Shown one piece after another: positions 1-64,000 of a stretch of 64,000 bases of DNA; position 1 is the stretch's first letter, and each line of letters begins with the position of its first letter. A program made the translations under genes and the position numbers. The notes beneath the pieces are model-generated. The model had not been told where the DNA came from. It did not search any database and saw only the letters and a list, made by a program, of their open reading frames with translations. Source of the DNA: Ignavibacteria bacterium. Its GTDB lineage: Bacteria; Bacteroidota; Ignavibacteria; Kapaibacteriales; UBA4661. The stretch lies in assembly GCA_014654705.1 (NCBI GenBank), contig JACVZY010000081.1, forward strand, positions 124,001 to 188,000, given 5' to 3'.

Positions 1-2
1 AT

Positions 3-3000
3 GGCGACCTTGATATTGCCGTCGCGGATTTCAGTGCTAACGCCGTATCTCTCTTGCTCAATAACGGCTCGGCAGCATTCGCGGCGGGGGGCGTGTTCCC
101 GACAAGTGGCGGTGTGGTTTCGCTGCGGTTTGCTGATATAGATAATGACGGCGATTTGGATATTGCGGCGGCAAATAACTCCGGAACAATCGGCTTGGTG
201 GTCTTGCAAAATAATGGCTTGGGGGCTTATACGCTTCTTGCCGGAACGCCTATTGCAACGCCAAGTTCACCTGCAGCCCTGACCACAGGCGATGTGGACG
301 GTGATGGTGATATTGATGTTATCGTCTCGGCGAATCTTTCCGCCACTGCAACAGTTCTTCTCAATAACGGCTCCGGCACATACACTGTTGCCGCAAGCTA
401 TGCCACAGGCGCACAGTCACGCGAAGTACAGCTTGGCGACATGGATGGCGACGGAGATCTCGACCTTATCGGTGTGAGTGCAAATAACAACACCGTTACG
501 GTTCGGCTAAATAACAGCATGGGCGATTTTACAATGCTTGCTACTGCTGCTCCGTACAGCACCGGGCTTTCTCCGCAGAGTATTGCTCTGGGCGATGTGG
601 ACGGCGATGGCGACCTCGACATTGTTACGGCAAACCAACTCTCAAACACCGCTTCTGTTCTGCTCAACCAAGGCAGTAAAGGTCTGGCGTTCAGCCTTGT
701 GAATGTTACGGCACAAGAGGGATTTAACGGCAATAACCCGACTGTCCTGAGCCGCACCAGCACTCCTTTTACTCTTGGGTCGTTTTTGGGGCAAACACTC
801 CTTTTTCCAACAACAGCCATTCTTCAATACAGCATTCAAGCGCTCCCAGGCGCCTCAGGGCAGTTTACCGTTCAAGGCTCATCGGGTGCATCGCTGAACG
901 CCAGCACCAGCATCAGCACACAGGCAACATTCGTTTGGAGTAACGCGCCCGTGGGCGGTGGCTCAACGCAAGCAATCATCACCGTTACGCCCACAGGCGC
1001 GACGGGATTGAATTCCACACAAATCACCGTGACGGTCATCGCGGCACCCGCATACCCACTTGTCTTGGCAATGAGCCAGTCCAGCAGCACAGGCACACAC
1101 GGCGTAAATGCAGGCGCGTTCAATGCCGGACAGCTTCAGGTTGTGAATGGGAAGCCGTTTAATGTTGCCTTTGGCGCTTGGAACGGCTGGGGGGCATTGG
1201 CGGCAACACAAGCAACGGTGCAGGCATTCTTGACAGGCTCCGGCGGAGAAACAAGCGGATTTACAATTACAAACGCAACGGTGATGCTGAATAACACGGC
1301 AAGCGCCAACGCAAGCAATCTCGCTATTTCTTGGGATGTCCCGCTCGCTATTTCCACCACCATTACATTCCGATTGAGCATTTCTGCGGGCGCATTCCTG
1401 CAAAGTACCAGTGTGAACCTTGTGCTAACGACAACGCCGCTTGAACCCGTTATTACCAGTTTTTCGCCTACTACGGGGGCAACTACATCGGTCGTTACCG
1501 TACAGGGGCTGAACTTAGGCAACGTAACGGCGCTCCGCGTGGGCGGCGTTCCGGCGCAGACATTTACCATCAATTCCCCTACGCAAATTAGCATTGTTGT
1601 TTCCACGGGCGCGACGGGCTTTATCACCGCAACAAACCTTGCCGGAACAGGGCAATCACTCGTACCGTTCACCTTCGTTGTGCCGCCTTCGGGACTGATG
1701 CTTTCTTCCACGCAAGCAGGTGTTGGGCAGACAATTACGGTATCGGGCAATAACATCATGGGTGCACAAACCGTTTTTGTAGGTGGTCTTCCGGCAATGT
1801 TTAGCGTTACCATGAGCGGATCTCTTCTCGTCATCATTCCGGCAGGGGCGCAGAATGGCGTTGTTACCGTGCAGACAGCAGGCGGAAGTGTTAATTCTTT
1901 GCCGCTCGCCATCATTCCCGCTCCTAGCATCGCCGCAATAAGCCCTACAACAGTTTCGGGCGGCGGTATGATAACCATTACCGGAGCAAATCTCACCAAC
2001 GTTACCAGTGTTACCATTGGTGGCATTCCGGTAACAAGTTTTACGGTCATTTCTTCGACGGAGATTGTCGCTGTGGTTAGTACTACTGCGGTCTCTGCAC
2101 CTCTGCAAGTTCAGTCTGCGGGCGGGGTCGCATTTTCCACCACCAGTATCGTCGTTGCCGTTCCGCCGACCGTCATTTCAGTCTCGAACCCCACGCCTAC
2201 TGCCGGAACACAAGTATTTATAGGCGGTTCGGGATTCACGCCGGGTATGACTGTTACCATCGGCGGTGTACCGGTGCCGTTTGTGCAGGTCAACTCCGCA
2301 TCTGAGGCGATTATTACCATGCCTGCAAGTGCCACAAACGGTACACTTAGCGTTGTTACGCCCTTTGGTATAGGAACTTTTAGCAGTACCATTGCCGTTG
2401 CACCGGGCGTGGTTGTTCCCGCGAGCATAGATTTCACACCCGTTACGGGCGGCGCTGGCACAACAGTTTCTATCGTCGGGCAGGGCTTTGTGGGAGTGCG
2501 AGACGTCTCTTTTGGCGGCGTTCCCGTACAGCGCTTTACGGTGGAATCGTCAACACGCATCGTGGCGGTCATATCTACCGGAGCGACCGGTACGGCACGA
2601 GTCGTAACGACCACAGGCAGCGCCCAATCCCAGCGCATCTTTGTTTTCATCACCCCTTTGCAACTGGATTCCCTCGCTGCAGTTTCGTTTTTTCTGATGA
2701 CCGACGGCTTTCGCTGGACAACCTCAGCAAATTGGCTCACGCGGCAACCGCTCCAAACTTGGCACGGACTGACGGTGCAGGGTGGGCGTATCACGTCTAT
2801 TGCACTGCCGAATAACAACGTAAACGGCTCGCTCACAAGCGCGGTTGTGCAATTAAGCGTCTTGTCTGCCCTCCGAACGCTCAACCTTAGCGGAAGTCGT
2901 CTGCCGGGTGTGCTGCCGTCGGCGATTGGAACAATGCGAACACTTAGAACGCTGAATCTGAGCGGTGTGGGGCTTACGGGCACAATACCGACTGCGCTCG

Positions 3001-5903
3001 CAGCGCTGGATTCGCTTGAGGTCTTGCGTCTTGATACGAATAATCTTTCCGGTGGCATTGATACGCTCTTGTGTTCTCTCGGTACGACTTCTTCGCGTCA
3101 GGCATCGCGTCTGCGCGAGTTCCGCATCAACGGCAACCAGCTTTCCGGCGTAATTCCGCCGTGTGTGGTGGAATTCCGGCAACTCGAAGTGCTGCATTTG
3201 CAGAATAACCGCTTCACCGGAACAATGCCTGAACGCATTGTTGAATTGGAGCGTTTACGTGAACTGTTGCTTGCCAATAATCTTCTTACGGGTACAGTGC
3301 CACGCACGTTCGACCGCGCACTCACGAATAAAATTGCGGCGCAAACGAGCTTTTTCTCAACGCTGGAGCGGTTGGATATGAGCGGAAACGGCTTCACGGG
3401 CGCTTTGCCGCAAGGCATTGCCCAATTTGGCGCGCTTCGTGAGCTTCGCCTACAAGATAATGCCTTCACGGGCGCACTACCACAGACACTAACGGCGCTG
3501 ACGAAACTTGAAATCTTCGATGCCTCGCGCAATCGTTTTACAGGTACATTGCCGGAAGACATAGGTTTACTGCGGCGTTTGCGTCAGCTTTCACTCACAA
3601 ACACCAGCATAAGCGGTTCTGTACCGGAATCCCTCGGCGAGTGCGACCTTCTGGAGCGCTTAGAACTGGACAGCAATGCTCTTGAAGGTGCAATGCCGAC
3701 GGCTCTGGCTGCGTGGCAGAATCTTCGTTTGCTGGGGCTGTCGCGGAATCGTCTGACGAGCGTTCCCACCTTAACGGCAGCGCTCACCGGTTCCCGTGCG
3801 CAGTTTGAGGCATTGCGCCTTGCCTCGAACCGTTTGACTTTTGAGAGTATCGAAGGCAATACGGGTTTGAAAAACACAACTTATTCACCGCAGGACAGCA
3901 TCGGAACGGCGCAGAATCTGGCGTTTCGACCACAAAGCAGAATCGAACTGAATATCACCATCGGCGGTGGCAGCAATCGGTATCAATGGTTCAAAAATGG
4001 CGTTCCCTTTGGAGAGCCGTCCTCTTCAGGATTTTTTCTCATCAGTCAAAGTGCGACTGAGCGGGAAAACGGTGTGTACGAGTGCCGCGTTACCAATTCG
4101 CTTGCACCCGCGCTCACGCTGTACAGCCGCGCATGGCAGATTCGCGTTGATTCAAGCGCCCAAGCTCCCACCCAGAGCGATGCTCTCGGGCAACCAACGC
4201 TGCTTTTTCCCGCGAATAATGCACGATTTGTTTCCTTTGCGCCGCTTCTGCGCTGGTCTCGTGGCGAAGGAGCGCGGCAGTATGAAGTACAAATCTCGAC
4301 CAGTGCTTCTTTCACAAGTGCTATCACAACAGCAATTGTAAGCTCCACTTCCCTCAGCCTCAGCGCTTTGCTGCCCTCGGTACGCTACTACTGGCGTGTG
4401 CGCTCGCTTGGCGGTGCGGCAGGCAGCATCAGCCTCCAAAGTGCATGGTCGCAAGCGCTTTTTACCACAGCCAACACAGAGCGACCGTTGCAAATGAGTT
4501 CGATTGATTTCGAGCGTGTGCCACTCCGCGAGACCAGTATTCGTGAAGCAGTCGTGGCAAACTTTAGTAGCATTCCGCAAATCCTGCGCTCCATCGCCAT
4601 TCTGAGCGATGTGCAGAACGATACCAACCAAGTATTCCGCATTCTGGATGATGTGCGCGATGCGGTCATTCCGGCGGGACAATCGCTGACGGTGAAGATT
4701 GCCTTCACGCCGCGCGTTCTGGGCAGCACCTCCGCGACGAGTGTGCTTGCGTATCAGCAACGCCCGCAGGATGGAGCGCGGCTTGATTCCACGCGCAATA
4801 TTCTTCAAGGCTTGGGCGGTGGTCTCAAAATGGACAATGTTGACTTCGACACGGTGCGCACAGGCGGCACAAGCATTAAATCTGCCGACCTTGTGAATCT
4901 CAGTTCGCGCACCATTCGCCTCAAGCGCCCGACAATTCCTGATGCGCTCCAAAGCGAGAACGGTGTATTTGCAATCGAATCGTATCTGGGCGGTGATGAA
5001 ATCGTCCTGCGCCCCTTGGATACCGTGCAAGTGGTGGTGCGCTGCCGCGTTCCGGAATCAAGCGTGGGGCGTAAGCTGGCTGGTGTATTGGTATTCGGCG
5101 AGGGAGATTCCGTGCAAGCAAGCATTAGAGCGATTGCACGACCTCTTCGGCAGAATGACATTATCGTCAACGTTGGCGTAAAGCCGCGTGTGGACAACAT
5201 TCCGCCGGGCGGTTTGGTAATGCTGGATGTTTTTCTTCGCACCAATCCACTCACGCCCGTTACCGTTCGTGAGGTTTTCCGCGCTATTCAGCCTCAATTT
5301 CAAGGAAAATTCCGCATGAACCGGCAGGTGCTGGCACTAGACGGCAGCGAAAAAATTGCCTTTGGTCAAACTCTGGGCGACGCTTTGAGCGTCATTATTC
5401 CGCCAACAGGTTTGGAATTGAGCGCAAGCGAAGCAGAGCTACGCGAAGCACGGCTCTTGAGCGTGAGTGCCCGTGCGGTTGCCGGTTCAACGGGTGCGAC
5501 CACACTTCAAGTGGAATCAGCTTCTCTTGCCATGCCGCTTATTCGCGCTGCCAGTGCAGTTTTTGTGGAAGAACCCATTACGGGCACGTTCACGGCAAAA
5601 CTTTCTCAAGCAGGCGGCAAGCGGCTTATCGGCAGTGTGCAGCAAAACACCTTGCAAGCCATCGCCACAAAGGGCGCTCTGGAAATAACATACAGTATTG
5701 CAGAAGCAGGTACGGTTGATGTATCTTTGTACGATATTCTCGGCAGGAAAATTCAAACGTTGAGCGAATCGTATCAGGAAGCCGGTGCTTACAACGGTAT
5801 TTTCAGAATGGATAATCTTTTCATCACGCCGTCCGGCTCATACTTCATCGTCCTGCGTACGCAGTCGGGAATTGTCCAGCAGCGCGTGGATATTATTCGC
5901 TAA
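3..5903 (+). CDS. Modular T9SS-secreted protein: VCBS/FG-GAP repeats, IPT/TIG domains, plant-type LRRs, Ig/FN3-like region, ASPM-like region, C-terminal sorting domain (5' end outside window)
   Basis: The ORF track starts at ATG 54, but the same frame is open to base 3 and reads GDLDIAVADFSANAVSLLLNNG, another VCBS repeat, so the gene starts upstream. D-x-D-x-D-G-D-x-D-[IL] repeats, TIG-like repeats, LxGxxP LRRs; C-term ...VDVSLYDILGRKIQTL...GSYFIVLRTQSGIVQQRVDIIR. Confidence 0.9.
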   Translation, partial: GDLDIAVADFSANAVSLLLNNGSAAFAAGGVFPTSGGVVSLRFADIDNDGDLDIAAANNSGTIGLVVLQNNGLGAYTLLAGTPIATPSSPAALTTGDVDGDGDIDVIVSANLSATATVLLNNGSGTYTVAASYATGAQSREVQLGDMDGDGDLDLIGVSANNNTVTVRLNNSMGDFTMLATAAPYSTGLSPQSIALGDVDGDGDLDIVTANQLSNTASVLLNQGSKGLAFSLVNVTAQEGFNGNNPTVLSRTSTPFTLGSFLGQTLLFPTTAILQYSIQALPGASGQFTVQGSSGASLNASTSISTQATFVWSNAPVGGGSTQAIITVTPTGATGLNSTQITVTVIAAPAYPLVLAMSQSSSTGTHGVNAGAFNAGQLQVVNGKPFNVAFGAWNGWGALAATQATVQAFLTGSGGETSGFTITNATVMLNNTASANASNLAISWDVPLAISTTITFRLSISAGAFLQSTSVNLVLTTTPLEPVITSFSPTTGATTSVVTVQGLNLGNVTALRVGGVPAQTFTINSPTQISIVVSTGATGFITATNLAGTGQSLVPFTFVVPPSGLMLSSTQAGVGQTITVSGNNIMGAQTVFVGGLPAMFSVTMSGSLLVIIPAGAQNGVVTVQTAGGSVNSLPLAIIPAPSIAAISPTTVSGGGMITITGANLTNVTSVTIGGIPVTSFTVISSTEIVAVVSTTAVSAPLQVQSAGGVAFSTTSIVVAVPPTVISVSNPTPTAGTQVFIGGSGFTPGMTVTIGGVPVPFVQVNSASEAIITMPASATNGTLSVVTPFGIGTFSSTIAVAPGVVVPASIDFTPVTGGAGTTVSIVGQGFVGVRDVSFGGVPVQRFTVESSTRIVAVISTGATGTARVVTTTGSAQSQRIFVFITPLQLDSLAAVSFFLMTDGFRWTTSANWLTRQPLQTWHGLTVQGGRITSIALPNNNVNGSLTSAVVQLSVLSALRTLNLSGSRLPGVLPSAIGTMRTLRTLNLSGVGLTGTIPTALAALDSLEVLRLDTNNLSGGIDTLLCSLGTTSSRQASRLREFRINGNQLSGVIPPCVVEFRQLEVLHLQNNRFTGTMPERIVELERLRELLLANNLLTGTVPRTFDRALTNKIAAQTSFFSTLERLDMSGNGFTGALPQGIAQFGALRELRLQDNAFTGALPQTLTALTKLEIFDASRNRFTGTLPEDIGLLRRLRQLSLTNTSISGSVPESLGECDLLERLELDSNALEGAMPTALAAWQNLRLLGLSRNRLTSVPTLTAALTGSRAQFEALRLASNRLTFESIEGNTGLKNTTYSPQDSIGTAQNLAFRPQSRIELNITIGGGSNRYQWFKNGVPFGEPSSSGFFLISQSATERENGVYECRVTNSLAPALTLYSRAWQIRVDSSAQAPTQSDALGQPTLLFPANNARFVSFAPLLRWSRGEGARQYEVQISTSASFTSAITTAIVSSTSLSLSALLPSVRYYWRVRSLGGAAGSISLQSAWSQALFTTANTERPLQMSSIDFERVPLRETSIREAVVANFSSIPQILRSIAILSDVQNDTNQVFRILDDVRDAVIPAGQSLTVKIAFTPRVLGSTSATSVLAYQQRPQDGARLDSTRNILQGLGGGLKMDNVDFDTVRTGGTSIKSADLVNLSSRTIRLKRPTIPDALQSENGVFAIESYLGGDEIVLRPLDTVQVVVRCRVPESSVGRKLAGVLVFGEGDSVQASIRAIARPLRQNDIIVNVGVKPRVDNIPPGGLVMLDVFLRTNPLTPVTVREVFRAIQPQFQGKFRMNRQVLALDGSEKIAFGQTLGDALSVIIPPTGLELSASEAELREARLLSVSARAVAGSTGATTLQVESASLAMPLIRAASAVFVEEPITGTFTAKLSQAGGKRLIGSVQQNTLQAIATKGALEITYSIAEAGTVDVSLYDILGRKIQTLSESYQEAGAYNGIFRMDNLFITPSGSYFIVLRTQSGIVQQRVDIIR

Positions 5904-5930
5904 CATTTTTCATTTTTACTTTTCACCGTT

Positions 5931-6626
5931 ATGAAATCATTTTTTGTTTCTTGGAGCGGGCTTTCCCTTGTCGTTGCCTTGTCATTGTGTGCGGCTCCGG
6001 CGCTGAAGTCTCAAGACAGCATCACCGCAGGCGTTGTCAAGCCACCGAAGGAAGAAGGTAAATTTCGCAAGCCGGATTTGGCAGAACTCATCAAGCTCGA
6101 CCCGACTATCCGGCTGGATGTGCGCTACGCAAAATCGAATAACTTTGTTGGGCGACCGCTTTACAAAGAAGAGCGGGCATTTTTGCAACGTCCAGCCGCA
6201 GAATCACTGGTGCGAGTGCATCGAAATTTGAAGCAATACGGCTATGGCTTGCTTGTGTTCGACGGTTATCGCCCGTGGCGCATCACGAAGCTCTTTTGGG
6301 ATGTTACGCCTGCCGCACTGAAAAAATTTGTGGCAAATCCGGCGCAAGGTTCACGGCACAATCGCGGCTGCGCTGTTGACCTATCGCTTTTCGACCTCAA
6401 GACAGGCAAAGAAATCCAAATGCCCAGCGAATACGACGAAATGACCGACCGTGCTTATCCGGCATATACGGGCGGCACAGACGAGCAGCGCCGCACGAGG
6501 GATTTGCTCAAGCAGGAAATGGAGAAGCAAGGTTTTACGGTTTTTTCGATTGAGTGGTGGCACTTTGATTACAAAGACTGGCGTGAATATCCCGTCTTGG
6601 ACATTGATTTTTCCGAGATTAAATGA
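5931..6626 (+). CDS. D-alanyl-D-alanine dipeptidase, VanX/DdpX family (M15D), with signal peptide
   Basis: Motifs SRHNRGCAVDLSLFD and EWWHFDY; N-terminal hydrophobic leader. Confidence 0.9.
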   Translation: MKSFFVSWSGLSLVVALSLCAAPALKSQDSITAGVVKPPKEEGKFRKPDLAELIKLDPTIRLDVRYAKSNNFVGRPLYKEERAFLQRPAAESLVRVHRNLKQYGYGLLVFDGYRPWRITKLFWDVTPAALKKFVANPAQGSRHNRGCAVDLSLFDLKTGKEIQMPSEYDEMTDRAYPAYTGGTDEQRRTRDLLKQEMEKQGFTVFSIEWWHFDYKDWREYPVLDIDFSEIK

Positions 6627-6641
6627 AATGACACCGCAACA

Positions 6642-7241
6642 ATGATGACGAAGATAACAGAACTCGCCCATCTCCTTGTGCGTTCGCATCTGCTTGCGCA
6701 GCCGCATGAACACCGTTTTGCCATAGATGCAACGGTCGGAAATGGCTTCGATACGATTTTTCTGGCTGATTGTGTGGGAGCGAGCGGCATGGTCTATGGC
6801 TTCGATATTCAGAATATGAGCGCCGCACGGACTGAAGCGGTGCGGCGGGGGGTGGCGGAACGAATCACGTTGATTCAAGCGGGGCACGAAACAATGCTTG
6901 CTCACATTCCCACGAAAGCGCATGGAGAAGTTCAGGCAATCATGTTCAACCTCGGTTATCTTCCGCGAGGCGATAAACACATTACCACCACGAGCACCAC
7001 AACCATTCTTGCGCTCGAACAGAGCCTTGCGCTTCTCGCCGATGGTGGCATACTGACCATTGCTTGTTATTTGGGGCATCCGGGCGGGCAAGAGGAAACC
7101 GAAGCCGTTTTTTCATTTGTCAATGCCTTGCCGACAGAGCACTACAGAGTGCTACACAGCCGCTACGTCAATCATCAACGCGGAGTGCCACCGGAACTGA
7201 TCGCTGTTTATAGCTTTGGCAAAACACACCGTCACAGCTGA
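6642..7241 (+). CDS. Class I SAM-dependent methyltransferase, YtqB/rRNA methylase-like family
   Basis: AIDATVGNGFDTIFLAD, MFNLGYLPRGDK and CYLGHPGGQEE motifs typical of YtqB-like proteins. Confidence 0.8.
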   Translation: MMTKITELAHLLVRSHLLAQPHEHRFAIDATVGNGFDTIFLADCVGASGMVYGFDIQNMSAARTEAVRRGVAERITLIQAGHETMLAHIPTKAHGEVQAIMFNLGYLPRGDKHITTTSTTTILALEQSLALLADGGILTIACYLGHPGGQEETEAVFSFVNALPTEHYRVLHSRYVNHQRGVPPELIAVYSFGKTHRHS

Positions 7242-7292
7242 CTGCATTACAGCTAACCGCATCACGGCTGATTGCATCACGGCTGACTGCAC
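7233..7292. repeat. Four tandem 15-bp units across the convergent 3' ends of two genes
   Basis: cacagctgactgcat/tacagctaaccgcat/cacggctgattgcat/cacggctgactgcac read directly. Confidence 0.9.
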
Positions 7293-8164
7293 CCACATTC
7301 TTTTGTCAAAAGCTCAGGTCGATACTCAAAGTGCATAGTATCGTAATGATACCACCTGCCGCCCCAGATAAAACCGTGCTTCTCAAAGATACGAACGATT
7401 GCAAGCGGGATGCGGTTTTTGTACGGGTACTGGTCTTCTGCGCTGACCTTCCAATGCCAATAGTCCGAAAATTTGATAGCAATGTCTATCGCAGCACCAA
7501 AACTATGATTGCTTTGCCGATTCGTGCCAGCAATCGTGCGCCATTTGAACGTTCCGGCTGGTTCCACGAGATATGGTCTGTATTCCGGCGGTAGCGCTTC
7601 CAGCTCATCGGAAACAGCTTTCAGCTTTTCATTCACGCCGTTAACGGTTGTTACAAGAAGGTTTTTTGCGGCTTCGGGAATATTTGCCAGCCAGCGCACG
7701 GGAGCGAGATGTTTGCCTACCTCTTCTTCCGTTGCGCCATACATCGTGCGGAAAAATGGTTCGTAGCGAATACGTCCCGGGTCAAAGTTGCGAGAAGGTG
7801 CTTCAATACTATCGTTTGCGCCATTACTCTGAGGCTGAGGATAGCATTGTGCTAACTGGTCGCGGAGCGTTGCCTTATCCAAAAAACCTTCCCATTCTTG
7901 CGTGGTGAGTACTTGACTGTTTTTGGGAATCGTCAGCCCTCCAAGCGGCATCACGACACCATTTCGCCAGTAGAGAGAGTCTTCGCTGCTGTGCGAGAGC
8001 ACGTCGGGGTAAGCGCTCACAAGCCGCTTCACACAGTCGCGCGACACTGCATTCGCTCCTGCGCTTGCATTCTGTGCTAAGGCGCGTTTTGGGGTTGCAG
8101 TACTGACAAACATCATGCAAACAGCAATGACCGTAGAAGCAAGGTTTCGTGCAAGGTGTAGCAT
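7277..8164 (-). CDS. M15 family metallopeptidase (D-alanyl-D-alanine carboxypeptidase, M15C-like)
   Basis: SNHSFGAAIDI and WYHYDTMHFEYRPEL motifs; signal peptide. Confidence 0.85.
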   Translation of the reverse strand: MLHLARNLASTVIAVCMMFVSTATPKRALAQNASAGANAVSRDCVKRLVSAYPDVLSHSSEDSLYWRNGVVMPLGGLTIPKNSQVLTTQEWEGFLDKATLRDQLAQCYPQPQSNGANDSIEAPSRNFDPGRIRYEPFFRTMYGATEEEVGKHLAPVRWLANIPEAAKNLLVTTVNGVNEKLKAVSDELEALPPEYRPYLVEPAGTFKWRTIAGTNRQSNHSFGAAIDIAIKFSDYWHWKVSAEDQYPYKNRIPLAIVRIFEKHGFIWGGRWYHYDTMHFEYRPELLTKECGCSQP

Positions 8165-8272
8165 AATAAATCGGATAGATTGGGCGCTGAGCGTATCATC
8201 CCGTCATAAGTTTCGCTGATAACGTTGTTGGTTTTTGCACTCAAGACGTATCATTCAAAACTCAACACTACA

Positions 8273-8989
8273 TTAAATTGCCTGATGATTGAAGGGTTGC
8301 AAGACCATTTCCGAGACCACACCAGACGAGGGCTGCTGGCAGAGATACCAAATCGCGCGAGCTGCTTCTTCGGCACTGACGAATTTATCGCGTTGGACGC
8401 GCATATCAATCGTGTCCCAGAAAGGAGTGTCCGTGCCACCCAGAAAGATATTCGTGATGCGAATATCGGTACGCTTCAGTTCTTCGCGCACGGATTTCAG
8501 CATCCCGTTTAAGCCGTATTTCGATGCCGAATATGCCGCCGCGCCAGCCATTGGCGTTTTGCCCAGCACCCCCGGAAGGTTGATGATCAAGCCCTTTTTC
8601 CGCTCTTTCATTGGTGGTAGGAACGCCTTGAGAAGATTGAACGCGCCAACGAGGTTTATGTTCAGGCTTTGCATCAAATCTTCATGCGTGAGCGTTTCCA
8701 TTGGCTTGATGATACCCACGCCAGCCGCATTGATAAGCACGTCCAGCGCACCGGCTTCGGCGTGAATCATTGTGGCAGCGGCATCCACCTGAGCAGGTTC
8801 GGTAATGTCCGTAATGAAGCAGTGATGAATGGGAATGCGCAGTTCGTTCGCCAGCGCAGAGAGTTCGTCGGACTTGCGTCCCATCAGAAAAAGATGCGCC
8901 CCCGACGGCTTCAGTATGCGTGCGGTTTCGCGCCCAATACCGCCGGTTGCGCCGACGATGAGAATATTTTTACCGGAAAGTTTTTCCAT
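8273..8989 (-). CDS. Short-chain dehydrogenase/reductase (SDR)
   Basis: GATGGIGRETA, NAAGVG, YSASKYGL motifs; internal Met (MEKLSGKNILIVG) is the likelier start than the ORF-track start 9106. Confidence 0.88.
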   Translation of the reverse strand: MEKLSGKNILIVGATGGIGRETARILKPSGAHLFLMGRKSDELSALANELRIPIHHCFITDITEPAQVDAAATMIHAEAGALDVLINAAGVGIIKPMETLTHEDLMQSLNINLVGAFNLLKAFLPPMKERKKGLIINLPGVLGKTPMAGAAAYSASKYGLNGMLKSVREELKRTDIRITNIFLGGTDTPFWDTIDMRVQRDKFVSAEEAARAIWYLCQQPSSGVVSEMVLQPFNHQAI

Positions 8990-9124
8990 TGCATTGCTGA
9001 GAAGTGGTGAGAAAATAGCAGAATCCGCAAAGACCAGTGTGGTGGCGGTCTCTGCGCTGCTGCAATGGACGAATAACGGCACAAGAGATTTTATGGGCTT
9101 CCGCAATTATTTCCATCAATCATT

Positions 9125-9219
9125 CTACGGCGTTTCTACAATGACTTGCACCGTGCGAGAGTAGAAGTGTCCTTCGGGCGGGTCGTTGTTGTGCAAGAAA
9201 TTGTTGTTGTGCAAGAAAA
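9125..9219 (-). pseudogene. Relic of an OmpA-family gene (last ~24 codons plus 5' junction)
   Basis: Minus-strand reading FLHNNDPPEGHFYSRTVQVIVETP* matches the end of the intact OmpA paralog at 21457 (LYNNDLPEGRFYSRTVRVIVETPQNE). Confidence 0.8.
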
Positions 9220-9242
9220 GGAATCAATAAAAAAAAAGGATC

Positions 9243-11558
9243 AAGAATCAAGGATCAATGGAAAATAGTAATGATAGTGGTTATGGTCTGGCTGGCGGTG
9301 CGAAGTTCCAGCGCATAGACGCCCGAAGCAAGGTCAGCCGTGTTCAGTCGGAGCGCCTGCTCGCCTTGCGGGACTTCACCCTCGAACAACAATCGCCGAT
9401 GCCCCAGCATATCCACCACCTGTACCACCACGCCCGTCGCTTCCTTCACTCGCAACTGCACACTCACGTCCGCCGTACTCGGATTCGGCGCTACCGCAAT
9501 GACCTGTACCCGCGGTGTGTACAGCAACCGTACGCCACCACCGGCGTAGTTCAAGCCCAATACTCGGTAGTGTGTCGGTACCGATGCCGCCAGAGCCACC
9601 CCACCGACAACCGCGGAATCCACCCGCACGGTCGTGGTGGTCGCATTGCCCAATAAACCACGCAGACGAAGACGCAGCAATGCCGCCTTGCTGTCCTCCG
9701 ACGGTATCAGCGTGCGGTAGGTCAACCACACACTATCCTGCTTTCGCTCCACGCCTGATGCTAACGGCGATAACACCTCCACCAGCGTCGCATTGCCAAT
9801 CTTCACCCGCACCACGGCTTCCATCCCACGCTCCACGCCCTTCCGATTCGTGAGCATGATGGGCAGCTCCGCTTCGTCATTCGAGGCAAGCCTCACCGTG
9901 TCCGGCAGTGTCACCACGCCCGCGACTACCCGCGCTTGAAGCGGCAGCAGGAGCACTCGTCCGCAGGAGTCCGCCACGCGGAGTGTGTCCCGCTCCACAC
10001 CGCCCATGCCACCCGCAAAGCTCACCCGTGCTTGTGTCTGGCTGTTGCCCGGGAGCGGGTTCATTCCCAACGAGTCCACCACAAACACCCCCGCACGGAG
10101 CGGTAAACGAAAACCCTGCGCTATCGTGCCCGTGTTGACGATGCTCACCGTGCGGCTTGCAGGCGTGTTGGCAGTGAAGCCACCAAAGTCAACCGCCGAT
10201 GGAATCGCCTGTAAGCCCGAGGAATCCTTTCGTACGGTGATAGCAACGATAGCTTCCGGCATATTGGCGGCATTCGAGCGAATACGCACACGCGCCGTGA
10301 AGAGACCTGTTTGTGCCGTTCGTGCAGTGATGACGATACTGTCCCGTCCCGTCCGAGCGCTTAGGGTCATCATTCTGTTTTGTGGCGAGAAGATGGTCAC
10401 GATACCGTTCGGATTGTCGAGAACATCAATACTGCTCACCACCACATCATCCGTGCCGATGCTGGCAAGCCGAATGGTGAGCGTGGTGGTGTTCTCGCAG
10501 AGCAAGCGCGAGGATACATCCGCTACCTGCGCCAAGCGCGGCTCCTTGCGGACTTCGCCAACGACTGTCAGTGCGAGCGGGCGACTACACGCGGGCGCAA
10601 GTGTGGAAGCGCCCTGAAGCGGAACGAGGCGCTCGGCTGCAAATCCTGCTACACCACCACTGAAGCGCACCACCATGCTTGAACTTCCCTGCGGTGGGGT
10701 GATGACCGACTCAATGCGTTCAATACTGAAGGTCGTGTCGATGCGGAATGGCAAGGGTGCTTGCGGCGTCACGGAATTCGTCCACGTAAGCGGCACGGTT
10801 CCGGTGTTTCGTATCGTCAGGGTATCGAAGAGCGGCGTGTACTCTTCCACCGTTGTCAGGCGGCGGGGTGGTCGGGTGAGCAGAAAACCGACGGAATCTT
10901 TCCGCCCAATCAAGACCACCCGAATCTCGCCCGCGCGTGCGCTTGCGGTGTCATTCGTTTTCAGCACGAGCGTTGCGGTACGAGTACCCGTATCAAGCGC
11001 TTGAAAGAGGAAGTCCAGTTGGGTGATTGCTTGTGGCTTCAGTGTCAATGCGCCTAAGCGTATCGAATCTTTCGGGAAGTCAAACTTATTCTCGCCTTCG
11101 ACGGCAAACGCATTTATCCGTAAATCAGCATCGCCGTCGTTGGAAATGGTAATTGTGCTTTGGGTCTGGCTTGCGCACGACAGTGAAGCAAGGCGAACCG
11201 TATCGGGAATCACGATTCGTGGCTGGGGGTCGAGAACGCGGGCGGTGAGGTCGAAACGGGTTTGTGTGCTACAGGGATCATTCATCGGTATATTCAGTCT
11301 TGCCGCAACGGGCATTGCCTCGCGTCTTCCGAGAAAGCGCACCGTAGCTGTCGCGGAAGTTCCGGCAGGAACGGGATTGGGTTCGACGCGCTCAAGGATG
11401 AAATCGTCGGTCAAGGCTCGGGGGAGTGTCCACCGATAGGGCTCGGTGCCGTGGTTGACAAAGGTTACCGTCCGCGCTCGGCTTGCACCAAAGCTCACGT
11501 TCCCGAAGTCCAGTGCGGGCGGTTGCCAGGAGTATTGGAAGACGGTCTTTTGTCCGCG
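9243..11558 (-). repeat. 2316-bp identical repeat, copy 1 (C-terminal part of giant T9SS gene)
   Basis: Same protein and the same nested alternative-frame ORFs as 23682..25997 (offset 14439); both boundaries located by eye. Confidence 0.9.
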
Positions 11559-14552
11559 TAATCGCACGGTGCGAGATGACCGCACCGGGTCGTCTGATGC
11601 CAGCACCACCGCGCTTTCGGTCAGACCGCCCACCAACGGCGCAAACGTCAACGGGATGTCGAGAAACTCAAAAGGTTGGATTTCGATGTCTTGTTTTTTT
11701 GCACTCGTTTGGAATACTTCGTTCAGAATACCGACATTAAAGATGCGGAGAATTTTTCCACCCGTGTTCCGCACTCGCAGTGTTGCACCGCTGCTGGTCT
11801 CGCAGACGAGATGCCCAAAATCCAAGAGCGAATCTACTTCTAAGCGTGGGGTATTCGGAACAATTTCTGCTGTTATGAGTAACTGACTTGTCGTCATGCC
11901 ACACCGAAGCACAGTGGAGGAATCACTAAACACACCTTCCTTATCCGTCCGCAAGAATGTCACATACACCCGCCCTGAATCGCCGGGGGCGACCATTCTG
12001 GGAGCGATGCTGTCAACGCGAAAACTTCCGGCAGCGCTTTGGAATTGTTGCTCGTCCATTTGTCCGCCTGTTTGGAGTGGCGGCGTTTGAGAGAACATCT
12101 GTCCATCCCAAGAGAGCGGCAGGGTGCTGAGGTTGCGAAAGGACACGCTGGCACTGGTGATGGAGTTTTGCAAGACACGCGCAAAACTGAGACGCAGATT
12201 GGTGGGCGAAATGGCTAGGGTGTCCTTGCGTCCTGTGAGTGTTATCCTTTCCAGTTCTACGCCGCTTGTATCGGTGAATATCATTTGGGCGGTGCGGTTG
12301 CCGAAGCTGCTGGGGGTGAAGCGCACTTCAAGTTGGCGCGTGGGGCTGTTTGCTGGGAGAGAAATTTTCGTTGTTGTGGGTGGAATAGCCACGCCATCAA
12401 GTGAAATCAAGGAAAAATCCGAGGCATTTGCACCTGTGATGGTCGGCAAAGCAATCGTAAGATTTTTTACGGAGGTATTGGTAAGGGGAATCGTCATCGT
12501 GCTGGAAGCAGCGCCGCATTGAAGGGCAGGAAAAGGGACATTCGCCACACGGAGCGCACCACGAGGAAGAATAGTCCACAAAGAATCGGATATGTCTTCT
12601 TGGCAGGGGATTTGGTCAACGTTCACGCTGGCGATGAGGACGGTACTATCGGGAGCCGAATTATATGGATTTTGAGCAGGAAAAATAGTATTTCGAGAAA
12701 AAATTCTCGGACTATAGAGCAGAAGCCGCTTCCCATCAGAACTCCATTGCAAAGGAGTATTGAAAAAGGTTCGCTTTGAGGCAGCGTTTGTGTCATCAGG
12801 AAACGGCAATCGAAACGTCTGAAGGAGGCATCCTGTCTGTGCATCCCAAATGCCGACCGTATTGGTAATATTCTTTTCTGGAGATGTTGAAATATCTCGC
12901 CAGACAAACCCTGCAATATACCGACTATCAGGACTCCACGTTATACTAGATTTGGTGGGTGAGATATTATCTACATTCGCTACCCCCCAATTATACCAAC
13001 CAGTCCAACTTGACGAGCTTGTGCTAAAGTCGTAATTATTCACCCACCATCCCTGCATATTTCGTATTGTCGGTTGTATATCTCCGGTTTGTGCATCAAG
13101 TACCAAGCGCTTTGTAGCATCAATAAAAGAAGTAGGTGGTTCTACAAGATATTTCCGACTGTCGGCACTCCAATTTCCGCCATTCCAATTGTATGCTGTA
13201 AATAATCCAAAAGAAATACTGACCTTCTGCGTTTGCCCTGTGTATGTATTCACAAACAAGAATGTATGGTTTTGCTGACCGTTGCTCGGGGGCTGAACGA
13301 AAACAATCAAAGAATCATTGGGTGACCATGAATTGGCATTAGCAAAACCACCACCACCCCAAGCATAATTCCCCCAATTAGTTAAATTCGGAATAGTCCC
13401 AATAGTTCGTAGCACCGCATTATCTCGCGTGCTGTTAATAGTAATAAATTGTGAATTACATCCGATGCTATCATTGCTATAAGAGAGCCACCGCTCACCG
13501 TCATGGCTAATCTTACCATTAGTCCAGCCTCCCCAAAGAGAAGAATAGCAGCCAGTATTTTTTCCCCAGACGATCATCCCTGTTTGGAAAGGAGTATTGG
13601 AAAGCACACCCGTGCTTGCATCAAAGCGCATCATCACGGAGCGCAAGGTGTCGAATAAACCCGATGAATTTGGCAGATTAAAAAAATGATACTGAACCGA
13701 AATAAGAACTTCTTGCCCTGCGCCTGCCCATTGCATATTGGCAATACGAGTACGGTTGCCACGGATTGGTACAGATATGTTCCGAATCAGTGCTCCTGTT
13801 TGCGCATTATATATTCCAAACGTTGAATCACTTATCTGAGCGAGAAGTGATTTATTATCTGGATTCCAGCTTGAGAAGGTGCTTGTACCCTGTCCATAGC
13901 CACCACCCCAAGCGCCATAATACCATGGATAGTACCGAGGCGAAGAAATATCGGAAGTATAGGATGGCAGCGTGTAGAGAAATGCACCAGTTTTACCATC
14001 ACGAACTTGCACGGTAAATTTCTGCCATCCACCTAAGACACCACCACTACCTGCGAGAATGGGTTCAGACCAAGAACCTGCGAGAATTTTTGTACCATCA
14101 GGGCTAAAGTTTACCGATTCCATTGCTTGATAGCTATTGCCACTTGATGTAACTGCCAACTCGGAGTGTTTAACTTGAAACCGCACGAGCGACCTTCCCA
14201 CACTCTCCGTTGAATCCGCAGCCATGCCCGTCGCAAGAATAAGACACGAATCACTTGCTTCGTTGGGGATGGGCTTCCAGAGATATGAGCCGCCAAGCGC
14301 TCTGTCGGTGATGCGTTTCCATGACTTTCCACCATTAGTGCTATACTCCAAGCGCACCGGACGGGCAGAGTCTATACCCGTCCACTTGATAGTGTACTCG
14401 GAGCCTGATTGCAAGCGCTCTTTGCCGTTAGGCTGAAGAAGGCGTAACTGCTTGCTTGCAGGCAGGGTCTGCCCGAAGGAAATGACTGCAAAAACCGTCA
14501 ATTCGGCAAGGCAGCATACGAAGAGTAACCAGAAGGAGCGAACAGATTTCAT
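9255..14552 (-). CDS. Giant T9SS-secreted protein: PNGGE-type Ig-like domain, WD40/beta-propeller, choice-of-anchor D/ASPM repeats, C-terminal sorting domain
   Basis: LLQPNGKERLQSGSEYTIKW; repeated WSPDSR/WNPDNK blade motifs; many LDFGxVxxG...VxxxNxG repeats; IAVAPNPSTADVSVQL...GVYALELRT C-term. Confidence 0.9.
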   Translation of the reverse strand: MKSVRSFWLLFVCCLAELTVFAVISFGQTLPASKQLRLLQPNGKERLQSGSEYTIKWTGIDSARPVRLEYSTNGGKSWKRITDRALGGSYLWKPIPNEASDSCLILATGMAADSTESVGRSLVRFQVKHSELAVTSSGNSYQAMESVNFSPDGTKILAGSWSEPILAGSGGVLGGWQKFTVQVRDGKTGAFLYTLPSYTSDISSPRYYPWYYGAWGGGYGQGTSTFSSWNPDNKSLLAQISDSTFGIYNAQTGALIRNISVPIRGNRTRIANMQWAGAGQEVLISVQYHFFNLPNSSGLFDTLRSVMMRFDASTGVLSNTPFQTGMIVWGKNTGCYSSLWGGWTNGKISHDGERWLSYSNDSIGCNSQFITINSTRDNAVLRTIGTIPNLTNWGNYAWGGGGFANANSWSPNDSLIVFVQPPSNGQQNHTFLFVNTYTGQTQKVSISFGLFTAYNWNGGNWSADSRKYLVEPPTSFIDATKRLVLDAQTGDIQPTIRNMQGWWVNNYDFSTSSSSWTGWYNWGVANVDNISPTKSSITWSPDSRYIAGFVWRDISTSPEKNITNTVGIWDAQTGCLLQTFRLPFPDDTNAASKRTFFNTPLQWSSDGKRLLLYSPRIFSRNTIFPAQNPYNSAPDSTVLIASVNVDQIPCQEDISDSLWTILPRGALRVANVPFPALQCGAASSTMTIPLTNTSVKNLTIALPTITGANASDFSLISLDGVAIPPTTTKISLPANSPTRQLEVRFTPSSFGNRTAQMIFTDTSGVELERITLTGRKDTLAISPTNLRLSFARVLQNSITSASVSFRNLSTLPLSWDGQMFSQTPPLQTGGQMDEQQFQSAAGSFRVDSIAPRMVAPGDSGRVYVTFLRTDKEGVFSDSSTVLRCGMTTSQLLITAEIVPNTPRLEVDSLLDFGHLVCETSSGATLRVRNTGGKILRIFNVGILNEVFQTSAKKQDIEIQPFEFLDIPLTFAPLVGGLTESAVVLASDDPVRSSRTVRLRGQKTVFQYSWQPPALDFGNVSFGASRARTVTFVNHGTEPYRWTLPRALTDDFILERVEPNPVPAGTSATATVRFLGRREAMPVAARLNIPMNDPCSTQTRFDLTARVLDPQPRIVIPDTVRLASLSCASQTQSTITISNDGDADLRINAFAVEGENKFDFPKDSIRLGALTLKPQAITQLDFLFQALDTGTRTATLVLKTNDTASARAGEIRVVLIGRKDSVGFLLTRPPRRLTTVEEYTPLFDTLTIRNTGTVPLTWTNSVTPQAPLPFRIDTTFSIERIESVITPPQGSSSMVVRFSGGVAGFAAERLVPLQGASTLAPACSRPLALTVVGEVRKEPRLAQVADVSSRLLCENTTTLTIRLASIGTDDVVVSSIDVLDNPNGIVTIFSPQNRMMTLSARTGRDSIVITARTAQTGLFTARVRIRSNAANMPEAIVAITVRKDSSGLQAIPSAVDFGGFTANTPASRTVSIVNTGTIAQGFRLPLRAGVFVVDSLGMNPLPGNSQTQARVSFAGGMGGVERDTLRVADSCGRVLLLPLQARVVAGVVTLPDTVRLASNDEAELPIMLTNRKGVERGMEAVVRVKIGNATLVEVLSPLASGVERKQDSVWLTYRTLIPSEDSKAALLRLRLRGLLGNATTTTVRVDSAVVGGVALAASVPTHYRVLGLNYAGGGVRLLYTPRVQVIAVAPNPSTADVSVQLRVKEATGVVVQVVDMLGHRRLLFEGEVPQGEQALRLNTADLASGVYALELRTASQTITTIITIFH

Positions 14553-14594
14553 ACGTCAGTGAACAAAAAGGTTATTTGCGTGAGAATTTAGGAT

Positions 14595-16871
14595 TCATTG
14601 ATTCAGTGGTGTTTCCACAATCACGCGCACCGTGCGGCAGTAAAAGCGCCCTTCGGGAATAGCGTTGTCAAAGAGCAACTCGTCTTTGCCCACACCGCGC
14701 ACCACTACTTGTTCTGACGGATTCTCCTCGCCTGTGATAGTGCGGGCGATTTGCTTGGCACGCTCCAGCGAGAGTTTGCGGTCATATTCCGCCGTGCCGG
14801 TGCGGTCAGTATAGCCCACCACGGCAAGGTCGGAATACGGCTTGATGTGGGTTTTGATAAAGTCTATGGTAAATTGTTGCGCCTCACTTGTTCGGCTTTC
14901 GTTGAATTCAAAAAGCATCATGCTAAATTCCTCAAACTCCTTGTCTTTCCTTCTCTCGCGGCGTTTTTTCTGAACAGTAATTTGCTTAATAGGTAAAGAA
15001 ACCGCTTCCGACTGGGCGACATTTCCTTCGGCATCGGAGAGTTCGGGATTGATAATAAATGGCTCGGTCAGCAGCGCCAAATCTCGTCCTTGCATCCGTG
15101 CTTCTTTTGCAAAATCCCAATCAAGCGTTGGCGGTGGCGCACCCGCACTGTCGAACGTCCGCACGGTATCGCCTTTGTGCGTGATGGTAAGCCGCCATGA
15201 CCGAATTTCGCGCTCCGTCTCGGTGTGCGTCAGTATTCTTGCCGTTGGCGGCGATGCAGTCCGCACGGTATCTGCCACGATAAGCCATTCCAAGATTTCG
15301 GGCACAGAAGCGCTTATTTCCACGCGGCGATTTTCCTCGCTTTTGTCTGCCTCGGCAGATGGCAGCGAAGGCTTTTCGGAAAGATTACGCGCTTTGGTAC
15401 TAATCCGTTCCGGCGCAATACCCCACACATCGCATAAATACTGCTTTACCGCTTTTGCTCGTGCTTCGGACAGGGCAAGATTGCCTTTCTCAGCGCCAAC
15501 ATTTGCATTGCAACCCGTCAGCGTCAGTGTGGCTGTAGGAAGCCGCTTCATGCGCTCTCCCAGCACGTTCAGGATGTTGTGATAGAGTGTAAGGGCTTCG
15601 CCTTTTCGCAAACGAGTTGCCTGAAATGACGCGGCTTCTTCCCGCGTTAGCAGCACGTAGCGAGACGGTATTTCGGCAGAACGCTCGGCAAAAAACACAT
15701 AATTCAAAAGCGGAAAATACTTCTGCCCGATAATTTCTTCGATGCGGATTTCGGGAAGCGCTGTTTCTTTCCCATTCGCTTGCACGCCAAGCGCCGCAAT
15801 GGAAAAGCGCATGGCGGGTTTGCGGAGCACAATCTTCGTCGTGATAAGCGTGTCGGTGCGGCGTTGCAGCGATTTTATCGTCCTGAGATTTCCTGTCCAT
15901 ACCGTATCGCTGCCCCTGCCGACATTGCCAATAATGAGACTGTCGGGTAGGCTTGTCATAACAAGGCTTTCACGGGTTTTCACGATGCGAACGGTGTCTA
16001 TCCATTCATAGTGTTCGCGGCGCTCGGTTTGGCGTGGAAACTCATATTTGAGTGCTATTCCGGCACGAATTTGCGCCATGTTCCAAAAATTTCCCGATGA
16101 AAAGCCCTCCAGAATAGGATTGACACCAAGCATCCCAACTATCTCCGGCACAATCAGCACGCGCCCCGCAATGCCATCCGCACCAAGCGGCACGGGCAAT
16201 TCGTAGGCAAGACCACCAAGCGCGGAAAGCATAAAGCCCGCAAGCGGCAAATCGCCGGAAACGCTGGATGCTTTGAGCATGACAGGACCGGGGTCGCCGC
16301 GTTTATCATACACGGAGGATTGCACAAAAGTGCGTCCTTCCAACGGCACAGCACCCGCAAGCCCCAACGAAACAAGTACGTTCGGCAGAGGCTTCCATAG
16401 AGCAGTCGCTTCGGCACTTACTGTGGAAAGCGAGAAGGAAAGGGTATGCTCCAGAGTAGGGTAATACTCTTTCTGTGCATCATTCGGATCCAACGTAAGA
16501 GTACGTTGTGTGGCACGGAGTGTGCCGCCGTGCGAAGCAATCATTCCCCGGAGACCAAGCATGAAGGATTCATCAAATGGTATTTCCACAAGTGCGCCCA
16601 GCGTGAGGCTTGCAGTGAAGCCGCTTCTGAAAGACATATCATTTGGTATGTCAGGTGAAGTAATGTATGGGAGTGCAAAGGTTGTCCTGTAGCCCGGAAT
16701 AGTCGTAAAATTTGGTAGATGCAATGTAAAATTCCCACCGCCAAGTAACCCCACGCGTACAGTCGGCGGAATGGCTGGATTGACCGCCGTGCTGCTTTGC
16801 AGAAGTGTCTGCGCAGGCAAAATCGCAAGGGCATAAAAAGTGGTAATGAGAAAAAGGCTGGCAAAGCGCAT
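14595..16871 (-). CDS. Outer-membrane protein with N-terminal barrel-like region and two OmpA-like domains
   Basis: GYTDRTGTAEYDRKLSLERAKQIA C-terminal OmpA motif plus an internal OmpA-like block (LTLTGCNAN...LSEARAKAVKQYL...ENRRVEI); internal Met chosen for signal peptide MRFASLFLITTFYALAILPAQ (ORF track 16895). Confidence 0.87.
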   Translation of the reverse strand: MRFASLFLITTFYALAILPAQTLLQSSTAVNPAIPPTVRVGLLGGGNFTLHLPNFTTIPGYRTTFALPYITSPDIPNDMSFRSGFTASLTLGALVEIPFDESFMLGLRGMIASHGGTLRATQRTLTLDPNDAQKEYYPTLEHTLSFSLSTVSAEATALWKPLPNVLVSLGLAGAVPLEGRTFVQSSVYDKRGDPGPVMLKASSVSGDLPLAGFMLSALGGLAYELPVPLGADGIAGRVLIVPEIVGMLGVNPILEGFSSGNFWNMAQIRAGIALKYEFPRQTERREHYEWIDTVRIVKTRESLVMTSLPDSLIIGNVGRGSDTVWTGNLRTIKSLQRRTDTLITTKIVLRKPAMRFSIAALGVQANGKETALPEIRIEEIIGQKYFPLLNYVFFAERSAEIPSRYVLLTREEAASFQATRLRKGEALTLYHNILNVLGERMKRLPTATLTLTGCNANVGAEKGNLALSEARAKAVKQYLCDVWGIAPERISTKARNLSEKPSLPSAEADKSEENRRVEISASVPEILEWLIVADTVRTASPPTARILTHTETEREIRSWRLTITHKGDTVRTFDSAGAPPPTLDWDFAKEARMQGRDLALLTEPFIINPELSDAEGNVAQSEAVSLPIKQITVQKKRRERRKDKEFEEFSMMLFEFNESRTSEAQQFTIDFIKTHIKPYSDLAVVGYTDRTGTAEYDRKLSLERAKQIARTITGEENPSEQVVVRGVGKDELLFDNAIPEGRFYCRTVRVIVETPLNQ

Positions 16872-16937
16872 AAAATCTTGATGATATTCGAGCAACGTTG
16901 ATTTGATACAAGAGCGTAATGAGTTATTTATTCAAGT

Positions 16938-17049
16938 TAGGACTTTCGCAAAAAATTGGAGTGCGGAATTTATTCCGCATATTTACTGGTATTTTGCAGC
17001 ATTGCGGAATAAATTCCGCACTCCAAAGCTCTCACTTGCGAAAGTCCTA
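16938..17049. mobile_element. 112-bp MITE-like element with 14-bp perfect TIRs and 5-bp TSD
   Basis: TIR taggactttcgcaa at both ends; inner 24-bp inverted repeat ttggagtgcggaatttattccgca (16956-16979 / 17003-17026); flanking direct repeat caagt (16933-16937 and 17050-17054); no ORF. Confidence 0.82.
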
Positions 17050-17061
17050 CAAGTCAGAAAC

Positions 17062-17113
17062 AATCCCAGTAATCCTCCCAATCCCAACTAATCCCAGTCA
17101 GGAATCCCAGTCC
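17062..17113. repeat. Degenerate AATCCCA (GGGATT on coding strand) tandem repeats
   Basis: caatcccagtaatcctcccaatcccaactaatcccagtcaggaatcccagtcc read directly. Confidence 0.8.
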
Positions 17114-17114
17114 T

Positions 17115-20100
17115 TTACGGCATCACCACCACACGCCGCACCATGACGACCTCGCCCGCTTGCAAACGAACATGATACACGCCCGCCGCCCAGCCTGCTG
17201 TTGAAACCGACCATTCACCATCTGCCGACGCAGTGAATACAGCCGCTACGGTTCCTAGTGCATTCAGAATGGAAATCGTTGCGGCTTGTTTCGTTTCATA
17301 CCGCACGGTGAAGCCGCCCAATGCAGGATTGGGGCTAATGTCCAGAATTCGCGCGGTCGCTTGCTCTTCTCGTTCAGTGCCAAACGAAGTTCCAGCGCCA
17401 AACGTTGCCGGAGGCGCATCCACCAAGCGGAACTCGCCGCTCTGCGGAGTGAGCGTGATGGCAGGATTTGCCGCAAGCTGGCTGAACGTGAGCGGTGTGG
17501 TCTGCTGCACAGCAAGCGCAGCGCGGAAAGAAAGCGTCGTAAGCGGTATGTTTTCGTCCGGCGAACCGACAGTGAGCGAAAGCGGAATGAGCCGCTGCGA
17601 GCCGCTCACACTGCCCACGGGCGTAGGAGCGAGCGGGCGCAAAAGAGCGTAATAATATCCAAGCGTCGCGGAAATCGTTGTGCCAAGCGGAATAGGTCCC
17701 GTGCGGTTCTTGAGATAAATCGGTATTTGCACTGTCCCGCCTACCCGTGAGGTGAGCGTGGGCGCTTGCAGCGCGGCTGTGCGGATAACAGGCGTTTCAG
17801 TGCCGTTTCCTTGAATAGTCGCAGTAAGCGTTTGTGTTTCCGCCCCAATCACCATTTGTGCCGTGCGCCGACCCACAGCAGACGGGCGAAAGCGAAACGT
17901 GAGTGCAACGGTACTGTTTGCCGGAATCCTGAGCGGAAGCGCCGTTTGGCACGAGAAATCCTGTGCCTCAGCTAAACTCTGCGAGTTTTCAAAACGAATG
18001 GCATCCAGCGAAACGGCTTGGGCGTTGGGATTGGTGATGAATGCCTGCACGGTGGAATCTTTGAACGCGCTGACCACGACCGAACCCATATCAACCAATG
18101 GTCGCGCCGTGAGCGGCAGCATTATGCCTTCTCCAAAGAGACCCAGCGTGAGCGGTGCGAAAGAACCCGATGCGCCCTGCGCGGCGTAACGGAATTGTAC
18201 TTGCCCGCTTGTGCGCCCCAGCCGCGTGGGAGCAAAACGCAGCGTTATCGCCGCAGAGTCGCCCGGACGCAGCGTGTGAGAACTTGCAATACCGCTTGCG
18301 CCAACAGCACCAAAACTCTGTACAGAAAATTGCACGGCATCGGGCAAACCCAAACGCGGCGCAGAAAGCGTAAGCGTTGCCGCGCCAGTATTGCGCAGAA
18401 TAGCGGTGAAGGTAGTGTCTTTCGCTGTGCCTACCAGCACCCGCCCGAAGTCCAGCAACCGTGCGCTTTGCGTAAGGCTTGGCTGAATGCCCGTGCCTTG
18501 TATCGCAGTGCGTACCGTTTGGCTTTGGGTAACAAGAACGATGGTTGCCGTGCGCAAGCCAGCAGAGCGGGGACTGAAACGAAACTCCACGGCTTGCGAT
18601 GCTCCGGGCGCGACCGTAAATGGTGGCACACCCGACACCAGCGAAAACTCGCTTGCCTGTGCGCCCTCGAAGCGGATGCTGTCCACTCGCACAGGGTACG
18701 GCGTGGAGTTCACCACAAACGCCTGAACGACCGAATCTTTCTGCGCTCCGACGAGCGCCGCGCCCATGTCTATCGGCGTGGTGCTGTTGGTAGAAACGGC
18801 AAGCTGCGGCGCGACGATAGACCAGACGGAAGCGGAGGTGGAGACTTGGGCGTAGCGTGGGAGGGTGATGATTTTTGCAGTTGAATCAGAAAAGCCACCT
18901 TGCAATGCACCAGCTAGTGCGATTTTATTTCCATCGGGGCTATAAGTAGCACAAGAAATCCATGTTTGAATATTGGGAAAAGAATAATAACTTTTCAAAA
19001 TTTCTCCTGTAAAAGCATCTGCTATAAATGCGCCTCTACTATCTGTTGCAACCAATACTTGGGTACCTTCAGGGTTAAAAAAGATTGTGGCTCCTCCAAT
19101 AATGAGAGATGGAAAGTTTTTTAAGGATAAACTACAAATAGTGCTACCAGTAATAATATCAATAACTGACGCATTATTACTGGAATATGTCACTATGCCA
19201 ATTTTGGAATTTTGTGGGTCTATTGAAGCAAATGTTAGTAATGATGAATTTGGGCTGTTCAAAGTTTGAATTTCTGCACCAGTTTCTGCGTTCCAAATTT
19301 TGACAAAAGTACCACCTGCACCAATCACAAGTTTGTAATCTGGACTAAATGTAGCACTGCCTAGACCTTTAGGAGATTTGAAAGTACGTATTGTTTGTAA
19401 CGATATTGCATCAAGCACCACAGCATTTGAATCTGAAGGTACTAAGATATTATTTCCTGAATTATGAAAGAAAATTGTCCTTGATCCCCCTAAACGATTA
19501 GTTATAGAGTTATAGTTTCTAATGTCTATAGAATTAAGAAGAGTTTTACTGTCAATATCCCATAGTTTTATTCCTTTCTCGGAGTCATCGCTTGTAACAA
19601 TTTGCTTCCCGTTAGGATGAAATGAAGCCCAATAGGGTTCAAAGAATGGATTTGTAGAAGAATTAATAATGATTGATACAAGTTCACTACCAGTCCTTAC
19701 ATCCCAAATTTTTGCGGTTTTGTCCCTGCTAGTTGTAACAACTTTCGAGCCATCGAAACTGAATGAAATTGAAGCGATATCTCCCTTATGACCCTTTAAG
19801 TTAATAACATCAATATTTATCGTGTTTGACATCACCCGCATCAAACACTTCTCACTCGGCGTATTCGGAACATACCGCCACGCATAACGCAGCCCTGTTG
19901 CGCTGTCGGTGATAGTGCGCCACGTTCTGCCGCTGTCTATGCTGTATTGCAGACGCACGGTGTCGGTGGGCAGCACTCCTTCCCACGTGATGACGGTATC
20001 TGCGCCCGCAAGGAAGGTCTCACCGCCGTTGGGAGAAGTAATGCGCAGCGTGGGCTGCACGACAGGTACAGGCGGAAAACCGCCCGCAGCATAGAGCAGT

Positions 20101-21335
20101 GCCGAGCAAGAATTAGTCTTCACCTCGAACCGCGCAAAGGTGAGCGAGGAATCGCGCGGCTGAAAGCGTAAGGTGAGCTGGCGGCTTTCGCCCGCTTGGA
20201 GCGTGAAATTGGTCGGCGTAACGGTGAAGGCAGCATTGGTACTGGTGGTGAGGATATTCGTCACGGTGAAGGGTGCATTTTCGGCACGAATGGTAATCAC
20301 GGTGTCGCGCACAGAGCCGGGCGGCACACCATAGAACCGCACCGAAAAAGGAGTAACGCTGAGACGCGCCACTGCTTGCTGCGGCACGTCGTAGTCTGCG
20401 GAGACCGCCAGCGAATCCGGCGACGTGCTGAGGCGAGCCGTGATGCTGCCCGTGCGGGTATCGCATACCGCCTCGCCGCGCCACGTGAACTCGCACGGCG
20501 TACGCCCCTGCGCAAGCTGTACGATTGCTTGATACACCTGCGTAATGCGGATGAAATCGTTCACATTCTCGAAGCATACGCCGCCCGTGCGCCGCGCAAT
20601 ATTTTTGATAAACGGCGGCGCGGGAAGCCCGACGGCAACGCAATAAATCTCGACCTTGTTTTGCACTGCCGCGCTGACGACAGCATTTTCGTCGCCGTCG
20701 CTCAGTCCGTCGGTCAGAAAGACCACCACGCGCTTATTGCGTCCATTGCGGGCAATCGGGATGCTGCCGGTGGGTTCGGTGAGCAAGCCGTTCATGTAGC
20801 TTGTACCGCCGCCCGCTTGGAAAGCCGCGATAGCGTTCAAAAGCGCATCACGTTGGGCGGTGAAGTCTTGATTGATGTAGCTTTCGTGGTCAAAGCTGGA
20901 AACTGCTGCTTCCGAAGGCGGCAGCGCGAGCGCCCGAACAAAGGCGGAAGAGGCTTGCTGCGCGAGTTGGAGATTGGAGTACTTACCGCGTCCGCCCGCC
21001 ATCGAACCGGAAATATCCAGCGTCAGCACGGCTGAAATGGGTTGCAATCCCGTCGGTGGCGGACAGGTAACGCCCGTAACGGTGCGGCTCACGCCGTTTT
21101 CCCGAAGAACAATATCTTGCGGAGAAATCGCATTCTGAATGGGTTTGCCGTCCGCACCAAAGGCAAAAAACCGTGCTTTCATGGTCGGAAACGACGAAGC
21201 ATCCACATCAAACACGGAAAGCGTTTGTGCGGGAAGCGAAAGGGAAGCAAGAATATATGCGGCTACCAGAGCGCACGTAAAGCGAAACATGAACGAGAAG
21301 AGCATAGAGAATTTCCCGAAAAAAAAGACGTACAT
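17115..21335 (-). CDS. T9SS-secreted protein: VWA domain, PNGGE Ig-like domain, WD40 propeller, ASPM-like repeats, C-terminal sorting domain
   Basis: LDISGSMAGG MIDAS; LRITSPNGGETFLAGADTVITW; WDVRTG WD repeats; ISPNPALGGFTVRYETK...GVYHVRLQAGEVVMVRRVVV. True start may be 21305 or 21290. Confidence 0.9.
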   Translation of the reverse strand: MYVFFFGKFSMLFSFMFRFTCALVAAYILASLSLPAQTLSVFDVDASSFPTMKARFFAFGADGKPIQNAISPQDIVLRENGVSRTVTGVTCPPPTGLQPISAVLTLDISGSMAGGRGKYSNLQLAQQASSAFVRALALPPSEAAVSSFDHESYINQDFTAQRDALLNAIAAFQAGGGTSYMNGLLTEPTGSIPIARNGRNKRVVVFLTDGLSDGDENAVVSAAVQNKVEIYCVAVGLPAPPFIKNIARRTGGVCFENVNDFIRITQVYQAIVQLAQGRTPCEFTWRGEAVCDTRTGSITARLSTSPDSLAVSADYDVPQQAVARLSVTPFSVRFYGVPPGSVRDTVITIRAENAPFTVTNILTTSTNAAFTVTPTNFTLQAGESRQLTLRFQPRDSSLTFARFEVKTNSCSALLYAAGGFPPVPVVQPTLRITSPNGGETFLAGADTVITWEGVLPTDTVRLQYSIDSGRTWRTITDSATGLRYAWRYVPNTPSEKCLMRVMSNTINIDVINLKGHKGDIASISFSFDGSKVVTTSRDKTAKIWDVRTGSELVSIIINSSTNPFFEPYWASFHPNGKQIVTSDDSEKGIKLWDIDSKTLLNSIDIRNYNSITNRLGGSRTIFFHNSGNNILVPSDSNAVVLDAISLQTIRTFKSPKGLGSATFSPDYKLVIGAGGTFVKIWNAETGAEIQTLNSPNSSLLTFASIDPQNSKIGIVTYSSNNASVIDIITGSTICSLSLKNFPSLIIGGATIFFNPEGTQVLVATDSRGAFIADAFTGEILKSYYSFPNIQTWISCATYSPDGNKIALAGALQGGFSDSTAKIITLPRYAQVSTSASVWSIVAPQLAVSTNSTTPIDMGAALVGAQKDSVVQAFVVNSTPYPVRVDSIRFEGAQASEFSLVSGVPPFTVAPGASQAVEFRFSPRSAGLRTATIVLVTQSQTVRTAIQGTGIQPSLTQSARLLDFGRVLVGTAKDTTFTAILRNTGAATLTLSAPRLGLPDAVQFSVQSFGAVGASGIASSHTLRPGDSAAITLRFAPTRLGRTSGQVQFRYAAQGASGSFAPLTLGLFGEGIMLPLTARPLVDMGSVVVSAFKDSTVQAFITNPNAQAVSLDAIRFENSQSLAEAQDFSCQTALPLRIPANSTVALTFRFRPSAVGRRTAQMVIGAETQTLTATIQGNGTETPVIRTAALQAPTLTSRVGGTVQIPIYLKNRTGPIPLGTTISATLGYYYALLRPLAPTPVGSVSGSQRLIPLSLTVGSPDENIPLTTLSFRAALAVQQTTPLTFSQLAANPAITLTPQSGEFRLVDAPPATFGAGTSFGTEREEQATARILDISPNPALGGFTVRYETKQAATISILNALGTVAAVFTASADGEWSVSTAGWAAGVYHVRLQAGEVVMVRRVVVMP

Positions 21336-21456
21336 TCAAGAGAGTGCATCTACTCTGCACTATGAGGCAAATATACTCAAGAAATCTGGAAAAGAGTAGC
21401 GTTAAAAGCAAGGGAAGTATTTGTAGGACGACCTAACGTCTTACTCATTTTGCGTC

Positions 21457-23667
21457 TTACTCATTCTGCGGTGTTTCCACAATCACGCGCACCGTGCGAG
21501 AGTAGAAGCGCCCTTCGGGCAAATCGTTGTTGTACAGCTCCAAACTGGATCCGTAGCCCATCACATTGGTCTTTTGCTGTTCCGCCGTGAAGCCCAGAGC
21601 CTGTGCCACGCCGAGCGCACGTTGCAGCGAGAGTTTGCGATTAAATTCTGCCTCGCCTGTGCGGTCGGTGAACCCATCTACGCGCACCGTAGAGCGCTCC
21701 GTGATGCGGGTACGCATGAGGTTCATCATTGGTTCTTGTTCGCTCGTAATCGTGCTTTTGGCAAAATCGAACAAGATGAGATTGAAGCGTTCCACCAGTT
21801 TCCCCGCAAAGTAGCTACTGGTTCTTGTTCGCTTGCTGTTTTTCTCTTCGGTGCGGGTTTCGAGTGGGATTGCTGCTGTGGCCGAACGGTATAAATTACC
21901 GTCCGCATCAATGCAGGAAAATGAGTATTCAAGCGGCTCGACGGCTTGCCCTTGCTGTACGGATTCATCCAGATGCAACGCTGCCAGTTCACGCTCGTCC
22001 ATGCGCCAGTCTTGCACTTCTGCCAGCGCACCTGTACCGCGAAGTTCCTTGACAATCGTTCCCGACTGACGAACCACGATTTTCCACGACCGCACCGAAT
22101 CAATGTTTGCCACGCTTAGACGAAAGCGCACACTTGGCGGCGACACGCGACGCACGGTATCAATGAGCGTTATATTTGCCAAAATTTCCGGCGTGTCCGA
22201 GCGTAGTTCCACGCGGCGATTTTCGGCTTGTTTGTCGGCATCACTGAGCGGAATGGACGGGGTGGTGGGGGCAGTGGTGTTGTCCACGAGCTTTAACTGC
22301 GTGGCGGGAATTTGCCAGACATCCCGCAAATACCGCATGACAACTTGTGCGCGTGCTTTGGCAACATCTGCTTTGTCGCGCTCTGCCGTAAAGCCGTCGG
22401 TGCAGCCGTGAATACTCAGCACCGCTTTAGGCAAACGCCGGAGCCGCTCACCAACTACGTTCAGAACGTTGTAGTACGAATGTTCTTTCGGTGTAAGTTC
22501 GTAGGCAGAGGAGAGTTTGGACTCGCGGAATGTTTTTGTTTCCTCACGTGTGAGCGTGGAGTAGCGCTCCGAAAGGGCAGTAGCACCGATGCCGTCAAAA
22601 AATATGTACGGTAGCAGTGGAAAAACACTCCGCGAAATCGTCTGCTGAACGCGCAGAATCACGCTCGGTTGCTCTTCATTTATGCCGATAGTATTCCCTA
22701 CTGCCTGCTCCGATACTGGCAAGCCGAAGGCTTTCACAGCAAGCACAGGAGAGGGCTTTGCGGTGTCCACGGGCGGCGGTGGGGGCGGCAGTGGCGGCTT
22801 GGGCAATGGTAACGAAACGGCAACACCACCGCGAATCTGTTGCACTGTCCATTGCGTTTGGCTATTAATTTCGCTTGCTGCCACAAGCCCCGTAAATCCA
22901 AACGAGTACGTGATTTCGGGAGTAATTCGCACGCGCTCAGTAATATCAATGTCGTAACCGATGCCGCCAGAGAGCGCCAACTGGAGCGATTGTGCGCTCG
23001 GTAGAGCAAATGAGCTTACATTGCGCTCTTTGACAATTTTGGTAGGGTCAAAACTAATACTCGCATCGGTGAGCAAGCGTTCCTGCTGCGTTATCGTCGT
23101 CGGCATCATAAGCGAAGTCCGAATGCCAGCCGAAAGATGCAAGCCCCCAAGAATCGTATATTTTGCCAGAGCATCAATGCCAAGCATCGGAATTTGCGCT
23201 GCCATACCAAACTCAACCGGAGCAAGAATACTGCTTGCGGGGGCATTTGCCGATTGCGGAAGCCCAAAGCGTACGTCTTGCCGAGTGGTGAGAAGTGCGT
23301 CGTACCGCGAGTACGAAGCCCGCGCAAGAAGTGCCAGTTGCCCCGTGAGAGGTATTTCAAGCAAAACGCCCGCCGTAAAGCCTATTCCCGAACCATTCTG
23401 AAAGTTTGGTGGACGAGGAGTTTTGTCGTTGTCGGGGTTTGGTATCCAAATTGGGAACAATACAAATTCAGGAAAATTGGCGGTATGCCGATTCAAATTG
23501 GCTCCGCCAAAAGCACCAACTCGTAGTAAAGGCTCATCCGAACGAAGTTGTGCAGAGAGTGTGCCATTGGCAAAAGTGAACAGAACAAAGAAGAGAAACA
23601 GTCCGAACATCCTGCTCCATTTACTTTGAGGGCTTCGTTGTCCGTTGGTAGTACGTGAAGTTTTCAT
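21457..23667 (-). CDS. Outer-membrane protein with two OmpA-like domains (paralog of 14595..16871)
   Basis: DGFTDRTGEAEFNRKLSLQRALGVAQAL; internal Met MKTSRTTNGQ... followed by hydrophobic leader; the ORF-track start (23697) uses TTG. Confidence 0.87.
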   Translation of the reverse strand: MKTSRTTNGQRSPQSKWSRMFGLFLFFVLFTFANGTLSAQLRSDEPLLRVGAFGGANLNRHTANFPEFVLFPIWIPNPDNDKTPRPPNFQNGSGIGFTAGVLLEIPLTGQLALLARASYSRYDALLTTRQDVRFGLPQSANAPASSILAPVEFGMAAQIPMLGIDALAKYTILGGLHLSAGIRTSLMMPTTITQQERLLTDASISFDPTKIVKERNVSSFALPSAQSLQLALSGGIGYDIDITERVRITPEITYSFGFTGLVAASEINSQTQWTVQQIRGGVAVSLPLPKPPLPPPPPPVDTAKPSPVLAVKAFGLPVSEQAVGNTIGINEEQPSVILRVQQTISRSVFPLLPYIFFDGIGATALSERYSTLTREETKTFRESKLSSAYELTPKEHSYYNVLNVVGERLRRLPKAVLSIHGCTDGFTAERDKADVAKARAQVVMRYLRDVWQIPATQLKLVDNTTAPTTPSIPLSDADKQAENRRVELRSDTPEILANITLIDTVRRVSPPSVRFRLSVANIDSVRSWKIVVRQSGTIVKELRGTGALAEVQDWRMDERELAALHLDESVQQGQAVEPLEYSFSCIDADGNLYRSATAAIPLETRTEEKNSKRTRTSSYFAGKLVERFNLILFDFAKSTITSEQEPMMNLMRTRITERSTVRVDGFTDRTGEAEFNRKLSLQRALGVAQALGFTAEQQKTNVMGYGSSLELYNNDLPEGRFYSRTVRVIVETPQNE

Positions 23668-23681
23668 GGAATCAATAAAAA

Positions 23682-25997
23682 AAGAATCAAGGATCAATGG
23701 AAAATAGTAATGATAGTGGTTATGGTCTGGCTGGCGGTGCGAAGTTCCAGCGCATAGACGCCCGAAGCAAGGTCAGCCGTGTTCAGTCGGAGCGCCTGCT
23801 CGCCTTGCGGGACTTCACCCTCGAACAACAATCGCCGATGCCCCAGCATATCCACCACCTGTACCACCACGCCCGTCGCTTCCTTCACTCGCAACTGCAC
23901 ACTCACGTCCGCCGTACTCGGATTCGGCGCTACCGCAATGACCTGTACCCGCGGTGTGTACAGCAACCGTACGCCACCACCGGCGTAGTTCAAGCCCAAT
24001 ACTCGGTAGTGTGTCGGTACCGATGCCGCCAGAGCCACCCCACCGACAACCGCGGAATCCACCCGCACGGTCGTGGTGGTCGCATTGCCCAATAAACCAC
24101 GCAGACGAAGACGCAGCAATGCCGCCTTGCTGTCCTCCGACGGTATCAGCGTGCGGTAGGTCAACCACACACTATCCTGCTTTCGCTCCACGCCTGATGC
24201 TAACGGCGATAACACCTCCACCAGCGTCGCATTGCCAATCTTCACCCGCACCACGGCTTCCATCCCACGCTCCACGCCCTTCCGATTCGTGAGCATGATG
24301 GGCAGCTCCGCTTCGTCATTCGAGGCAAGCCTCACCGTGTCCGGCAGTGTCACCACGCCCGCGACTACCCGCGCTTGAAGCGGCAGCAGGAGCACTCGTC
24401 CGCAGGAGTCCGCCACGCGGAGTGTGTCCCGCTCCACACCGCCCATGCCACCCGCAAAGCTCACCCGTGCTTGTGTCTGGCTGTTGCCCGGGAGCGGGTT
24501 CATTCCCAACGAGTCCACCACAAACACCCCCGCACGGAGCGGTAAACGAAAACCCTGCGCTATCGTGCCCGTGTTGACGATGCTCACCGTGCGGCTTGCA
24601 GGCGTGTTGGCAGTGAAGCCACCAAAGTCAACCGCCGATGGAATCGCCTGTAAGCCCGAGGAATCCTTTCGTACGGTGATAGCAACGATAGCTTCCGGCA
24701 TATTGGCGGCATTCGAGCGAATACGCACACGCGCCGTGAAGAGACCTGTTTGTGCCGTTCGTGCAGTGATGACGATACTGTCCCGTCCCGTCCGAGCGCT
24801 TAGGGTCATCATTCTGTTTTGTGGCGAGAAGATGGTCACGATACCGTTCGGATTGTCGAGAACATCAATACTGCTCACCACCACATCATCCGTGCCGATG
24901 CTGGCAAGCCGAATGGTGAGCGTGGTGGTGTTCTCGCAGAGCAAGCGCGAGGATACATCCGCTACCTGCGCCAAGCGCGGCTCCTTGCGGACTTCGCCAA
25001 CGACTGTCAGTGCGAGCGGGCGACTACACGCGGGCGCAAGTGTGGAAGCGCCCTGAAGCGGAACGAGGCGCTCGGCTGCAAATCCTGCTACACCACCACT
25101 GAAGCGCACCACCATGCTTGAACTTCCCTGCGGTGGGGTGATGACCGACTCAATGCGTTCAATACTGAAGGTCGTGTCGATGCGGAATGGCAAGGGTGCT
25201 TGCGGCGTCACGGAATTCGTCCACGTAAGCGGCACGGTTCCGGTGTTTCGTATCGTCAGGGTATCGAAGAGCGGCGTGTACTCTTCCACCGTTGTCAGGC
25301 GGCGGGGTGGTCGGGTGAGCAGAAAACCGACGGAATCTTTCCGCCCAATCAAGACCACCCGAATCTCGCCCGCGCGTGCGCTTGCGGTGTCATTCGTTTT
25401 CAGCACGAGCGTTGCGGTACGAGTACCCGTATCAAGCGCTTGAAAGAGGAAGTCCAGTTGGGTGATTGCTTGTGGCTTCAGTGTCAATGCGCCTAAGCGT
25501 ATCGAATCTTTCGGGAAGTCAAACTTATTCTCGCCTTCGACGGCAAACGCATTTATCCGTAAATCAGCATCGCCGTCGTTGGAAATGGTAATTGTGCTTT
25601 GGGTCTGGCTTGCGCACGACAGTGAAGCAAGGCGAACCGTATCGGGAATCACGATTCGTGGCTGGGGGTCGAGAACGCGGGCGGTGAGGTCGAAACGGGT
25701 TTGTGTGCTACAGGGATCATTCATCGGTATATTCAGTCTTGCCGCAACGGGCATTGCCTCGCGTCTTCCGAGAAAGCGCACCGTAGCTGTCGCGGAAGTT
25801 CCGGCAGGAACGGGATTGGGTTCGACGCGCTCAAGGATGAAATCGTCGGTCAAGGCTCGGGGGAGTGTCCACCGATAGGGCTCGGTGCCGTGGTTGACAA
25901 AGGTTACCGTCCGCGCTCGGCTTGCACCAAAGCTCACGTTCCCGAAGTCCAGTGCGGGCGGTTGCCAGGAGTATTGGAAGACGGTCTTTTGTCCGCG
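23682..25997 (-). repeat. 2316-bp identical repeat, copy 2
   Basis: See 9243..11558. Confidence 0.9.
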
Positions 25998-28900
25998 AAG
26001 CACAATTGAGCGCTGCGTGTTCCGCAGATCGTCTGAGTTCAGTACCACCACGCTTTCGGTCAGACCGCCCGAAGAAGGAATAAAAGTCAGAGGTAGGAAC
26101 AGTGTGTCAAATGGCTGTACGATGAGCACCATTCCTCGTGTGAACGTCGTTTTGAATACATCGCTCAATACACCCACATTGAAGATTTGAAGCGGCTTGC
26201 CACCTGTATTCCGCACACGGAGCGTGGCTACGCTACTTGTTTCACAAATCAAACGTCCGAAACTTAGCAGTGAATCTACTTCCATACGCGGAAAATTTGG
26301 AATCACCTCTGCCGTTACGATGAGTTGATGTAGCCCTGTGCCGCACCGCAGCACCGTTGCCGAATCACCAAAAATACCTTCTTTGTCCGTACGCAAGAAC
26401 GTTACGTAAAACCGCCCGCTGTCGCCGGGGCTAACCATTGCGGGCGATAGGCTATCCACACGAAAGCGTCCTGCCGCGCTTTGGAACTGCTGTCCACCCG
26501 TCATTTGTCCGCCTTGTTGCAGGGGCGAGGTTTGGGTGAGCATTTGCCCATCCCAGTAAAGCGGTACAGTGCTGAGGTTGCGGAAGGACACACTCCCGCT
26601 CGTGATAGAATTTTGTAGAACACGTGAAAAGTTCAGGCGCACCGAAGGTGTGGCAAGAGCCAGTGTATCCTTCCGACCGTAGAGTGTGATAGTTTCCAGT
26701 TCCACGCCGCTTGTATCAGTGAAGGTCATTTGTGCCACACGGTCGCCGAAGTCGCTTGGCGTGAAGCGGACTTCTAATCGCTTTTCGTACTTGATCGTGG
26801 TCATAGTCAGCGTCGTGATGGTATCTACTGGAGCACCATCCACCGAAATCAGTGAAAAATCCGAGGCATTTGCGCCCGTAATGGTCGGGATATTGATAAC
26901 CATCGTCTTTGAAGTCGTATTGGAAACAGGGAAGGTCACTGAACTGGAAGCTGGACCGCACTGCACCGTCGGGAAGGAAACATTTGCCACACGCAGCGCA
27001 CCGCGCGGGAGAATGGTAAAGACTGAATCCGACCTGTCTTCTTGGCAGGGGATTTGGTCAATGTTCACGCTGGCGATGAGCGCCGTACCGTCGTAGGTGA
27101 TTGAACCAAAACCGGAATCAATCTGAAACTGTCCGTTAGCAAATGATGACGAAGCGTATCGACGCTGCGCGTACTTTAGAGGACTAAAAAGCAGGAGACG
27201 TTTTCCGTCGGCGCTCCATTGGGGGGTGGTATTGAAAAATGAGCGTCTGGGTTCATCCGCAGTTCCATCAGGAAATGGCAGACGAAATGTTTGTAGCAAG
27301 CAACCTGTTTGTGAATCCCATATTCCGACCGTGTTCAAAAAATTATCTTGCCGAATACTATTGCTTCGTAATTGCCAAAGAAAACCAGTGACAAAGCGAC
27401 CATCAGGACTCCATGCAAATGTGGAGTTGGAAGCCGAACCGCTTCCGGTTCCATTTCCATAACCTCCCCAGCCATAGCCTCCCCAGCCATAACCCCAGTA
27501 ATCGCCATTAGTTATTCTATTACGCAAAGCAGGCTGCACAACTCCGGTATAGACATCGGCAATATAGCTTGTTGGAGCTACACCTCTTTGCCCAAATCCC
27601 CCCAGAATCCATTGCTGCTCCATATAATCCCCAAAGAGAATCCGGCGACTATCGGGACTCCATTGAGTGTTATTGTACCAACCATAATTATACCGAGAAA
27701 GGGCTATGCGCTGGATAGGCTGCCCATTGAGTGCGCTGATGATGTTTACTCCAGTTCCACCATTATTCGTTTGGTAGTCGTATATGGCAAGCAATGAATC
27801 ATTTGGTGACCATGTTGAACCATTGCCACCGTAGCCACCACCCCAATTACTCCAATAGTACACACCTCCCGACAAGGTAGGAAGAGTTACGAGAATCGAA
27901 TTATCGCGAGTGCTACGAATAACTTGGCTGCCAGGGTTACAATAAGTGCTATCATTGGTAAATGTTAAACGGCGTTCACCATCGTTGCTGATATTTCCTC
28001 CTCCTCCTCCGTACCCCCACCCGCCGTAATTACATCCAGTACTATTGAAAACAAAAAAACCTATGCGAAAAGGAGTATTAGCAAGCGCTCCGCTAGCAAC
28101 ACTGAAGCGCATCATCATAGTTTTCATCGTATCAAGGTACCCCGTGTTAGTGGCAGGGTAAAAAAATCGGTGTTGAACCGTTGCCAGAATTTCCTGCCCT
28201 TGTGCTGCCCATTGCATAGCGACACATCGTGTGGCATTACCTTGCGTCGGTACGGTGATGCTGCGAACAAGCGTACCTGTTTGCGCATCAAAGACTCCGA
28301 AGGCTGTATCAGAAATCTGCGATAGAAGCAAGCGTCCGTCGGGACTCCAGCGCCCTTGACCAGAACCGCCCCAGCCGTTGCCCCAGCCACCACCCCAACC
28401 ATACCAACCCCAATAACTGTTTCGAGTATAGTTTATACTATCAATAATATACGGCGGTAGGGTGTAGAGTATCGCGCCAGTCTTGCCATCACGCACTTCA
28501 AAATTGGTTTGCCGCCAACCTAAGTAACTTGTACTGCTCCCAATCTGCTGGGAGAAGGAGGTAACAAGAATCTTTGTGCCGTCGGAGCTAAAACTCGCCG
28601 ATTCACCGCCCCAATAGTTACTATTATACTGAGATTGCGAACGCGGTACCTGAAACTGCACGAGCGACCGATTGACGCTTTCAGTAGAATCTGCCGCCAG
28701 TCCCGTCGCAAGAATCAAGCACGAATCGCTTGGCTCGTTTGGAATGGGCTTCCAGAGATACTCACCGCCCAGCGCTTTGTCGGTAATGAGTTTCCACGAC
28801 CTACCGTTATCAATACTGTATTCCAAGCGCACCGGACGCGCAGAATCTATACCCGTCCACTTGATGGTGTACTGGGAGCCAGATTGCAAACGCTCCTTGC

Positions 28901-29030
28901 CGTTAGGCTGAAGAAGGCGTAATTGCTTGCTTGCAGGCAAGGTCTGCCCGAAGGAAGTTATTGGAAACACGGTTAAATTGGCAAGGAAACAAGCGCATAC
29001 CAGCCAGAATGTGTATTGGTAATGATTCAT
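23694..29030 (-). CDS. Giant T9SS-secreted propeller/choice-of-anchor D protein (paralog of 9255..14552)
   Basis: Same architecture; long C-terminal part identical to 9255..14552; W/G/Y-rich inserts in the propeller. Confidence 0.9.
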   Translation of the reverse strand: MNHYQYTFWLVCACFLANLTVFPITSFGQTLPASKQLRLLQPNGKERLQSGSQYTIKWTGIDSARPVRLEYSIDNGRSWKLITDKALGGEYLWKPIPNEPSDSCLILATGLAADSTESVNRSLVQFQVPRSQSQYNSNYWGGESASFSSDGTKILVTSFSQQIGSSTSYLGWRQTNFEVRDGKTGAILYTLPPYIIDSINYTRNSYWGWYGWGGGWGNGWGGSGQGRWSPDGRLLLSQISDTAFGVFDAQTGTLVRSITVPTQGNATRCVAMQWAAQGQEILATVQHRFFYPATNTGYLDTMKTMMMRFSVASGALANTPFRIGFFVFNSTGCNYGGWGYGGGGGNISNDGERRLTFTNDSTYCNPGSQVIRSTRDNSILVTLPTLSGGVYYWSNWGGGYGGNGSTWSPNDSLLAIYDYQTNNGGTGVNIISALNGQPIQRIALSRYNYGWYNNTQWSPDSRRILFGDYMEQQWILGGFGQRGVAPTSYIADVYTGVVQPALRNRITNGDYWGYGWGGYGWGGYGNGTGSGSASNSTFAWSPDGRFVTGFLWQLRSNSIRQDNFLNTVGIWDSQTGCLLQTFRLPFPDGTADEPRRSFFNTTPQWSADGKRLLLFSPLKYAQRRYASSSFANGQFQIDSGFGSITYDGTALIASVNIDQIPCQEDRSDSVFTILPRGALRVANVSFPTVQCGPASSSVTFPVSNTTSKTMVINIPTITGANASDFSLISVDGAPVDTITTLTMTTIKYEKRLEVRFTPSDFGDRVAQMTFTDTSGVELETITLYGRKDTLALATPSVRLNFSRVLQNSITSGSVSFRNLSTVPLYWDGQMLTQTSPLQQGGQMTGGQQFQSAAGRFRVDSLSPAMVSPGDSGRFYVTFLRTDKEGIFGDSATVLRCGTGLHQLIVTAEVIPNFPRMEVDSLLSFGRLICETSSVATLRVRNTGGKPLQIFNVGVLSDVFKTTFTRGMVLIVQPFDTLFLPLTFIPSSGGLTESVVVLNSDDLRNTQRSIVLRGQKTVFQYSWQPPALDFGNVSFGASRARTVTFVNHGTEPYRWTLPRALTDDFILERVEPNPVPAGTSATATVRFLGRREAMPVAARLNIPMNDPCSTQTRFDLTARVLDPQPRIVIPDTVRLASLSCASQTQSTITISNDGDADLRINAFAVEGENKFDFPKDSIRLGALTLKPQAITQLDFLFQALDTGTRTATLVLKTNDTASARAGEIRVVLIGRKDSVGFLLTRPPRRLTTVEEYTPLFDTLTIRNTGTVPLTWTNSVTPQAPLPFRIDTTFSIERIESVITPPQGSSSMVVRFSGGVAGFAAERLVPLQGASTLAPACSRPLALTVVGEVRKEPRLAQVADVSSRLLCENTTTLTIRLASIGTDDVVVSSIDVLDNPNGIVTIFSPQNRMMTLSARTGRDSIVITARTAQTGLFTARVRIRSNAANMPEAIVAITVRKDSSGLQAIPSAVDFGGFTANTPASRTVSIVNTGTIAQGFRLPLRAGVFVVDSLGMNPLPGNSQTQARVSFAGGMGGVERDTLRVADSCGRVLLLPLQARVVAGVVTLPDTVRLASNDEAELPIMLTNRKGVERGMEAVVRVKIGNATLVEVLSPLASGVERKQDSVWLTYRTLIPSEDSKAALLRLRLRGLLGNATTTTVRVDSAVVGGVALAASVPTHYRVLGLNYAGGGVRLLYTPRVQVIAVAPNPSTADVSVQLRVKEATGVVVQVVDMLGHRRLLFEGEVPQGEQALRLNTADLASGVYALELRTASQTITTIITIFH

Positions 29031-29146
29031 ACATGACCCGACAACGTAGAATTAAAACTGTATCTGCATCTACTAATAACCCATAAACCCGCACAATGTT
29101 ACGCTAAAAAATAGAAAAACCCAAATAATTCCCCAAAGGTAAGGCA

Positions 29147-29989
29147 CTAATAATCCACAACATTCAATGCAGTAATGTTCAATTTCGCCGCCACACGGCT
29201 CAGAACGCCGCGCACAGCATACAACGTGAAATAAAACGGAAAACGCCAGCCAATCGGCTTACCGCCCACTCGCTGCTCACCATAGAGAAGACGCTGTTTG
29301 GCAATAATGGGAAGTTTGGCGGCAGAAAGTGATGTGGAATGCTGGCGGTAGAACGTAAGTGGCGGTGAGAGTTTGATGCTATACGGCACGTGCTGGTGAA
29401 GCATAAACCAGCAAAGCATATCCTCGATGCGGTTATATTCCTCACGCTCGTCGAAGCGGATGGCATAGTCCAAGAATAAACGCCGCTCCGCCATAAGATG
29501 CGGTGTGCAGTGGCGGCGAAGCAACATTTCGTAGGTGATTTTGCGAAAGTGCACGTTTTCGGTTGGTATCGGCAGCCACATGGAAGGTGGGATTTCGGAG
29601 CGCTCCTGAAAGCGAAACATTGCTACTGAGCTAATAGCCACGCCCTCGAGCTGCATGAGCATCACTTGAAATTCGAGTTTTTGTGGGTGCCAGAGGTCGT
29701 CATTATCCAGAAAGACTACGTATTTGCCTTGTGCTGCATCCAACCCATAGTTGCGCGGTTTTGCCGGTCCGCCGCTTCGTTCGGTCAAGAAGTATGGTTG
29801 AATACGGGGTTCAGTTTTTGCGGCTGTGCGGATGAGTTCGGCAGAGTTATCGTTTGAGCAATCATCCACGATAATCATCTCCCAATGCGTGTACGTCTGA
29901 GACCGCACCGAATCAATAGTTTCAGCCAGAAATGCTGCCCCATTGTAATTTGGCGTAATGATAGAAACAAGTGGCGTAGTATCACTCAT
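29147..29989 (-). CDS. Glycosyltransferase family 2
   Basis: VSIITPNYNGAAFLAETIDSVRSQTYTHWEMIIVDDCSND; VFLDNDDLW. Confidence 0.92.
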   Translation of the reverse strand: MSDTTPLVSIITPNYNGAAFLAETIDSVRSQTYTHWEMIIVDDCSNDNSAELIRTAAKTEPRIQPYFLTERSGGPAKPRNYGLDAAQGKYVVFLDNDDLWHPQKLEFQVMLMQLEGVAISSVAMFRFQERSEIPPSMWLPIPTENVHFRKITYEMLLRRHCTPHLMAERRLFLDYAIRFDEREEYNRIEDMLCWFMLHQHVPYSIKLSPPLTFYRQHSTSLSAAKLPIIAKQRLLYGEQRVGGKPIGWRFPFYFTLYAVRGVLSRVAAKLNITALNVVDY

Positions 29990-29998
29990 CGATTATTC

Positions 29999-31231
29999 TT
30001 AAATATCCAGCAAAATCTGCGTTCGCAAAAGGTCGTCCAGCGTCTCGCGGCGGCGAATTAAGTGCGCTTTCCCGTTCACGATAAAAACTTCTGCGGGACG
30101 CGGGCGCGAGTTATAGTTCGATGCCATCATAATACCGTATGCGCCGGCATTGTGGAACGCCAAAACATCGCCTTCGCGGATTTCTGCCATCTCTCTGTCC
30201 CATGCAAAATTATCCGTCTCGCAGATATAGCCAGCGACGGAGTATGGACGCACTGCGCCATGCGGATTGGAAATATTGGTGATGTGATGATATGCCTTGT
30301 AGAACATCGGACGAATGAGGTGATTCAATCCCGTATCTACTCCGGCAAAGGTCGTGGCAGGTGTTTGCTTGACAACGTTCACGCGGGCAAGCAGCATTCC
30401 GGCTTCGCTGACAAGATATTTACCTGGCTCAAAACAAACATAAAAACTATTTCCCCGATGCTTCATCTCCTCGTGGCAGAGCACCGCCAGACGGGAACCG
30501 AGTTCTTCCACATTTGTCTCATTGTCGTCCGGTTTATACGGCACTTTGAATCCACCGCCGAAATCGAAAAAACGAAGGGTTTTGAAGCGTCTTCCTGCTT
30601 CAAGCAGTATTTGTGCGCCTTGCAGAAAAATATCGGTGTCCACAATTTCCGAGCCGGTGTGCATATGGAGTCCGGCAATGTCCAAGCCGTATTTCTCCTG
30701 AACCCGCACAATAGCGTCCACTTGCGTCATCGAAATACCAAATTTTGAGTTGATGTGTCCCGTCGAAATTTTCTCATTGCCACCCGCCATGATGTGTGGA
30801 TTGATGCGCACACAGACCGGAACACTGCCGCCGTAGGTTTGACCAAGTTTCTCCAGCATTGGCAAGTTATCTAAATTCAACCGAGCACCAAGAGCAATAG
30901 CTTCCTGTACCTCGCTGAAAGAGACATTGTTCGGGGTGTAGAAAATATTATTCGGCTCAAAACCCGCTTTCAAACCCAAATGCAGTTCGTTCAATGATAC
31001 CGTGTCCAATCCGCCGCCGATGCGACGAATAAAACTCAAAATATTGACATTGGTAAGCGCTTTGCAAGCATATTTTATCTCGTGTTCTATCCCCGCAAAG
31101 GCAGCATCCAAGCGTTTGTACTGACGTTCTATCGTAGCGGCGTCATAGACATAGACAGGAGAGCCAAATTCCTCCACAAGTCGGAGCATATCCACGCCGC
31201 CAAGCGTAAAGCGATTATCCGTAAGAGTCAT
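29999..31231 (-). CDS. lysA: Diaminopimelate decarboxylase
   Basis: PLP fold-type III: YACKALTN, HMHTGSEI, DFGGGFKVPY, EPGKYLVSEAG, CETDNFAWDR. ORF track start 31288. Confidence 0.88.
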   Translation of the reverse strand: MTLTDNRFTLGGVDMLRLVEEFGSPVYVYDAATIERQYKRLDAAFAGIEHEIKYACKALTNVNILSFIRRIGGGLDTVSLNELHLGLKAGFEPNNIFYTPNNVSFSEVQEAIALGARLNLDNLPMLEKLGQTYGGSVPVCVRINPHIMAGGNEKISTGHINSKFGISMTQVDAIVRVQEKYGLDIAGLHMHTGSEIVDTDIFLQGAQILLEAGRRFKTLRFFDFGGGFKVPYKPDDNETNVEELGSRLAVLCHEEMKHRGNSFYVCFEPGKYLVSEAGMLLARVNVVKQTPATTFAGVDTGLNHLIRPMFYKAYHHITNISNPHGAVRPYSVAGYICETDNFAWDREMAEIREGDVLAFHNAGAYGIMMASNYNSRPRPAEVFIVNGKAHLIRRRETLDDLLRTQILLDI

Positions 31232-31388
31232 AGAATGTTGTGCGTAGTGTTGAATGGTGGGTTTTACGTTTTGAGTGAATTGCGCCAAAAAGCTGTTCCT
31301 TATTGGCGTTGTAGGGGCTTGAACTCAGCACTCTACACCCAAAACGTAACGCTTACCAGAATCTTGTCTTCAGGGTGGTTTATCGTTA

Positions 31389-32126
31389 TTATTCGGCTCG
31401 GCTAATCTGGGGTTTCATCTTTGATACCACATCCTTTATTGTTGCCGATACCAAGCCGTCAATGATATTGTCCAACTCTTTGAAGTCCGGCTGCTTAATA
31501 TTGACCATGCGGAAGAGAATATCGACCCCTAGAACATCGTAGCAGTCGCGTAGTTTCTTATTGTCCGGTGAAAGAATCCACAGTGCCGGACGAGTGTGAA
31601 CGTGCTTGAGTGTGGAATTACCGTCGTGTTCATAAAAGAGCGCAAATTTTTTGCCTTTGAACTCCGTCACATACACGGGACTTGTCAGCGTGTCTGGTTC
31701 AATACCAAGCGGTTCTGGCTGCTCTTCGCGCCATTCGACCTTGCGCTTTTTGGTGTCAATCGCCAGCGCTTCGACGACTTTATCCAGTTGCATTGCCACA
31801 GCACTGCGCGTATAAACCTTGATGATTGCATACAATTCTTCCATACCGGGCGTGTTCGGGAAGTCATCAATAATAGCGCCTTCCTCGTTTACGAGTTGCA
31901 TTCGCATTATTGTTTCGCTGTCCGGCTTGAAAGGAGGCAGGCGCTCTTCGTAGAACAAGATATTGCGGTCTTTGTAACGGGTAAAAACCGGTTTTTCCAC
32001 GATACTATCCGGCTCAAGCGCCGGATATTTGCTGATTTCGTGTACTTCCCATGCTATCTTTTTCTCACGAGTAAGCTCTATAAGCGTCTGCATGACTTGG
32101 AGATACATCAAGTCCATTGTGGGCAA
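31389..32126 (-). CDS. Hypothetical protein
   Basis: 245-aa ORF with coding-like composition between lysA and sppA; family not recognised. Confidence 0.6.
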   Translation of the reverse strand: MPTMDLMYLQVMQTLIELTREKKIAWEVHEISKYPALEPDSIVEKPVFTRYKDRNILFYEERLPPFKPDSETIMRMQLVNEEGAIIDDFPNTPGMEELYAIIKVYTRSAVAMQLDKVVEALAIDTKKRKVEWREEQPEPLGIEPDTLTSPVYVTEFKGKKFALFYEHDGNSTLKHVHTRPALWILSPDNKKLRDCYDVLGVDILFRMVNIKQPDFKELDNIIDGLVSATIKDVVSKMKPQISRAE

Positions 32127-32163
32127 AGAAAAAGTGAAACTTTAGTGGTAGCCGATAGTTAGA

Positions 32164-34275
32164 TTATCGTATGTCGGGGATATTCGGCAGTGCCATCAGC
32201 ACGCGCTCTTGCGGGTTCATCGATGCAAGTTCGTAGAGGTAGAGACAGTGCTGACGGACGCTTTCAGACAGCGCCTTCCAGAACGGATTTTTTGCCACCA
32301 TTTCCGCATCCACTCGTGCACGGAGTTTTTCCAGCGTTGTTTTGGTAGCGGCTTCTTCGTCATCATCATCGTTCAGGAGCCGCTTGAAAATACGTTCATA
32401 GCGGTTTGACTCATTGGAAGGGTAACGACGAATCGAAACGCGCTGCCCGTCGGGAATACCAATACGTCGCTTGGCAATGCCAATGGCGGTGTACAGCCCA
32501 CCTAGTGTATCGACAAGCCCTTTATCAAGAGCCGCAGCGCCTGTCCAAACACGACCTTTCGCAACAGACCGCGTTTCCTCGAAAGATTTGTGGCGGCTTT
32601 CGGAGACGCGCTGCACGAAGCGCTGGTAAATTTTTGAACTTTGGTCGTGAATACGTTTTTTGTTTGCATCTGTGAGGCGGAGCGCGGGGTCATAGTCAAT
32701 AGCTGCTGGCGACGTTGTGACGGTGTCCACCGTAACGCCGATTTTTTCAAGCATCTGTGTTGCGTTGGGAAGCAGCAAAAGGACGCCAATGGAGCCGGTG
32801 ATGGTGTTCGGATGGGCAATAATTGTATCGCATGCCATTGCCATATAATATCCGCCGGAAGCTGCTACGTCGCTCATAGAAGCATAGACAGGCTTTTCTT
32901 TTGCGGTCTTGCGGATCTCTTCCCACATTTCATCGGACGCAAATACGGAACCGCCCGGAGAGTCAATCCGCAGGATTATTGCTTTCACTTTCTTGTTCTC
33001 ACGCGCCTTGCGAAGGTCTCTATTGAAAGCGCCCGATACAATTTGCCCGTCATCGTCGCCGGAGGAAACAATCGTACCCGAGGAGAAAATAATAGCAATT
33101 TGTTTGTCTTTGCTGACGTTCTCATCGTCCGCCGTTGCCGCGTAGGAATCGCTGTTGACATAACGCCCGATACCGACAAGGCGCAACTTCCCGGCAGTAT
33201 CGTCATCATCGTTATCTTTTGATTTTTTGCCGCCTTTCGACTTCTCACTATCCTTCGATTTTTCGCTATTTTTCGACTTTTTATCACTTTTGCTTTCGGT
33301 TGCGGCTGTTGCCGAATCCGCCTGTTTTTTATCTGCTTCCGCTATTTCTTCGGATTGAGCGGAGTACGCCCGTAGCTTGAGCGCTTCTTTGACGGCATTT
33401 TTTGAACGAATGCCATCAATAAACCCAAGCGCCAAAAGTGAATCGGCGGTGTAAACTCCGCGCTGCAAGACGCTTTCAACCGCAGAGGTTTTCATAGAAC
33501 GGCTTTGAGCTACAACGTTCACAAAATCCTTGGAGCGCTGTTGCAACAGCTCACGAAGTTCCTGCTTCGCCGGATCGCTGTATTGAGTGCGGCTGTACGG
33601 CTCAACGGCGGATTTGAACTCTTCAAATTGTTCTACATAAAAATCAACCCCAATTTTCTCCAATGTTCCTTTGAAAAACACACCCATTGCGCTGAAACCG
33701 TTCATCTCAAGTAATCCTTCGGTCGGCATAAAAATAGAATCGGCGACCGACGCGGTGTAATAATCACGCTCTGCACCGTAATCCAAGTGTGCATAGATAA
33801 ATTTGCCCGATGTTTTGAAATCTTCCAGCGCAGCGCGTATTTCCGCAAGTTTTGCCCCGCCGGCTCGAATACCGCCGTCAAGGAAAATACCGGTAATATT
33901 TTCGTCATTTTTTGCACGCCGAATACCAGAGAGCATTTCGTAAAAACTCGGCGCGGTTTCGGTATTGGAAAAGAATGCAAGCGGATCGTCGCTGACGCGC
34001 TCTTCGACTGCACCAGCGAGCTTGATGTGCAGCACTGAGTGTTCTTTCACGCTTGCCGTTTTTTTATTGTCGAATGCACTGCTAATAGAGACAATCACGC
34101 CTGCAATAAGAGCAAAGAAGCCGAAAATGATAACTAAAAATATCAAAAGCGGAATCCACCACCGCGAACGACGACGTTCATATGGCTCGTAACGCGGATA
34201 GCGAGGGTATTGCGGGTTGTGCGATGGGTCTTGAGAGTAGGGGGTGTTGGGGGTGTCCATAGTAGTAGCTAACAC
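32164..34275 (-). CDS. sppA: Signal peptide peptidase SppA, long (67K) type
   Basis: N-terminal TM; IILRIDSPGGSVFASDEMW, MSDVAASGGYYMAMACDTI, GRVWTGAAALDKGLVDTLGG. Confidence 0.92.
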   Translation of the reverse strand: MLATTMDTPNTPYSQDPSHNPQYPRYPRYEPYERRRSRWWIPLLIFLVIIFGFFALIAGVIVSISSAFDNKKTASVKEHSVLHIKLAGAVEERVSDDPLAFFSNTETAPSFYEMLSGIRRAKNDENITGIFLDGGIRAGGAKLAEIRAALEDFKTSGKFIYAHLDYGAERDYYTASVADSIFMPTEGLLEMNGFSAMGVFFKGTLEKIGVDFYVEQFEEFKSAVEPYSRTQYSDPAKQELRELLQQRSKDFVNVVAQSRSMKTSAVESVLQRGVYTADSLLALGFIDGIRSKNAVKEALKLRAYSAQSEEIAEADKKQADSATAATESKSDKKSKNSEKSKDSEKSKGGKKSKDNDDDDTAGKLRLVGIGRYVNSDSYAATADDENVSKDKQIAIIFSSGTIVSSGDDDGQIVSGAFNRDLRKARENKKVKAIILRIDSPGGSVFASDEMWEEIRKTAKEKPVYASMSDVAASGGYYMAMACDTIIAHPNTITGSIGVLLLLPNATQMLEKIGVTVDTVTTSPAAIDYDPALRLTDANKKRIHDQSSKIYQRFVQRVSESRHKSFEETRSVAKGRVWTGAAALDKGLVDTLGGLYTAIGIAKRRIGIPDGQRVSIRRYPSNESNRYERIFKRLLNDDDDEEAATKTTLEKLRARVDAEMVAKNPFWKALSESVRQHCLYLYELASMNPQERVLMALPNIPDIR

Positions 34276-34482
34276 AGTTGAGGTTAAAGAACAGTAGGCT
34301 TATAACCACGAATCCGAAGATGTATGGCGCGAAACCAATGTTCTGCACGTGGCTTCTCCACGTTGAACGGTAGTTTTCTGGCAAAGTTACGCGGAAAATT
34401 GAAAGTACAAAGTAAAAAGTAGCGAAAAGTGTTGTAACTTCAGTTTTTCGGTACATTATTTTGACCATTTTCTGCAATAGTC

Positions 34483-34887
34483 ATGCCTTCATTCCTGAAC
34501 ATAGTCCTCGTTTTTCTGGGTGGCGGAGTGGGAAGTGTGCTTCGCTTTCTCGTCTCGGTGCTTGTTGTGAATCGCATTGGTACGTCATTTCCTTTTGCCA
34601 CGCTTGGCATTAATGTTGCGGGGTCGCTCTGCATCGGTGTTGTAGTGGCGCTTGCCGGGGAGCGCCTCAGTGTACTTTCCGAATCTGCCCGATTTTTCTT
34701 AGCAGTGGGTTTTTGTGGGGGCTTCACCACGTTTTCCACGTTTTCGCTGGAGTCGTTGACTATACTTCAATCGGGGCGACCACTGCTTGCGTTTGTGTAT
34801 GTTCTTTTGAGCGTGTGCCTTTGCGTCATCGGCACAGCATCTGGCTTGGGGCTGACGTACTGGTGGTGGAAGCGGATGGGAGTGTAG
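34483..34887 (+). CDS. crcB: Fluoride ion channel CrcB/FluC
   Basis: GGGVGSVLRFLVS, FPFATLGINVAGS, GFCGGFTTFSTFSLE. Confidence 0.93.
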   Translation: MPSFLNIVLVFLGGGVGSVLRFLVSVLVVNRIGTSFPFATLGINVAGSLCIGVVVALAGERLSVLSESARFFLAVGFCGGFTTFSTFSLESLTILQSGRPLLAFVYVLLSVCLCVIGTASGLGLTYWWWKRMGV

Positions 34888-34962
34888 GCGATATGCAGCA
34901 GCGTGCAATCTGCAAATTCTCCCAAAACTACCTTTCAGTCCAGCACTCAAATAGTCTGGCGC

Positions 34963-36009
34963 TCAAAAGGTATCACTTTTGCTGTACGCACGCAGCAAGG
35001 GCGCTACCCGTGTGCCGAGTAATTCTATGGATTTCATGAGTTTGTCGTGTGGCAAGGACGCAATATCCATCTGAAACGTAATACGCGAAATACCGCCCAA
35101 AGCCTTGCTATGTCTGATAATTCTCTCGGCTATCTCTTCGGGGTCGCCGACTAAGATTGCACCTAGCGAGGTCGTTTGGGCGTCGAAATGCTCACGTGTT
35201 ACAGCCGACCAGCCGCGTTCTTTACCAATAGAACTAAAAGATTGTGCATAGCCGGGGAAAAACTCATCTGTGGCTTCCTGCCTTGTCTTGGCAACATAGC
35301 CCAACGAGTGCAAACCAACTTTTAGTTGTTCCGCCGGATGCCCTGCTTTTCTGCCCGCTTCTTTGTACAAGTCCACCAACGGGCGAAAACGATGCGTCTC
35401 TCCGCCAATCACCGCCACCATAAGGGGCAGCCCCAGTAATCCCGCACGAGCAAACGAAGCAGGCGTGCCGCCGACACCTATCCAAATGGGTAGTGGGTTT
35501 TGCAAGGGGCGTGGGTACACACCTTGCCCAGTGAGAGCCGGACGAAATTGACCAGACCAGTGAACGTGTTCATTCTCTCGCAAGGTGAGCAGCAGGTCAA
35601 GTTTTTCGGTAAAAAGTTCGTCGTAATCCTGAAGATTCAAGCCAAAAAGCGGGAATGCCTCTATGAATGAGCCACGCCCGACGACCATTTCAATACGTCC
35701 TTTGGAAATAAGATCCAGCGTTGCAAAGTTTTGAAACACACGTACCGGATCGGCTGCACTCAGCACCGTAACAGCACTGGTGAGACGAATATTTTTTGTT
35801 CGTGCGGCGGCGGCGGCAAGAATCACGGCGGGTGCAGAATCCAGAAATTCTTTTCGATGATGCTCGCCAATACCGAATACATCCAGCCCCACACTATCGG
35901 CAAATTCGATGCGCTCAAGAATCTGACTCATGGCATCGACGGCACTTAGTGTAACGCCGGAGCCATTATCGAAGAGTGCGGAGACGAAACTGTCAATTCC
36001 TATTTCCAT
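34963..36009 (-). CDS. LLM class flavin-dependent oxidoreductase (luciferase-like)
   Basis: FGIGEHHRKEFLDSAPAVILAAAAARTKNIRLTSAVTVLSAADPVRVFQNFATLDLIS. Confidence 0.9.
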   Translation of the reverse strand: MEIGIDSFVSALFDNGSGVTLSAVDAMSQILERIEFADSVGLDVFGIGEHHRKEFLDSAPAVILAAAAARTKNIRLTSAVTVLSAADPVRVFQNFATLDLISKGRIEMVVGRGSFIEAFPLFGLNLQDYDELFTEKLDLLLTLRENEHVHWSGQFRPALTGQGVYPRPLQNPLPIWIGVGGTPASFARAGLLGLPLMVAVIGGETHRFRPLVDLYKEAGRKAGHPAEQLKVGLHSLGYVAKTRQEATDEFFPGYAQSFSSIGKERGWSAVTREHFDAQTTSLGAILVGDPEEIAERIIRHSKALGGISRITFQMDIASLPHDKLMKSIELLGTRVAPLLRAYSKSDTF

Positions 36010-36034
36010 AGCCTATTGTGATAAAATTTGGAGC

Positions 36035-36071
36035 AAAAAAAGCGGCTCAAAACACGTTGTTTCAAGCCGCT
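36035..36071 (-). terminator. Rho-independent terminator downstream of tRNA-Ser
   Basis: Minus strand AGCGGCTTGAAACAACGTGTTTTGAGCCGCT followed by a T-run. Confidence 0.75.
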
Positions 36072-36074
36072 TCG

Positions 36075-36163
36075 CGGAGAGAGAGGGATTCGAACCCTCG
36101 GTAATGCTTGCGCAGTACGACGGTTTAGCAAACCGTTGGTTTCAGCCACTCACCCATCTCTCC
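36075..36163 (-). tRNA. tRNA-Ser (anticodon GCU)
   Basis: Reverse complement GGAGAGATGGGTGAGTGGCTGAAACCAACGGTTTGCTAAACCG...GGTTCGAATCCCTCTCTCTCCG; 7-bp acceptor stem, long variable arm, anticodon GCT, discriminator G. Confidence 0.95.
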
Positions 36164-36200
36164 GGGAGTGCGAAACGCTTGTAATGTGCATTACAGTTCG

Positions 36201-36231
36201 CCAATTTAGCTGTTTTTGCTACTCTGTGCAA
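36201..36231 (-). promoter_or_regulatory. Putative Bacteroidota-type promoter for tRNA-Ser
   Basis: Minus strand TTG-N20-TAAATTGG ending ~38 nt upstream of the tRNA 5' end. Confidence 0.45.
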
Positions 36232-36447
36232 GAAAATTTTTACTGCCGTACGGAAGAATTTTTCATACCACGCAAAACTTTGTTTCACTTTGCCGTAAAG
36301 AATCACTAGATTTGGTAGTCTTTCGCTTCACACTACTGCTTCAGAGTGTGTTTCGGTGCATCGTCCTAGACAGCACAGCATCTCCAGACTGATTCGGAAT
36401 TATTTCTCGTTCATTTCTCGGACAACACCTCGTACAAACTCAACGCT

Positions 36448-37794
36448 ATGCCGCCGCTTACGTTCACATCGCCCGCAACGCTCCACGAGATTCTCGAAGA
36501 ACTCTATACGCTTCGCCGTTTTCATGCGACCGCAGGCTTGCATCGTATTCAGTCTTTACTTGAGGCACTCGGCAAACCTCACAACCGTTTCCCGTCTATT
36601 CATATCGCCGGAACAAACGGCAAAGGCACGGTTTCATCGGTGCTGGCATCGGTGCTGCGTGAGGCGGGCTTTACCGTTGGTCTTTACACTTCGCCACATA
36701 TTTTGCGGTTCAATGAGCGCATTCGCGTGAATGGCGAGGAAGTCAGTGATGAGGATTTGTACAGTCTGGTTCAGACTATCATGCCGCTTGTTGTTGCGGA
36801 AAATGCAACGTTTTTTGAAGCCGCTACCGCACTTGCTTTTCAGCATTTTGCCGCACGAAACGTGGACATAGCCATTATCGAAACCGGACTGGGCGGGCGC
36901 TTGGATGCTACCAACATTTTAACCGCAGAAAACGTGCTGGCTACAGCAATTACCTCTATTGACTACGACCACACCGAATATCTTGGCGATACGCTTCCCG
37001 AAATTGCCTCCGAAAAAGCCGGAATTATGAAGCAGAATGTGCCGTGTGTCATCGCGGAATCGCGCCCAAGCCTTCGCGCAACATTTGAAGACTATGCAGA
37101 GCGTCACAAAGCAGATATACTCTTTCTTGACGATGAGTACAGCGTCTTAATACAACAATGTAAGCCTGATTTTTCCATGACCGTCAGTCTTACTTCGCCG
37201 CAGGGAACGCTCCACACGGTGGAATCACGCCTCTGCGGAACACATCAAGCGCACAATATTCTTACTGCTTTTGCTGTTCTCGACCGTATTGGCGTAAACT
37301 TTCGCACCACACCAGACCACTTTCGAAGCGGCTTGCAGAGCATTACGGCAAATAGCGGTCTGCGTGGACGCATTGAACTTCTGAGCGCAAGCCCGGTTGT
37401 GGTGATGGATGTGGCGCATAATCCTGCCGGAATGACGATGCTCATTCAAACGCTCGAACGCTGTGGGTATGCGGATGTGCGCTGGAACGCTCTTTTTGCA
37501 GCAATGCAGGACAAACAAATGGATGCAATGCTCGCCACGCTTGCGCCCGTTCTTCGGCGCTTGCACGTTCCCACGCTCAGCTTCCCCCGCGCCCGTACTG
37601 CGCGCGATATTGTGCATGAAGCTTCTCGTTTCGGCATCGTCGCCGAAGAATACCCATCCGTAGCGGATGCTTGCGAAAGAGTCTTCGCCACGAACGAGCC
37701 AACACTTATCGTCGGTTCGTTCCACTTAGCGGAAGATGTTTTGCGCTGGTGGGAGGCGCATTCGGCGGAAATTATATCGGTCAATAGCTTGTAA
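36448..37794 (+). CDS. folC: Bifunctional folylpolyglutamate synthase/dihydrofolate synthase
   Basis: IHIAGTNGKGTVSSVLASVLREAGFTVGLYTSPHI; ETGLGGRLDATNI; MDVAHNPAG. Confidence 0.93.
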   Translation: MPPLTFTSPATLHEILEELYTLRRFHATAGLHRIQSLLEALGKPHNRFPSIHIAGTNGKGTVSSVLASVLREAGFTVGLYTSPHILRFNERIRVNGEEVSDEDLYSLVQTIMPLVVAENATFFEAATALAFQHFAARNVDIAIIETGLGGRLDATNILTAENVLATAITSIDYDHTEYLGDTLPEIASEKAGIMKQNVPCVIAESRPSLRATFEDYAERHKADILFLDDEYSVLIQQCKPDFSMTVSLTSPQGTLHTVESRLCGTHQAHNILTAFAVLDRIGVNFRTTPDHFRSGLQSITANSGLRGRIELLSASPVVVMDVAHNPAGMTMLIQTLERCGYADVRWNALFAAMQDKQMDAMLATLAPVLRRLHVPTLSFPRARTARDIVHEASRFGIVAEEYPSVADACERVFATNEPTLIVGSFHLAEDVLRWWEAHSAEIISVNSL

Positions 37795-37840
37795 TAGCAC
37801 TGGTTTGGTAAGGGAAGTCTTGGTTTACAAATGTTTAACC

Positions 37841-37894
37841 TTGATTTGAGGAAAGTTTTTCGTATCTTGCTTTTATAGTTGATGTATCAACTAT
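37841..37894 (+). promoter_or_regulatory. Putative promoter (TTG-N19-TATCTTGC) with adjacent 20-bp palindrome
   Basis: TTG 37841-37843, TATCTTGC 37863-37870, palindrome atagttgat-gt-atcaactat 37875-37894. Confidence 0.5.
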
Positions 37895-37938
37895 TTATAT
37901 CTCCACAATCAAGACTTTATTCACAATCAGTATATTCT

Positions 37939-39030
37939 ATGAAATCACGATTTGTAGCGTTTTTCAAGCGTATTGGGCAGCGTATTGGGCGTGTCAAGAA
38001 AAAAAAATCGGTCTTTGTAACGCCTCAACCCGCACTCACGGCGGCTCCACAACCCTTGCTCTTGGAAGCGGCAAAAGTATTTTATGACGAAACTGAGGTT
38101 CTCTCCGGCAACATTCGCATTCACGTCGGGCGCTGGAACGTTGTCGGCGCAAAGCAGACAGTACTCCTCATTCACGGGCTTTCGGCGAATCATATGTGCT
38201 GGAAGGTGATGGGGGAATTTTTGCAGCAGCAGGGCATAAACGTTGTGGCGGTGGACTTGCGCGGTCGCGGTCGCTCCGACAAGCCTCGTGGCGATTATGG
38301 CACAAAAGCGCATATTCCCGATATGTGTGCGGTCATTGAGCAGCTTGGGCTAAACGCGCCCGGACGCGAAAAGCCGATTGTCATTGGGCATTCGCTTGGT
38401 GCGGCAGTGGGCATGGTACTGGCATGGAAACATCCCGAATACGTCGGCAAACTCGTGCTGATGGATGCCGGAGCGCCGATTAGCCCCATTAACGCGCTCA
38501 AAGCATATTTCACGATTCGCTCGTCGGTGCAGCGTCTCGGGACGGTCTATCCAAGCGCAGAGGCATATATTGAGCGCATGAAGGAAATTCCCATGCTTCA
38601 GCCCTGGGAGGAAGTGATAGAAGAATATGTTCGCTACGACCTTGAGGATGTGGGCGAAGGGCGCGTCCGTTCTAGCGTTCCGCCCTATGTGGTGGAAGCG
38701 GAATACAATAGCATCGGCAGTTCACTCAGCATCGGCACTATTTTCAAGAATAATCTCCTGCACCCCTTGAAGCAGATTCGTCGTGTGATTGACAGTGAAA
38801 TTTTGCATTTCCGCTATTCCGAACTCCGAATGCCCGTGCTGGCTATCGGAGCGGGCGCATACAATCTGCGTCCGGGCGACGAAATCTTGCCGCCGAAGGG
38901 CTTAGAATTTTTGAAAAACCATATTCCCAACTGCACGACGCACACCGTCGAGGGCGCAAACCACTACACGCTTATCTTCGGGAAATTCCCCGACCGCGAC
39001 GCGGCGATACTTGATTTTATCAATCGGTGA
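37939..39030 (+). CDS. Alpha/beta hydrolase
   Basis: LLIHGLSANHMCW, DLRGRGRSDKP, VIGHSLGAAVGMVLA; start moved from 37879 because that ATG lies inside the putative promoter palindrome. Confidence 0.88.
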   Translation: MKSRFVAFFKRIGQRIGRVKKKKSVFVTPQPALTAAPQPLLLEAAKVFYDETEVLSGNIRIHVGRWNVVGAKQTVLLIHGLSANHMCWKVMGEFLQQQGINVVAVDLRGRGRSDKPRGDYGTKAHIPDMCAVIEQLGLNAPGREKPIVIGHSLGAAVGMVLAWKHPEYVGKLVLMDAGAPISPINALKAYFTIRSSVQRLGTVYPSAEAYIERMKEIPMLQPWEEVIEEYVRYDLEDVGEGRVRSSVPPYVVEAEYNSIGSSLSIGTIFKNNLLHPLKQIRRVIDSEILHFRYSELRMPVLAIGAGAYNLRPGDEILPPKGLEFLKNHIPNCTTHTVEGANHYTLIFGKFPDRDAAILDFINR

Positions 39031-39055
39031 GGAATATCTCCGCATAGGTACTCAC

Positions 39056-39117
39056 ATCCTCACACTAAGCCTACCCGAAGCACCTTGCCGTGCTTTGGGC
39101 GGACTCAGTGTGAGGAT
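39056..39117. terminator. Long hairpin between convergent genes (likely bidirectional terminator)
   Basis: atcctcacact (39056-39066) / agtgtgaggat (39107-39117), plus inner pairing cccgaagcac/gtgctttggg. Confidence 0.6.
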
Positions 39118-39168
39118 TGTTTGGTATCGGTTCGTTTGGCGAGCAATACTTGACTGATTACTGTACCG

Positions 39169-39591
39169 CTAGAGGACGCTGACTACCACAAAAACCGCTA
39201 TAAAGACGAATATCATTACTCCCAAAATGATAGAATAGTTCTTGGGTTCGATGTGTCCGGACTTATCCATTTGCCTTATCAAAGGGAATAATCGCCAAAA
39301 AAATGATGCGGTTGCGATAGCCAGTGCCGGTAGGGTCATCTCTTGAAGATTGACATCGCCAAAGACGATAATCGCTGCCAAGAGCAGAAGAAAAATCAGC
39401 TTTGCTCCGGCAACCCAAAACACAAGGTATCGGATAAAATCATGGATTTCCGGGTACTGTTTGGATTTTTCCCATGCAGTAAAAACTCCGGGCGCATTGG
39501 CGTATTTAGAACCCGGAGCAAAATAGAGGGCTAGCACATTCGCTACCTCCAATACCATAAAGACAACAATAACAATGGTTATCGGGGTCAT
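39169..39591 (-). CDS. Hypothetical membrane protein
   Basis: 140 aa with four hydrophobic segments; no family recognised. Confidence 0.7.
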   Translation of the reverse strand: MTPITIVIVVFMVLEVANVLALYFAPGSKYANAPGVFTAWEKSKQYPEIHDFIRYLVFWVAGAKLIFLLLLAAIIVFGDVNLQEMTLPALAIATASFFWRLFPLIRQMDKSGHIEPKNYSIILGVMIFVFIAVFVVVSVL

Positions 39592-39815
39592 GGTTCTGCC
39601 TTTCTCAAACGGCGTGAATTCAAATCTTGTTTACACCAGTTCCAAGTTACCAAAGTAGATAAAAGCGGGTACAAACGCAAATCGAATCCGTTTAATGTAA
39701 GCAGTGGAGCGGTAAACTGAGGAGTTCTTCACTCTGGCGGGGGAGCGGGAATCGCCAGGTGCCCATCGCCAGCAGGGCAAGTTCAGGGCGACGTCACCAA
39801 GTATCTTAAAAAAAC

Positions 39816-40484
39816 TTATTCTGACTCTAACTTTTCTGGCAATAATGAACTTAAAAATATTTGCCAATTTACCCCTAAAGTTAGGTCATGGATATTTCGC
39901 TTGGTACTTGAATTCTCACGAAAAAGATAAGTATATCTCAAACATGGCTCTAAACTCATATTTTTCGTGTAAAAAATGGACACTCCAATACAAATATTTC
40001 CTGAATAGACTACATCAAACGAAGATTTTACTTCCCCTTTTTCTTTTGTAAGACCAAGTGAAGGTTGAAACAACAGTCCACCTTCAATAAACGGAATAAT
40101 CTGATTCCCAAAATCTTGTAAAAGAAATCTTAAAAATGGTGCAATCCCAATGGAAACAAAACTTACGTCGTAATCTACTTTCACACTATTTCCCTGCGTC
40201 TTAGAACCAAAGTAACTAGAAAATCCAGAAATAACTTTACCTCCTAAAATTAGCTTTGGACTCATTAACACACCTAAACTAGGGCTAATTCCTGCGGTAA
40301 ATGTTGTATTCAATTCCAATCCTCCGGCAGAATCCAAACTTCTCGTACTTGCATTATAGCCTGTGTACGCACCAATGCCAACCATGTACTTGATGTCTTT
40401 CTGCTGTGAAAATAGTGAAAGTGAGGATAACTGCCCCAATATGATGATAAGGGTAGAGTAAGCAATGTATCGTATTTTCATCAC
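39816..40484 (-). CDS. Outer-membrane beta-barrel-like protein
   Basis: Signal peptide, alternating hydrophobic strands, GIGAYTGYN...; AT-rich compared with neighbours. Confidence 0.65.
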   Translation of the reverse strand: MMKIRYIAYSTLIIILGQLSSLSLFSQQKDIKYMVGIGAYTGYNASTRSLDSAGGLELNTTFTAGISPSLGVLMSPKLILGGKVISGFSSYFGSKTQGNSVKVDYDVSFVSIGIAPFLRFLLQDFGNQIIPFIEGGLLFQPSLGLTKEKGEVKSSFDVVYSGNICIGVSIFYTKNMSLEPCLRYTYLFRENSSTKRNIHDLTLGVNWQIFLSSLLPEKLESE

Positions 40485-40619
40485 GAGTAAATTTAATTGA
40501 TGAATAAATTTGAATATTTACAGGCAAACTACAAACTCTGGTGCGAGAACAGGAATTGAAGAACTCCCGTAATCGGCAGCGACCAGATTGGCAAAGCAAG
40601 GCGGGAAGCACCCAAATCA

Positions 40620-40841
40620 TTACTTCGGTTGTGCTGCTCCATTAAAGCCTGCTTGAAAACCACGAACGAAATCGGAGTGGCTAAAACCAAGCATAAGCCC
40701 CAGAGCCAAGCAAATAATCGCAAACCAAAGGACTTTTTTGGGTGTGGTTGTCAAATTTGCTTGAAAATATTTATTCGCAAAGTACATGAAAAATGCAGCA
40801 GCACTAGCACCATACGCCATTTGAGAGAGAGCTTCCAGCAT
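40620..40841 (-). CDS. Small membrane protein (73 aa)
   Basis: MLEALSQMAYGASAAAFFMYFANKYFQANLTTTPKKVLWFAIICLALGLMLGFSHSDF..., two TM-like segments; internal start of ORF 40620..40985. Confidence 0.5.
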   Translation of the reverse strand: MLEALSQMAYGASAAAFFMYFANKYFQANLTTTPKKVLWFAIICLALGLMLGFSHSDFVRGFQAGFNGAAQPK

Positions 40842-41025
40842 ATTCACAAAAGTAAAATGAAAAAAGCAACATTTGAGAAAAGTAACATTGCACCGCAAAT
40901 CAAGATTCACGCCAACTTCTATCCACTGTTCAGAGAGCCACCAAACCAGTTTCGGCGTATTTTTTACTCCCGTCAAAATAATCAAAAATTTGTTTATTGT
41001 CCAAACAGTAAGTTATCAAACGCAA

Positions 41026-41049
41026 CAAGGCAGCCATTAGGCTGCCTTG
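41026..41049. terminator. Terminator-like hairpin caaggcagcc-atta-ggctgccttg
   Basis: Perfect 10-bp arms followed by tttttat on + strand. Confidence 0.6.
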
Positions 41050-41077
41050 TTTTTATCATTTTGCAAAAAAAAATGCT

Positions 41078-42331
41078 TTATTTATCTTTCAAAAACTCCC
41101 ATATTTCCGGGAGTGTCGGGCGTTTGCCATAGACTAAGATGGCTACACGGAAAACTTTTGCAGAAAAATACGTTACAATTACCGTTGCCAGAAGCAAAAG
41201 CGTCAGACTGAGCGCAATTTCCCATAAGGGCGGCATTTGGATGCTGATACGCATTGCCATAATCGTCGGCGCAGTGAAGGGGATGTAGCTGAAGACTTTG
41301 GCAATCGTGGAGTTCGGATTTTGCAGCACAACCGTCAATAAGGTCATCGGTACGATAAGCAACATCGTTGCATATGACGTGATTTGCTGCGCTTCTTGCT
41401 CGGTAGTGGTGAGCGACCCCAAGCCCAGCAACAATGAGGCATACAGCAGATAGCCAAAAAGCATAAAGAGAAGCGTTACCGGAAGATTACTCAGTGCCGA
41501 AATCGATACGCCGAAGTACATGACCGCTCCAATGCCAAAGACGCTCCAGACCAATGCCTGTGCTATGCCCAAGCCGGAAAGCCCCAAAAGTTTGCCCATC
41601 ATTAGTTCAAAGGGCGAACAGGACGATACGAGTATTTCCATGATACGATTGTTTTTCTCTTCCACCAGCCCGCGCACAAGCATTTGTCCCGTTCCCAGAA
41701 TGAGGATGAACAAAATCAGCACTGATGCGTATGCCAGACCGAAGACTTCCAGAAAGCCGCTTTCCTTGGCATTACCGTCTTTGCTCAGTTTGAGCGAGGT
41801 CGTTTCAAGCGATTGTGAAAGGCTCTTGAACACGGTCAAATCAATGCCCTTCTTGACGGCAGCCTGCTCGGTGAGTGCTTTTTCGATACCGCGCTCAATC
41901 GCGTTGATGTCGCGTATATTCCCAACGTTGTCGCTGCGGTACTCGATTTTGTGCGTGGTTTCCACATCGGCAGGAATGACAAAAAGTCCCGTAAAATCGC
42001 CTTTGAACACGCGCGGCGAATAATCTTTCAAAAACGCCTCGCGGCTCATCAGCTTCGCGTCCACCGGCACAAGGTCGAAATTCTGCATCCCGTTCTTGAG
42101 TTTGTACTTCTGCGTCAGCATCGCTTGAACAGGTTCGCGGAGGGACATTGTTTCGTCGTAGAACGCAAATTTTTTGGTGCTTTCATCGCCCCGGAGCGCC
42201 AGAAGTGAGGGCAATGCTGCGAAGACAAGCATAATGAGCGGAGTTGCCACAAGTGAGATGATAAAAGCCTTCGTGCGGGCTTTTTCGATAAATTCCCAAC
42301 GAGCAACAGCAAAAAGTTTTTGGAAGTTCAT
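41078..42331 (-). CDS. ABC-2 type transporter permease (NatB-like)
   Basis: N-terminal ARWEFIEKARTKAFIISLVATPL, EEKNNRIMEILVSSCSPFELMMGKLLG; later Met chosen (ORF track 42391). Confidence 0.88.
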   Translation of the reverse strand: MNFQKLFAVARWEFIEKARTKAFIISLVATPLIMLVFAALPSLLALRGDESTKKFAFYDETMSLREPVQAMLTQKYKLKNGMQNFDLVPVDAKLMSREAFLKDYSPRVFKGDFTGLFVIPADVETTHKIEYRSDNVGNIRDINAIERGIEKALTEQAAVKKGIDLTVFKSLSQSLETTSLKLSKDGNAKESGFLEVFGLAYASVLILFILILGTGQMLVRGLVEEKNNRIMEILVSSCSPFELMMGKLLGLSGLGIAQALVWSVFGIGAVMYFGVSISALSNLPVTLLFMLFGYLLYASLLLGLGSLTTTEQEAQQITSYATMLLIVPMTLLTVVLQNPNSTIAKVFSYIPFTAPTIMAMRISIQMPPLWEIALSLTLLLLATVIVTYFSAKVFRVAILVYGKRPTLPEIWEFLKDK

Positions 42332-42562
42332 GCGGGTTTGCAGCAAAAGTGGAACATTGGTAAACTGTGAAGAGCGTAAGCACGACGGCAAATATCGCTT
42401 CTTTCGGGTTGATTTCCAAAACGGAATCCTTCTGCGGAAGTTTCAACTCCTCACAAAAAGATATACGCTTGCTCCATCTGCATTATGCCGCAAGTAGGGT
42501 AATCGCATGAAAAGTTATTGAAAAGTTATTACAGCGAAAAGACTTTTTCAGGGTAGTTATTA

Positions 42563-42810
42563 TTAGCGAAGAAAGCATTTGTCAAATGTTGCGGTATCGA
42601 GCATCCGAAAAACCTTGCTGGCGGTATCATGTGGCGGACTGCCGCTCATCAGAGCCAAGTCCAGTCTGGTGCGGAAAAACTCTTGGTTAGGAAAACAAAT
42701 TTCCGTGTTCTCCGCCACTGTTGACACTTCTTTTCATGCGATCGCCTTGCGCGTTTGGTGTCAATCTTTTTTAGGACGGCTCATCAACAAAGTCCCAATA
42801 AGCCGCTTTC
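42563..42810 (-). pseudogene. Degenerate ISAs1-family transposase N-terminal fragment
   Basis: Minus-strand reading AENTEICFPNQEFFRTRLDLALMSGSPPHDTASKVFRMLDTATFDKCFLR* resembles the ISAs1 block ...NGIPSHDTFxRVFxxLDPExFexCFLxW; in-frame stop upstream. Upstream limit approximate. Confidence 0.6.
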
Positions 42811-42885
42811 AAACACCAATCTACAAGCATTTGTCGGCATCATCGTCCATAGTATCAATTCACCACAAACTCGTTTTTTAAGGAA

Positions 42886-43680
42886 TTGATGATGACTACG
42901 CAATCTGCTTCTTCGACCAACACCCTTTTTCGCCCGATACTAACGGCTCTGGCGGTTATCATTACCCTCATCACCAATACGCTTGCCGTCGTGCTGCCGC
43001 TCAATAACCGCTCCACAAAAGCAATTTCGGATAGCTTCAATGTCTTTTTTACGCCATCAGGCTATGTGTTTTCGATTTGGAGCGTGATTTATACTGCACT
43101 AATTGCCTTTGCTGTTTACTCGTTCCTGCCTCGAAACCGCACAAATGCTACGCTTCAGGCAATATTTACTTGGTTTTTGCTCAGTTGCGCGATGAATAGC
43201 GCGTGGATTTTTCTATGGCATTACGGTTTTTACCCGCTTACGATGCTGGTGATGCTGGTGCTGCTTGCTTCGCTCGTGATGGTCTTTGTTCGGCTTGGCA
43301 TTGGCGAAACGCGCTATTCCGGCAGCAATTTTTGGTGCGTCCGCTTTACCTTCAGCGTGTATTTGGGTTGGATTTGCGTGGCGACAATTGCCAACGCAAC
43401 GGCACTCCTCTACGATATGCAATGGAGCGGCTTCGGGGTAAGCGCAGAAGTATGGACGGCGATAATGCTCGGCGTTGCGGTTACCTTGGGAGCAATCCTC
43501 ATCGAAACAAGGCGCGATACGCTCTTGGTAGCCGTTTTTCTCTGGGCATTTGTGGGTATTGCGCTGAAACATTCGTCCGTGGCGGTGGTGGGCGCAAGCG
43601 CATGGGTGGCAGTTGCTCTTACGGCACTATTGCTTGTTCGTGGAGTGATGCTCTTGCGGCGAAATATGCAGATTGTGTAA
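42886..43680 (+). CDS. TspO/tryptophan-rich-sensory-protein-like membrane protein
   Basis: FTPSGYVFSIWSVIYTAL, NSAWIFLWHYGFYPLTMLVMLVLL; multiple TM segments. Confidence 0.7.
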   Translation: MMMTTQSASSTNTLFRPILTALAVIITLITNTLAVVLPLNNRSTKAISDSFNVFFTPSGYVFSIWSVIYTALIAFAVYSFLPRNRTNATLQAIFTWFLLSCAMNSAWIFLWHYGFYPLTMLVMLVLLASLVMVFVRLGIGETRYSGSNFWCVRFTFSVYLGWICVATIANATALLYDMQWSGFGVSAEVWTAIMLGVAVTLGAILIETRRDTLLVAVFLWAFVGIALKHSSVAVVGASAWVAVALTALLLVRGVMLLRRNMQIV

Positions 43681-43779
43681 AAACCTCGACCGTTTTTGTC
43701 GGCTCGTTTGTCTCAAGTGATAATAAGGAAATTATTCTTTTATTCACTTTTGAAAGACAATACGACGAAACAAGTACAG

Positions 43780-44064
43780 ATGAACGCTTACGGCACACCA
43801 ACTGTGCTGACAATGATGGAAATAGCCGTGCCGAAAGCGCAAGCCGGCAAGATACTGCTCAAAGTCGAGGCTGTCGGTGTCAATTATTCCGATGTGCTGC
43901 GCCGCAAAAACACGTATCTCATGCCAACACCGCTCCCGTACATACTTGGTGCAGAGGCGGTCGGCGAAATCGTTGGTCTCGGCAAAGGAGTCAAAGCACA
44001 GCCTTTTCAGATTGGAAGCCGCATGCGCTCCTCTCCATTCAAATCCTCATACCATATCGGATGA
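43780..44064 (+). pseudogene. Truncated quinone oxidoreductase / zinc-type alcohol dehydrogenase family N-terminus
   Basis: MNAYGTPTVLTMMEIAVPKAQAGKILLKVEAVGVNYSDVLRRKNTY...PYILGAEAVGEIVGLGKGVKAQPFQIGSRM then unrelated residues and stop; Rossmann part missing. Confidence 0.8.
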
Positions 44065-44978
44065 TTACGTCTATGAGATTTTCTCACCTTCTGAATACAC
44101 GACTTTTTCGCATCAAACTTATTGTTGCTGGTCTTTTCTGCTTCGCACCCGTGAACTGTCTCGCACAGCAAGCTACAGCACGAGAGCGAGAATACCTCAA
44201 CGTGATGACGTTCAACATTCGATTTAACAATCCCAGCGACAGCGCAAATAATTGGGCTTTCCGCAAGGAGTTTGTGAGCAGCCAAATATTGTTCCATGAG
44301 ACGCACATTCTTGGCGTGCAAGAGGCACTTTTCGACCAAATTCAAGACCTCCAAGAGCGTCTCCCACGCTACAAACTCATAGGAATCGGGCGCGATGATG
44401 GCAGAACGAAAGGGGAGTTCAGTGCGATATTTTTTGATTCCACGAGATTTGAAGCGATAACTTCCGGCACAATCTGGCTTTCACCGACACCGAGCATTGC
44501 CGGAAGCAAAGGTTGGGATGCCGCACTGCCGCGCATAGCCACGTGGGTACGGCTGCGAGACAAGCCCACAAGCCACTTTGTCAACGTCATCAATACGCAC
44601 TTTGACCATCAAGGGCTTCAGGCACGCAAAGAAAGTGCTCGCTGTATTCTCAAAAAACTTTCTGAAATGCAGCCCTCAGCAACGGTTGTCCGACATTCTA
44701 TTGTAATGGGCGATTTGAATTCTATCCCCACCGACGACCCCGCGATGATATTTTCGAGTGTTCTCAAGGATAGCAAAGCGATTTCCCGCACACCGCATTA
44801 TGGTCCCACGGGTACATTCAACGGCTTTGGCAAAAGCGAGCAGGATGACCAGCCAATAGATTACATCTTTGTTTCAAGCGATATTGACGTCATGCAGCAC
44901 GCCACGCTTTCCCAAACGTGGCACGGGCGCTTCTCATCTGACCATTTTCCCGTAGTTGCCCGCCTGCACCTGAAATAA
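44061..44978 (+). CDS. Endonuclease/exonuclease/phosphatase family protein, secreted
   Basis: VMTFNIRFNNPSDSANNW, LGVQEALFDQ, INTHFDHQG, VMGDLNSIP, DYIFVS...SSDHFPVVA; signal peptide; start 44061 or 44073. Confidence 0.92.
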   Translation: MITSMRFSHLLNTRLFRIKLIVAGLFCFAPVNCLAQQATAREREYLNVMTFNIRFNNPSDSANNWAFRKEFVSSQILFHETHILGVQEALFDQIQDLQERLPRYKLIGIGRDDGRTKGEFSAIFFDSTRFEAITSGTIWLSPTPSIAGSKGWDAALPRIATWVRLRDKPTSHFVNVINTHFDHQGLQARKESARCILKKLSEMQPSATVVRHSIVMGDLNSIPTDDPAMIFSSVLKDSKAISRTPHYGPTGTFNGFGKSEQDDQPIDYIFVSSDIDVMQHATLSQTWHGRFSSDHFPVVARLHLK

Positions 44979-45001
44979 AAAAAAGCAAAAAATACGGCAA
45001 C

Positions 45002-45032
45002 AAAAAGCCGCATCAGATTTGAAGCGGCTTTT
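45002..45032 (+). terminator. Rho-independent terminator
   Basis: aaaagccgc-N12-gcggctttt just after the EEP nuclease gene. Confidence 0.75.
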
Positions 45033-45075
45033 GGGTTTTAATGCAAAAAGACATGTGTTGGTGCGTGGTATTTGT

Positions 45076-45402
45076 TTACCAGCGCATCATACCGCCCGAA
45101 AGATTTTTCACGGAATATCCGGCTTGGCTCAGAATACCACACGCAGAAGAACTACGCCCACCGCTTGCGCAGTACACCACGATTTCGCGGTTTTTGTAGC
45201 GTTCTAATTCCTTCATCCGCGATGGTAATTCACCAAGCGGAATCAAGACCGAACCCGGAATATTCTTCGCTTTGTGTTCCTGAGGCTGCCGCACGTCCAG
45301 CAGAATAGGCTTGTCATTGGTAGTCAGAAGTTGCTTGAGTTCTTGTGCGGAAATAGTAGCTACACCGCCGCCGCCAAGAAGAGATTTGAACATATCGAAC
45401 AT
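45076..45402 (-). CDS. Rhodanese-like domain protein
   Basis: LLDVRQPQEHKAKNIPGSVLIPLGEL, VVYCASGGRSSSAC. Confidence 0.88.
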   Translation of the reverse strand: MFDMFKSLLGGGGVATISAQELKQLLTTNDKPILLDVRQPQEHKAKNIPGSVLIPLGELPSRMKELERYKNREIVVYCASGGRSSSACGILSQAGYSVKNLSGGMMRW

Positions 45403-45470
45403 AACATCTAAAAAAATTGTGAAAGAAAAATTGTATATGACTGAATGTGAGAATTTGAAGTTACCGTTCT

Positions 45471-45929
45471 TTAACGCTCCACGGGGAAGTGTGCCTGATT
45501 CCATTCGATTATTCCGCCTTCCATGTTAATTGGCGTAAATCCTTTTTGCCCAAGCATATCGCTCGCGCGTTTGCTTCGTACTCCGGAGCGGCAATACACG
45601 AGAATTGTCTGTTTTTTGAATGGTGCAAGTTCATTGATACGGTTTTCTAATTCTTGGACAGGAATGTGAACGGCATTTTTCAAATGTCCTGTTTCACTGG
45701 TAAATTCCTCTTTTGTGCGCACATCCAAGACAATAACGGTAGTGCTTGAGTCGAGCATTTTTTTTGCTTGCTCTACCGATACTGATTTATTAGTGCCGCC
45801 GAAGGAAGAACAGGAAAAAGCCGGTAGCAGAAACATGATGAAAAGCACTGACGAAATGCCCGTCAAGACAGTATTGCGGAGGAGCTTCGGAGAGATAAAA
45901 GCGGTTTGTGGTTGTTGTGAGGATTTCAT
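45471..45929 (-). CDS. Rhodanese-like lipoprotein
   Basis: Lipobox-like LPAFSCSS; VLDVRTKEEFTSETGHLKNAVHIPV, LVYCRSGVRSKRA. Confidence 0.88.
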   Translation of the reverse strand: MKSSQQPQTAFISPKLLRNTVLTGISSVLFIMFLLPAFSCSSFGGTNKSVSVEQAKKMLDSSTTVIVLDVRTKEEFTSETGHLKNAVHIPVQELENRINELAPFKKQTILVYCRSGVRSKRASDMLGQKGFTPINMEGGIIEWNQAHFPVER

Positions 45930-45965
45930 AACGGTTGTTGTGGAAAAGGTAATTGATGACGATAG

Positions 45966-47030
45966 TTATAGAAAAGAAATGACGCTCCACAGAGCAAGCG
46001 CGGAAACTGCTACCCACAAGACAATACCTTGCAAAAGCGGCTTTATGCCAACGGTAAGCAGCATTGTTTTGGACAGCCCCGTGCCTATCAGGAAGAGCGT
46101 TAGTGTAAGTCCTGCCTTAGCAAGTGGGACAATATACCCACCCAGCACTGATGCGCCCGGCAAGAACGTCGTGATAACCGAAGCAAGAATAAAAAACAAT
46201 ACAAAATAGGGAATAGCGATCTTCGTGCTTGAAGCGCTCGCGGGCGCTTCGCTGGACGATTCCTTGGACGATTCATTCGAGAGCGCTGCCGCCGCACTGT
46301 TCCTTATCCACAGCGCTGTGGCGAGCGTAACGGGGATAATCCAGAGTGCGCGGCTGAGTTTGACCGTTGTGGCGGTTGCAAGGGCTTCTGAGCCAAATTT
46401 TGCCGCCGCGCCCACTACAGAACTGGTGTCGTGAATTGCGATTGCTGCCCACACACCGAACTGCTCTTGTGTTAGCCCCAGTGCGGTTCCCAGAGGCGGA
46501 AAGAGAAAAAGCGCCAGTGCATTCAGGATAAACACGGTTCCCAGCGCAACGGAAATTTCGGTTTCGTCAGCCTTCAGCACTGGAGCGACTGCTGCGATGG
46601 CGCTTCCACCACAAATTGCCGTGCCGACGCTTATCAAATACGAGGAATGTCCGCGAACACCCAGAAATTTGCCCAGCAGCAACCCTAGCGAAAGCGTGCC
46701 TGCAATGCCGGCAATCGTAAAGCCCACGCCCGTTTGCCCCGCCTTGACGATACTGTACGCATTGATGCCAAAGCCCAAACCTACCACCGATGCTTGCAGG
46801 AGCCATTTTATCGTGCGACTGCTTGCTTGGCGGTGCGGATGCTCCACCGTAAAAGCGAACAGAATACCCAGCGCCAGCGCCACCGGCGGTGAAATAATCG
46901 GCAACCACACGCTGCTCAGCACAATCGCCACACCGAGCCAGAATAAGCCTTTGCTTATAGTTGAGGAATGAACAAGAAGGCGCGGAATGGTTACCGATTC
47001 AGCATGTGTCATTTTTGCAGAAGAGTTCAT
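45966..47030 (-). CDS. YeiH/UPF0324 family putative sulfate exporter
   Basis: LLQASVVGLGFGIN, LLLGKFLGV, SVGTAICGGSAIAAVAPVL, IAIHDTSSVVGAA. Confidence 0.9.
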   Translation of the reverse strand: MNSSAKMTHAESVTIPRLLVHSSTISKGLFWLGVAIVLSSVWLPIISPPVALALGILFAFTVEHPHRQASSRTIKWLLQASVVGLGFGINAYSIVKAGQTGVGFTIAGIAGTLSLGLLLGKFLGVRGHSSYLISVGTAICGGSAIAAVAPVLKADETEISVALGTVFILNALALFLFPPLGTALGLTQEQFGVWAAIAIHDTSSVVGAAAKFGSEALATATTVKLSRALWIIPVTLATALWIRNSAAAALSNESSKESSSEAPASASSTKIAIPYFVLFFILASVITTFLPGASVLGGYIVPLAKAGLTLTLFLIGTGLSKTMLLTVGIKPLLQGIVLWVAVSALALWSVISFL

Positions 47031-47033
47031 GAG

Positions 47034-47417
47034 TTATTTTTCTGCTCCGGTGGTCTGCATTTCGGGATTGACCAAGACTTCTTCGATGGCATCTTGTAAG
47101 GCACTTTTCGGGAGCGCACCCATTGCCATTTGTGGCTTGCCGTTTTTGGGAATGAAAAGAATACTCGGTATGCTACGAATGTTGAAGACGGCGGCAAGTT
47201 CTTGCTCGGCTTCGGTGTCAATTTTGTAAAAATTCACAGTACCTGCATATTCGTTGGAGAGTTCTTCAAAGACCGGAGCAAACGCCCGACACGGTCCGCA
47301 CCACTCCGCCCAAAAGTCAATGACGCATGGAAGGTCGCCGTTGTATGACCATTCTTTTTGTGTTTCGTAGTTGAAGACCTTTTCTAAAAAGGTCTCTTTT
47401 GTGAGATGGATAGTCAT
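47034..47417 (-). CDS. trxA: Thioredoxin
   Basis: [41 protein letters not shown]. Confidence 0.93.
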
Positions 47418-47465
47418 GATTGTTTCCTTTGAAAAAAATTGGATAGTTTGATGAGTATTGCTTCC

Positions 47466-48890
47466 TTATGCCGTCACAGTCAGTTGTTGGTATTCTGCCA
47501 CAGGCAAATCGGCTTCTCGCCACGCATTAAAGCCACCGATAACATTGACAACGTGCTTAAAACCATTCTTCTGCAAGCAACTTGCCGCTATTGCCGAGCG
47601 GTCTCCACCGGCACAGTACACAACCACCGTACGATTTGGGGGCAATTCCGCAAGGCGGCGCTGTAAATAACCCGCGTGAATATGTTTTGCTCCGCCGATA
47701 ACGCCCTTCTCAACTTCTGAGGTGGCACGCACGTCCAGCAGTTCCAAATTGCCGGAGAGGAGAAGCATTTGGTGCAGGTCGCGGACGTTGATTTGCTCAA
47801 GCGTTGCCGTTTCATTCCCCGCAAATGACCATTCCTCGATGTCCGGCACAAATCCAATCACCGTATCCAGACCAATCCGCACAAGCGACCGTACAAGTTC
47901 TTCCACGCGATGCTCCGGCGCAACCAAGAGAAATGGCTTGCCGTACTCCAGCATCCATCCCGCCCATGTTGTGAAGGATAGATTATCTTGAATGTTCAGG
48001 CTGCCCGGAATATGACCGCCGGCAAACGAGGTTTTGCCGCGTGTGTCCACGATCGTTACGCCATCGCGGATTACCATTTTGAGGTCATCCACCGAGTATT
48101 TGCGCGGTTTGGGGAGAGCTTCGAGAGCCGGACGCTGCTCTTTATTCATGGTTTTCATCATAGCAAAGTACGCAGGCGGTTCGGGCTGACCTTTCAAGAT
48201 TTCTTGCACAAACTCTTCTTCGTTTTCAATGCGGAGCGCCCAATTGGTCAATTTTTCATATCCGACAGTAGAAAATGGCACTGCGCCAAGCGATTTGCCA
48301 CACGCAGAGCCTGCACCGTGTCCGGGCAGAACTTGGAGGTAATCGGGCAGAGACTTGAAGCGTTGGAGCGAGCGAAACATTTGTCGTGCGCCTTGCTCCA
48401 TAGTGTTCTTGTATCCGGCAGCACGTTCCAAAAGGTCGGGTCGCCCGACATCGCCCACAAAAACGAAATCTCCGGTCGCCATCATCACGGGCTGGCTACT
48501 ATTTTTCGTATCGGTTATCAGGAAAGAAATGTGCTCCGGGGTGTGTCCGGGCGTGTGCCACACGTCAATTTTGACGTTCCCGACCATAAACGACGAGCCT
48601 TCGCGCAAGGCAATATGCGGAAGCGCGTATTGCCATTCCGCCCCGCCTTCGTTAGAAAGATACAGTTCTGCTCCGGTCTCCCGGGCAAGTTCCCGCGAAC
48701 CGGTCAGGAAGTCAGCGTGAATGTGGGTCTCGGCAATATGCGTGATGCGGAGTTTTTCTTCTGCCGCAATCTGCCGATAAATATCGGTGTCGCGTTTTGC
48801 ATCAATAACGAGCGCTTCGCCCGTGGCTTGGCAACCAATGAGGTAGCTTGCCTGCGCAAGCCCTTTGTCATAGACAAGACGAAAAAACAT
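47466..48890 (-). CDS. MBL-fold persulfide dioxygenase-like protein with pseudo-rhodanese and rhodanese domains (CstB-like)
   Basis: THIHADFLTGS, HTPGHTPEHIS, MATGDFVFVGDVGRPDLL; first rhodanese lacks Cys (FLLVAPEHR), second has VVYCAGGDRSAIA. Confidence 0.9.
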   Translation of the reverse strand: MFFRLVYDKGLAQASYLIGCQATGEALVIDAKRDTDIYRQIAAEEKLRITHIAETHIHADFLTGSRELARETGAELYLSNEGGAEWQYALPHIALREGSSFMVGNVKIDVWHTPGHTPEHISFLITDTKNSSQPVMMATGDFVFVGDVGRPDLLERAAGYKNTMEQGARQMFRSLQRFKSLPDYLQVLPGHGAGSACGKSLGAVPFSTVGYEKLTNWALRIENEEEFVQEILKGQPEPPAYFAMMKTMNKEQRPALEALPKPRKYSVDDLKMVIRDGVTIVDTRGKTSFAGGHIPGSLNIQDNLSFTTWAGWMLEYGKPFLLVAPEHRVEELVRSLVRIGLDTVIGFVPDIEEWSFAGNETATLEQINVRDLHQMLLLSGNLELLDVRATSEVEKGVIGGAKHIHAGYLQRRLAELPPNRTVVVYCAGGDRSAIAASCLQKNGFKHVVNVIGGFNAWREADLPVAEYQQLTVTA

Positions 48891-48976
48891 AGCGTTTGAG
48901 GTTGGTACAGGAAAAAGATTTCAACACTGTCTCTTGAATACGCTACAAATCTAACGAAACCCATTGGAGAACGTTG

Positions 48977-48989
48977 GTGACATTATCAC
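48977..48989. promoter_or_regulatory. Candidate Crp/Fnr-like operator gtga-catta-tcac
   Basis: Inverted repeat in the intergenic region between the Crp/Fnr gene and the CstB-like gene. Confidence 0.3.
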
Positions 48990-49056
48990 AGTACGAAAAA
49001 AATGCCCGTTTTTCGTGTTTTTTTTGGAAATTCCCCTTCCCACCAATTCCCCTCGT

Positions 49057-49707
49057 TTACCGTCTTGCAAAATGAAGAAGCCCGTTGCGATTAAGCACCA
49101 CGACCGCTCCACGCGCAAGTTGCACCAGCCCTTCGCGCTCAAATTCTTTCAGCGTTCGGCTTACTACTTCGCGGGCAGTTCCTAATTCGGCAGCCAATTC
49201 CTCGTGGGTTTTGGAGACGTGGTCAGCGTGTTTGGTCAGTGTTGCCAAAAGCTCCGCAAGGCGTTCGTCCATACGCCGGAAAACCACTTCTTCGATAAGC
49301 AGCATCACGTCGGTCAGGCGTGATGCAAACTGGCTGAAGAGATAATTGCGGGCTTCATGCGAGCGCTCAACAAGGCGCTGAAACTCTTCGGTTGAGAGCG
49401 TCAGCAAGGTTGCATCTTCCTCCACCACGGCTGAGGCTTGGTGAATAGGGTGCGAGAGAGCGCACGACATCGAAAGAATACAGCTTTCCCCCGTGCCAAT
49501 GCGGTAGAGCGTTATTTCGCGCCCAGTCTCGCTCAGTTTGTATATGCGCACAACGCCCGACTCCACAAAGCCAATTTTCCCGCAGCCTGCGCCTTCGGTG
49601 AAGATAGAAGTTCCCGCTTTTACGTGCGAAACCATAATCGGAGTCGAGCGCAAAAATGGCAAGAAATCGAAAAGATGGGAGGTTTTTGGGAGGGGTTTCA
49701 TAGTCAT
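49057..49707 (-). CDS. Crp/Fnr family transcriptional regulator
   Basis: cNMP-fold N-terminus; HTH HEELAAELGTAREVVSRTLKEFEREGLV. Confidence 0.9.
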   Translation of the reverse strand: MTMKPLPKTSHLFDFLPFLRSTPIMVSHVKAGTSIFTEGAGCGKIGFVESGVVRIYKLSETGREITLYRIGTGESCILSMSCALSHPIHQASAVVEEDATLLTLSTEEFQRLVERSHEARNYLFSQFASRLTDVMLLIEEVVFRRMDERLAELLATLTKHADHVSKTHEELAAELGTAREVVSRTLKEFEREGLVQLARGAVVVLNRNGLLHFARR

Positions 49708-49763
49708 AGTTGGTGATTAGATGCAAACGGTGGGGTGGTAGTGATATCATTGTAATCTGTCGT

Positions 49764-51650
49764 TCATATCGTAAAATTGTAACCGAGCTCGGCTGGAGGC
49801 ATCACGCCGCCTGGCTTCGCTACGAGAAAGTATGTGTTCATCATCCCGCGCCCCTTCAATTCAATCATCCCGCGCTCCTCAAAAACGCAGTCATTTTGAA
49901 GGAGTTGATATATCTCTTCGGTACAATGGATTCTTCCTGCCTCTCCATGAGATTCCATGCGGCTTGCGATATTAACAGTATCGCCCCAGAGGTCAAAAGC
50001 AAATTTTTTCTTGCCGATAACGCCCGCCACCACTGCTCCTGTGTGCATCCCAACGCGTAATTCCAAATTGGTGCGATACATTTCGTTGAAGCGTACCAGT
50101 TCCGCGACCATTTCCAGTGCTGCTCGTGCAGCCGCGTGTGCGTGGTCGTCACGCTTTTGCGGCAAACCACTCGCAACCATGTAGCAATCACCAATGGTCT
50201 TAATTTTCTCCAAGCCGTGCTTTTCCAAGACCGTATCGAACATGATGAAGACTTCCGACAGAATCTGCACCAGTTCCTCCGGCAGCATACTGGCAGCAAG
50301 TGGCGTAAAATTGGCAATGTCGGCAAAAAAGACGGTGGCGTTGGTGTAGCGCTGGGCAAAGTTCAATTCGCCGGCTTTTAAGCGCTCGGCGATACTAGCG
50401 GGCATGATATTGAGCAAAAGCGTATCGGCATTGATTTTTTCGGCTTCCAATTCTGTTTGCTTTTGCCGCAGTGCGCTGTTCAAGTGGCGACTTTGCCGAA
50501 AACTGACCGCGAAATAGACCAAAAAGCCCAAAGCCAGCGTTGTTACTGCGATGGAAGCATTGCGCAGCAGTTCGTTTTTGTCGGCATCTTTTTGGAGCAT
50601 GAGTAGTTCTTGTTCGCGTTTTTCGGATTCATAGCGCGAGTTGAGTTCTGCCACAAGTTTTGCGCTCCGCTCATTGAAAAGTGAGTCTTTCAGCGCATCG
50701 CGCAGGCGGCGGTACGTGTTTGCCTCGCGGAAATCATTGGATGCCTCGTGAGAATTTGCGAGCGCCGCGTAGAGGTCGTTGATTTCGCGGCGGTCTCCCG
50801 AGCGTTCTGCAAAATTCAGTGCTTGAGTAAGGGTTTTGACCGAGGCAGCATATTTTTTCTGATTGAAATAGACAATCCCCGTGTTGTCGAGAGCCAGCGC
50901 CTTGCCGCGCAAATCAGCAAGCGAATCGTAAAGGGCAAATGCACTGCGGAACATGGCAAGCGCCGAATCATAGTGTCCTTGAAGGCGTAGAATCCATCCA
51001 ATGTTATTGGTGAGAGTCGCAATACCACGCCGCTCATTCAGTGTGCGCCGTAGGCTCAAGGCGGTGGAATAATACATCATCGCGCTGTCAAAAAGCCTCT
51101 TATTGCCGAAGCAGTTGCCCATGTAGTGCTTGGTTTCGGCAATTTCGCTTGCGCCTCCGTGCTGCTTCCACAAATCCAGTGCCTTTCGGAGATATTCGAG
51201 TGCTTTGTCGTTTTCGCGCTGCACCTCATACACACGACCAATGTTGTGCAAAGCCCTTGCTATTCCTTGTGTATCGGTAAGAGCTTCACTTTTTTTGAGC
51301 GCGTCGAAATGATAACTCGCCGCCACCGCATACAAGCCTTGAATCCGCGCCGCCACGCCAAAAGCATTTTGCGAAAGCGCAATGCCACGCTCGTACCTGA
51401 GACGACGGGCAAGCTCAAGCGCCTGCTCGGCGTAACGCATAGCCGAAAGCGCATCACGAAAGTTGAGTTGGGAAGCAAGCGCAAGCAGCGTTTTGACGCG
51501 CAAACTATCTTCCGATGCACTTGTCAGAACGGCACGAAGCGAGTCCACCGACCGTTCCTGCGCACCGAGCGGCGGCAAGAGCAGAACATACCACAGCGCA
51601 AGAACAATCACGCCAAGGCGTAGGAGTAGATGACCGGGGGCATGGAGCAA
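49764..51650 (-). CDS. TPR-repeat, TM-anchored class III adenylate/guanylate cyclase
   Basis: TPR repeats; TM; VFFADIANFTPLA, LEKIKTIGDCYMVASG, FDLWGDTVNIASRMESHG. Confidence 0.92.
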   Translation of the reverse strand: MLHAPGHLLLRLGVIVLALWYVLLLPPLGAQERSVDSLRAVLTSASEDSLRVKTLLALASQLNFRDALSAMRYAEQALELARRLRYERGIALSQNAFGVAARIQGLYAVAASYHFDALKKSEALTDTQGIARALHNIGRVYEVQRENDKALEYLRKALDLWKQHGGASEIAETKHYMGNCFGNKRLFDSAMMYYSTALSLRRTLNERRGIATLTNNIGWILRLQGHYDSALAMFRSAFALYDSLADLRGKALALDNTGIVYFNQKKYAASVKTLTQALNFAERSGDRREINDLYAALANSHEASNDFREANTYRRLRDALKDSLFNERSAKLVAELNSRYESEKREQELLMLQKDADKNELLRNASIAVTTLALGFLVYFAVSFRQSRHLNSALRQKQTELEAEKINADTLLLNIMPASIAERLKAGELNFAQRYTNATVFFADIANFTPLAASMLPEELVQILSEVFIMFDTVLEKHGLEKIKTIGDCYMVASGLPQKRDDHAHAAARAALEMVAELVRFNEMYRTNLELRVGMHTGAVVAGVIGKKKFAFDLWGDTVNIASRMESHGEAGRIHCTEEIYQLLQNDCVFEERGMIELKGRGMMNTYFLVAKPGGVMPPAELGYNFTI

Positions 51651-52015
51651 GAGAATGAAAAGAAATAAAGTGAAGGAAAGGACGAAGTATAGTTCCTTAT
51701 TGCGTAAAGTACTGTACCTCGAAATGTTGTCAATACCAGAGTAAGTAAGCGGCTTTGCCGCTTGCTATACACACGAATGAACTCAAATTGGTATTACACC
51801 TCGTGTTTTGAATTTGTACGCTTTGTACTTTACCGATCTGTACTTTTCTTCGACGTTAAGATAAATGAAAAATCATACCGTGAACGCAACCGCAATATAG
51901 AAAACTCAGAGCAAGTGGTAATAGGAAATTTCTCCTTGAAAGTGGTATATTCGTTGTATTGCCTCGCTTTTTTCACTTTGCGCGATGCTACCATTTTGGA
52001 ACCAACAAACTCGCT

Positions 52016-53212
52016 ATGACCTCAGAACATCAGCAACTACAACAACAAGCATCAACACCTCAGCATACAATCTTGGTTGTGGACGATGAAGAGAAAAATC
52101 GTTTAGCAATTAGTGCTGTCTTGCGCCATGCTCCTATTCTATATACTGTGCTGACTGCTCCCAATGGTCTGGAGGGAAACCAAATAGCCGCAGAAAAGAA
52201 GCCGAATTTGATTATCATGGACTGGATGATGCCGGAGATGAGCGGTTTGGAGGCATTGACTTTGCTGAAAGCCAGCGAAGAAACGCACGATATTCCGATT
52301 ATTATGCTGACAGGATTCGGGTCGTCGAAGCACGTTGAAGCCGCTTTGAATGCTGGTGCGGCAGATTATTTGCGTATCCCTGTGGACAAAACGGAGCTGC
52401 TTGCCAGAGTGCGCTCTGCCATTGCGCTTGCGGAATCGTACTCGCAAATCAAGGAGCAATCGGAGCGCTTGGAGGTTCAGAATCGTAAACTTCGTGCGCT
52501 CAATCACGAAAAAAACGAGTTTTTGGGGATTGCTGCCCACGATTTGAAAAATCCGCTGAATAATATCAGCGATTTGGCGCGGATAATTGAGACTGAAATT
52601 GAGAATGTACCCAAGAGCGAAATACAAGATTTTGCGCGACTTATACGGCAATCTGCCGGCAAAATGTTTGAATTGGTGCGTAATCTTTTGGATGTGAACG
52701 CCATCGAAGAAGGTGGCATAAAGCCTGTGAGCACAGAATTCGATATTCGAGAAACCATCAATAGAGTGGTGGAAAGCTATACGCAACGGGCAATGCTAAA
52801 AAATATTCTGCTGCACTATTCCTTTCCCGATGAGGCGCTCCTTGCTTTTGCCGACGAACGTTTGACCGAGCAAGTCGTGGAGAACATCGTCTCTAATGCC
52901 GTTAAATACTCGCCGTCGGGCAAAAATATTGTTGTCATAGTGTCGGAGGAGAGCCTTGTCGAAGAGGGAGATTTCCTGAGAATTGAGGTTCAAGACGAAG
53001 GACCCGGCATCAGTGCGGAGGATATGCCGAAGCTCTTCGGGAAATTTTCGCGTCTTTCTGCACAACCCACAGGCGGCGAACATTCGACGGGGCTTGGGCT
53101 TTCGATTGCGAAAAGCCTCGCAGAAGCGATGAATGGCAAGCTCCGATGTGAATCTGTGTTGGGCAGTGGTGCGAGGTTTATTCTCCACGTTCCAAAGGGA
53201 TACATTCGGTAG
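52016..53212 (+). CDS. Response regulator receiver-histidine kinase hybrid
   Basis: LVVDDEEKNRLA, IIMDWMMPEMSG, AAHDLKNPLNNIS, DEGPGISAEDMPKLFGKFSRLSAQPTGGEHSTGLGLSIAK. Confidence 0.92.
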   Translation: MTSEHQQLQQQASTPQHTILVVDDEEKNRLAISAVLRHAPILYTVLTAPNGLEGNQIAAEKKPNLIIMDWMMPEMSGLEALTLLKASEETHDIPIIMLTGFGSSKHVEAALNAGAADYLRIPVDKTELLARVRSAIALAESYSQIKEQSERLEVQNRKLRALNHEKNEFLGIAAHDLKNPLNNISDLARIIETEIENVPKSEIQDFARLIRQSAGKMFELVRNLLDVNAIEEGGIKPVSTEFDIRETINRVVESYTQRAMLKNILLHYSFPDEALLAFADERLTEQVVENIVSNAVKYSPSGKNIVVIVSEESLVEEGDFLRIEVQDEGPGISAEDMPKLFGKFSRLSAQPTGGEHSTGLGLSIAKSLAEAMNGKLRCESVLGSGARFILHVPKGYIR

Positions 53213-53335
53213 AATTGTTTTTAGTCGGAGCGCTTCAAAATTTGGTAAATTGCTGTGGCTGACCAGTTCTTTACCGAGAATGCTTCCCCAACCGCATTAG
53301 TCATTCGTAGTACGCTTTTCTTTTTTTGACAAATT

Positions 53336-55126
53336 ATGGACTCAGAACACGCACTATATCATGCTTCACCGCACCAACCTTCATCTGAGCGCATTGCTCT
53401 CAAGCAGCGAATCATGGCGCTTGCGGCGCAGGCATATGGGCTTAGAAATAACAATTCGCACTATGCAAAAGAGTACGTCGCTGAAGCCCAGAAACTGGCA
53501 GAGAAAGCCGCTTTCAGCGAAGGAATTGCGGAATCTGTTCTGGTAAGTGGCGTGGTTCATTGCTGCGCGGCTGAGTATGATGTTGCGCTTCGGCATCTGG
53601 CAAAAGCGGTGGAACTGTATGAGGCATTGGGGCAAGATTCGGCATTTCAAAAAACGATTGCTTTGGGCGGACAAAGCCGTGCTACGCGCTGGATGGGGAT
53701 TGTCTATCGAAATATTGGTATGCCGGTAACGGGTGTGGAGTATTGCAATCAATCACTCGTTCTTGCCGAAGAATCGAATAATCAAACACTCGTCGGGTTT
53801 GCTCTTATGGTTCTTGGCGATTGTTACGTAACGCTGAATGAAAATGAAAAAGCAAAAGCATACCGTACGCAAGCTCTTGCTATTGCAAGCGGCACAGACG
53901 ATAAAGAGCTTCAAAGCCAAGCTCTCTGGAGCATGGCGCGGAGTGCTGAAATGGATCGACAGTATGAGCAAGCGTATCAGTATTATCACCAAAGTTATCT
54001 TTTACGTGAGACTGTCGGTGATTATTTGGGCATGGGAACTGCACGCTTTGGTATGGCTTCTGTCATGGAAAAACAAGGCAAACGGGCAAGAGCGCTCAGG
54101 ATTTATATGCAGCTTTGGGCGAATTTTAAGTCGAACTCCTCCGGCGTTCCCCAGACAGAGGCGTTTATTACGATGGAGATTGGGAGGCTCTATGCCGCAA
54201 GCGTCAAACCAGAGCGAGCATTGCCGTATTTGCGTCGTGCGCTGACGATTGGGCAAAAAGTAGGTGTGCAGCCGATTATTGCTTCTGCCAATGAAGCACT
54301 GGCAAATTTCTACAAGCAAATCGGTGATTTTGAAACGGCGCTTTTACATTTCGAGGAATTTCACCGCATCAATGCCGACATTGCGCAGCGTGAATCAAAG
54401 CAAACCATACAGTATTTCCGTCAGGCGTTTGATTTTGAGCGGGCGCAAAAGGAAACAGAAATTTATCGTCTTCGCAACGAAGAGCTTGCCACCGCCTACG
54501 CGCAGAATGAACGCTTGCTGCTGAACGTCCTCCCCGAAGCAATAGCAGTGCGTATGAAAGCAGGTGAGACGACAATTGCCGAGCGCTTTAGCGATGTAAC
54601 TGTCTTGTTTGCTGATATTGTCGGCTTTACGGAGCTTTCGGCGCATCGCTCTCCCGAAGAAGTGGTGGACATCCTGAATCGTATTTTCTCTGCATTCGAT
54701 ATTTTTTCTGAGCAGTACAATTTGGAAAAAATTAAAACCATCGGCGATGCCTATATGATTGTCGGTGGTGCGCCCAATCCCTGCGACGACCATGCAGAAT
54801 CTGTGGCGCGCTTGGCTCTGGAAATGCACGAGACGGTCAATCTTCTTTCGCGTAGCATGGGGCTGGATATTGCGCTGCGTATTGGAATGCACACCGGCGC
54901 AGTTGTGGCGGGGATTATCGGGCAAAAAAAATTCACCTACGACCTCTGGGGCGATACCGTCAACACGGCATCACGCATGGAATCACACGGTGAGGCGGGA
55001 AAAATTCATTGCACCGAAACAGTAATGAAACGCCTTGAAGGGCGGTATGTCTTCGAGCAGCGCGAGCCGCTTGAAATCAAGGGGAAGGGGCTGATGACGA
55101 CGTATTTTCTGATGGGGAAACGGTAA
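53336..55126 (+). CDS. TPR-repeat class III adenylate/guanylate cyclase
   Basis: TPR repeats; VLFADIVGFTELSAHRSPEEVVDILNRIF, LEKIKTIGDAYMIVGG, YDLWGDTVNTASRMESHG. Confidence 0.92.
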   Translation: MDSEHALYHASPHQPSSERIALKQRIMALAAQAYGLRNNNSHYAKEYVAEAQKLAEKAAFSEGIAESVLVSGVVHCCAAEYDVALRHLAKAVELYEALGQDSAFQKTIALGGQSRATRWMGIVYRNIGMPVTGVEYCNQSLVLAEESNNQTLVGFALMVLGDCYVTLNENEKAKAYRTQALAIASGTDDKELQSQALWSMARSAEMDRQYEQAYQYYHQSYLLRETVGDYLGMGTARFGMASVMEKQGKRARALRIYMQLWANFKSNSSGVPQTEAFITMEIGRLYAASVKPERALPYLRRALTIGQKVGVQPIIASANEALANFYKQIGDFETALLHFEEFHRINADIAQRESKQTIQYFRQAFDFERAQKETEIYRLRNEELATAYAQNERLLLNVLPEAIAVRMKAGETTIAERFSDVTVLFADIVGFTELSAHRSPEEVVDILNRIFSAFDIFSEQYNLEKIKTIGDAYMIVGGAPNPCDDHAESVARLALEMHETVNLLSRSMGLDIALRIGMHTGAVVAGIIGQKKFTYDLWGDTVNTASRMESHGEAGKIHCTETVMKRLEGRYVFEQREPLEIKGKGLMTTYFLMGKR

Positions 55127-55239
55127 ATAAAACGTGCAGCGGTAAAAACGCCCTGCTGCAGTGGAAAAGTGTTTCTATTTTTGCTTGGGAAAACGTGTCT
55201 TCGTGCCGCAAGCGGTGCCAATAAAGCGACAATATTGCA

Positions 55240-55273
55240 TTTCACCCCAAATATATGTCGTTTCACCCCAAAT
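55240..55273 (+). promoter_or_regulatory. Two perfect 13-bp direct repeats (tttcaccccaaat) with 21-bp period
   Basis: Copies at 55240-55252 and 55261-55273, ~105 bp upstream of the propeller-kinase ATG. Confidence 0.6.
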
Positions 55274-55377
55274 TTCTTTCTTTGCGGCGTGGTTTTCTTA
55301 TTTTCGCTCATGTTATGTTCACGCAACGTGAAATCCGTCCACAATTCTTTTTTTGATTCTCAGAAATGAGATTGTAA

Positions 55378-58300
55378 ATGATGCGAACATCTGTCATACG
55401 GTTTACGTGTGCTTTTCTTCTTGTTTTGGTTCTGCCGATAACAAGCTGGAAAGTCTTTGCGCAGCAGAAAGTTACCTATTCGGGGCGCTTTCTGGCAACG
55501 GCGTATTCGGTGGACGACGGTTTGCCGACCAATCTTGTGAAAGATATTCAGCAGGACAAACAAGGGTTCATCTGGTTTGCCACCGATGCCGGTTTGGTGC
55601 GTTTTGACGGCTATCGCTTTCAAACATTTGTCCATAATTTACCCAGCCCCTACGTTAAGGCACTTACTCTCCGCAGAAACGGGCAACTTCTGGCTGTGAC
55701 TGATTTGGGCATTGTCGAAGTTGTCTCTTCGCCGGATTCTGTGCTGATTCACACGGTTATTCCCGGCAAACAGGAAGAGCAAGAAGGAGTGTTGCATTTC
55801 CCCAAAGAAATATTTGAAGCTGCCGACGGCTCGCTGTGGTTCGCCGAACAGCAAGCAGTGGTGCGCTTTCGGAGTGGAAAACTTAAACGGTATCATTTCC
55901 CCGAAAAATGCCATTCGCGTAATGCGGTGGTTTCGTTCTACTTTGCAGAGGATAGTTTCGGGTCACTCTTGCTGACCGCCAACCCCGGCTATTGCTATCG
56001 CTATAATCCCGTGCTCGACCGCTTCGAGGAAGTTGTGCTGGGGCAGAATTATGGAGGATTTGCTCACGTTCAGGCGCTGGGCGCAGGCGAAGTTCTTATC
56101 GCTGCCGAAAAAGGAATTCTTCGATTGCAACTGCCCGCGCCCGCCCGCGCCGACAGCACACAAGACACTGTCATCAAGCCTCTCCGTGTAAGTTTTACGC
56201 CACTCCTTTCCAGTGTCAATCGCATTTCTGCGCTTATGGTTTCTCGCCATATCTATCCGCATCCGTCTGGGGTCATTTCTCGTGAGGTATTCGTCGGGAC
56301 ATGGTATGAAGGCGTGTTCGCAAGTGATACAGCCATTTCGTCCTTCGTGTCTTTGCCGAATATTGAGCCGCAACGAGTAAAAAATTTCTTTGAAGATACC
56401 TCTGGAAGCCTCTGGATATGCGGCGACCAAGGGGTAATTGTTCTTACGCCCGTTCTTGCCCGAATGACCACAGGCATTGAGGATAAAGTGCCGGACATCA
56501 AGTCCTTAGTCGAAGCGCCCGATGGTACAATACTGACCGTTACGGGGCAAAGCGCTTATCAAGTTCATCCTACCTTCACAACCGCAAAACGGTTATTTGA
56601 CAAAATGCCCGCGTCCGGTGAACTCTTTGCTGTTTGTGCCGATAAGCAGGGTGGCATTTGGTCAGGCTCGCTTTCGGGGCATTTGTCTTATTGGAAGAAT
56701 GGTGTTGTGGAACGAAGTATGATGATTTCGGTTGCCGGCTCGACGGAGCGCGGTATTTTCTCACTTGCCGAGGACAACGATGGTAATATCTGGGGCTGTT
56801 TCTTTAATGAACGTGCTTCTGTGTTTTGTGTGCGAAAAAGCGGTGCCGTGCAGTATTATGGCGCTGAACGGGGTATTAACCGAATAATACAGGTCATTCG
56901 TAAAGCCTCCGACGGCACACTGTATGCCGGTGCAATCGGTACACCTAATGAATATTTATTCCGCTACAATGCTTCAGAAGACCGTTTTGAGAATATCAGT
57001 AAGCCCTTTGAGAGCACCGGACTGAGTACTATCACTGTCAATGACATTGCTGTGTCGCCCACCAATCCACGTTTGGTGTATTGTGCTTCTGCATTTGGCT
57101 TGATTACGGTGGACACCGAAAAGGCATCGTTGCTTGTGTTTGATGCTGAGTTCAGGGGTAATGTTTGCAAAGCGATTGCGGTTGAGAAAAGCGGTGTAAT
57201 TTGGCTTGGGACTGACCTAGGATTGCTTCGGCATTTCAACGGTGTCAGCACCCTTTTTCACCAATCGGCAGGCCTGCGCTCGCGCACTATTGCCTATCGC
57301 GGTCTGATGCTGGATGCGAAGGAATTATTGTGGGTCGCTACCACGAATGGCTTGTATAAATTTGATTGCCAAAACTGCCGCACCCAGAGCCGACCGCCTG
57401 TCTTCATGCAGGCAATCGTGAATGGGCAAAAAATCTCGTTTGATGCACTCCCGGAATCATTTGATTCTCAGAGTTTTATTCAATTACTTTTTGCACCGGG
57501 CTACGCTACGGCGCATAACACGTTGTACCAAAGTCGTGTATATCGCCAAGATGCTGCCAAGCCTGCTTGGTCGCGCCCTTTTGCGCAGCCCGTATTGACA
57601 TTGAGCAACCTCGAAGCCGGAACGTATATCGTCGAAATCACGGCTCGCAATGAAGGAGTCGGCGAGACATGGAGCAAGCCCCTTGCTATGCGCTTTGTAA
57701 TTGAGCCGCCTATCTATCGGTCACGGTGGGCATATTTGCTGTATGCTGTGCTCACGGTTGTTCTGGTGGGATTTCTCGTTTTGATTGTGATAACGGGGCG
57801 AGAGCGGAGGCGTATTGACGAAGAAGCACGTGCTCGTATAAGGTTACAAAAACTAGTGGATGATCGCACTGCTGAGATTAGTCGTCAAAAAGAGTTATTA
57901 GAAACACAAACAATGGAAATTCAATCGACAAATGACGAACTTCGCCATGCAAACGAGGAGCTTCAGCGCTTCAATGTGCAGATGCTGGAAGCCAGTAATT
58001 TCAAGACAAAACTGCTCAGTATGGTCTCGCACGACCTCAAAAATCCGCTCGGTTCGCTCTTGGGCTTGTCGAAAATAATGGAAAGTCAAGCCCAAACCGA
58101 AGACCAACAGCAAATAGCCCAAGATATGACCTCGCTTGCCGAGCAATCGCTTGCCCTTGTCAAAGATTTGCTGGATTCGGCGGCAGTAGAATCGGGTAAA
58201 ATTGAACTGCACAAAACATCAGTGGATATTGGCGAGCTTATCACCGCTATTGCATGGCAATACAAACCTCACGCTGAAAAAAAACAGCAAGTGCTCGTCA

Positions 58301-58698
58301 CATCCCTTGAAGTAAATTCTCATATCGAAGGCGATGAACGCAGGCTTTGGCAGGTCTTTGAGAACCTTGTGAGCAATGCTATCAAGTACTCACCGCCGGA
58401 GAAAACTATCTGGGTTACGCTGGAGCGCTGCCCGGGGGATGAAGCAAGTGGAACAATGAAATGTATCCGTTTTTCCGTCCGCGACGAAGGTCCGGGCTTG
58501 ACCGAGGACGATAAATCAAAAGTGTTTGGGCATTTTCAACGTTTATCCGCCCAGCCCACCGGAGGCGAGTCCTCAAGCGGTGTGGGGCTTTCCATTGTGA
58601 AGCAAATCGTGGAACTTCACGGCGGGCGTGTCTGGGTCGAAAGCGAGGCAGGGAAGGGCGCAACCTTTATTGTGCAACTTCCCGTCGCTGAGGCATAA
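55378..58698 (+). CDS. Two-component-regulator-propeller sensor histidine kinase
   Basis: LPTNLVKDIQQDKQGFIWFATDAGLVRFDGYRF; Y_Y_Y-like region; TM; MVSHDLKNPLGSLLGL; SVRDEGPGLTEDDKSKVFGHFQRLSAQPTGGESSSGVGLSIVKQ. Confidence 0.92.
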   Translation: MMRTSVIRFTCAFLLVLVLPITSWKVFAQQKVTYSGRFLATAYSVDDGLPTNLVKDIQQDKQGFIWFATDAGLVRFDGYRFQTFVHNLPSPYVKALTLRRNGQLLAVTDLGIVEVVSSPDSVLIHTVIPGKQEEQEGVLHFPKEIFEAADGSLWFAEQQAVVRFRSGKLKRYHFPEKCHSRNAVVSFYFAEDSFGSLLLTANPGYCYRYNPVLDRFEEVVLGQNYGGFAHVQALGAGEVLIAAEKGILRLQLPAPARADSTQDTVIKPLRVSFTPLLSSVNRISALMVSRHIYPHPSGVISREVFVGTWYEGVFASDTAISSFVSLPNIEPQRVKNFFEDTSGSLWICGDQGVIVLTPVLARMTTGIEDKVPDIKSLVEAPDGTILTVTGQSAYQVHPTFTTAKRLFDKMPASGELFAVCADKQGGIWSGSLSGHLSYWKNGVVERSMMISVAGSTERGIFSLAEDNDGNIWGCFFNERASVFCVRKSGAVQYYGAERGINRIIQVIRKASDGTLYAGAIGTPNEYLFRYNASEDRFENISKPFESTGLSTITVNDIAVSPTNPRLVYCASAFGLITVDTEKASLLVFDAEFRGNVCKAIAVEKSGVIWLGTDLGLLRHFNGVSTLFHQSAGLRSRTIAYRGLMLDAKELLWVATTNGLYKFDCQNCRTQSRPPVFMQAIVNGQKISFDALPESFDSQSFIQLLFAPGYATAHNTLYQSRVYRQDAAKPAWSRPFAQPVLTLSNLEAGTYIVEITARNEGVGETWSKPLAMRFVIEPPIYRSRWAYLLYAVLTVVLVGFLVLIVITGRERRRIDEEARARIRLQKLVDDRTAEISRQKELLETQTMEIQSTNDELRHANEELQRFNVQMLEASNFKTKLLSMVSHDLKNPLGSLLGLSKIMESQAQTEDQQQIAQDMTSLAEQSLALVKDLLDSAAVESGKIELHKTSVDIGELITAIAWQYKPHAEKKQQVLVTSLEVNSHIEGDERRLWQVFENLVSNAIKYSPPEKTIWVTLERCPGDEASGTMKCIRFSVRDEGPGLTEDDKSKVFGHFQRLSAQPTGGESSSGVGLSIVKQIVELHGGRVWVESEAGKGATFIVQLPVAEA

Positions 58699-60560
58699 TG
58701 ACAAGCCTGCAAGTAACTTCGCCGGAACGACTTCTGCCCGAAGAGCAGTGGCGCATTTTTCCTTGTGGCGACTCGGCGCTTACGATTGAATGTGCGAATG
58801 AAATTTCGCTGTCGGCATATCATAAGGTGCAAAGCCTTCGCCGATTGCTTGAATCGCACGTGCTCAGCGGTGTATGCGAGATGGTTCCTGCCTTTACGAC
58901 GCTTACGCTGGTTATTGATATTGTCAAGCTATCCTCTCTCTCCGCCACCGACAGTCCTTCTCAGTTTGTGCTTGAGCAGCTCCAAAGGCTTCTGCAAACG
59001 TATGATGCAGAGTATTTCTCCGAAAGCGTTGCAAGTGCCGCACAAAGCGCTATACAAAGCATGGAGCAAACCACAGAACGAACAATTCCCGTTTGTTATG
59101 AAGCGGAGTATGCGCCAGACCTGCAAGAACTGGCATCAAGCCTTCGTCTGAGTACGGAAGAGGTTATCAGGCTGCACACCGAATCGGAATACCATGTAGC
59201 GATGCTCGGCTTCACACCCGGATTCCCATACTTGCTGGGTTTGAACGCGCTTCTTGCCGCGCCGCGCAAGCAAACGCCGCGCTTGCACGTTCCGGCGGGC
59301 GCAGTCGGTATTGCGGGCGCACAAACGGGAATTTATCCGCTTGCCTCGCCCGGCGGCTGGAATATTATCGGGCAAACACCCTTGCGCCTTTTTTCGCCGG
59401 AAGCCTCTTCGCCAACGCTCTTCAAAGCAGGCGACAGGGTAAGGTTTTACGCGGTTTCAAAGGCGGAATGTGAGCGTCTTGCCTCTGCTGTTGCAGTAAG
59501 TAGAGTCTATGAGCCGTCCAATCCAACGGCACGGATTCTTCAGACGGGTTTACTGGCAACGATTCAAGACGCGGGGCGCTTTGGATGGCGAGAGTATGGT
59601 GTTCCTCAAAGCGGTGCTGCCGACATTGACTCGCTTACTCTGGCAAATATTCTTGTCGGCAACGACCGTAATGAAGCGGCATTGGAGATACTGCCGGGTG
59701 GATTTACCGTCAGTTTCGAGCAAGATACGCTGATTGCGCTCACGGGTGCTGACATGAGTGCCGAAGCAACATTGAACAGAATTACCAAGCTGCTCCCCAG
59801 TTACCGTCCTGTCCTCATGCGATCCGGTGCAACACTGCGGATGAAGAATCCGCAGAGCGGTCTTCGGTCGTATATTGCATTTGCAGGCGGCATAGATACG
59901 CCATTGTCGTTGGGAAGTCGTAGCACATACGAGCGGGCAGGTTTGGGAGGAATAGGTGGTAGAGCGCTGCAAAAGGGAGATGTGATAGGATGCAAACCGA
60001 ATACCCCCCAAAACGCCGCAGTGATGCGTTTTTTCAATCCTAGCAGTACAGCCCAAAGTGCCTTGCAAGTCTTACCGTTTCTTGCCACACGGTGGTCGCT
60101 TCATGCGGGGCTTGTTTCGGGCAAGCGCTCTTCTGTTACCTTGCGTGTTATACGGGGGGCTGAATATGATAACCTCACCGAAGTAAGTAAAGAAGCGCTC
60201 TTCGGGCAGCGTCTCCGTGTTTTGCCAAATTCTGACCGCATGGGGCTTCGCCTCAGAACTGAGCAAGAGGGAGGCTTTACAGCCAATACCGCACAACAGC
60301 TTGTTTCCCGCGCCGTCATGCTCGGCACGGTGCAGCTGCCGCCGGACGGTCAGCCGATTGTGTTGCTTGCCGACAGTCAGACTACGGGCGGTTATCCTGT
60401 GATAGCGCACGTCATTAGCGTGGATGTGCCGCGTGCTGCGCAAGTAAGGGCAAATGACTACATCATTTTTGAAGAAATTGCGCTTGAAGAGGCGCAAAAA
60501 TTGTATATTGAGCGTGAACGTTCATGGAACGTGCTTGCACGCGGCATCCAATCGCGATAA
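58698..60560 (+). CDS. pxpBC: 5-oxoprolinase subunits B and C fused (KipI-KipA)
   Basis: KipI half GFTPGFPYLLGLN...PAGAVGIAGAQTGIYPLASPGGWNIIG; KipA half LLATIQDAGRFGWREYGVPQSGAAD. Confidence 0.9.
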   Translation: MTSLQVTSPERLLPEEQWRIFPCGDSALTIECANEISLSAYHKVQSLRRLLESHVLSGVCEMVPAFTTLTLVIDIVKLSSLSATDSPSQFVLEQLQRLLQTYDAEYFSESVASAAQSAIQSMEQTTERTIPVCYEAEYAPDLQELASSLRLSTEEVIRLHTESEYHVAMLGFTPGFPYLLGLNALLAAPRKQTPRLHVPAGAVGIAGAQTGIYPLASPGGWNIIGQTPLRLFSPEASSPTLFKAGDRVRFYAVSKAECERLASAVAVSRVYEPSNPTARILQTGLLATIQDAGRFGWREYGVPQSGAADIDSLTLANILVGNDRNEAALEILPGGFTVSFEQDTLIALTGADMSAEATLNRITKLLPSYRPVLMRSGATLRMKNPQSGLRSYIAFAGGIDTPLSLGSRSTYERAGLGGIGGRALQKGDVIGCKPNTPQNAAVMRFFNPSSTAQSALQVLPFLATRWSLHAGLVSGKRSSVTLRVIRGAEYDNLTEVSKEALFGQRLRVLPNSDRMGLRLRTEQEGGFTANTAQQLVSRAVMLGTVQLPPDGQPIVLLADSQTTGGYPVIAHVISVDVPRAAQVRANDYIIFEEIALEEAQKLYIERERSWNVLARGIQSR

Positions 60561-60603
60561 GAGCAGCCTGCAAGCCAAATAAACAGGTCTTTTCTTTGGC
60601 TCA

Positions 60604-61431
60604 ATGCTTTTTGTTCGTGGCAGTATGCTCACTGAATTCAAACCCCGAAAATTTACCGACCTTGCCCTCAAGCCGCGTATAGACCTCAATTGTGATATTG
60701 GGGAAGGCTTCGGTGCGTACACCATCGGCAATGACGATGCACTTTTGAAATTGGCAACATCGGTCAATATTGCCTGCGGTTTTCATGGTGGCGACGCAGC
60801 CGTGATGCGCCGCACGGTGGGGCTTGCAGTCGAACATGGTGTAGCTATTGGTGCTCATCCGGGATTGCCTGATTTGGCGGGCTTCGGAAGGCGCACAATG
60901 CAGGTCTCGCCGCAAGAAGTGTACGATATGGCACTCTACCAAATTGGCGCTTTGGAAGGTTTTGTGCGGGCTGCAGACGGCGCTATGACTCACGTGAAGC
61001 CGCACGGTGCGCTCTACAATATGCTTGCTGTCGCGCCAGAACTTGCCGAAGCCTTTGCGCAAGCTGTACGGGACTTTGATACAAGTCTTATTCTTGTGGG
61101 CATGGCTGCCAGTGCTTTGACGGCTGCCGGAGAGCGAATCAATCTCCGCACAGCGCATGAGGCGTTTGCTGACCGCACGTATCAGCCAGACGGTTCGCTT
61201 ACACCCCGCACGCATCCTAATGCTCTGATGAAATCTACCGGTGAAGCCGTTGCGCAGGCTGTTGGTATTGCTCTTTACCAGAAGGCAGTTGCGGTGGATG
61301 ATTCAGAACTAACTATCAAAGCGCATACAATCTGTCTCCATGGCGATTCTCCTGATAGCGCTAAGTTTGCTCGTGCAGTCGTGCGTGGCTTGCGGGCGGC
61401 GGGCATTGAGCTTCGCTCGCTCATTCGCTAA
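60604..61431 (+). CDS. pxpA: 5-oxoprolinase subunit A (LamB/YcsF family)
   Basis: IDLNCDIGEGFGAYTIGNDDALLKLATSVNIACGFHGGD...HVKPHGALYNM. Start may be 60625. Confidence 0.93.
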   Translation: MLFVRGSMLTEFKPRKFTDLALKPRIDLNCDIGEGFGAYTIGNDDALLKLATSVNIACGFHGGDAAVMRRTVGLAVEHGVAIGAHPGLPDLAGFGRRTMQVSPQEVYDMALYQIGALEGFVRAADGAMTHVKPHGALYNMLAVAPELAEAFAQAVRDFDTSLILVGMAASALTAAGERINLRTAHEAFADRTYQPDGSLTPRTHPNALMKSTGEAVAQAVGIALYQKAVAVDDSELTIKAHTICLHGDSPDSAKFARAVVRGLRAAGIELRSLIR

Positions 61432-61453
61432 ATTTTCTTTCCAAACATCTTCT

Positions 61454-63589
61454 ATGATATTGTCAAAAACCTCTCCAATGCTACTTCTGAAGCAAGGTGT
61501 ATTACTTTTGTTGCTTCTTGCGTTCTCAAGCGCTTCTTCGCTATTTGCACAATCGGAAAGCAGCATTTGGTCTCGGCTTGGGTCGCCGCCGCCGCGTATT
61601 ACCGGCATTGTAGCGTTCGCCGATACGGTGCTTATTTCAACCGAAAATGGTGCATACAGCATAACGACAACAGCCACATCGTGGACGTTTCAGCCTCTTG
61701 TGCCCCACGGGCGCTTGCTCCGAAGTGCCTCCGGTGAGATTATCGCAGTGGGCGCAAATGTGTGGGTGTATAGCACCAATGCCGGAGCATGGCGTATTTC
61801 CACGAATTCTGCGCTCACAGTGCTTTCGCAAAGCCTACCGAGTGTTCTGCCAACGGTCACACAAGCAACAGTGAGGATGCCAGACGGGTACGACATAGCC
61901 GTAACGAGCGGCGGCGTTGCTGTGCGGCAAGATAGTGTGTGGCGCAAAGTACTTGATTCACCGTTTAATGGTACACGCAAAATTGTCGGTTTTGCGCGGC
62001 TGGGGCTGCGATTGTACATCGCAACCGAGCTCGGTGTGGTCTGTGGCGAAGAAATAAGTGTCACCAAGCCGAGTCCCTTTGAACCACTAGCATATAAGCG
62101 CTTTGCGTGGAAACCGTGCGACGACGGATTGGCGAAAATATTCAGTACCGTGCAGACGTTTGCACGGTGGATGACAATTGAAAACTCGTGGTTTTCTGCG
62201 GACTCCGGGCGCACGTGGTTCTATCGGGCAGTGGATTCAGTAAAAGCAGTGACTCTCGCTCCAACGCGGGACTCTTCGATACTTGCGTTGAGTGCAAACG
62301 GAATTCTGCGTTCGCGGAATGTGGGCGTAACGTGGTCGAATGTCGGTTTTATGCTGCCGCGTGGGATTCGGTGGTTTCAAGACTTTCGTACAAAGCGCAT
62401 ATTGCCTTGCATTGTGGGTACAAGTGGAACAGTGGGTAATAATGCCAGCACTACATTGACGTTTTTTGCTCAAGACACAACGCAGCAGCGACTGCGCCCT
62501 ACACACGTGGTGGAATCATACGACGGCGGCTTGACGTGGCAAATGGTGGTTGTAAGCGGCTTGCCGGATAATGTGGCAATGAGCGGCATCGTCCAAAGTT
62601 CTCGTGGATTCTTGTTTGCAAGCGATGCTGCTTTTCAGCGCCCAACGCTGTATCGCTCCGGCGATGGCGGCAAAACATGGCAAACGCTCCCTGTGGGGCG
62701 AGTGCCGGAGGCACTTGCGGTGCATCCCACGACGGGAACGCTCTTGCTAAGCGGCTCTCCTGTGATGCGCTCCGGCGATGATGGGCTGACCTGGACGGCG
62801 GTGGAAGGACTTCCATTCCGCACCGGTGGTCGTTTTGAGGGCGCAAGCGAGTTTGCGTTTAGCTCGGCGAGTACGGTTTTGCTGAACATACGCAATGTTG
62901 GTTTGTTCCGTTCTAGCGATGGCGGGCGTTCTTTTGGAAAGCAAAAAATCGCTTTGTCTGATGTGTACACGCTTCGCAGCCTACCAAATGGTGACGTTCT
63001 TGCTCTTGGCGTGGATACGACAAGCGGACGGGCGCGAAGTATAGCTTGGAATTCTACAAACGGTGGTTTGTCGTGGGAACGGCTTGAAAACGGCTTTCCT
63101 GCTCATCAGAATTTTCTTCTGACCGATATTGTTGTTGCATCGAATAATGAAGCGCTTGCACTCAGCAGTCACGGTATTTTCCGCCTCAATCGCTCAAAAG
63201 CACGCACTAAAGCTGCTGTACAGCAAAGCGCTTTACAGCAAATCGCTTCAGAGCAAAGTGCTTCAGAACAGTTGTCTTTATTACCTTCATTGCTTGATGG
63301 CGAGCGCAGTCTTTCTCAACCTCGCACGCTGACCCTTGCTCCAAATCCCGCACAAAATCACGTTGTTCTTTCAATAGCGCTCTCTAGTCCAACGTCGGTA
63401 ACGTGTGAAATTTTTACGCGGCGCGGGGAATTATTGCAGACTACTGTGCATGACGCATTACCAAGCGGTTCTCAGTTATTAACGCTTGACGTTAGTGGGC
63501 TGCCGAGCGGTCAGTATTTCTGCCGAGTTCAGACTGGAAGTATTTCTCACGCTACCTCTCAAGTCACTTCTTTTGTCATTATCCGATGA
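61454..63589 (+). CDS. T9SS-secreted BNR/sortilin-like repeat protein
   Basis: Repeated S.DGG.TW / SGDGGKTWQ motifs; LTLAPNPAQNHVVLSIAL...GQYFCRVQTGSISHATSQVTSFVIIR; start corrected from 61340 (signal peptide). Confidence 0.87.
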   Translation: MILSKTSPMLLLKQGVLLLLLLAFSSASSLFAQSESSIWSRLGSPPPRITGIVAFADTVLISTENGAYSITTTATSWTFQPLVPHGRLLRSASGEIIAVGANVWVYSTNAGAWRISTNSALTVLSQSLPSVLPTVTQATVRMPDGYDIAVTSGGVAVRQDSVWRKVLDSPFNGTRKIVGFARLGLRLYIATELGVVCGEEISVTKPSPFEPLAYKRFAWKPCDDGLAKIFSTVQTFARWMTIENSWFSADSGRTWFYRAVDSVKAVTLAPTRDSSILALSANGILRSRNVGVTWSNVGFMLPRGIRWFQDFRTKRILPCIVGTSGTVGNNASTTLTFFAQDTTQQRLRPTHVVESYDGGLTWQMVVVSGLPDNVAMSGIVQSSRGFLFASDAAFQRPTLYRSGDGGKTWQTLPVGRVPEALAVHPTTGTLLLSGSPVMRSGDDGLTWTAVEGLPFRTGGRFEGASEFAFSSASTVLLNIRNVGLFRSSDGGRSFGKQKIALSDVYTLRSLPNGDVLALGVDTTSGRARSIAWNSTNGGLSWERLENGFPAHQNFLLTDIVVASNNEALALSSHGIFRLNRSKARTKAAVQQSALQQIASEQSASEQLSLLPSLLDGERSLSQPRTLTLAPNPAQNHVVLSIALSSPTSVTCEIFTRRGELLQTTVHDALPSGSQLLTLDVSGLPSGQYFCRVQTGSISHATSQVTSFVIIR

Positions 63590-63608
63590 CTGCTTCCTTG
63601 ATAATTCC

Positions 63609-64000
63609 ATGAAGAACAATTCTACCACGTCCCGCACAACCGCACTGGCGGGAGCGGCATTTCTCATGGCAACCTCGGCGATTGGTCCGGGTTTTTTGAC
63701 GCAAACTGCTGTCTTTACGCAAAAACTCGGAGCAGATTTTGCCGTTGTTATTGCACTTTCAACGTTTCTTGATATTGCTGCGCAGCTTACCATTTGGCGT
63801 GTCATTGCGGCATCGCGTATGAGGGCGCAGGATATTGCAAACAAAGTCGTGCCGGGAAGTGGTCTTGTCTTGGCGCTGGTGGTTGCGATGGGGGGCTTTC
63901 TTTTCAACATTGGCAATGTGGCAGGAGCGGGCTTGGGAATGATGAGTGCTACGGGTATTTCAGTTGAGACGGGAGCCGTCATCAGCGCTGCGATGGCTGC
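63609..64000 (+). CDS. NRAMP-family transporter, 3' end beyond window
   Basis: Open frame MKNNSTTSRTTALAGAAFLMATSAIGPGFLTQTAVFTQKLGADFAVVIALSTFLDIAAQ... to the window edge; absent from the ORF track because it is open-ended. Confidence 0.8.
   Translation, partial: MKNNSTTSRTTALAGAAFLMATSAIGPGFLTQTAVFTQKLGADFAVVIALSTFLDIAAQLTIWRVIAASRMRAQDIANKVVPGSGLVLALVVAMGGFLFNIGNVAGAGLGMMSATGISVETGAVISAAMA

Follow-up and report, generated by a model that had tools for sequence, protein, structure and literature searches.

Two-gene loci of giant T9SS cargo and double-OmpA barrel proteins in Kapabacteria, candidate modules for tethering surface proteins to the cell wall

For the type B cargo of the T9SS, as in SprB-SprF, the cargo gene is followed by a gene for its own PorP/SprF-like outer-membrane barrel, and in the PorE-PorP-PG1035 complex an OmpA-type peptidoglycan-binding domain is brought by PorE (PMC9143113, PMC12618676). 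TraA and TraB, which mediate outer membrane exchange in myxobacteria, are encoded in an operon and comprise a C-terminally tagged surface receptor and a partner whose outer-membrane barrel is joined to a cell-wall-binding OmpA domain (PMC12045341). AtaA, a giant surface adhesin of the trimeric autotransporter type, is cotranscribed with the downstream gene for TpgA, an OmpA-domain protein that binds both AtaA and peptidoglycan (PMC5861075). Here we describe a locus that resembles each of these systems in part, in a 64,000-nucleotide stretch of DNA (the window) from a Kapabacteria metagenome-assembled genome (MAG; 5.7 Mb, 99% complete, 150 sorting-domain matches) whose closest named relatives are Candidatus Kapaibacterium/Ignavibacteria MAGs.

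The original prediction for this locus was that giant and OmpA genes alternate three times. The ORF list confirms five long minus-strand ORFs (1778, 746, 1406, 766 and 1765 aa), and in minus-strand order the genes run giant-1778, OmpA-746, VWA-giant-1406, OmpA-766, giant-1765, OmpA relic (Table 1). Gene order and sizes are therefore as predicted, but the window holds two intact pairs and one remnant, and the first and third giants are paralogs. The listed ORFs of OmpA-746 and OmpA-766 open with TTG codons at 23697 and 16895; the true starts are probably ATG 23667 and ATG 16871, each of which is followed by a signal peptide. The MITE-like element (∼110 bp; terminal inverted repeats AGGACTTTCGCAA) takes up roughly half of the 219 bp that separate the VWA giant from OmpA-766, and related copies lie elsewhere in the genome.

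Table 1. Coordinates of the features of the locus within the window
Feature	Position	Strand	Content or basis
Giant cargo 1 (1778 aa)	23694..29030	-	ORF, Pfam/NCBIfam, head model; signal peptide, PNGxExL Ig-like segment, WD40-like propeller head, Ig/ASH (choice-of-anchor D) stalk, T9SS type A CTD
OmpA-746 (P0002), partner of giant 1	21457..23667	-	Barrel, linker, OmpA1, Ig-like, OmpA2
VWA giant cargo 2 (1406 aa)	17115..21335	-	Pfam, NCBIfam; VWA, ASH, PNGGE segment, WD40 propeller, ASH domains, T9SS type A CTD
MITE-like palindromic element	16938..17048		Between cargo 2 and OmpA-766
OmpA-766 (P0004), partner of cargo 2	14595..16871	-	8-strand barrel, disordered linker, OmpA1, Ig-like, OmpA2
Giant cargo 3 (1765 aa), paralog of cargo 1	9255..14552	-	Diverged head, identical C-terminal stalk and CTD
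OmpA relic	9120..9195	-	Final ∼21 codons, left from a partner gene otherwise deleted; stop codon 9127-9125
Identical tract, 2316 bp	9243..11558		Matches giant 1 at about 23682-25997

Each of the three giants has a C-terminal sorting domain of T9SS type A (TIGR04183/PF18962), which exceeds the curated TIGR04183 cut-off of 23 bits in an NCBIfam scan (30.5 bits for giant-1778, 35.3 bits for the VWA giant); the scan returned type A domains only, with no type B CTD among the window cargo. The T9SS machinery is encoded in the same genome (SprA, 794 bits; PorV, 265 bits; PorU, 805 bits). Type A cargo elsewhere is shuttled by PorV, needs no dedicated partner and is thought to end on LPS or in the medium. 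Choice-of-anchor-D/ASH Ig-like domains are found in all three giants with Pfam and NCBIfam. The giants had been called T9SS propeller proteins: the sorting domain is present in each and WD40 repeats are clear in the VWA giant (Pfam), but in giants 1 and 3 the propeller is weak by sequence, with faint Pfam matches and an AF2 model of the giant-1778 head (pLDDT 67, pTM 0.73) that in the PDB most resembles WD40 propellers. Cargo heads as a whole belong to many unrelated folds, including WD40, BNR/sortilin, CUB and VWA.

The predicted architecture of the OmpA proteins, a barrel-like N terminus followed by two OmpA-type domains, is borne out by Pfam and by the AF2 model of OmpA-766. The model (mean pLDDT 86) comprises an eight-stranded barrel (residues 47 through 285), a disordered linker (292 through 355), OmpA1, an Ig-like domain (538 through 640) and OmpA2; Pfam finds both OmpA domains in OmpA-766 and just the final one in OmpA-746. 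PDB matches of OmpA-766 are the peptidoglycan domains of OprF/OmpA and OmpA-type barrels (Foldseek, HMMER). Like the OmpA/OprF porins, the partner thus has an eight-stranded barrel and a C-terminal peptidoglycan-binding-type domain; it differs from them in its second OmpA-type domain, its Ig-like insert, its many copies per genome and its tie to cargo genes. The ligand-binding pair of OmpA2 is kept (D697 and R712, each in 68/72 sequences, OmpA-766 numbering), and peptidoglycan binding through this Asp and Arg is predicted from the known family. OmpA1 keeps R479 (72/72) and does not keep the Asp.

We judge it moderately likely that the locus consists of two-gene surface modules, in each of which a T9SS cargo is mechanically tied to the cell wall by its envelope partner. 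The upstream gene would encode the giant cargo, with head, Ig/ASH stalk and type A CTD, which would reach the periplasm via Sec and then be exported to the surface by the T9SS (SprA/PorV/PorU) across the outer membrane. The gene that follows, in many cases with an overlap or a gap of a few bases, would supply the eight-stranded outer-membrane barrel, a flexible linker and a periplasmic OmpA1-Ig-OmpA2 segment. With the outer face of the barrel holding the emerged cargo and OmpA2 gripping peptidoglycan, the giant surface protein would be fixed to the cell wall and not to lipid or LPS alone. Physical contact between cargo and partner, and the part of the cargo that is held, we infer; the heads would presumably serve in adhesion or ligand binding.

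The order of a cargo gene followed by a barrel gene, together with an OmpA-type domain, likens these modules to SprB-SprF and PorE-PorP-PG1035. The partner could accordingly be a dedicated secretion shuttle that takes cargo from SprA, as SprF/PorP does for type B cargo, its OmpA part serving for positioning only. Secretion of type B cargo requires the barrel gene directly downstream (PMC12618676), and the gene order is the same here; the PorP/SprF model TIGR03519 found no match in this genome, although it was equally silent in control genomes. We nonetheless regard a shuttle as quite unlikely. The window cargo has type A CTDs, for which PorV is the usual shuttle, and PorV is encoded in this genome; the barrel, by AF2 and by its OmpA-type matches, has eight strands and not the 14 of FadL-type PorV and PorP. 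A further difference from SprB-SprF and PorE-PorP-PG1035 is that barrel and two OmpA domains are joined in one protein.

A TraAB-like role in cell-cell recognition, with variable heads recognizing neighbors and the barrel-OmpA partner anchoring the contact, is highly improbable. The two-part layout is that of tagged TraA and barrel-OmpA TraB in their operon (PMC12045341), heads vary while stalks are homogenized, and the partner has a weak NCBIfam match to the TraB model. That match (NF033763), however, reaches 25.8 bits where the cut-off is 700; the heads belong to unrelated folds instead of forming one polymorphic receptor, and homotypic binding is without support. TraA is tagged with MYXO-CTERM and the cargo here with a T9SS CTD; TraB carries TSP3 repeats and a single OmpA domain; the partner here has two OmpA domains and the heads are diverse propellers. 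AtaA in turn is a type V secreted fiber with its own barrel and TpgA has none, in contrast to the barrel-bearing partner, which scores 44.6 bits with the TpgA model NF047726 (cut-off 350). The claim that the locus matches no named system thus stands at the level of families, but TraAB, AtaA-TpgA and SprB-SprF are close functional analogues; tethering by a module that would work like one of these systems while belonging to none is our best reading.

A 2316-bp tract is 100% identical between giants 1 and 3; the regions beside it are ∼60-75% identical, and identity drops abruptly on the head side of the tract. The heads of the two giants are 46% identical, whereas giant-1778 and its counterpart in a sister species are 52% identical; the duplication is therefore old and the identical stretch recent. 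Recent homogenization by gene conversion would be the natural reading of the tract, and a collapsed repeat or other assembly artefact may be an alternative source. As paralogs sharing this tract, the two giants are not independent instances of a pair. The OmpA relic is real: beyond the giant-1765 stop, positions 9195-9120 match the 3′ end of ompA-746 (84%, E 2e-16), and the relic translation ends in NNDPPEGHFYSRTVQVIVETP before the stop codon. OmpA-746 could serve giants 1 and 3 both, since giant 3 has no partner of its own yet has exactly the stalk and CTD of giant 1. The identical tract and the deletion remnant are also what a mere tandem-duplication pattern without functional meaning would leave. 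As an account of the alternation this is barely plausible: the same order of cargo and partner occurs at many unrelated loci in other genera and families. Tandem duplication is refuted as a full explanation and accounts for the likeness of the third pair to the first.

To quantify pairing, we recorded how often a partner gene has a CTD gene as its 5′ neighbor on the same strand. This is so for 12/22 barrel-type partners in this genome, while about 10/22 have no cargo directly upstream; a stricter count gives 12/26 paired (binomial p 7e-12, with ∼4,700 genes assumed). Among other Kapabacteria (80 contigs, L100-L179), a CTD gene lies directly 5′ of 40/62 partners against 39/501 other ORFs (Fisher p about 1e-23), although the contigs were picked for their likeness to a paired partner and the 40/62 may be inflated as a result. 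The genus- and family-level set, this genome included, has 52/79 partners paired, and in families elsewhere in the same order or class about 10 of the 14 partner genes read are paired. Linkage is tight, with a 4-base overlap in 17/39 pairs and at most 60 bp in 37/39, counted with mechanical start codons. Seen from the cargo, a partner lies directly 3′ in 14/21 loci homologous to giant-1778, several of the remaining loci lying on truncated contigs. Partner-family genes occur in all 61 genomes covered by the search of relatives, this genome being one of them, with at least eight copies each, so the expected co-occurrence and adjacency of giant and OmpA genes in relatives held.

Such linkage could reflect co-expression alone, that is, co-regulated envelope genes whose products make no contact, with OmpA paralogs stiffening the envelope. 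OmpA paralogs are abundant and many have no neighboring cargo. We consider this account unlikely, as gene order is strongly biased: in the other Kapabacteria contigs a CTD gene is on the 5′ side of 40/62 partners but on the 3′ side of only 13/61. It is further opposed by the distant homologs. Partner homologs are present in 30/248 genomes of a phylum sample: 20 of the order of the window (itself included), four others of the class, and six distant ones. In each of these six, the single partner homolog adjoins a same-strand 5′ neighbor of 480-760 aa; in the three scanned (G087, G154 and G261), this large adhesin-like gene encodes a Big_5/ice-binding-like protein with no CTD. The proposed pairing of T9SS cargo with an envelope partner is therefore supported by adjacency but is broader than claimed. 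Because distant homologs adjoin ice-binding-like genes that lack a T9SS CTD, the partner may have served large secreted proteins in the envelope at an earlier time and have been coupled to T9SS cargo by Kapabacteria.

Fusion of cargo-type domains to the OmpA module, seen in two genes of this genome (C93:131923-136713 and C51:126075-130703), also speaks against co-expression without contact. In both, VWA-ASH-WD40-ASH runs directly into OmpA1-Ig-OmpA2, with neither CTD nor barrel. In 7/7 same-genus genomes searched, the C93 fusion is present at full or nearly full length (65-88% identity); counterparts of the C51 fusion occur in most of the seven. Given this conservation, the fusions are not assembly errors. 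By the Rosetta-stone argument, fusion in one gene ties VWA-WD40-Ig cargo to the double-OmpA module. The fusion proteins are probably periplasmic, since CTD and barrel are both missing, and they do not place heads on the surface.

The CTDs encoded beside partners form a partly distinct subset. On CTD trees the labels cluster, with 13 versus 26 changes for relatives (0/500 shuffles) and 7 versus 11.6 for this genome (1/500 shuffles); CTDs of paired cargo are enriched in ExG and LQTP motifs, and HMMs trained on relatives separate the CTDs of this genome (AUC 0.79, p 0.0025). Barrel and cargo covary. Across 52 pairs the CTD covaries with the barrel (partial r 0.46) and not with the peptidoglycan half (-0.02); with close relatives removed, the CTD-barrel r is 0.25 (p 0.004) and the others are about 0. 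The 12 pairs of this genome alone give no CTD-barrel correlation. Between the first window pair and its orthologs in two relatives (G002 and G007), identity is 54-57% for the stalk and 72-79% for OmpA1 but 31% for the CTD and 32-35% for the barrel, whereas G002 and G007 are 64% (CTD) and 61% (barrel) identical to each other; the second window pair has the same excess divergence of CTD and barrel to a lesser degree.

Docking of the CTD specifically on the barrel was our first reading of these data. It was weakened by a larger, genus-level replicate in which the CTD did not stand out: over 103 non-independent ortholog comparisons, the barrel follows the stalk (partial r 0.66) more closely than the CTD (0.37), and at one locus (G003:C33) the CTD has changed and the barrel has not. 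The CTD is thus at most a candidate docking site. Since CTD and barrel adjoin in the DNA, shared recombination of neighboring DNA can also produce their covariation; adjacency and linked recombination alone would be enough for most of it, a point in favor of co-expression without contact.

Together, the data describe a two-gene module that is real and order-wide, most likely a surface cargo with a wall-anchored outer-membrane partner. Our open-access literature search found no description of this T9SS cargo/double-OmpA pairing. It is possible, and we propose it tentatively, that Kapabacteria have a dedicated class of type A cargo, each held by its own peptidoglycan-bolted barrel in matched pairs that recombine and diverge together, as a separate anchoring route for the T9SS. 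If true, this would add a third fate for type A T9SS cargo, beside LPS and the medium, and would explain the many barrel-OmpA paralogs of these genomes. Next to TraAB and AtaA-TpgA, it would make a third case in which a surface protein was independently joined to a peptidoglycan-binding OmpA partner, and it would provide natural cargo-partner pairs by the hundreds in which to test how giant surface proteins are held under mechanical load. The locus suggests a dedicated tethering of surface proteins that recurs throughout a poorly studied group of bacteria.

Two genes of the window's own genome (G000) fuse VWA-WD40-ASH domains to the double-OmpA module; both lack a barrel and a T9SS C-terminal sorting domain (CTD). 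The alignment, read by eye, suggests three double-OmpA proteins of contig C90 in which a propeller-like N terminus of BNR or PD40 type replaces the barrel, a layout resembling that of PorE.

At three partner-homolog loci in distant genomes of the phylum (L231, L233, and L235; genomes G087, G154, and G261), a Big_5/ice-binding-like (PF11999) gene is followed directly 3′ by the distant partner homolog; the domain scan of 5′ genes covered these three loci and found no T9SS CTD in them. The 5′ genes of L232, L234, and L236 are similar in size.

The MITE-like element between VWA-giant and its partner OmpA-766 has AGGACTTTCGCAA as terminal inverted repeats and TGCGGAATNNATTCCGCA as inner palindromes; its copies elsewhere are diverged, several lying on contig C50. 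Two adjoining C11 giants, whose sorting domains are nearly identical, are possibly another homogenised pair.

In the large 1949-aa protein, reading by eye picks out leucine-rich repeats, others of FG-GAP/IPT-like type, and a C terminus resembling a sorting domain. The secreted protein just downstream of the giant/OmpA locus, M15/VanY-like by eye, is a possible cell-wall link.

Coordinates of the features discussed
Feature	Location	Remarks
VWA-WD40-ASH/double-OmpA fusion	G000:C93:131923-136713	genus-conserved
VWA-WD40-ASH/double-OmpA fusion	G000:C51:126075-130703	genus-conserved
Double-OmpA, propeller-like N terminus	G000:C90:96135-98426	by eye
Double-OmpA, propeller-like N terminus	G000:C90:105556-107997	by eye
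Double-OmpA, propeller-like N terminus	G000:C90:114018-116138	by eye
MITE-like palindromic element	window 16938-17048	
Giant sorting domain	G000:C11:30485-30724	
Giant sorting domain	G000:C11:35976-36215	
Large protein, 1949 aa	window 54-5903	+ strand; by eye
M15/VanY-type carboxypeptidase-like	window 7277-8164	by eye
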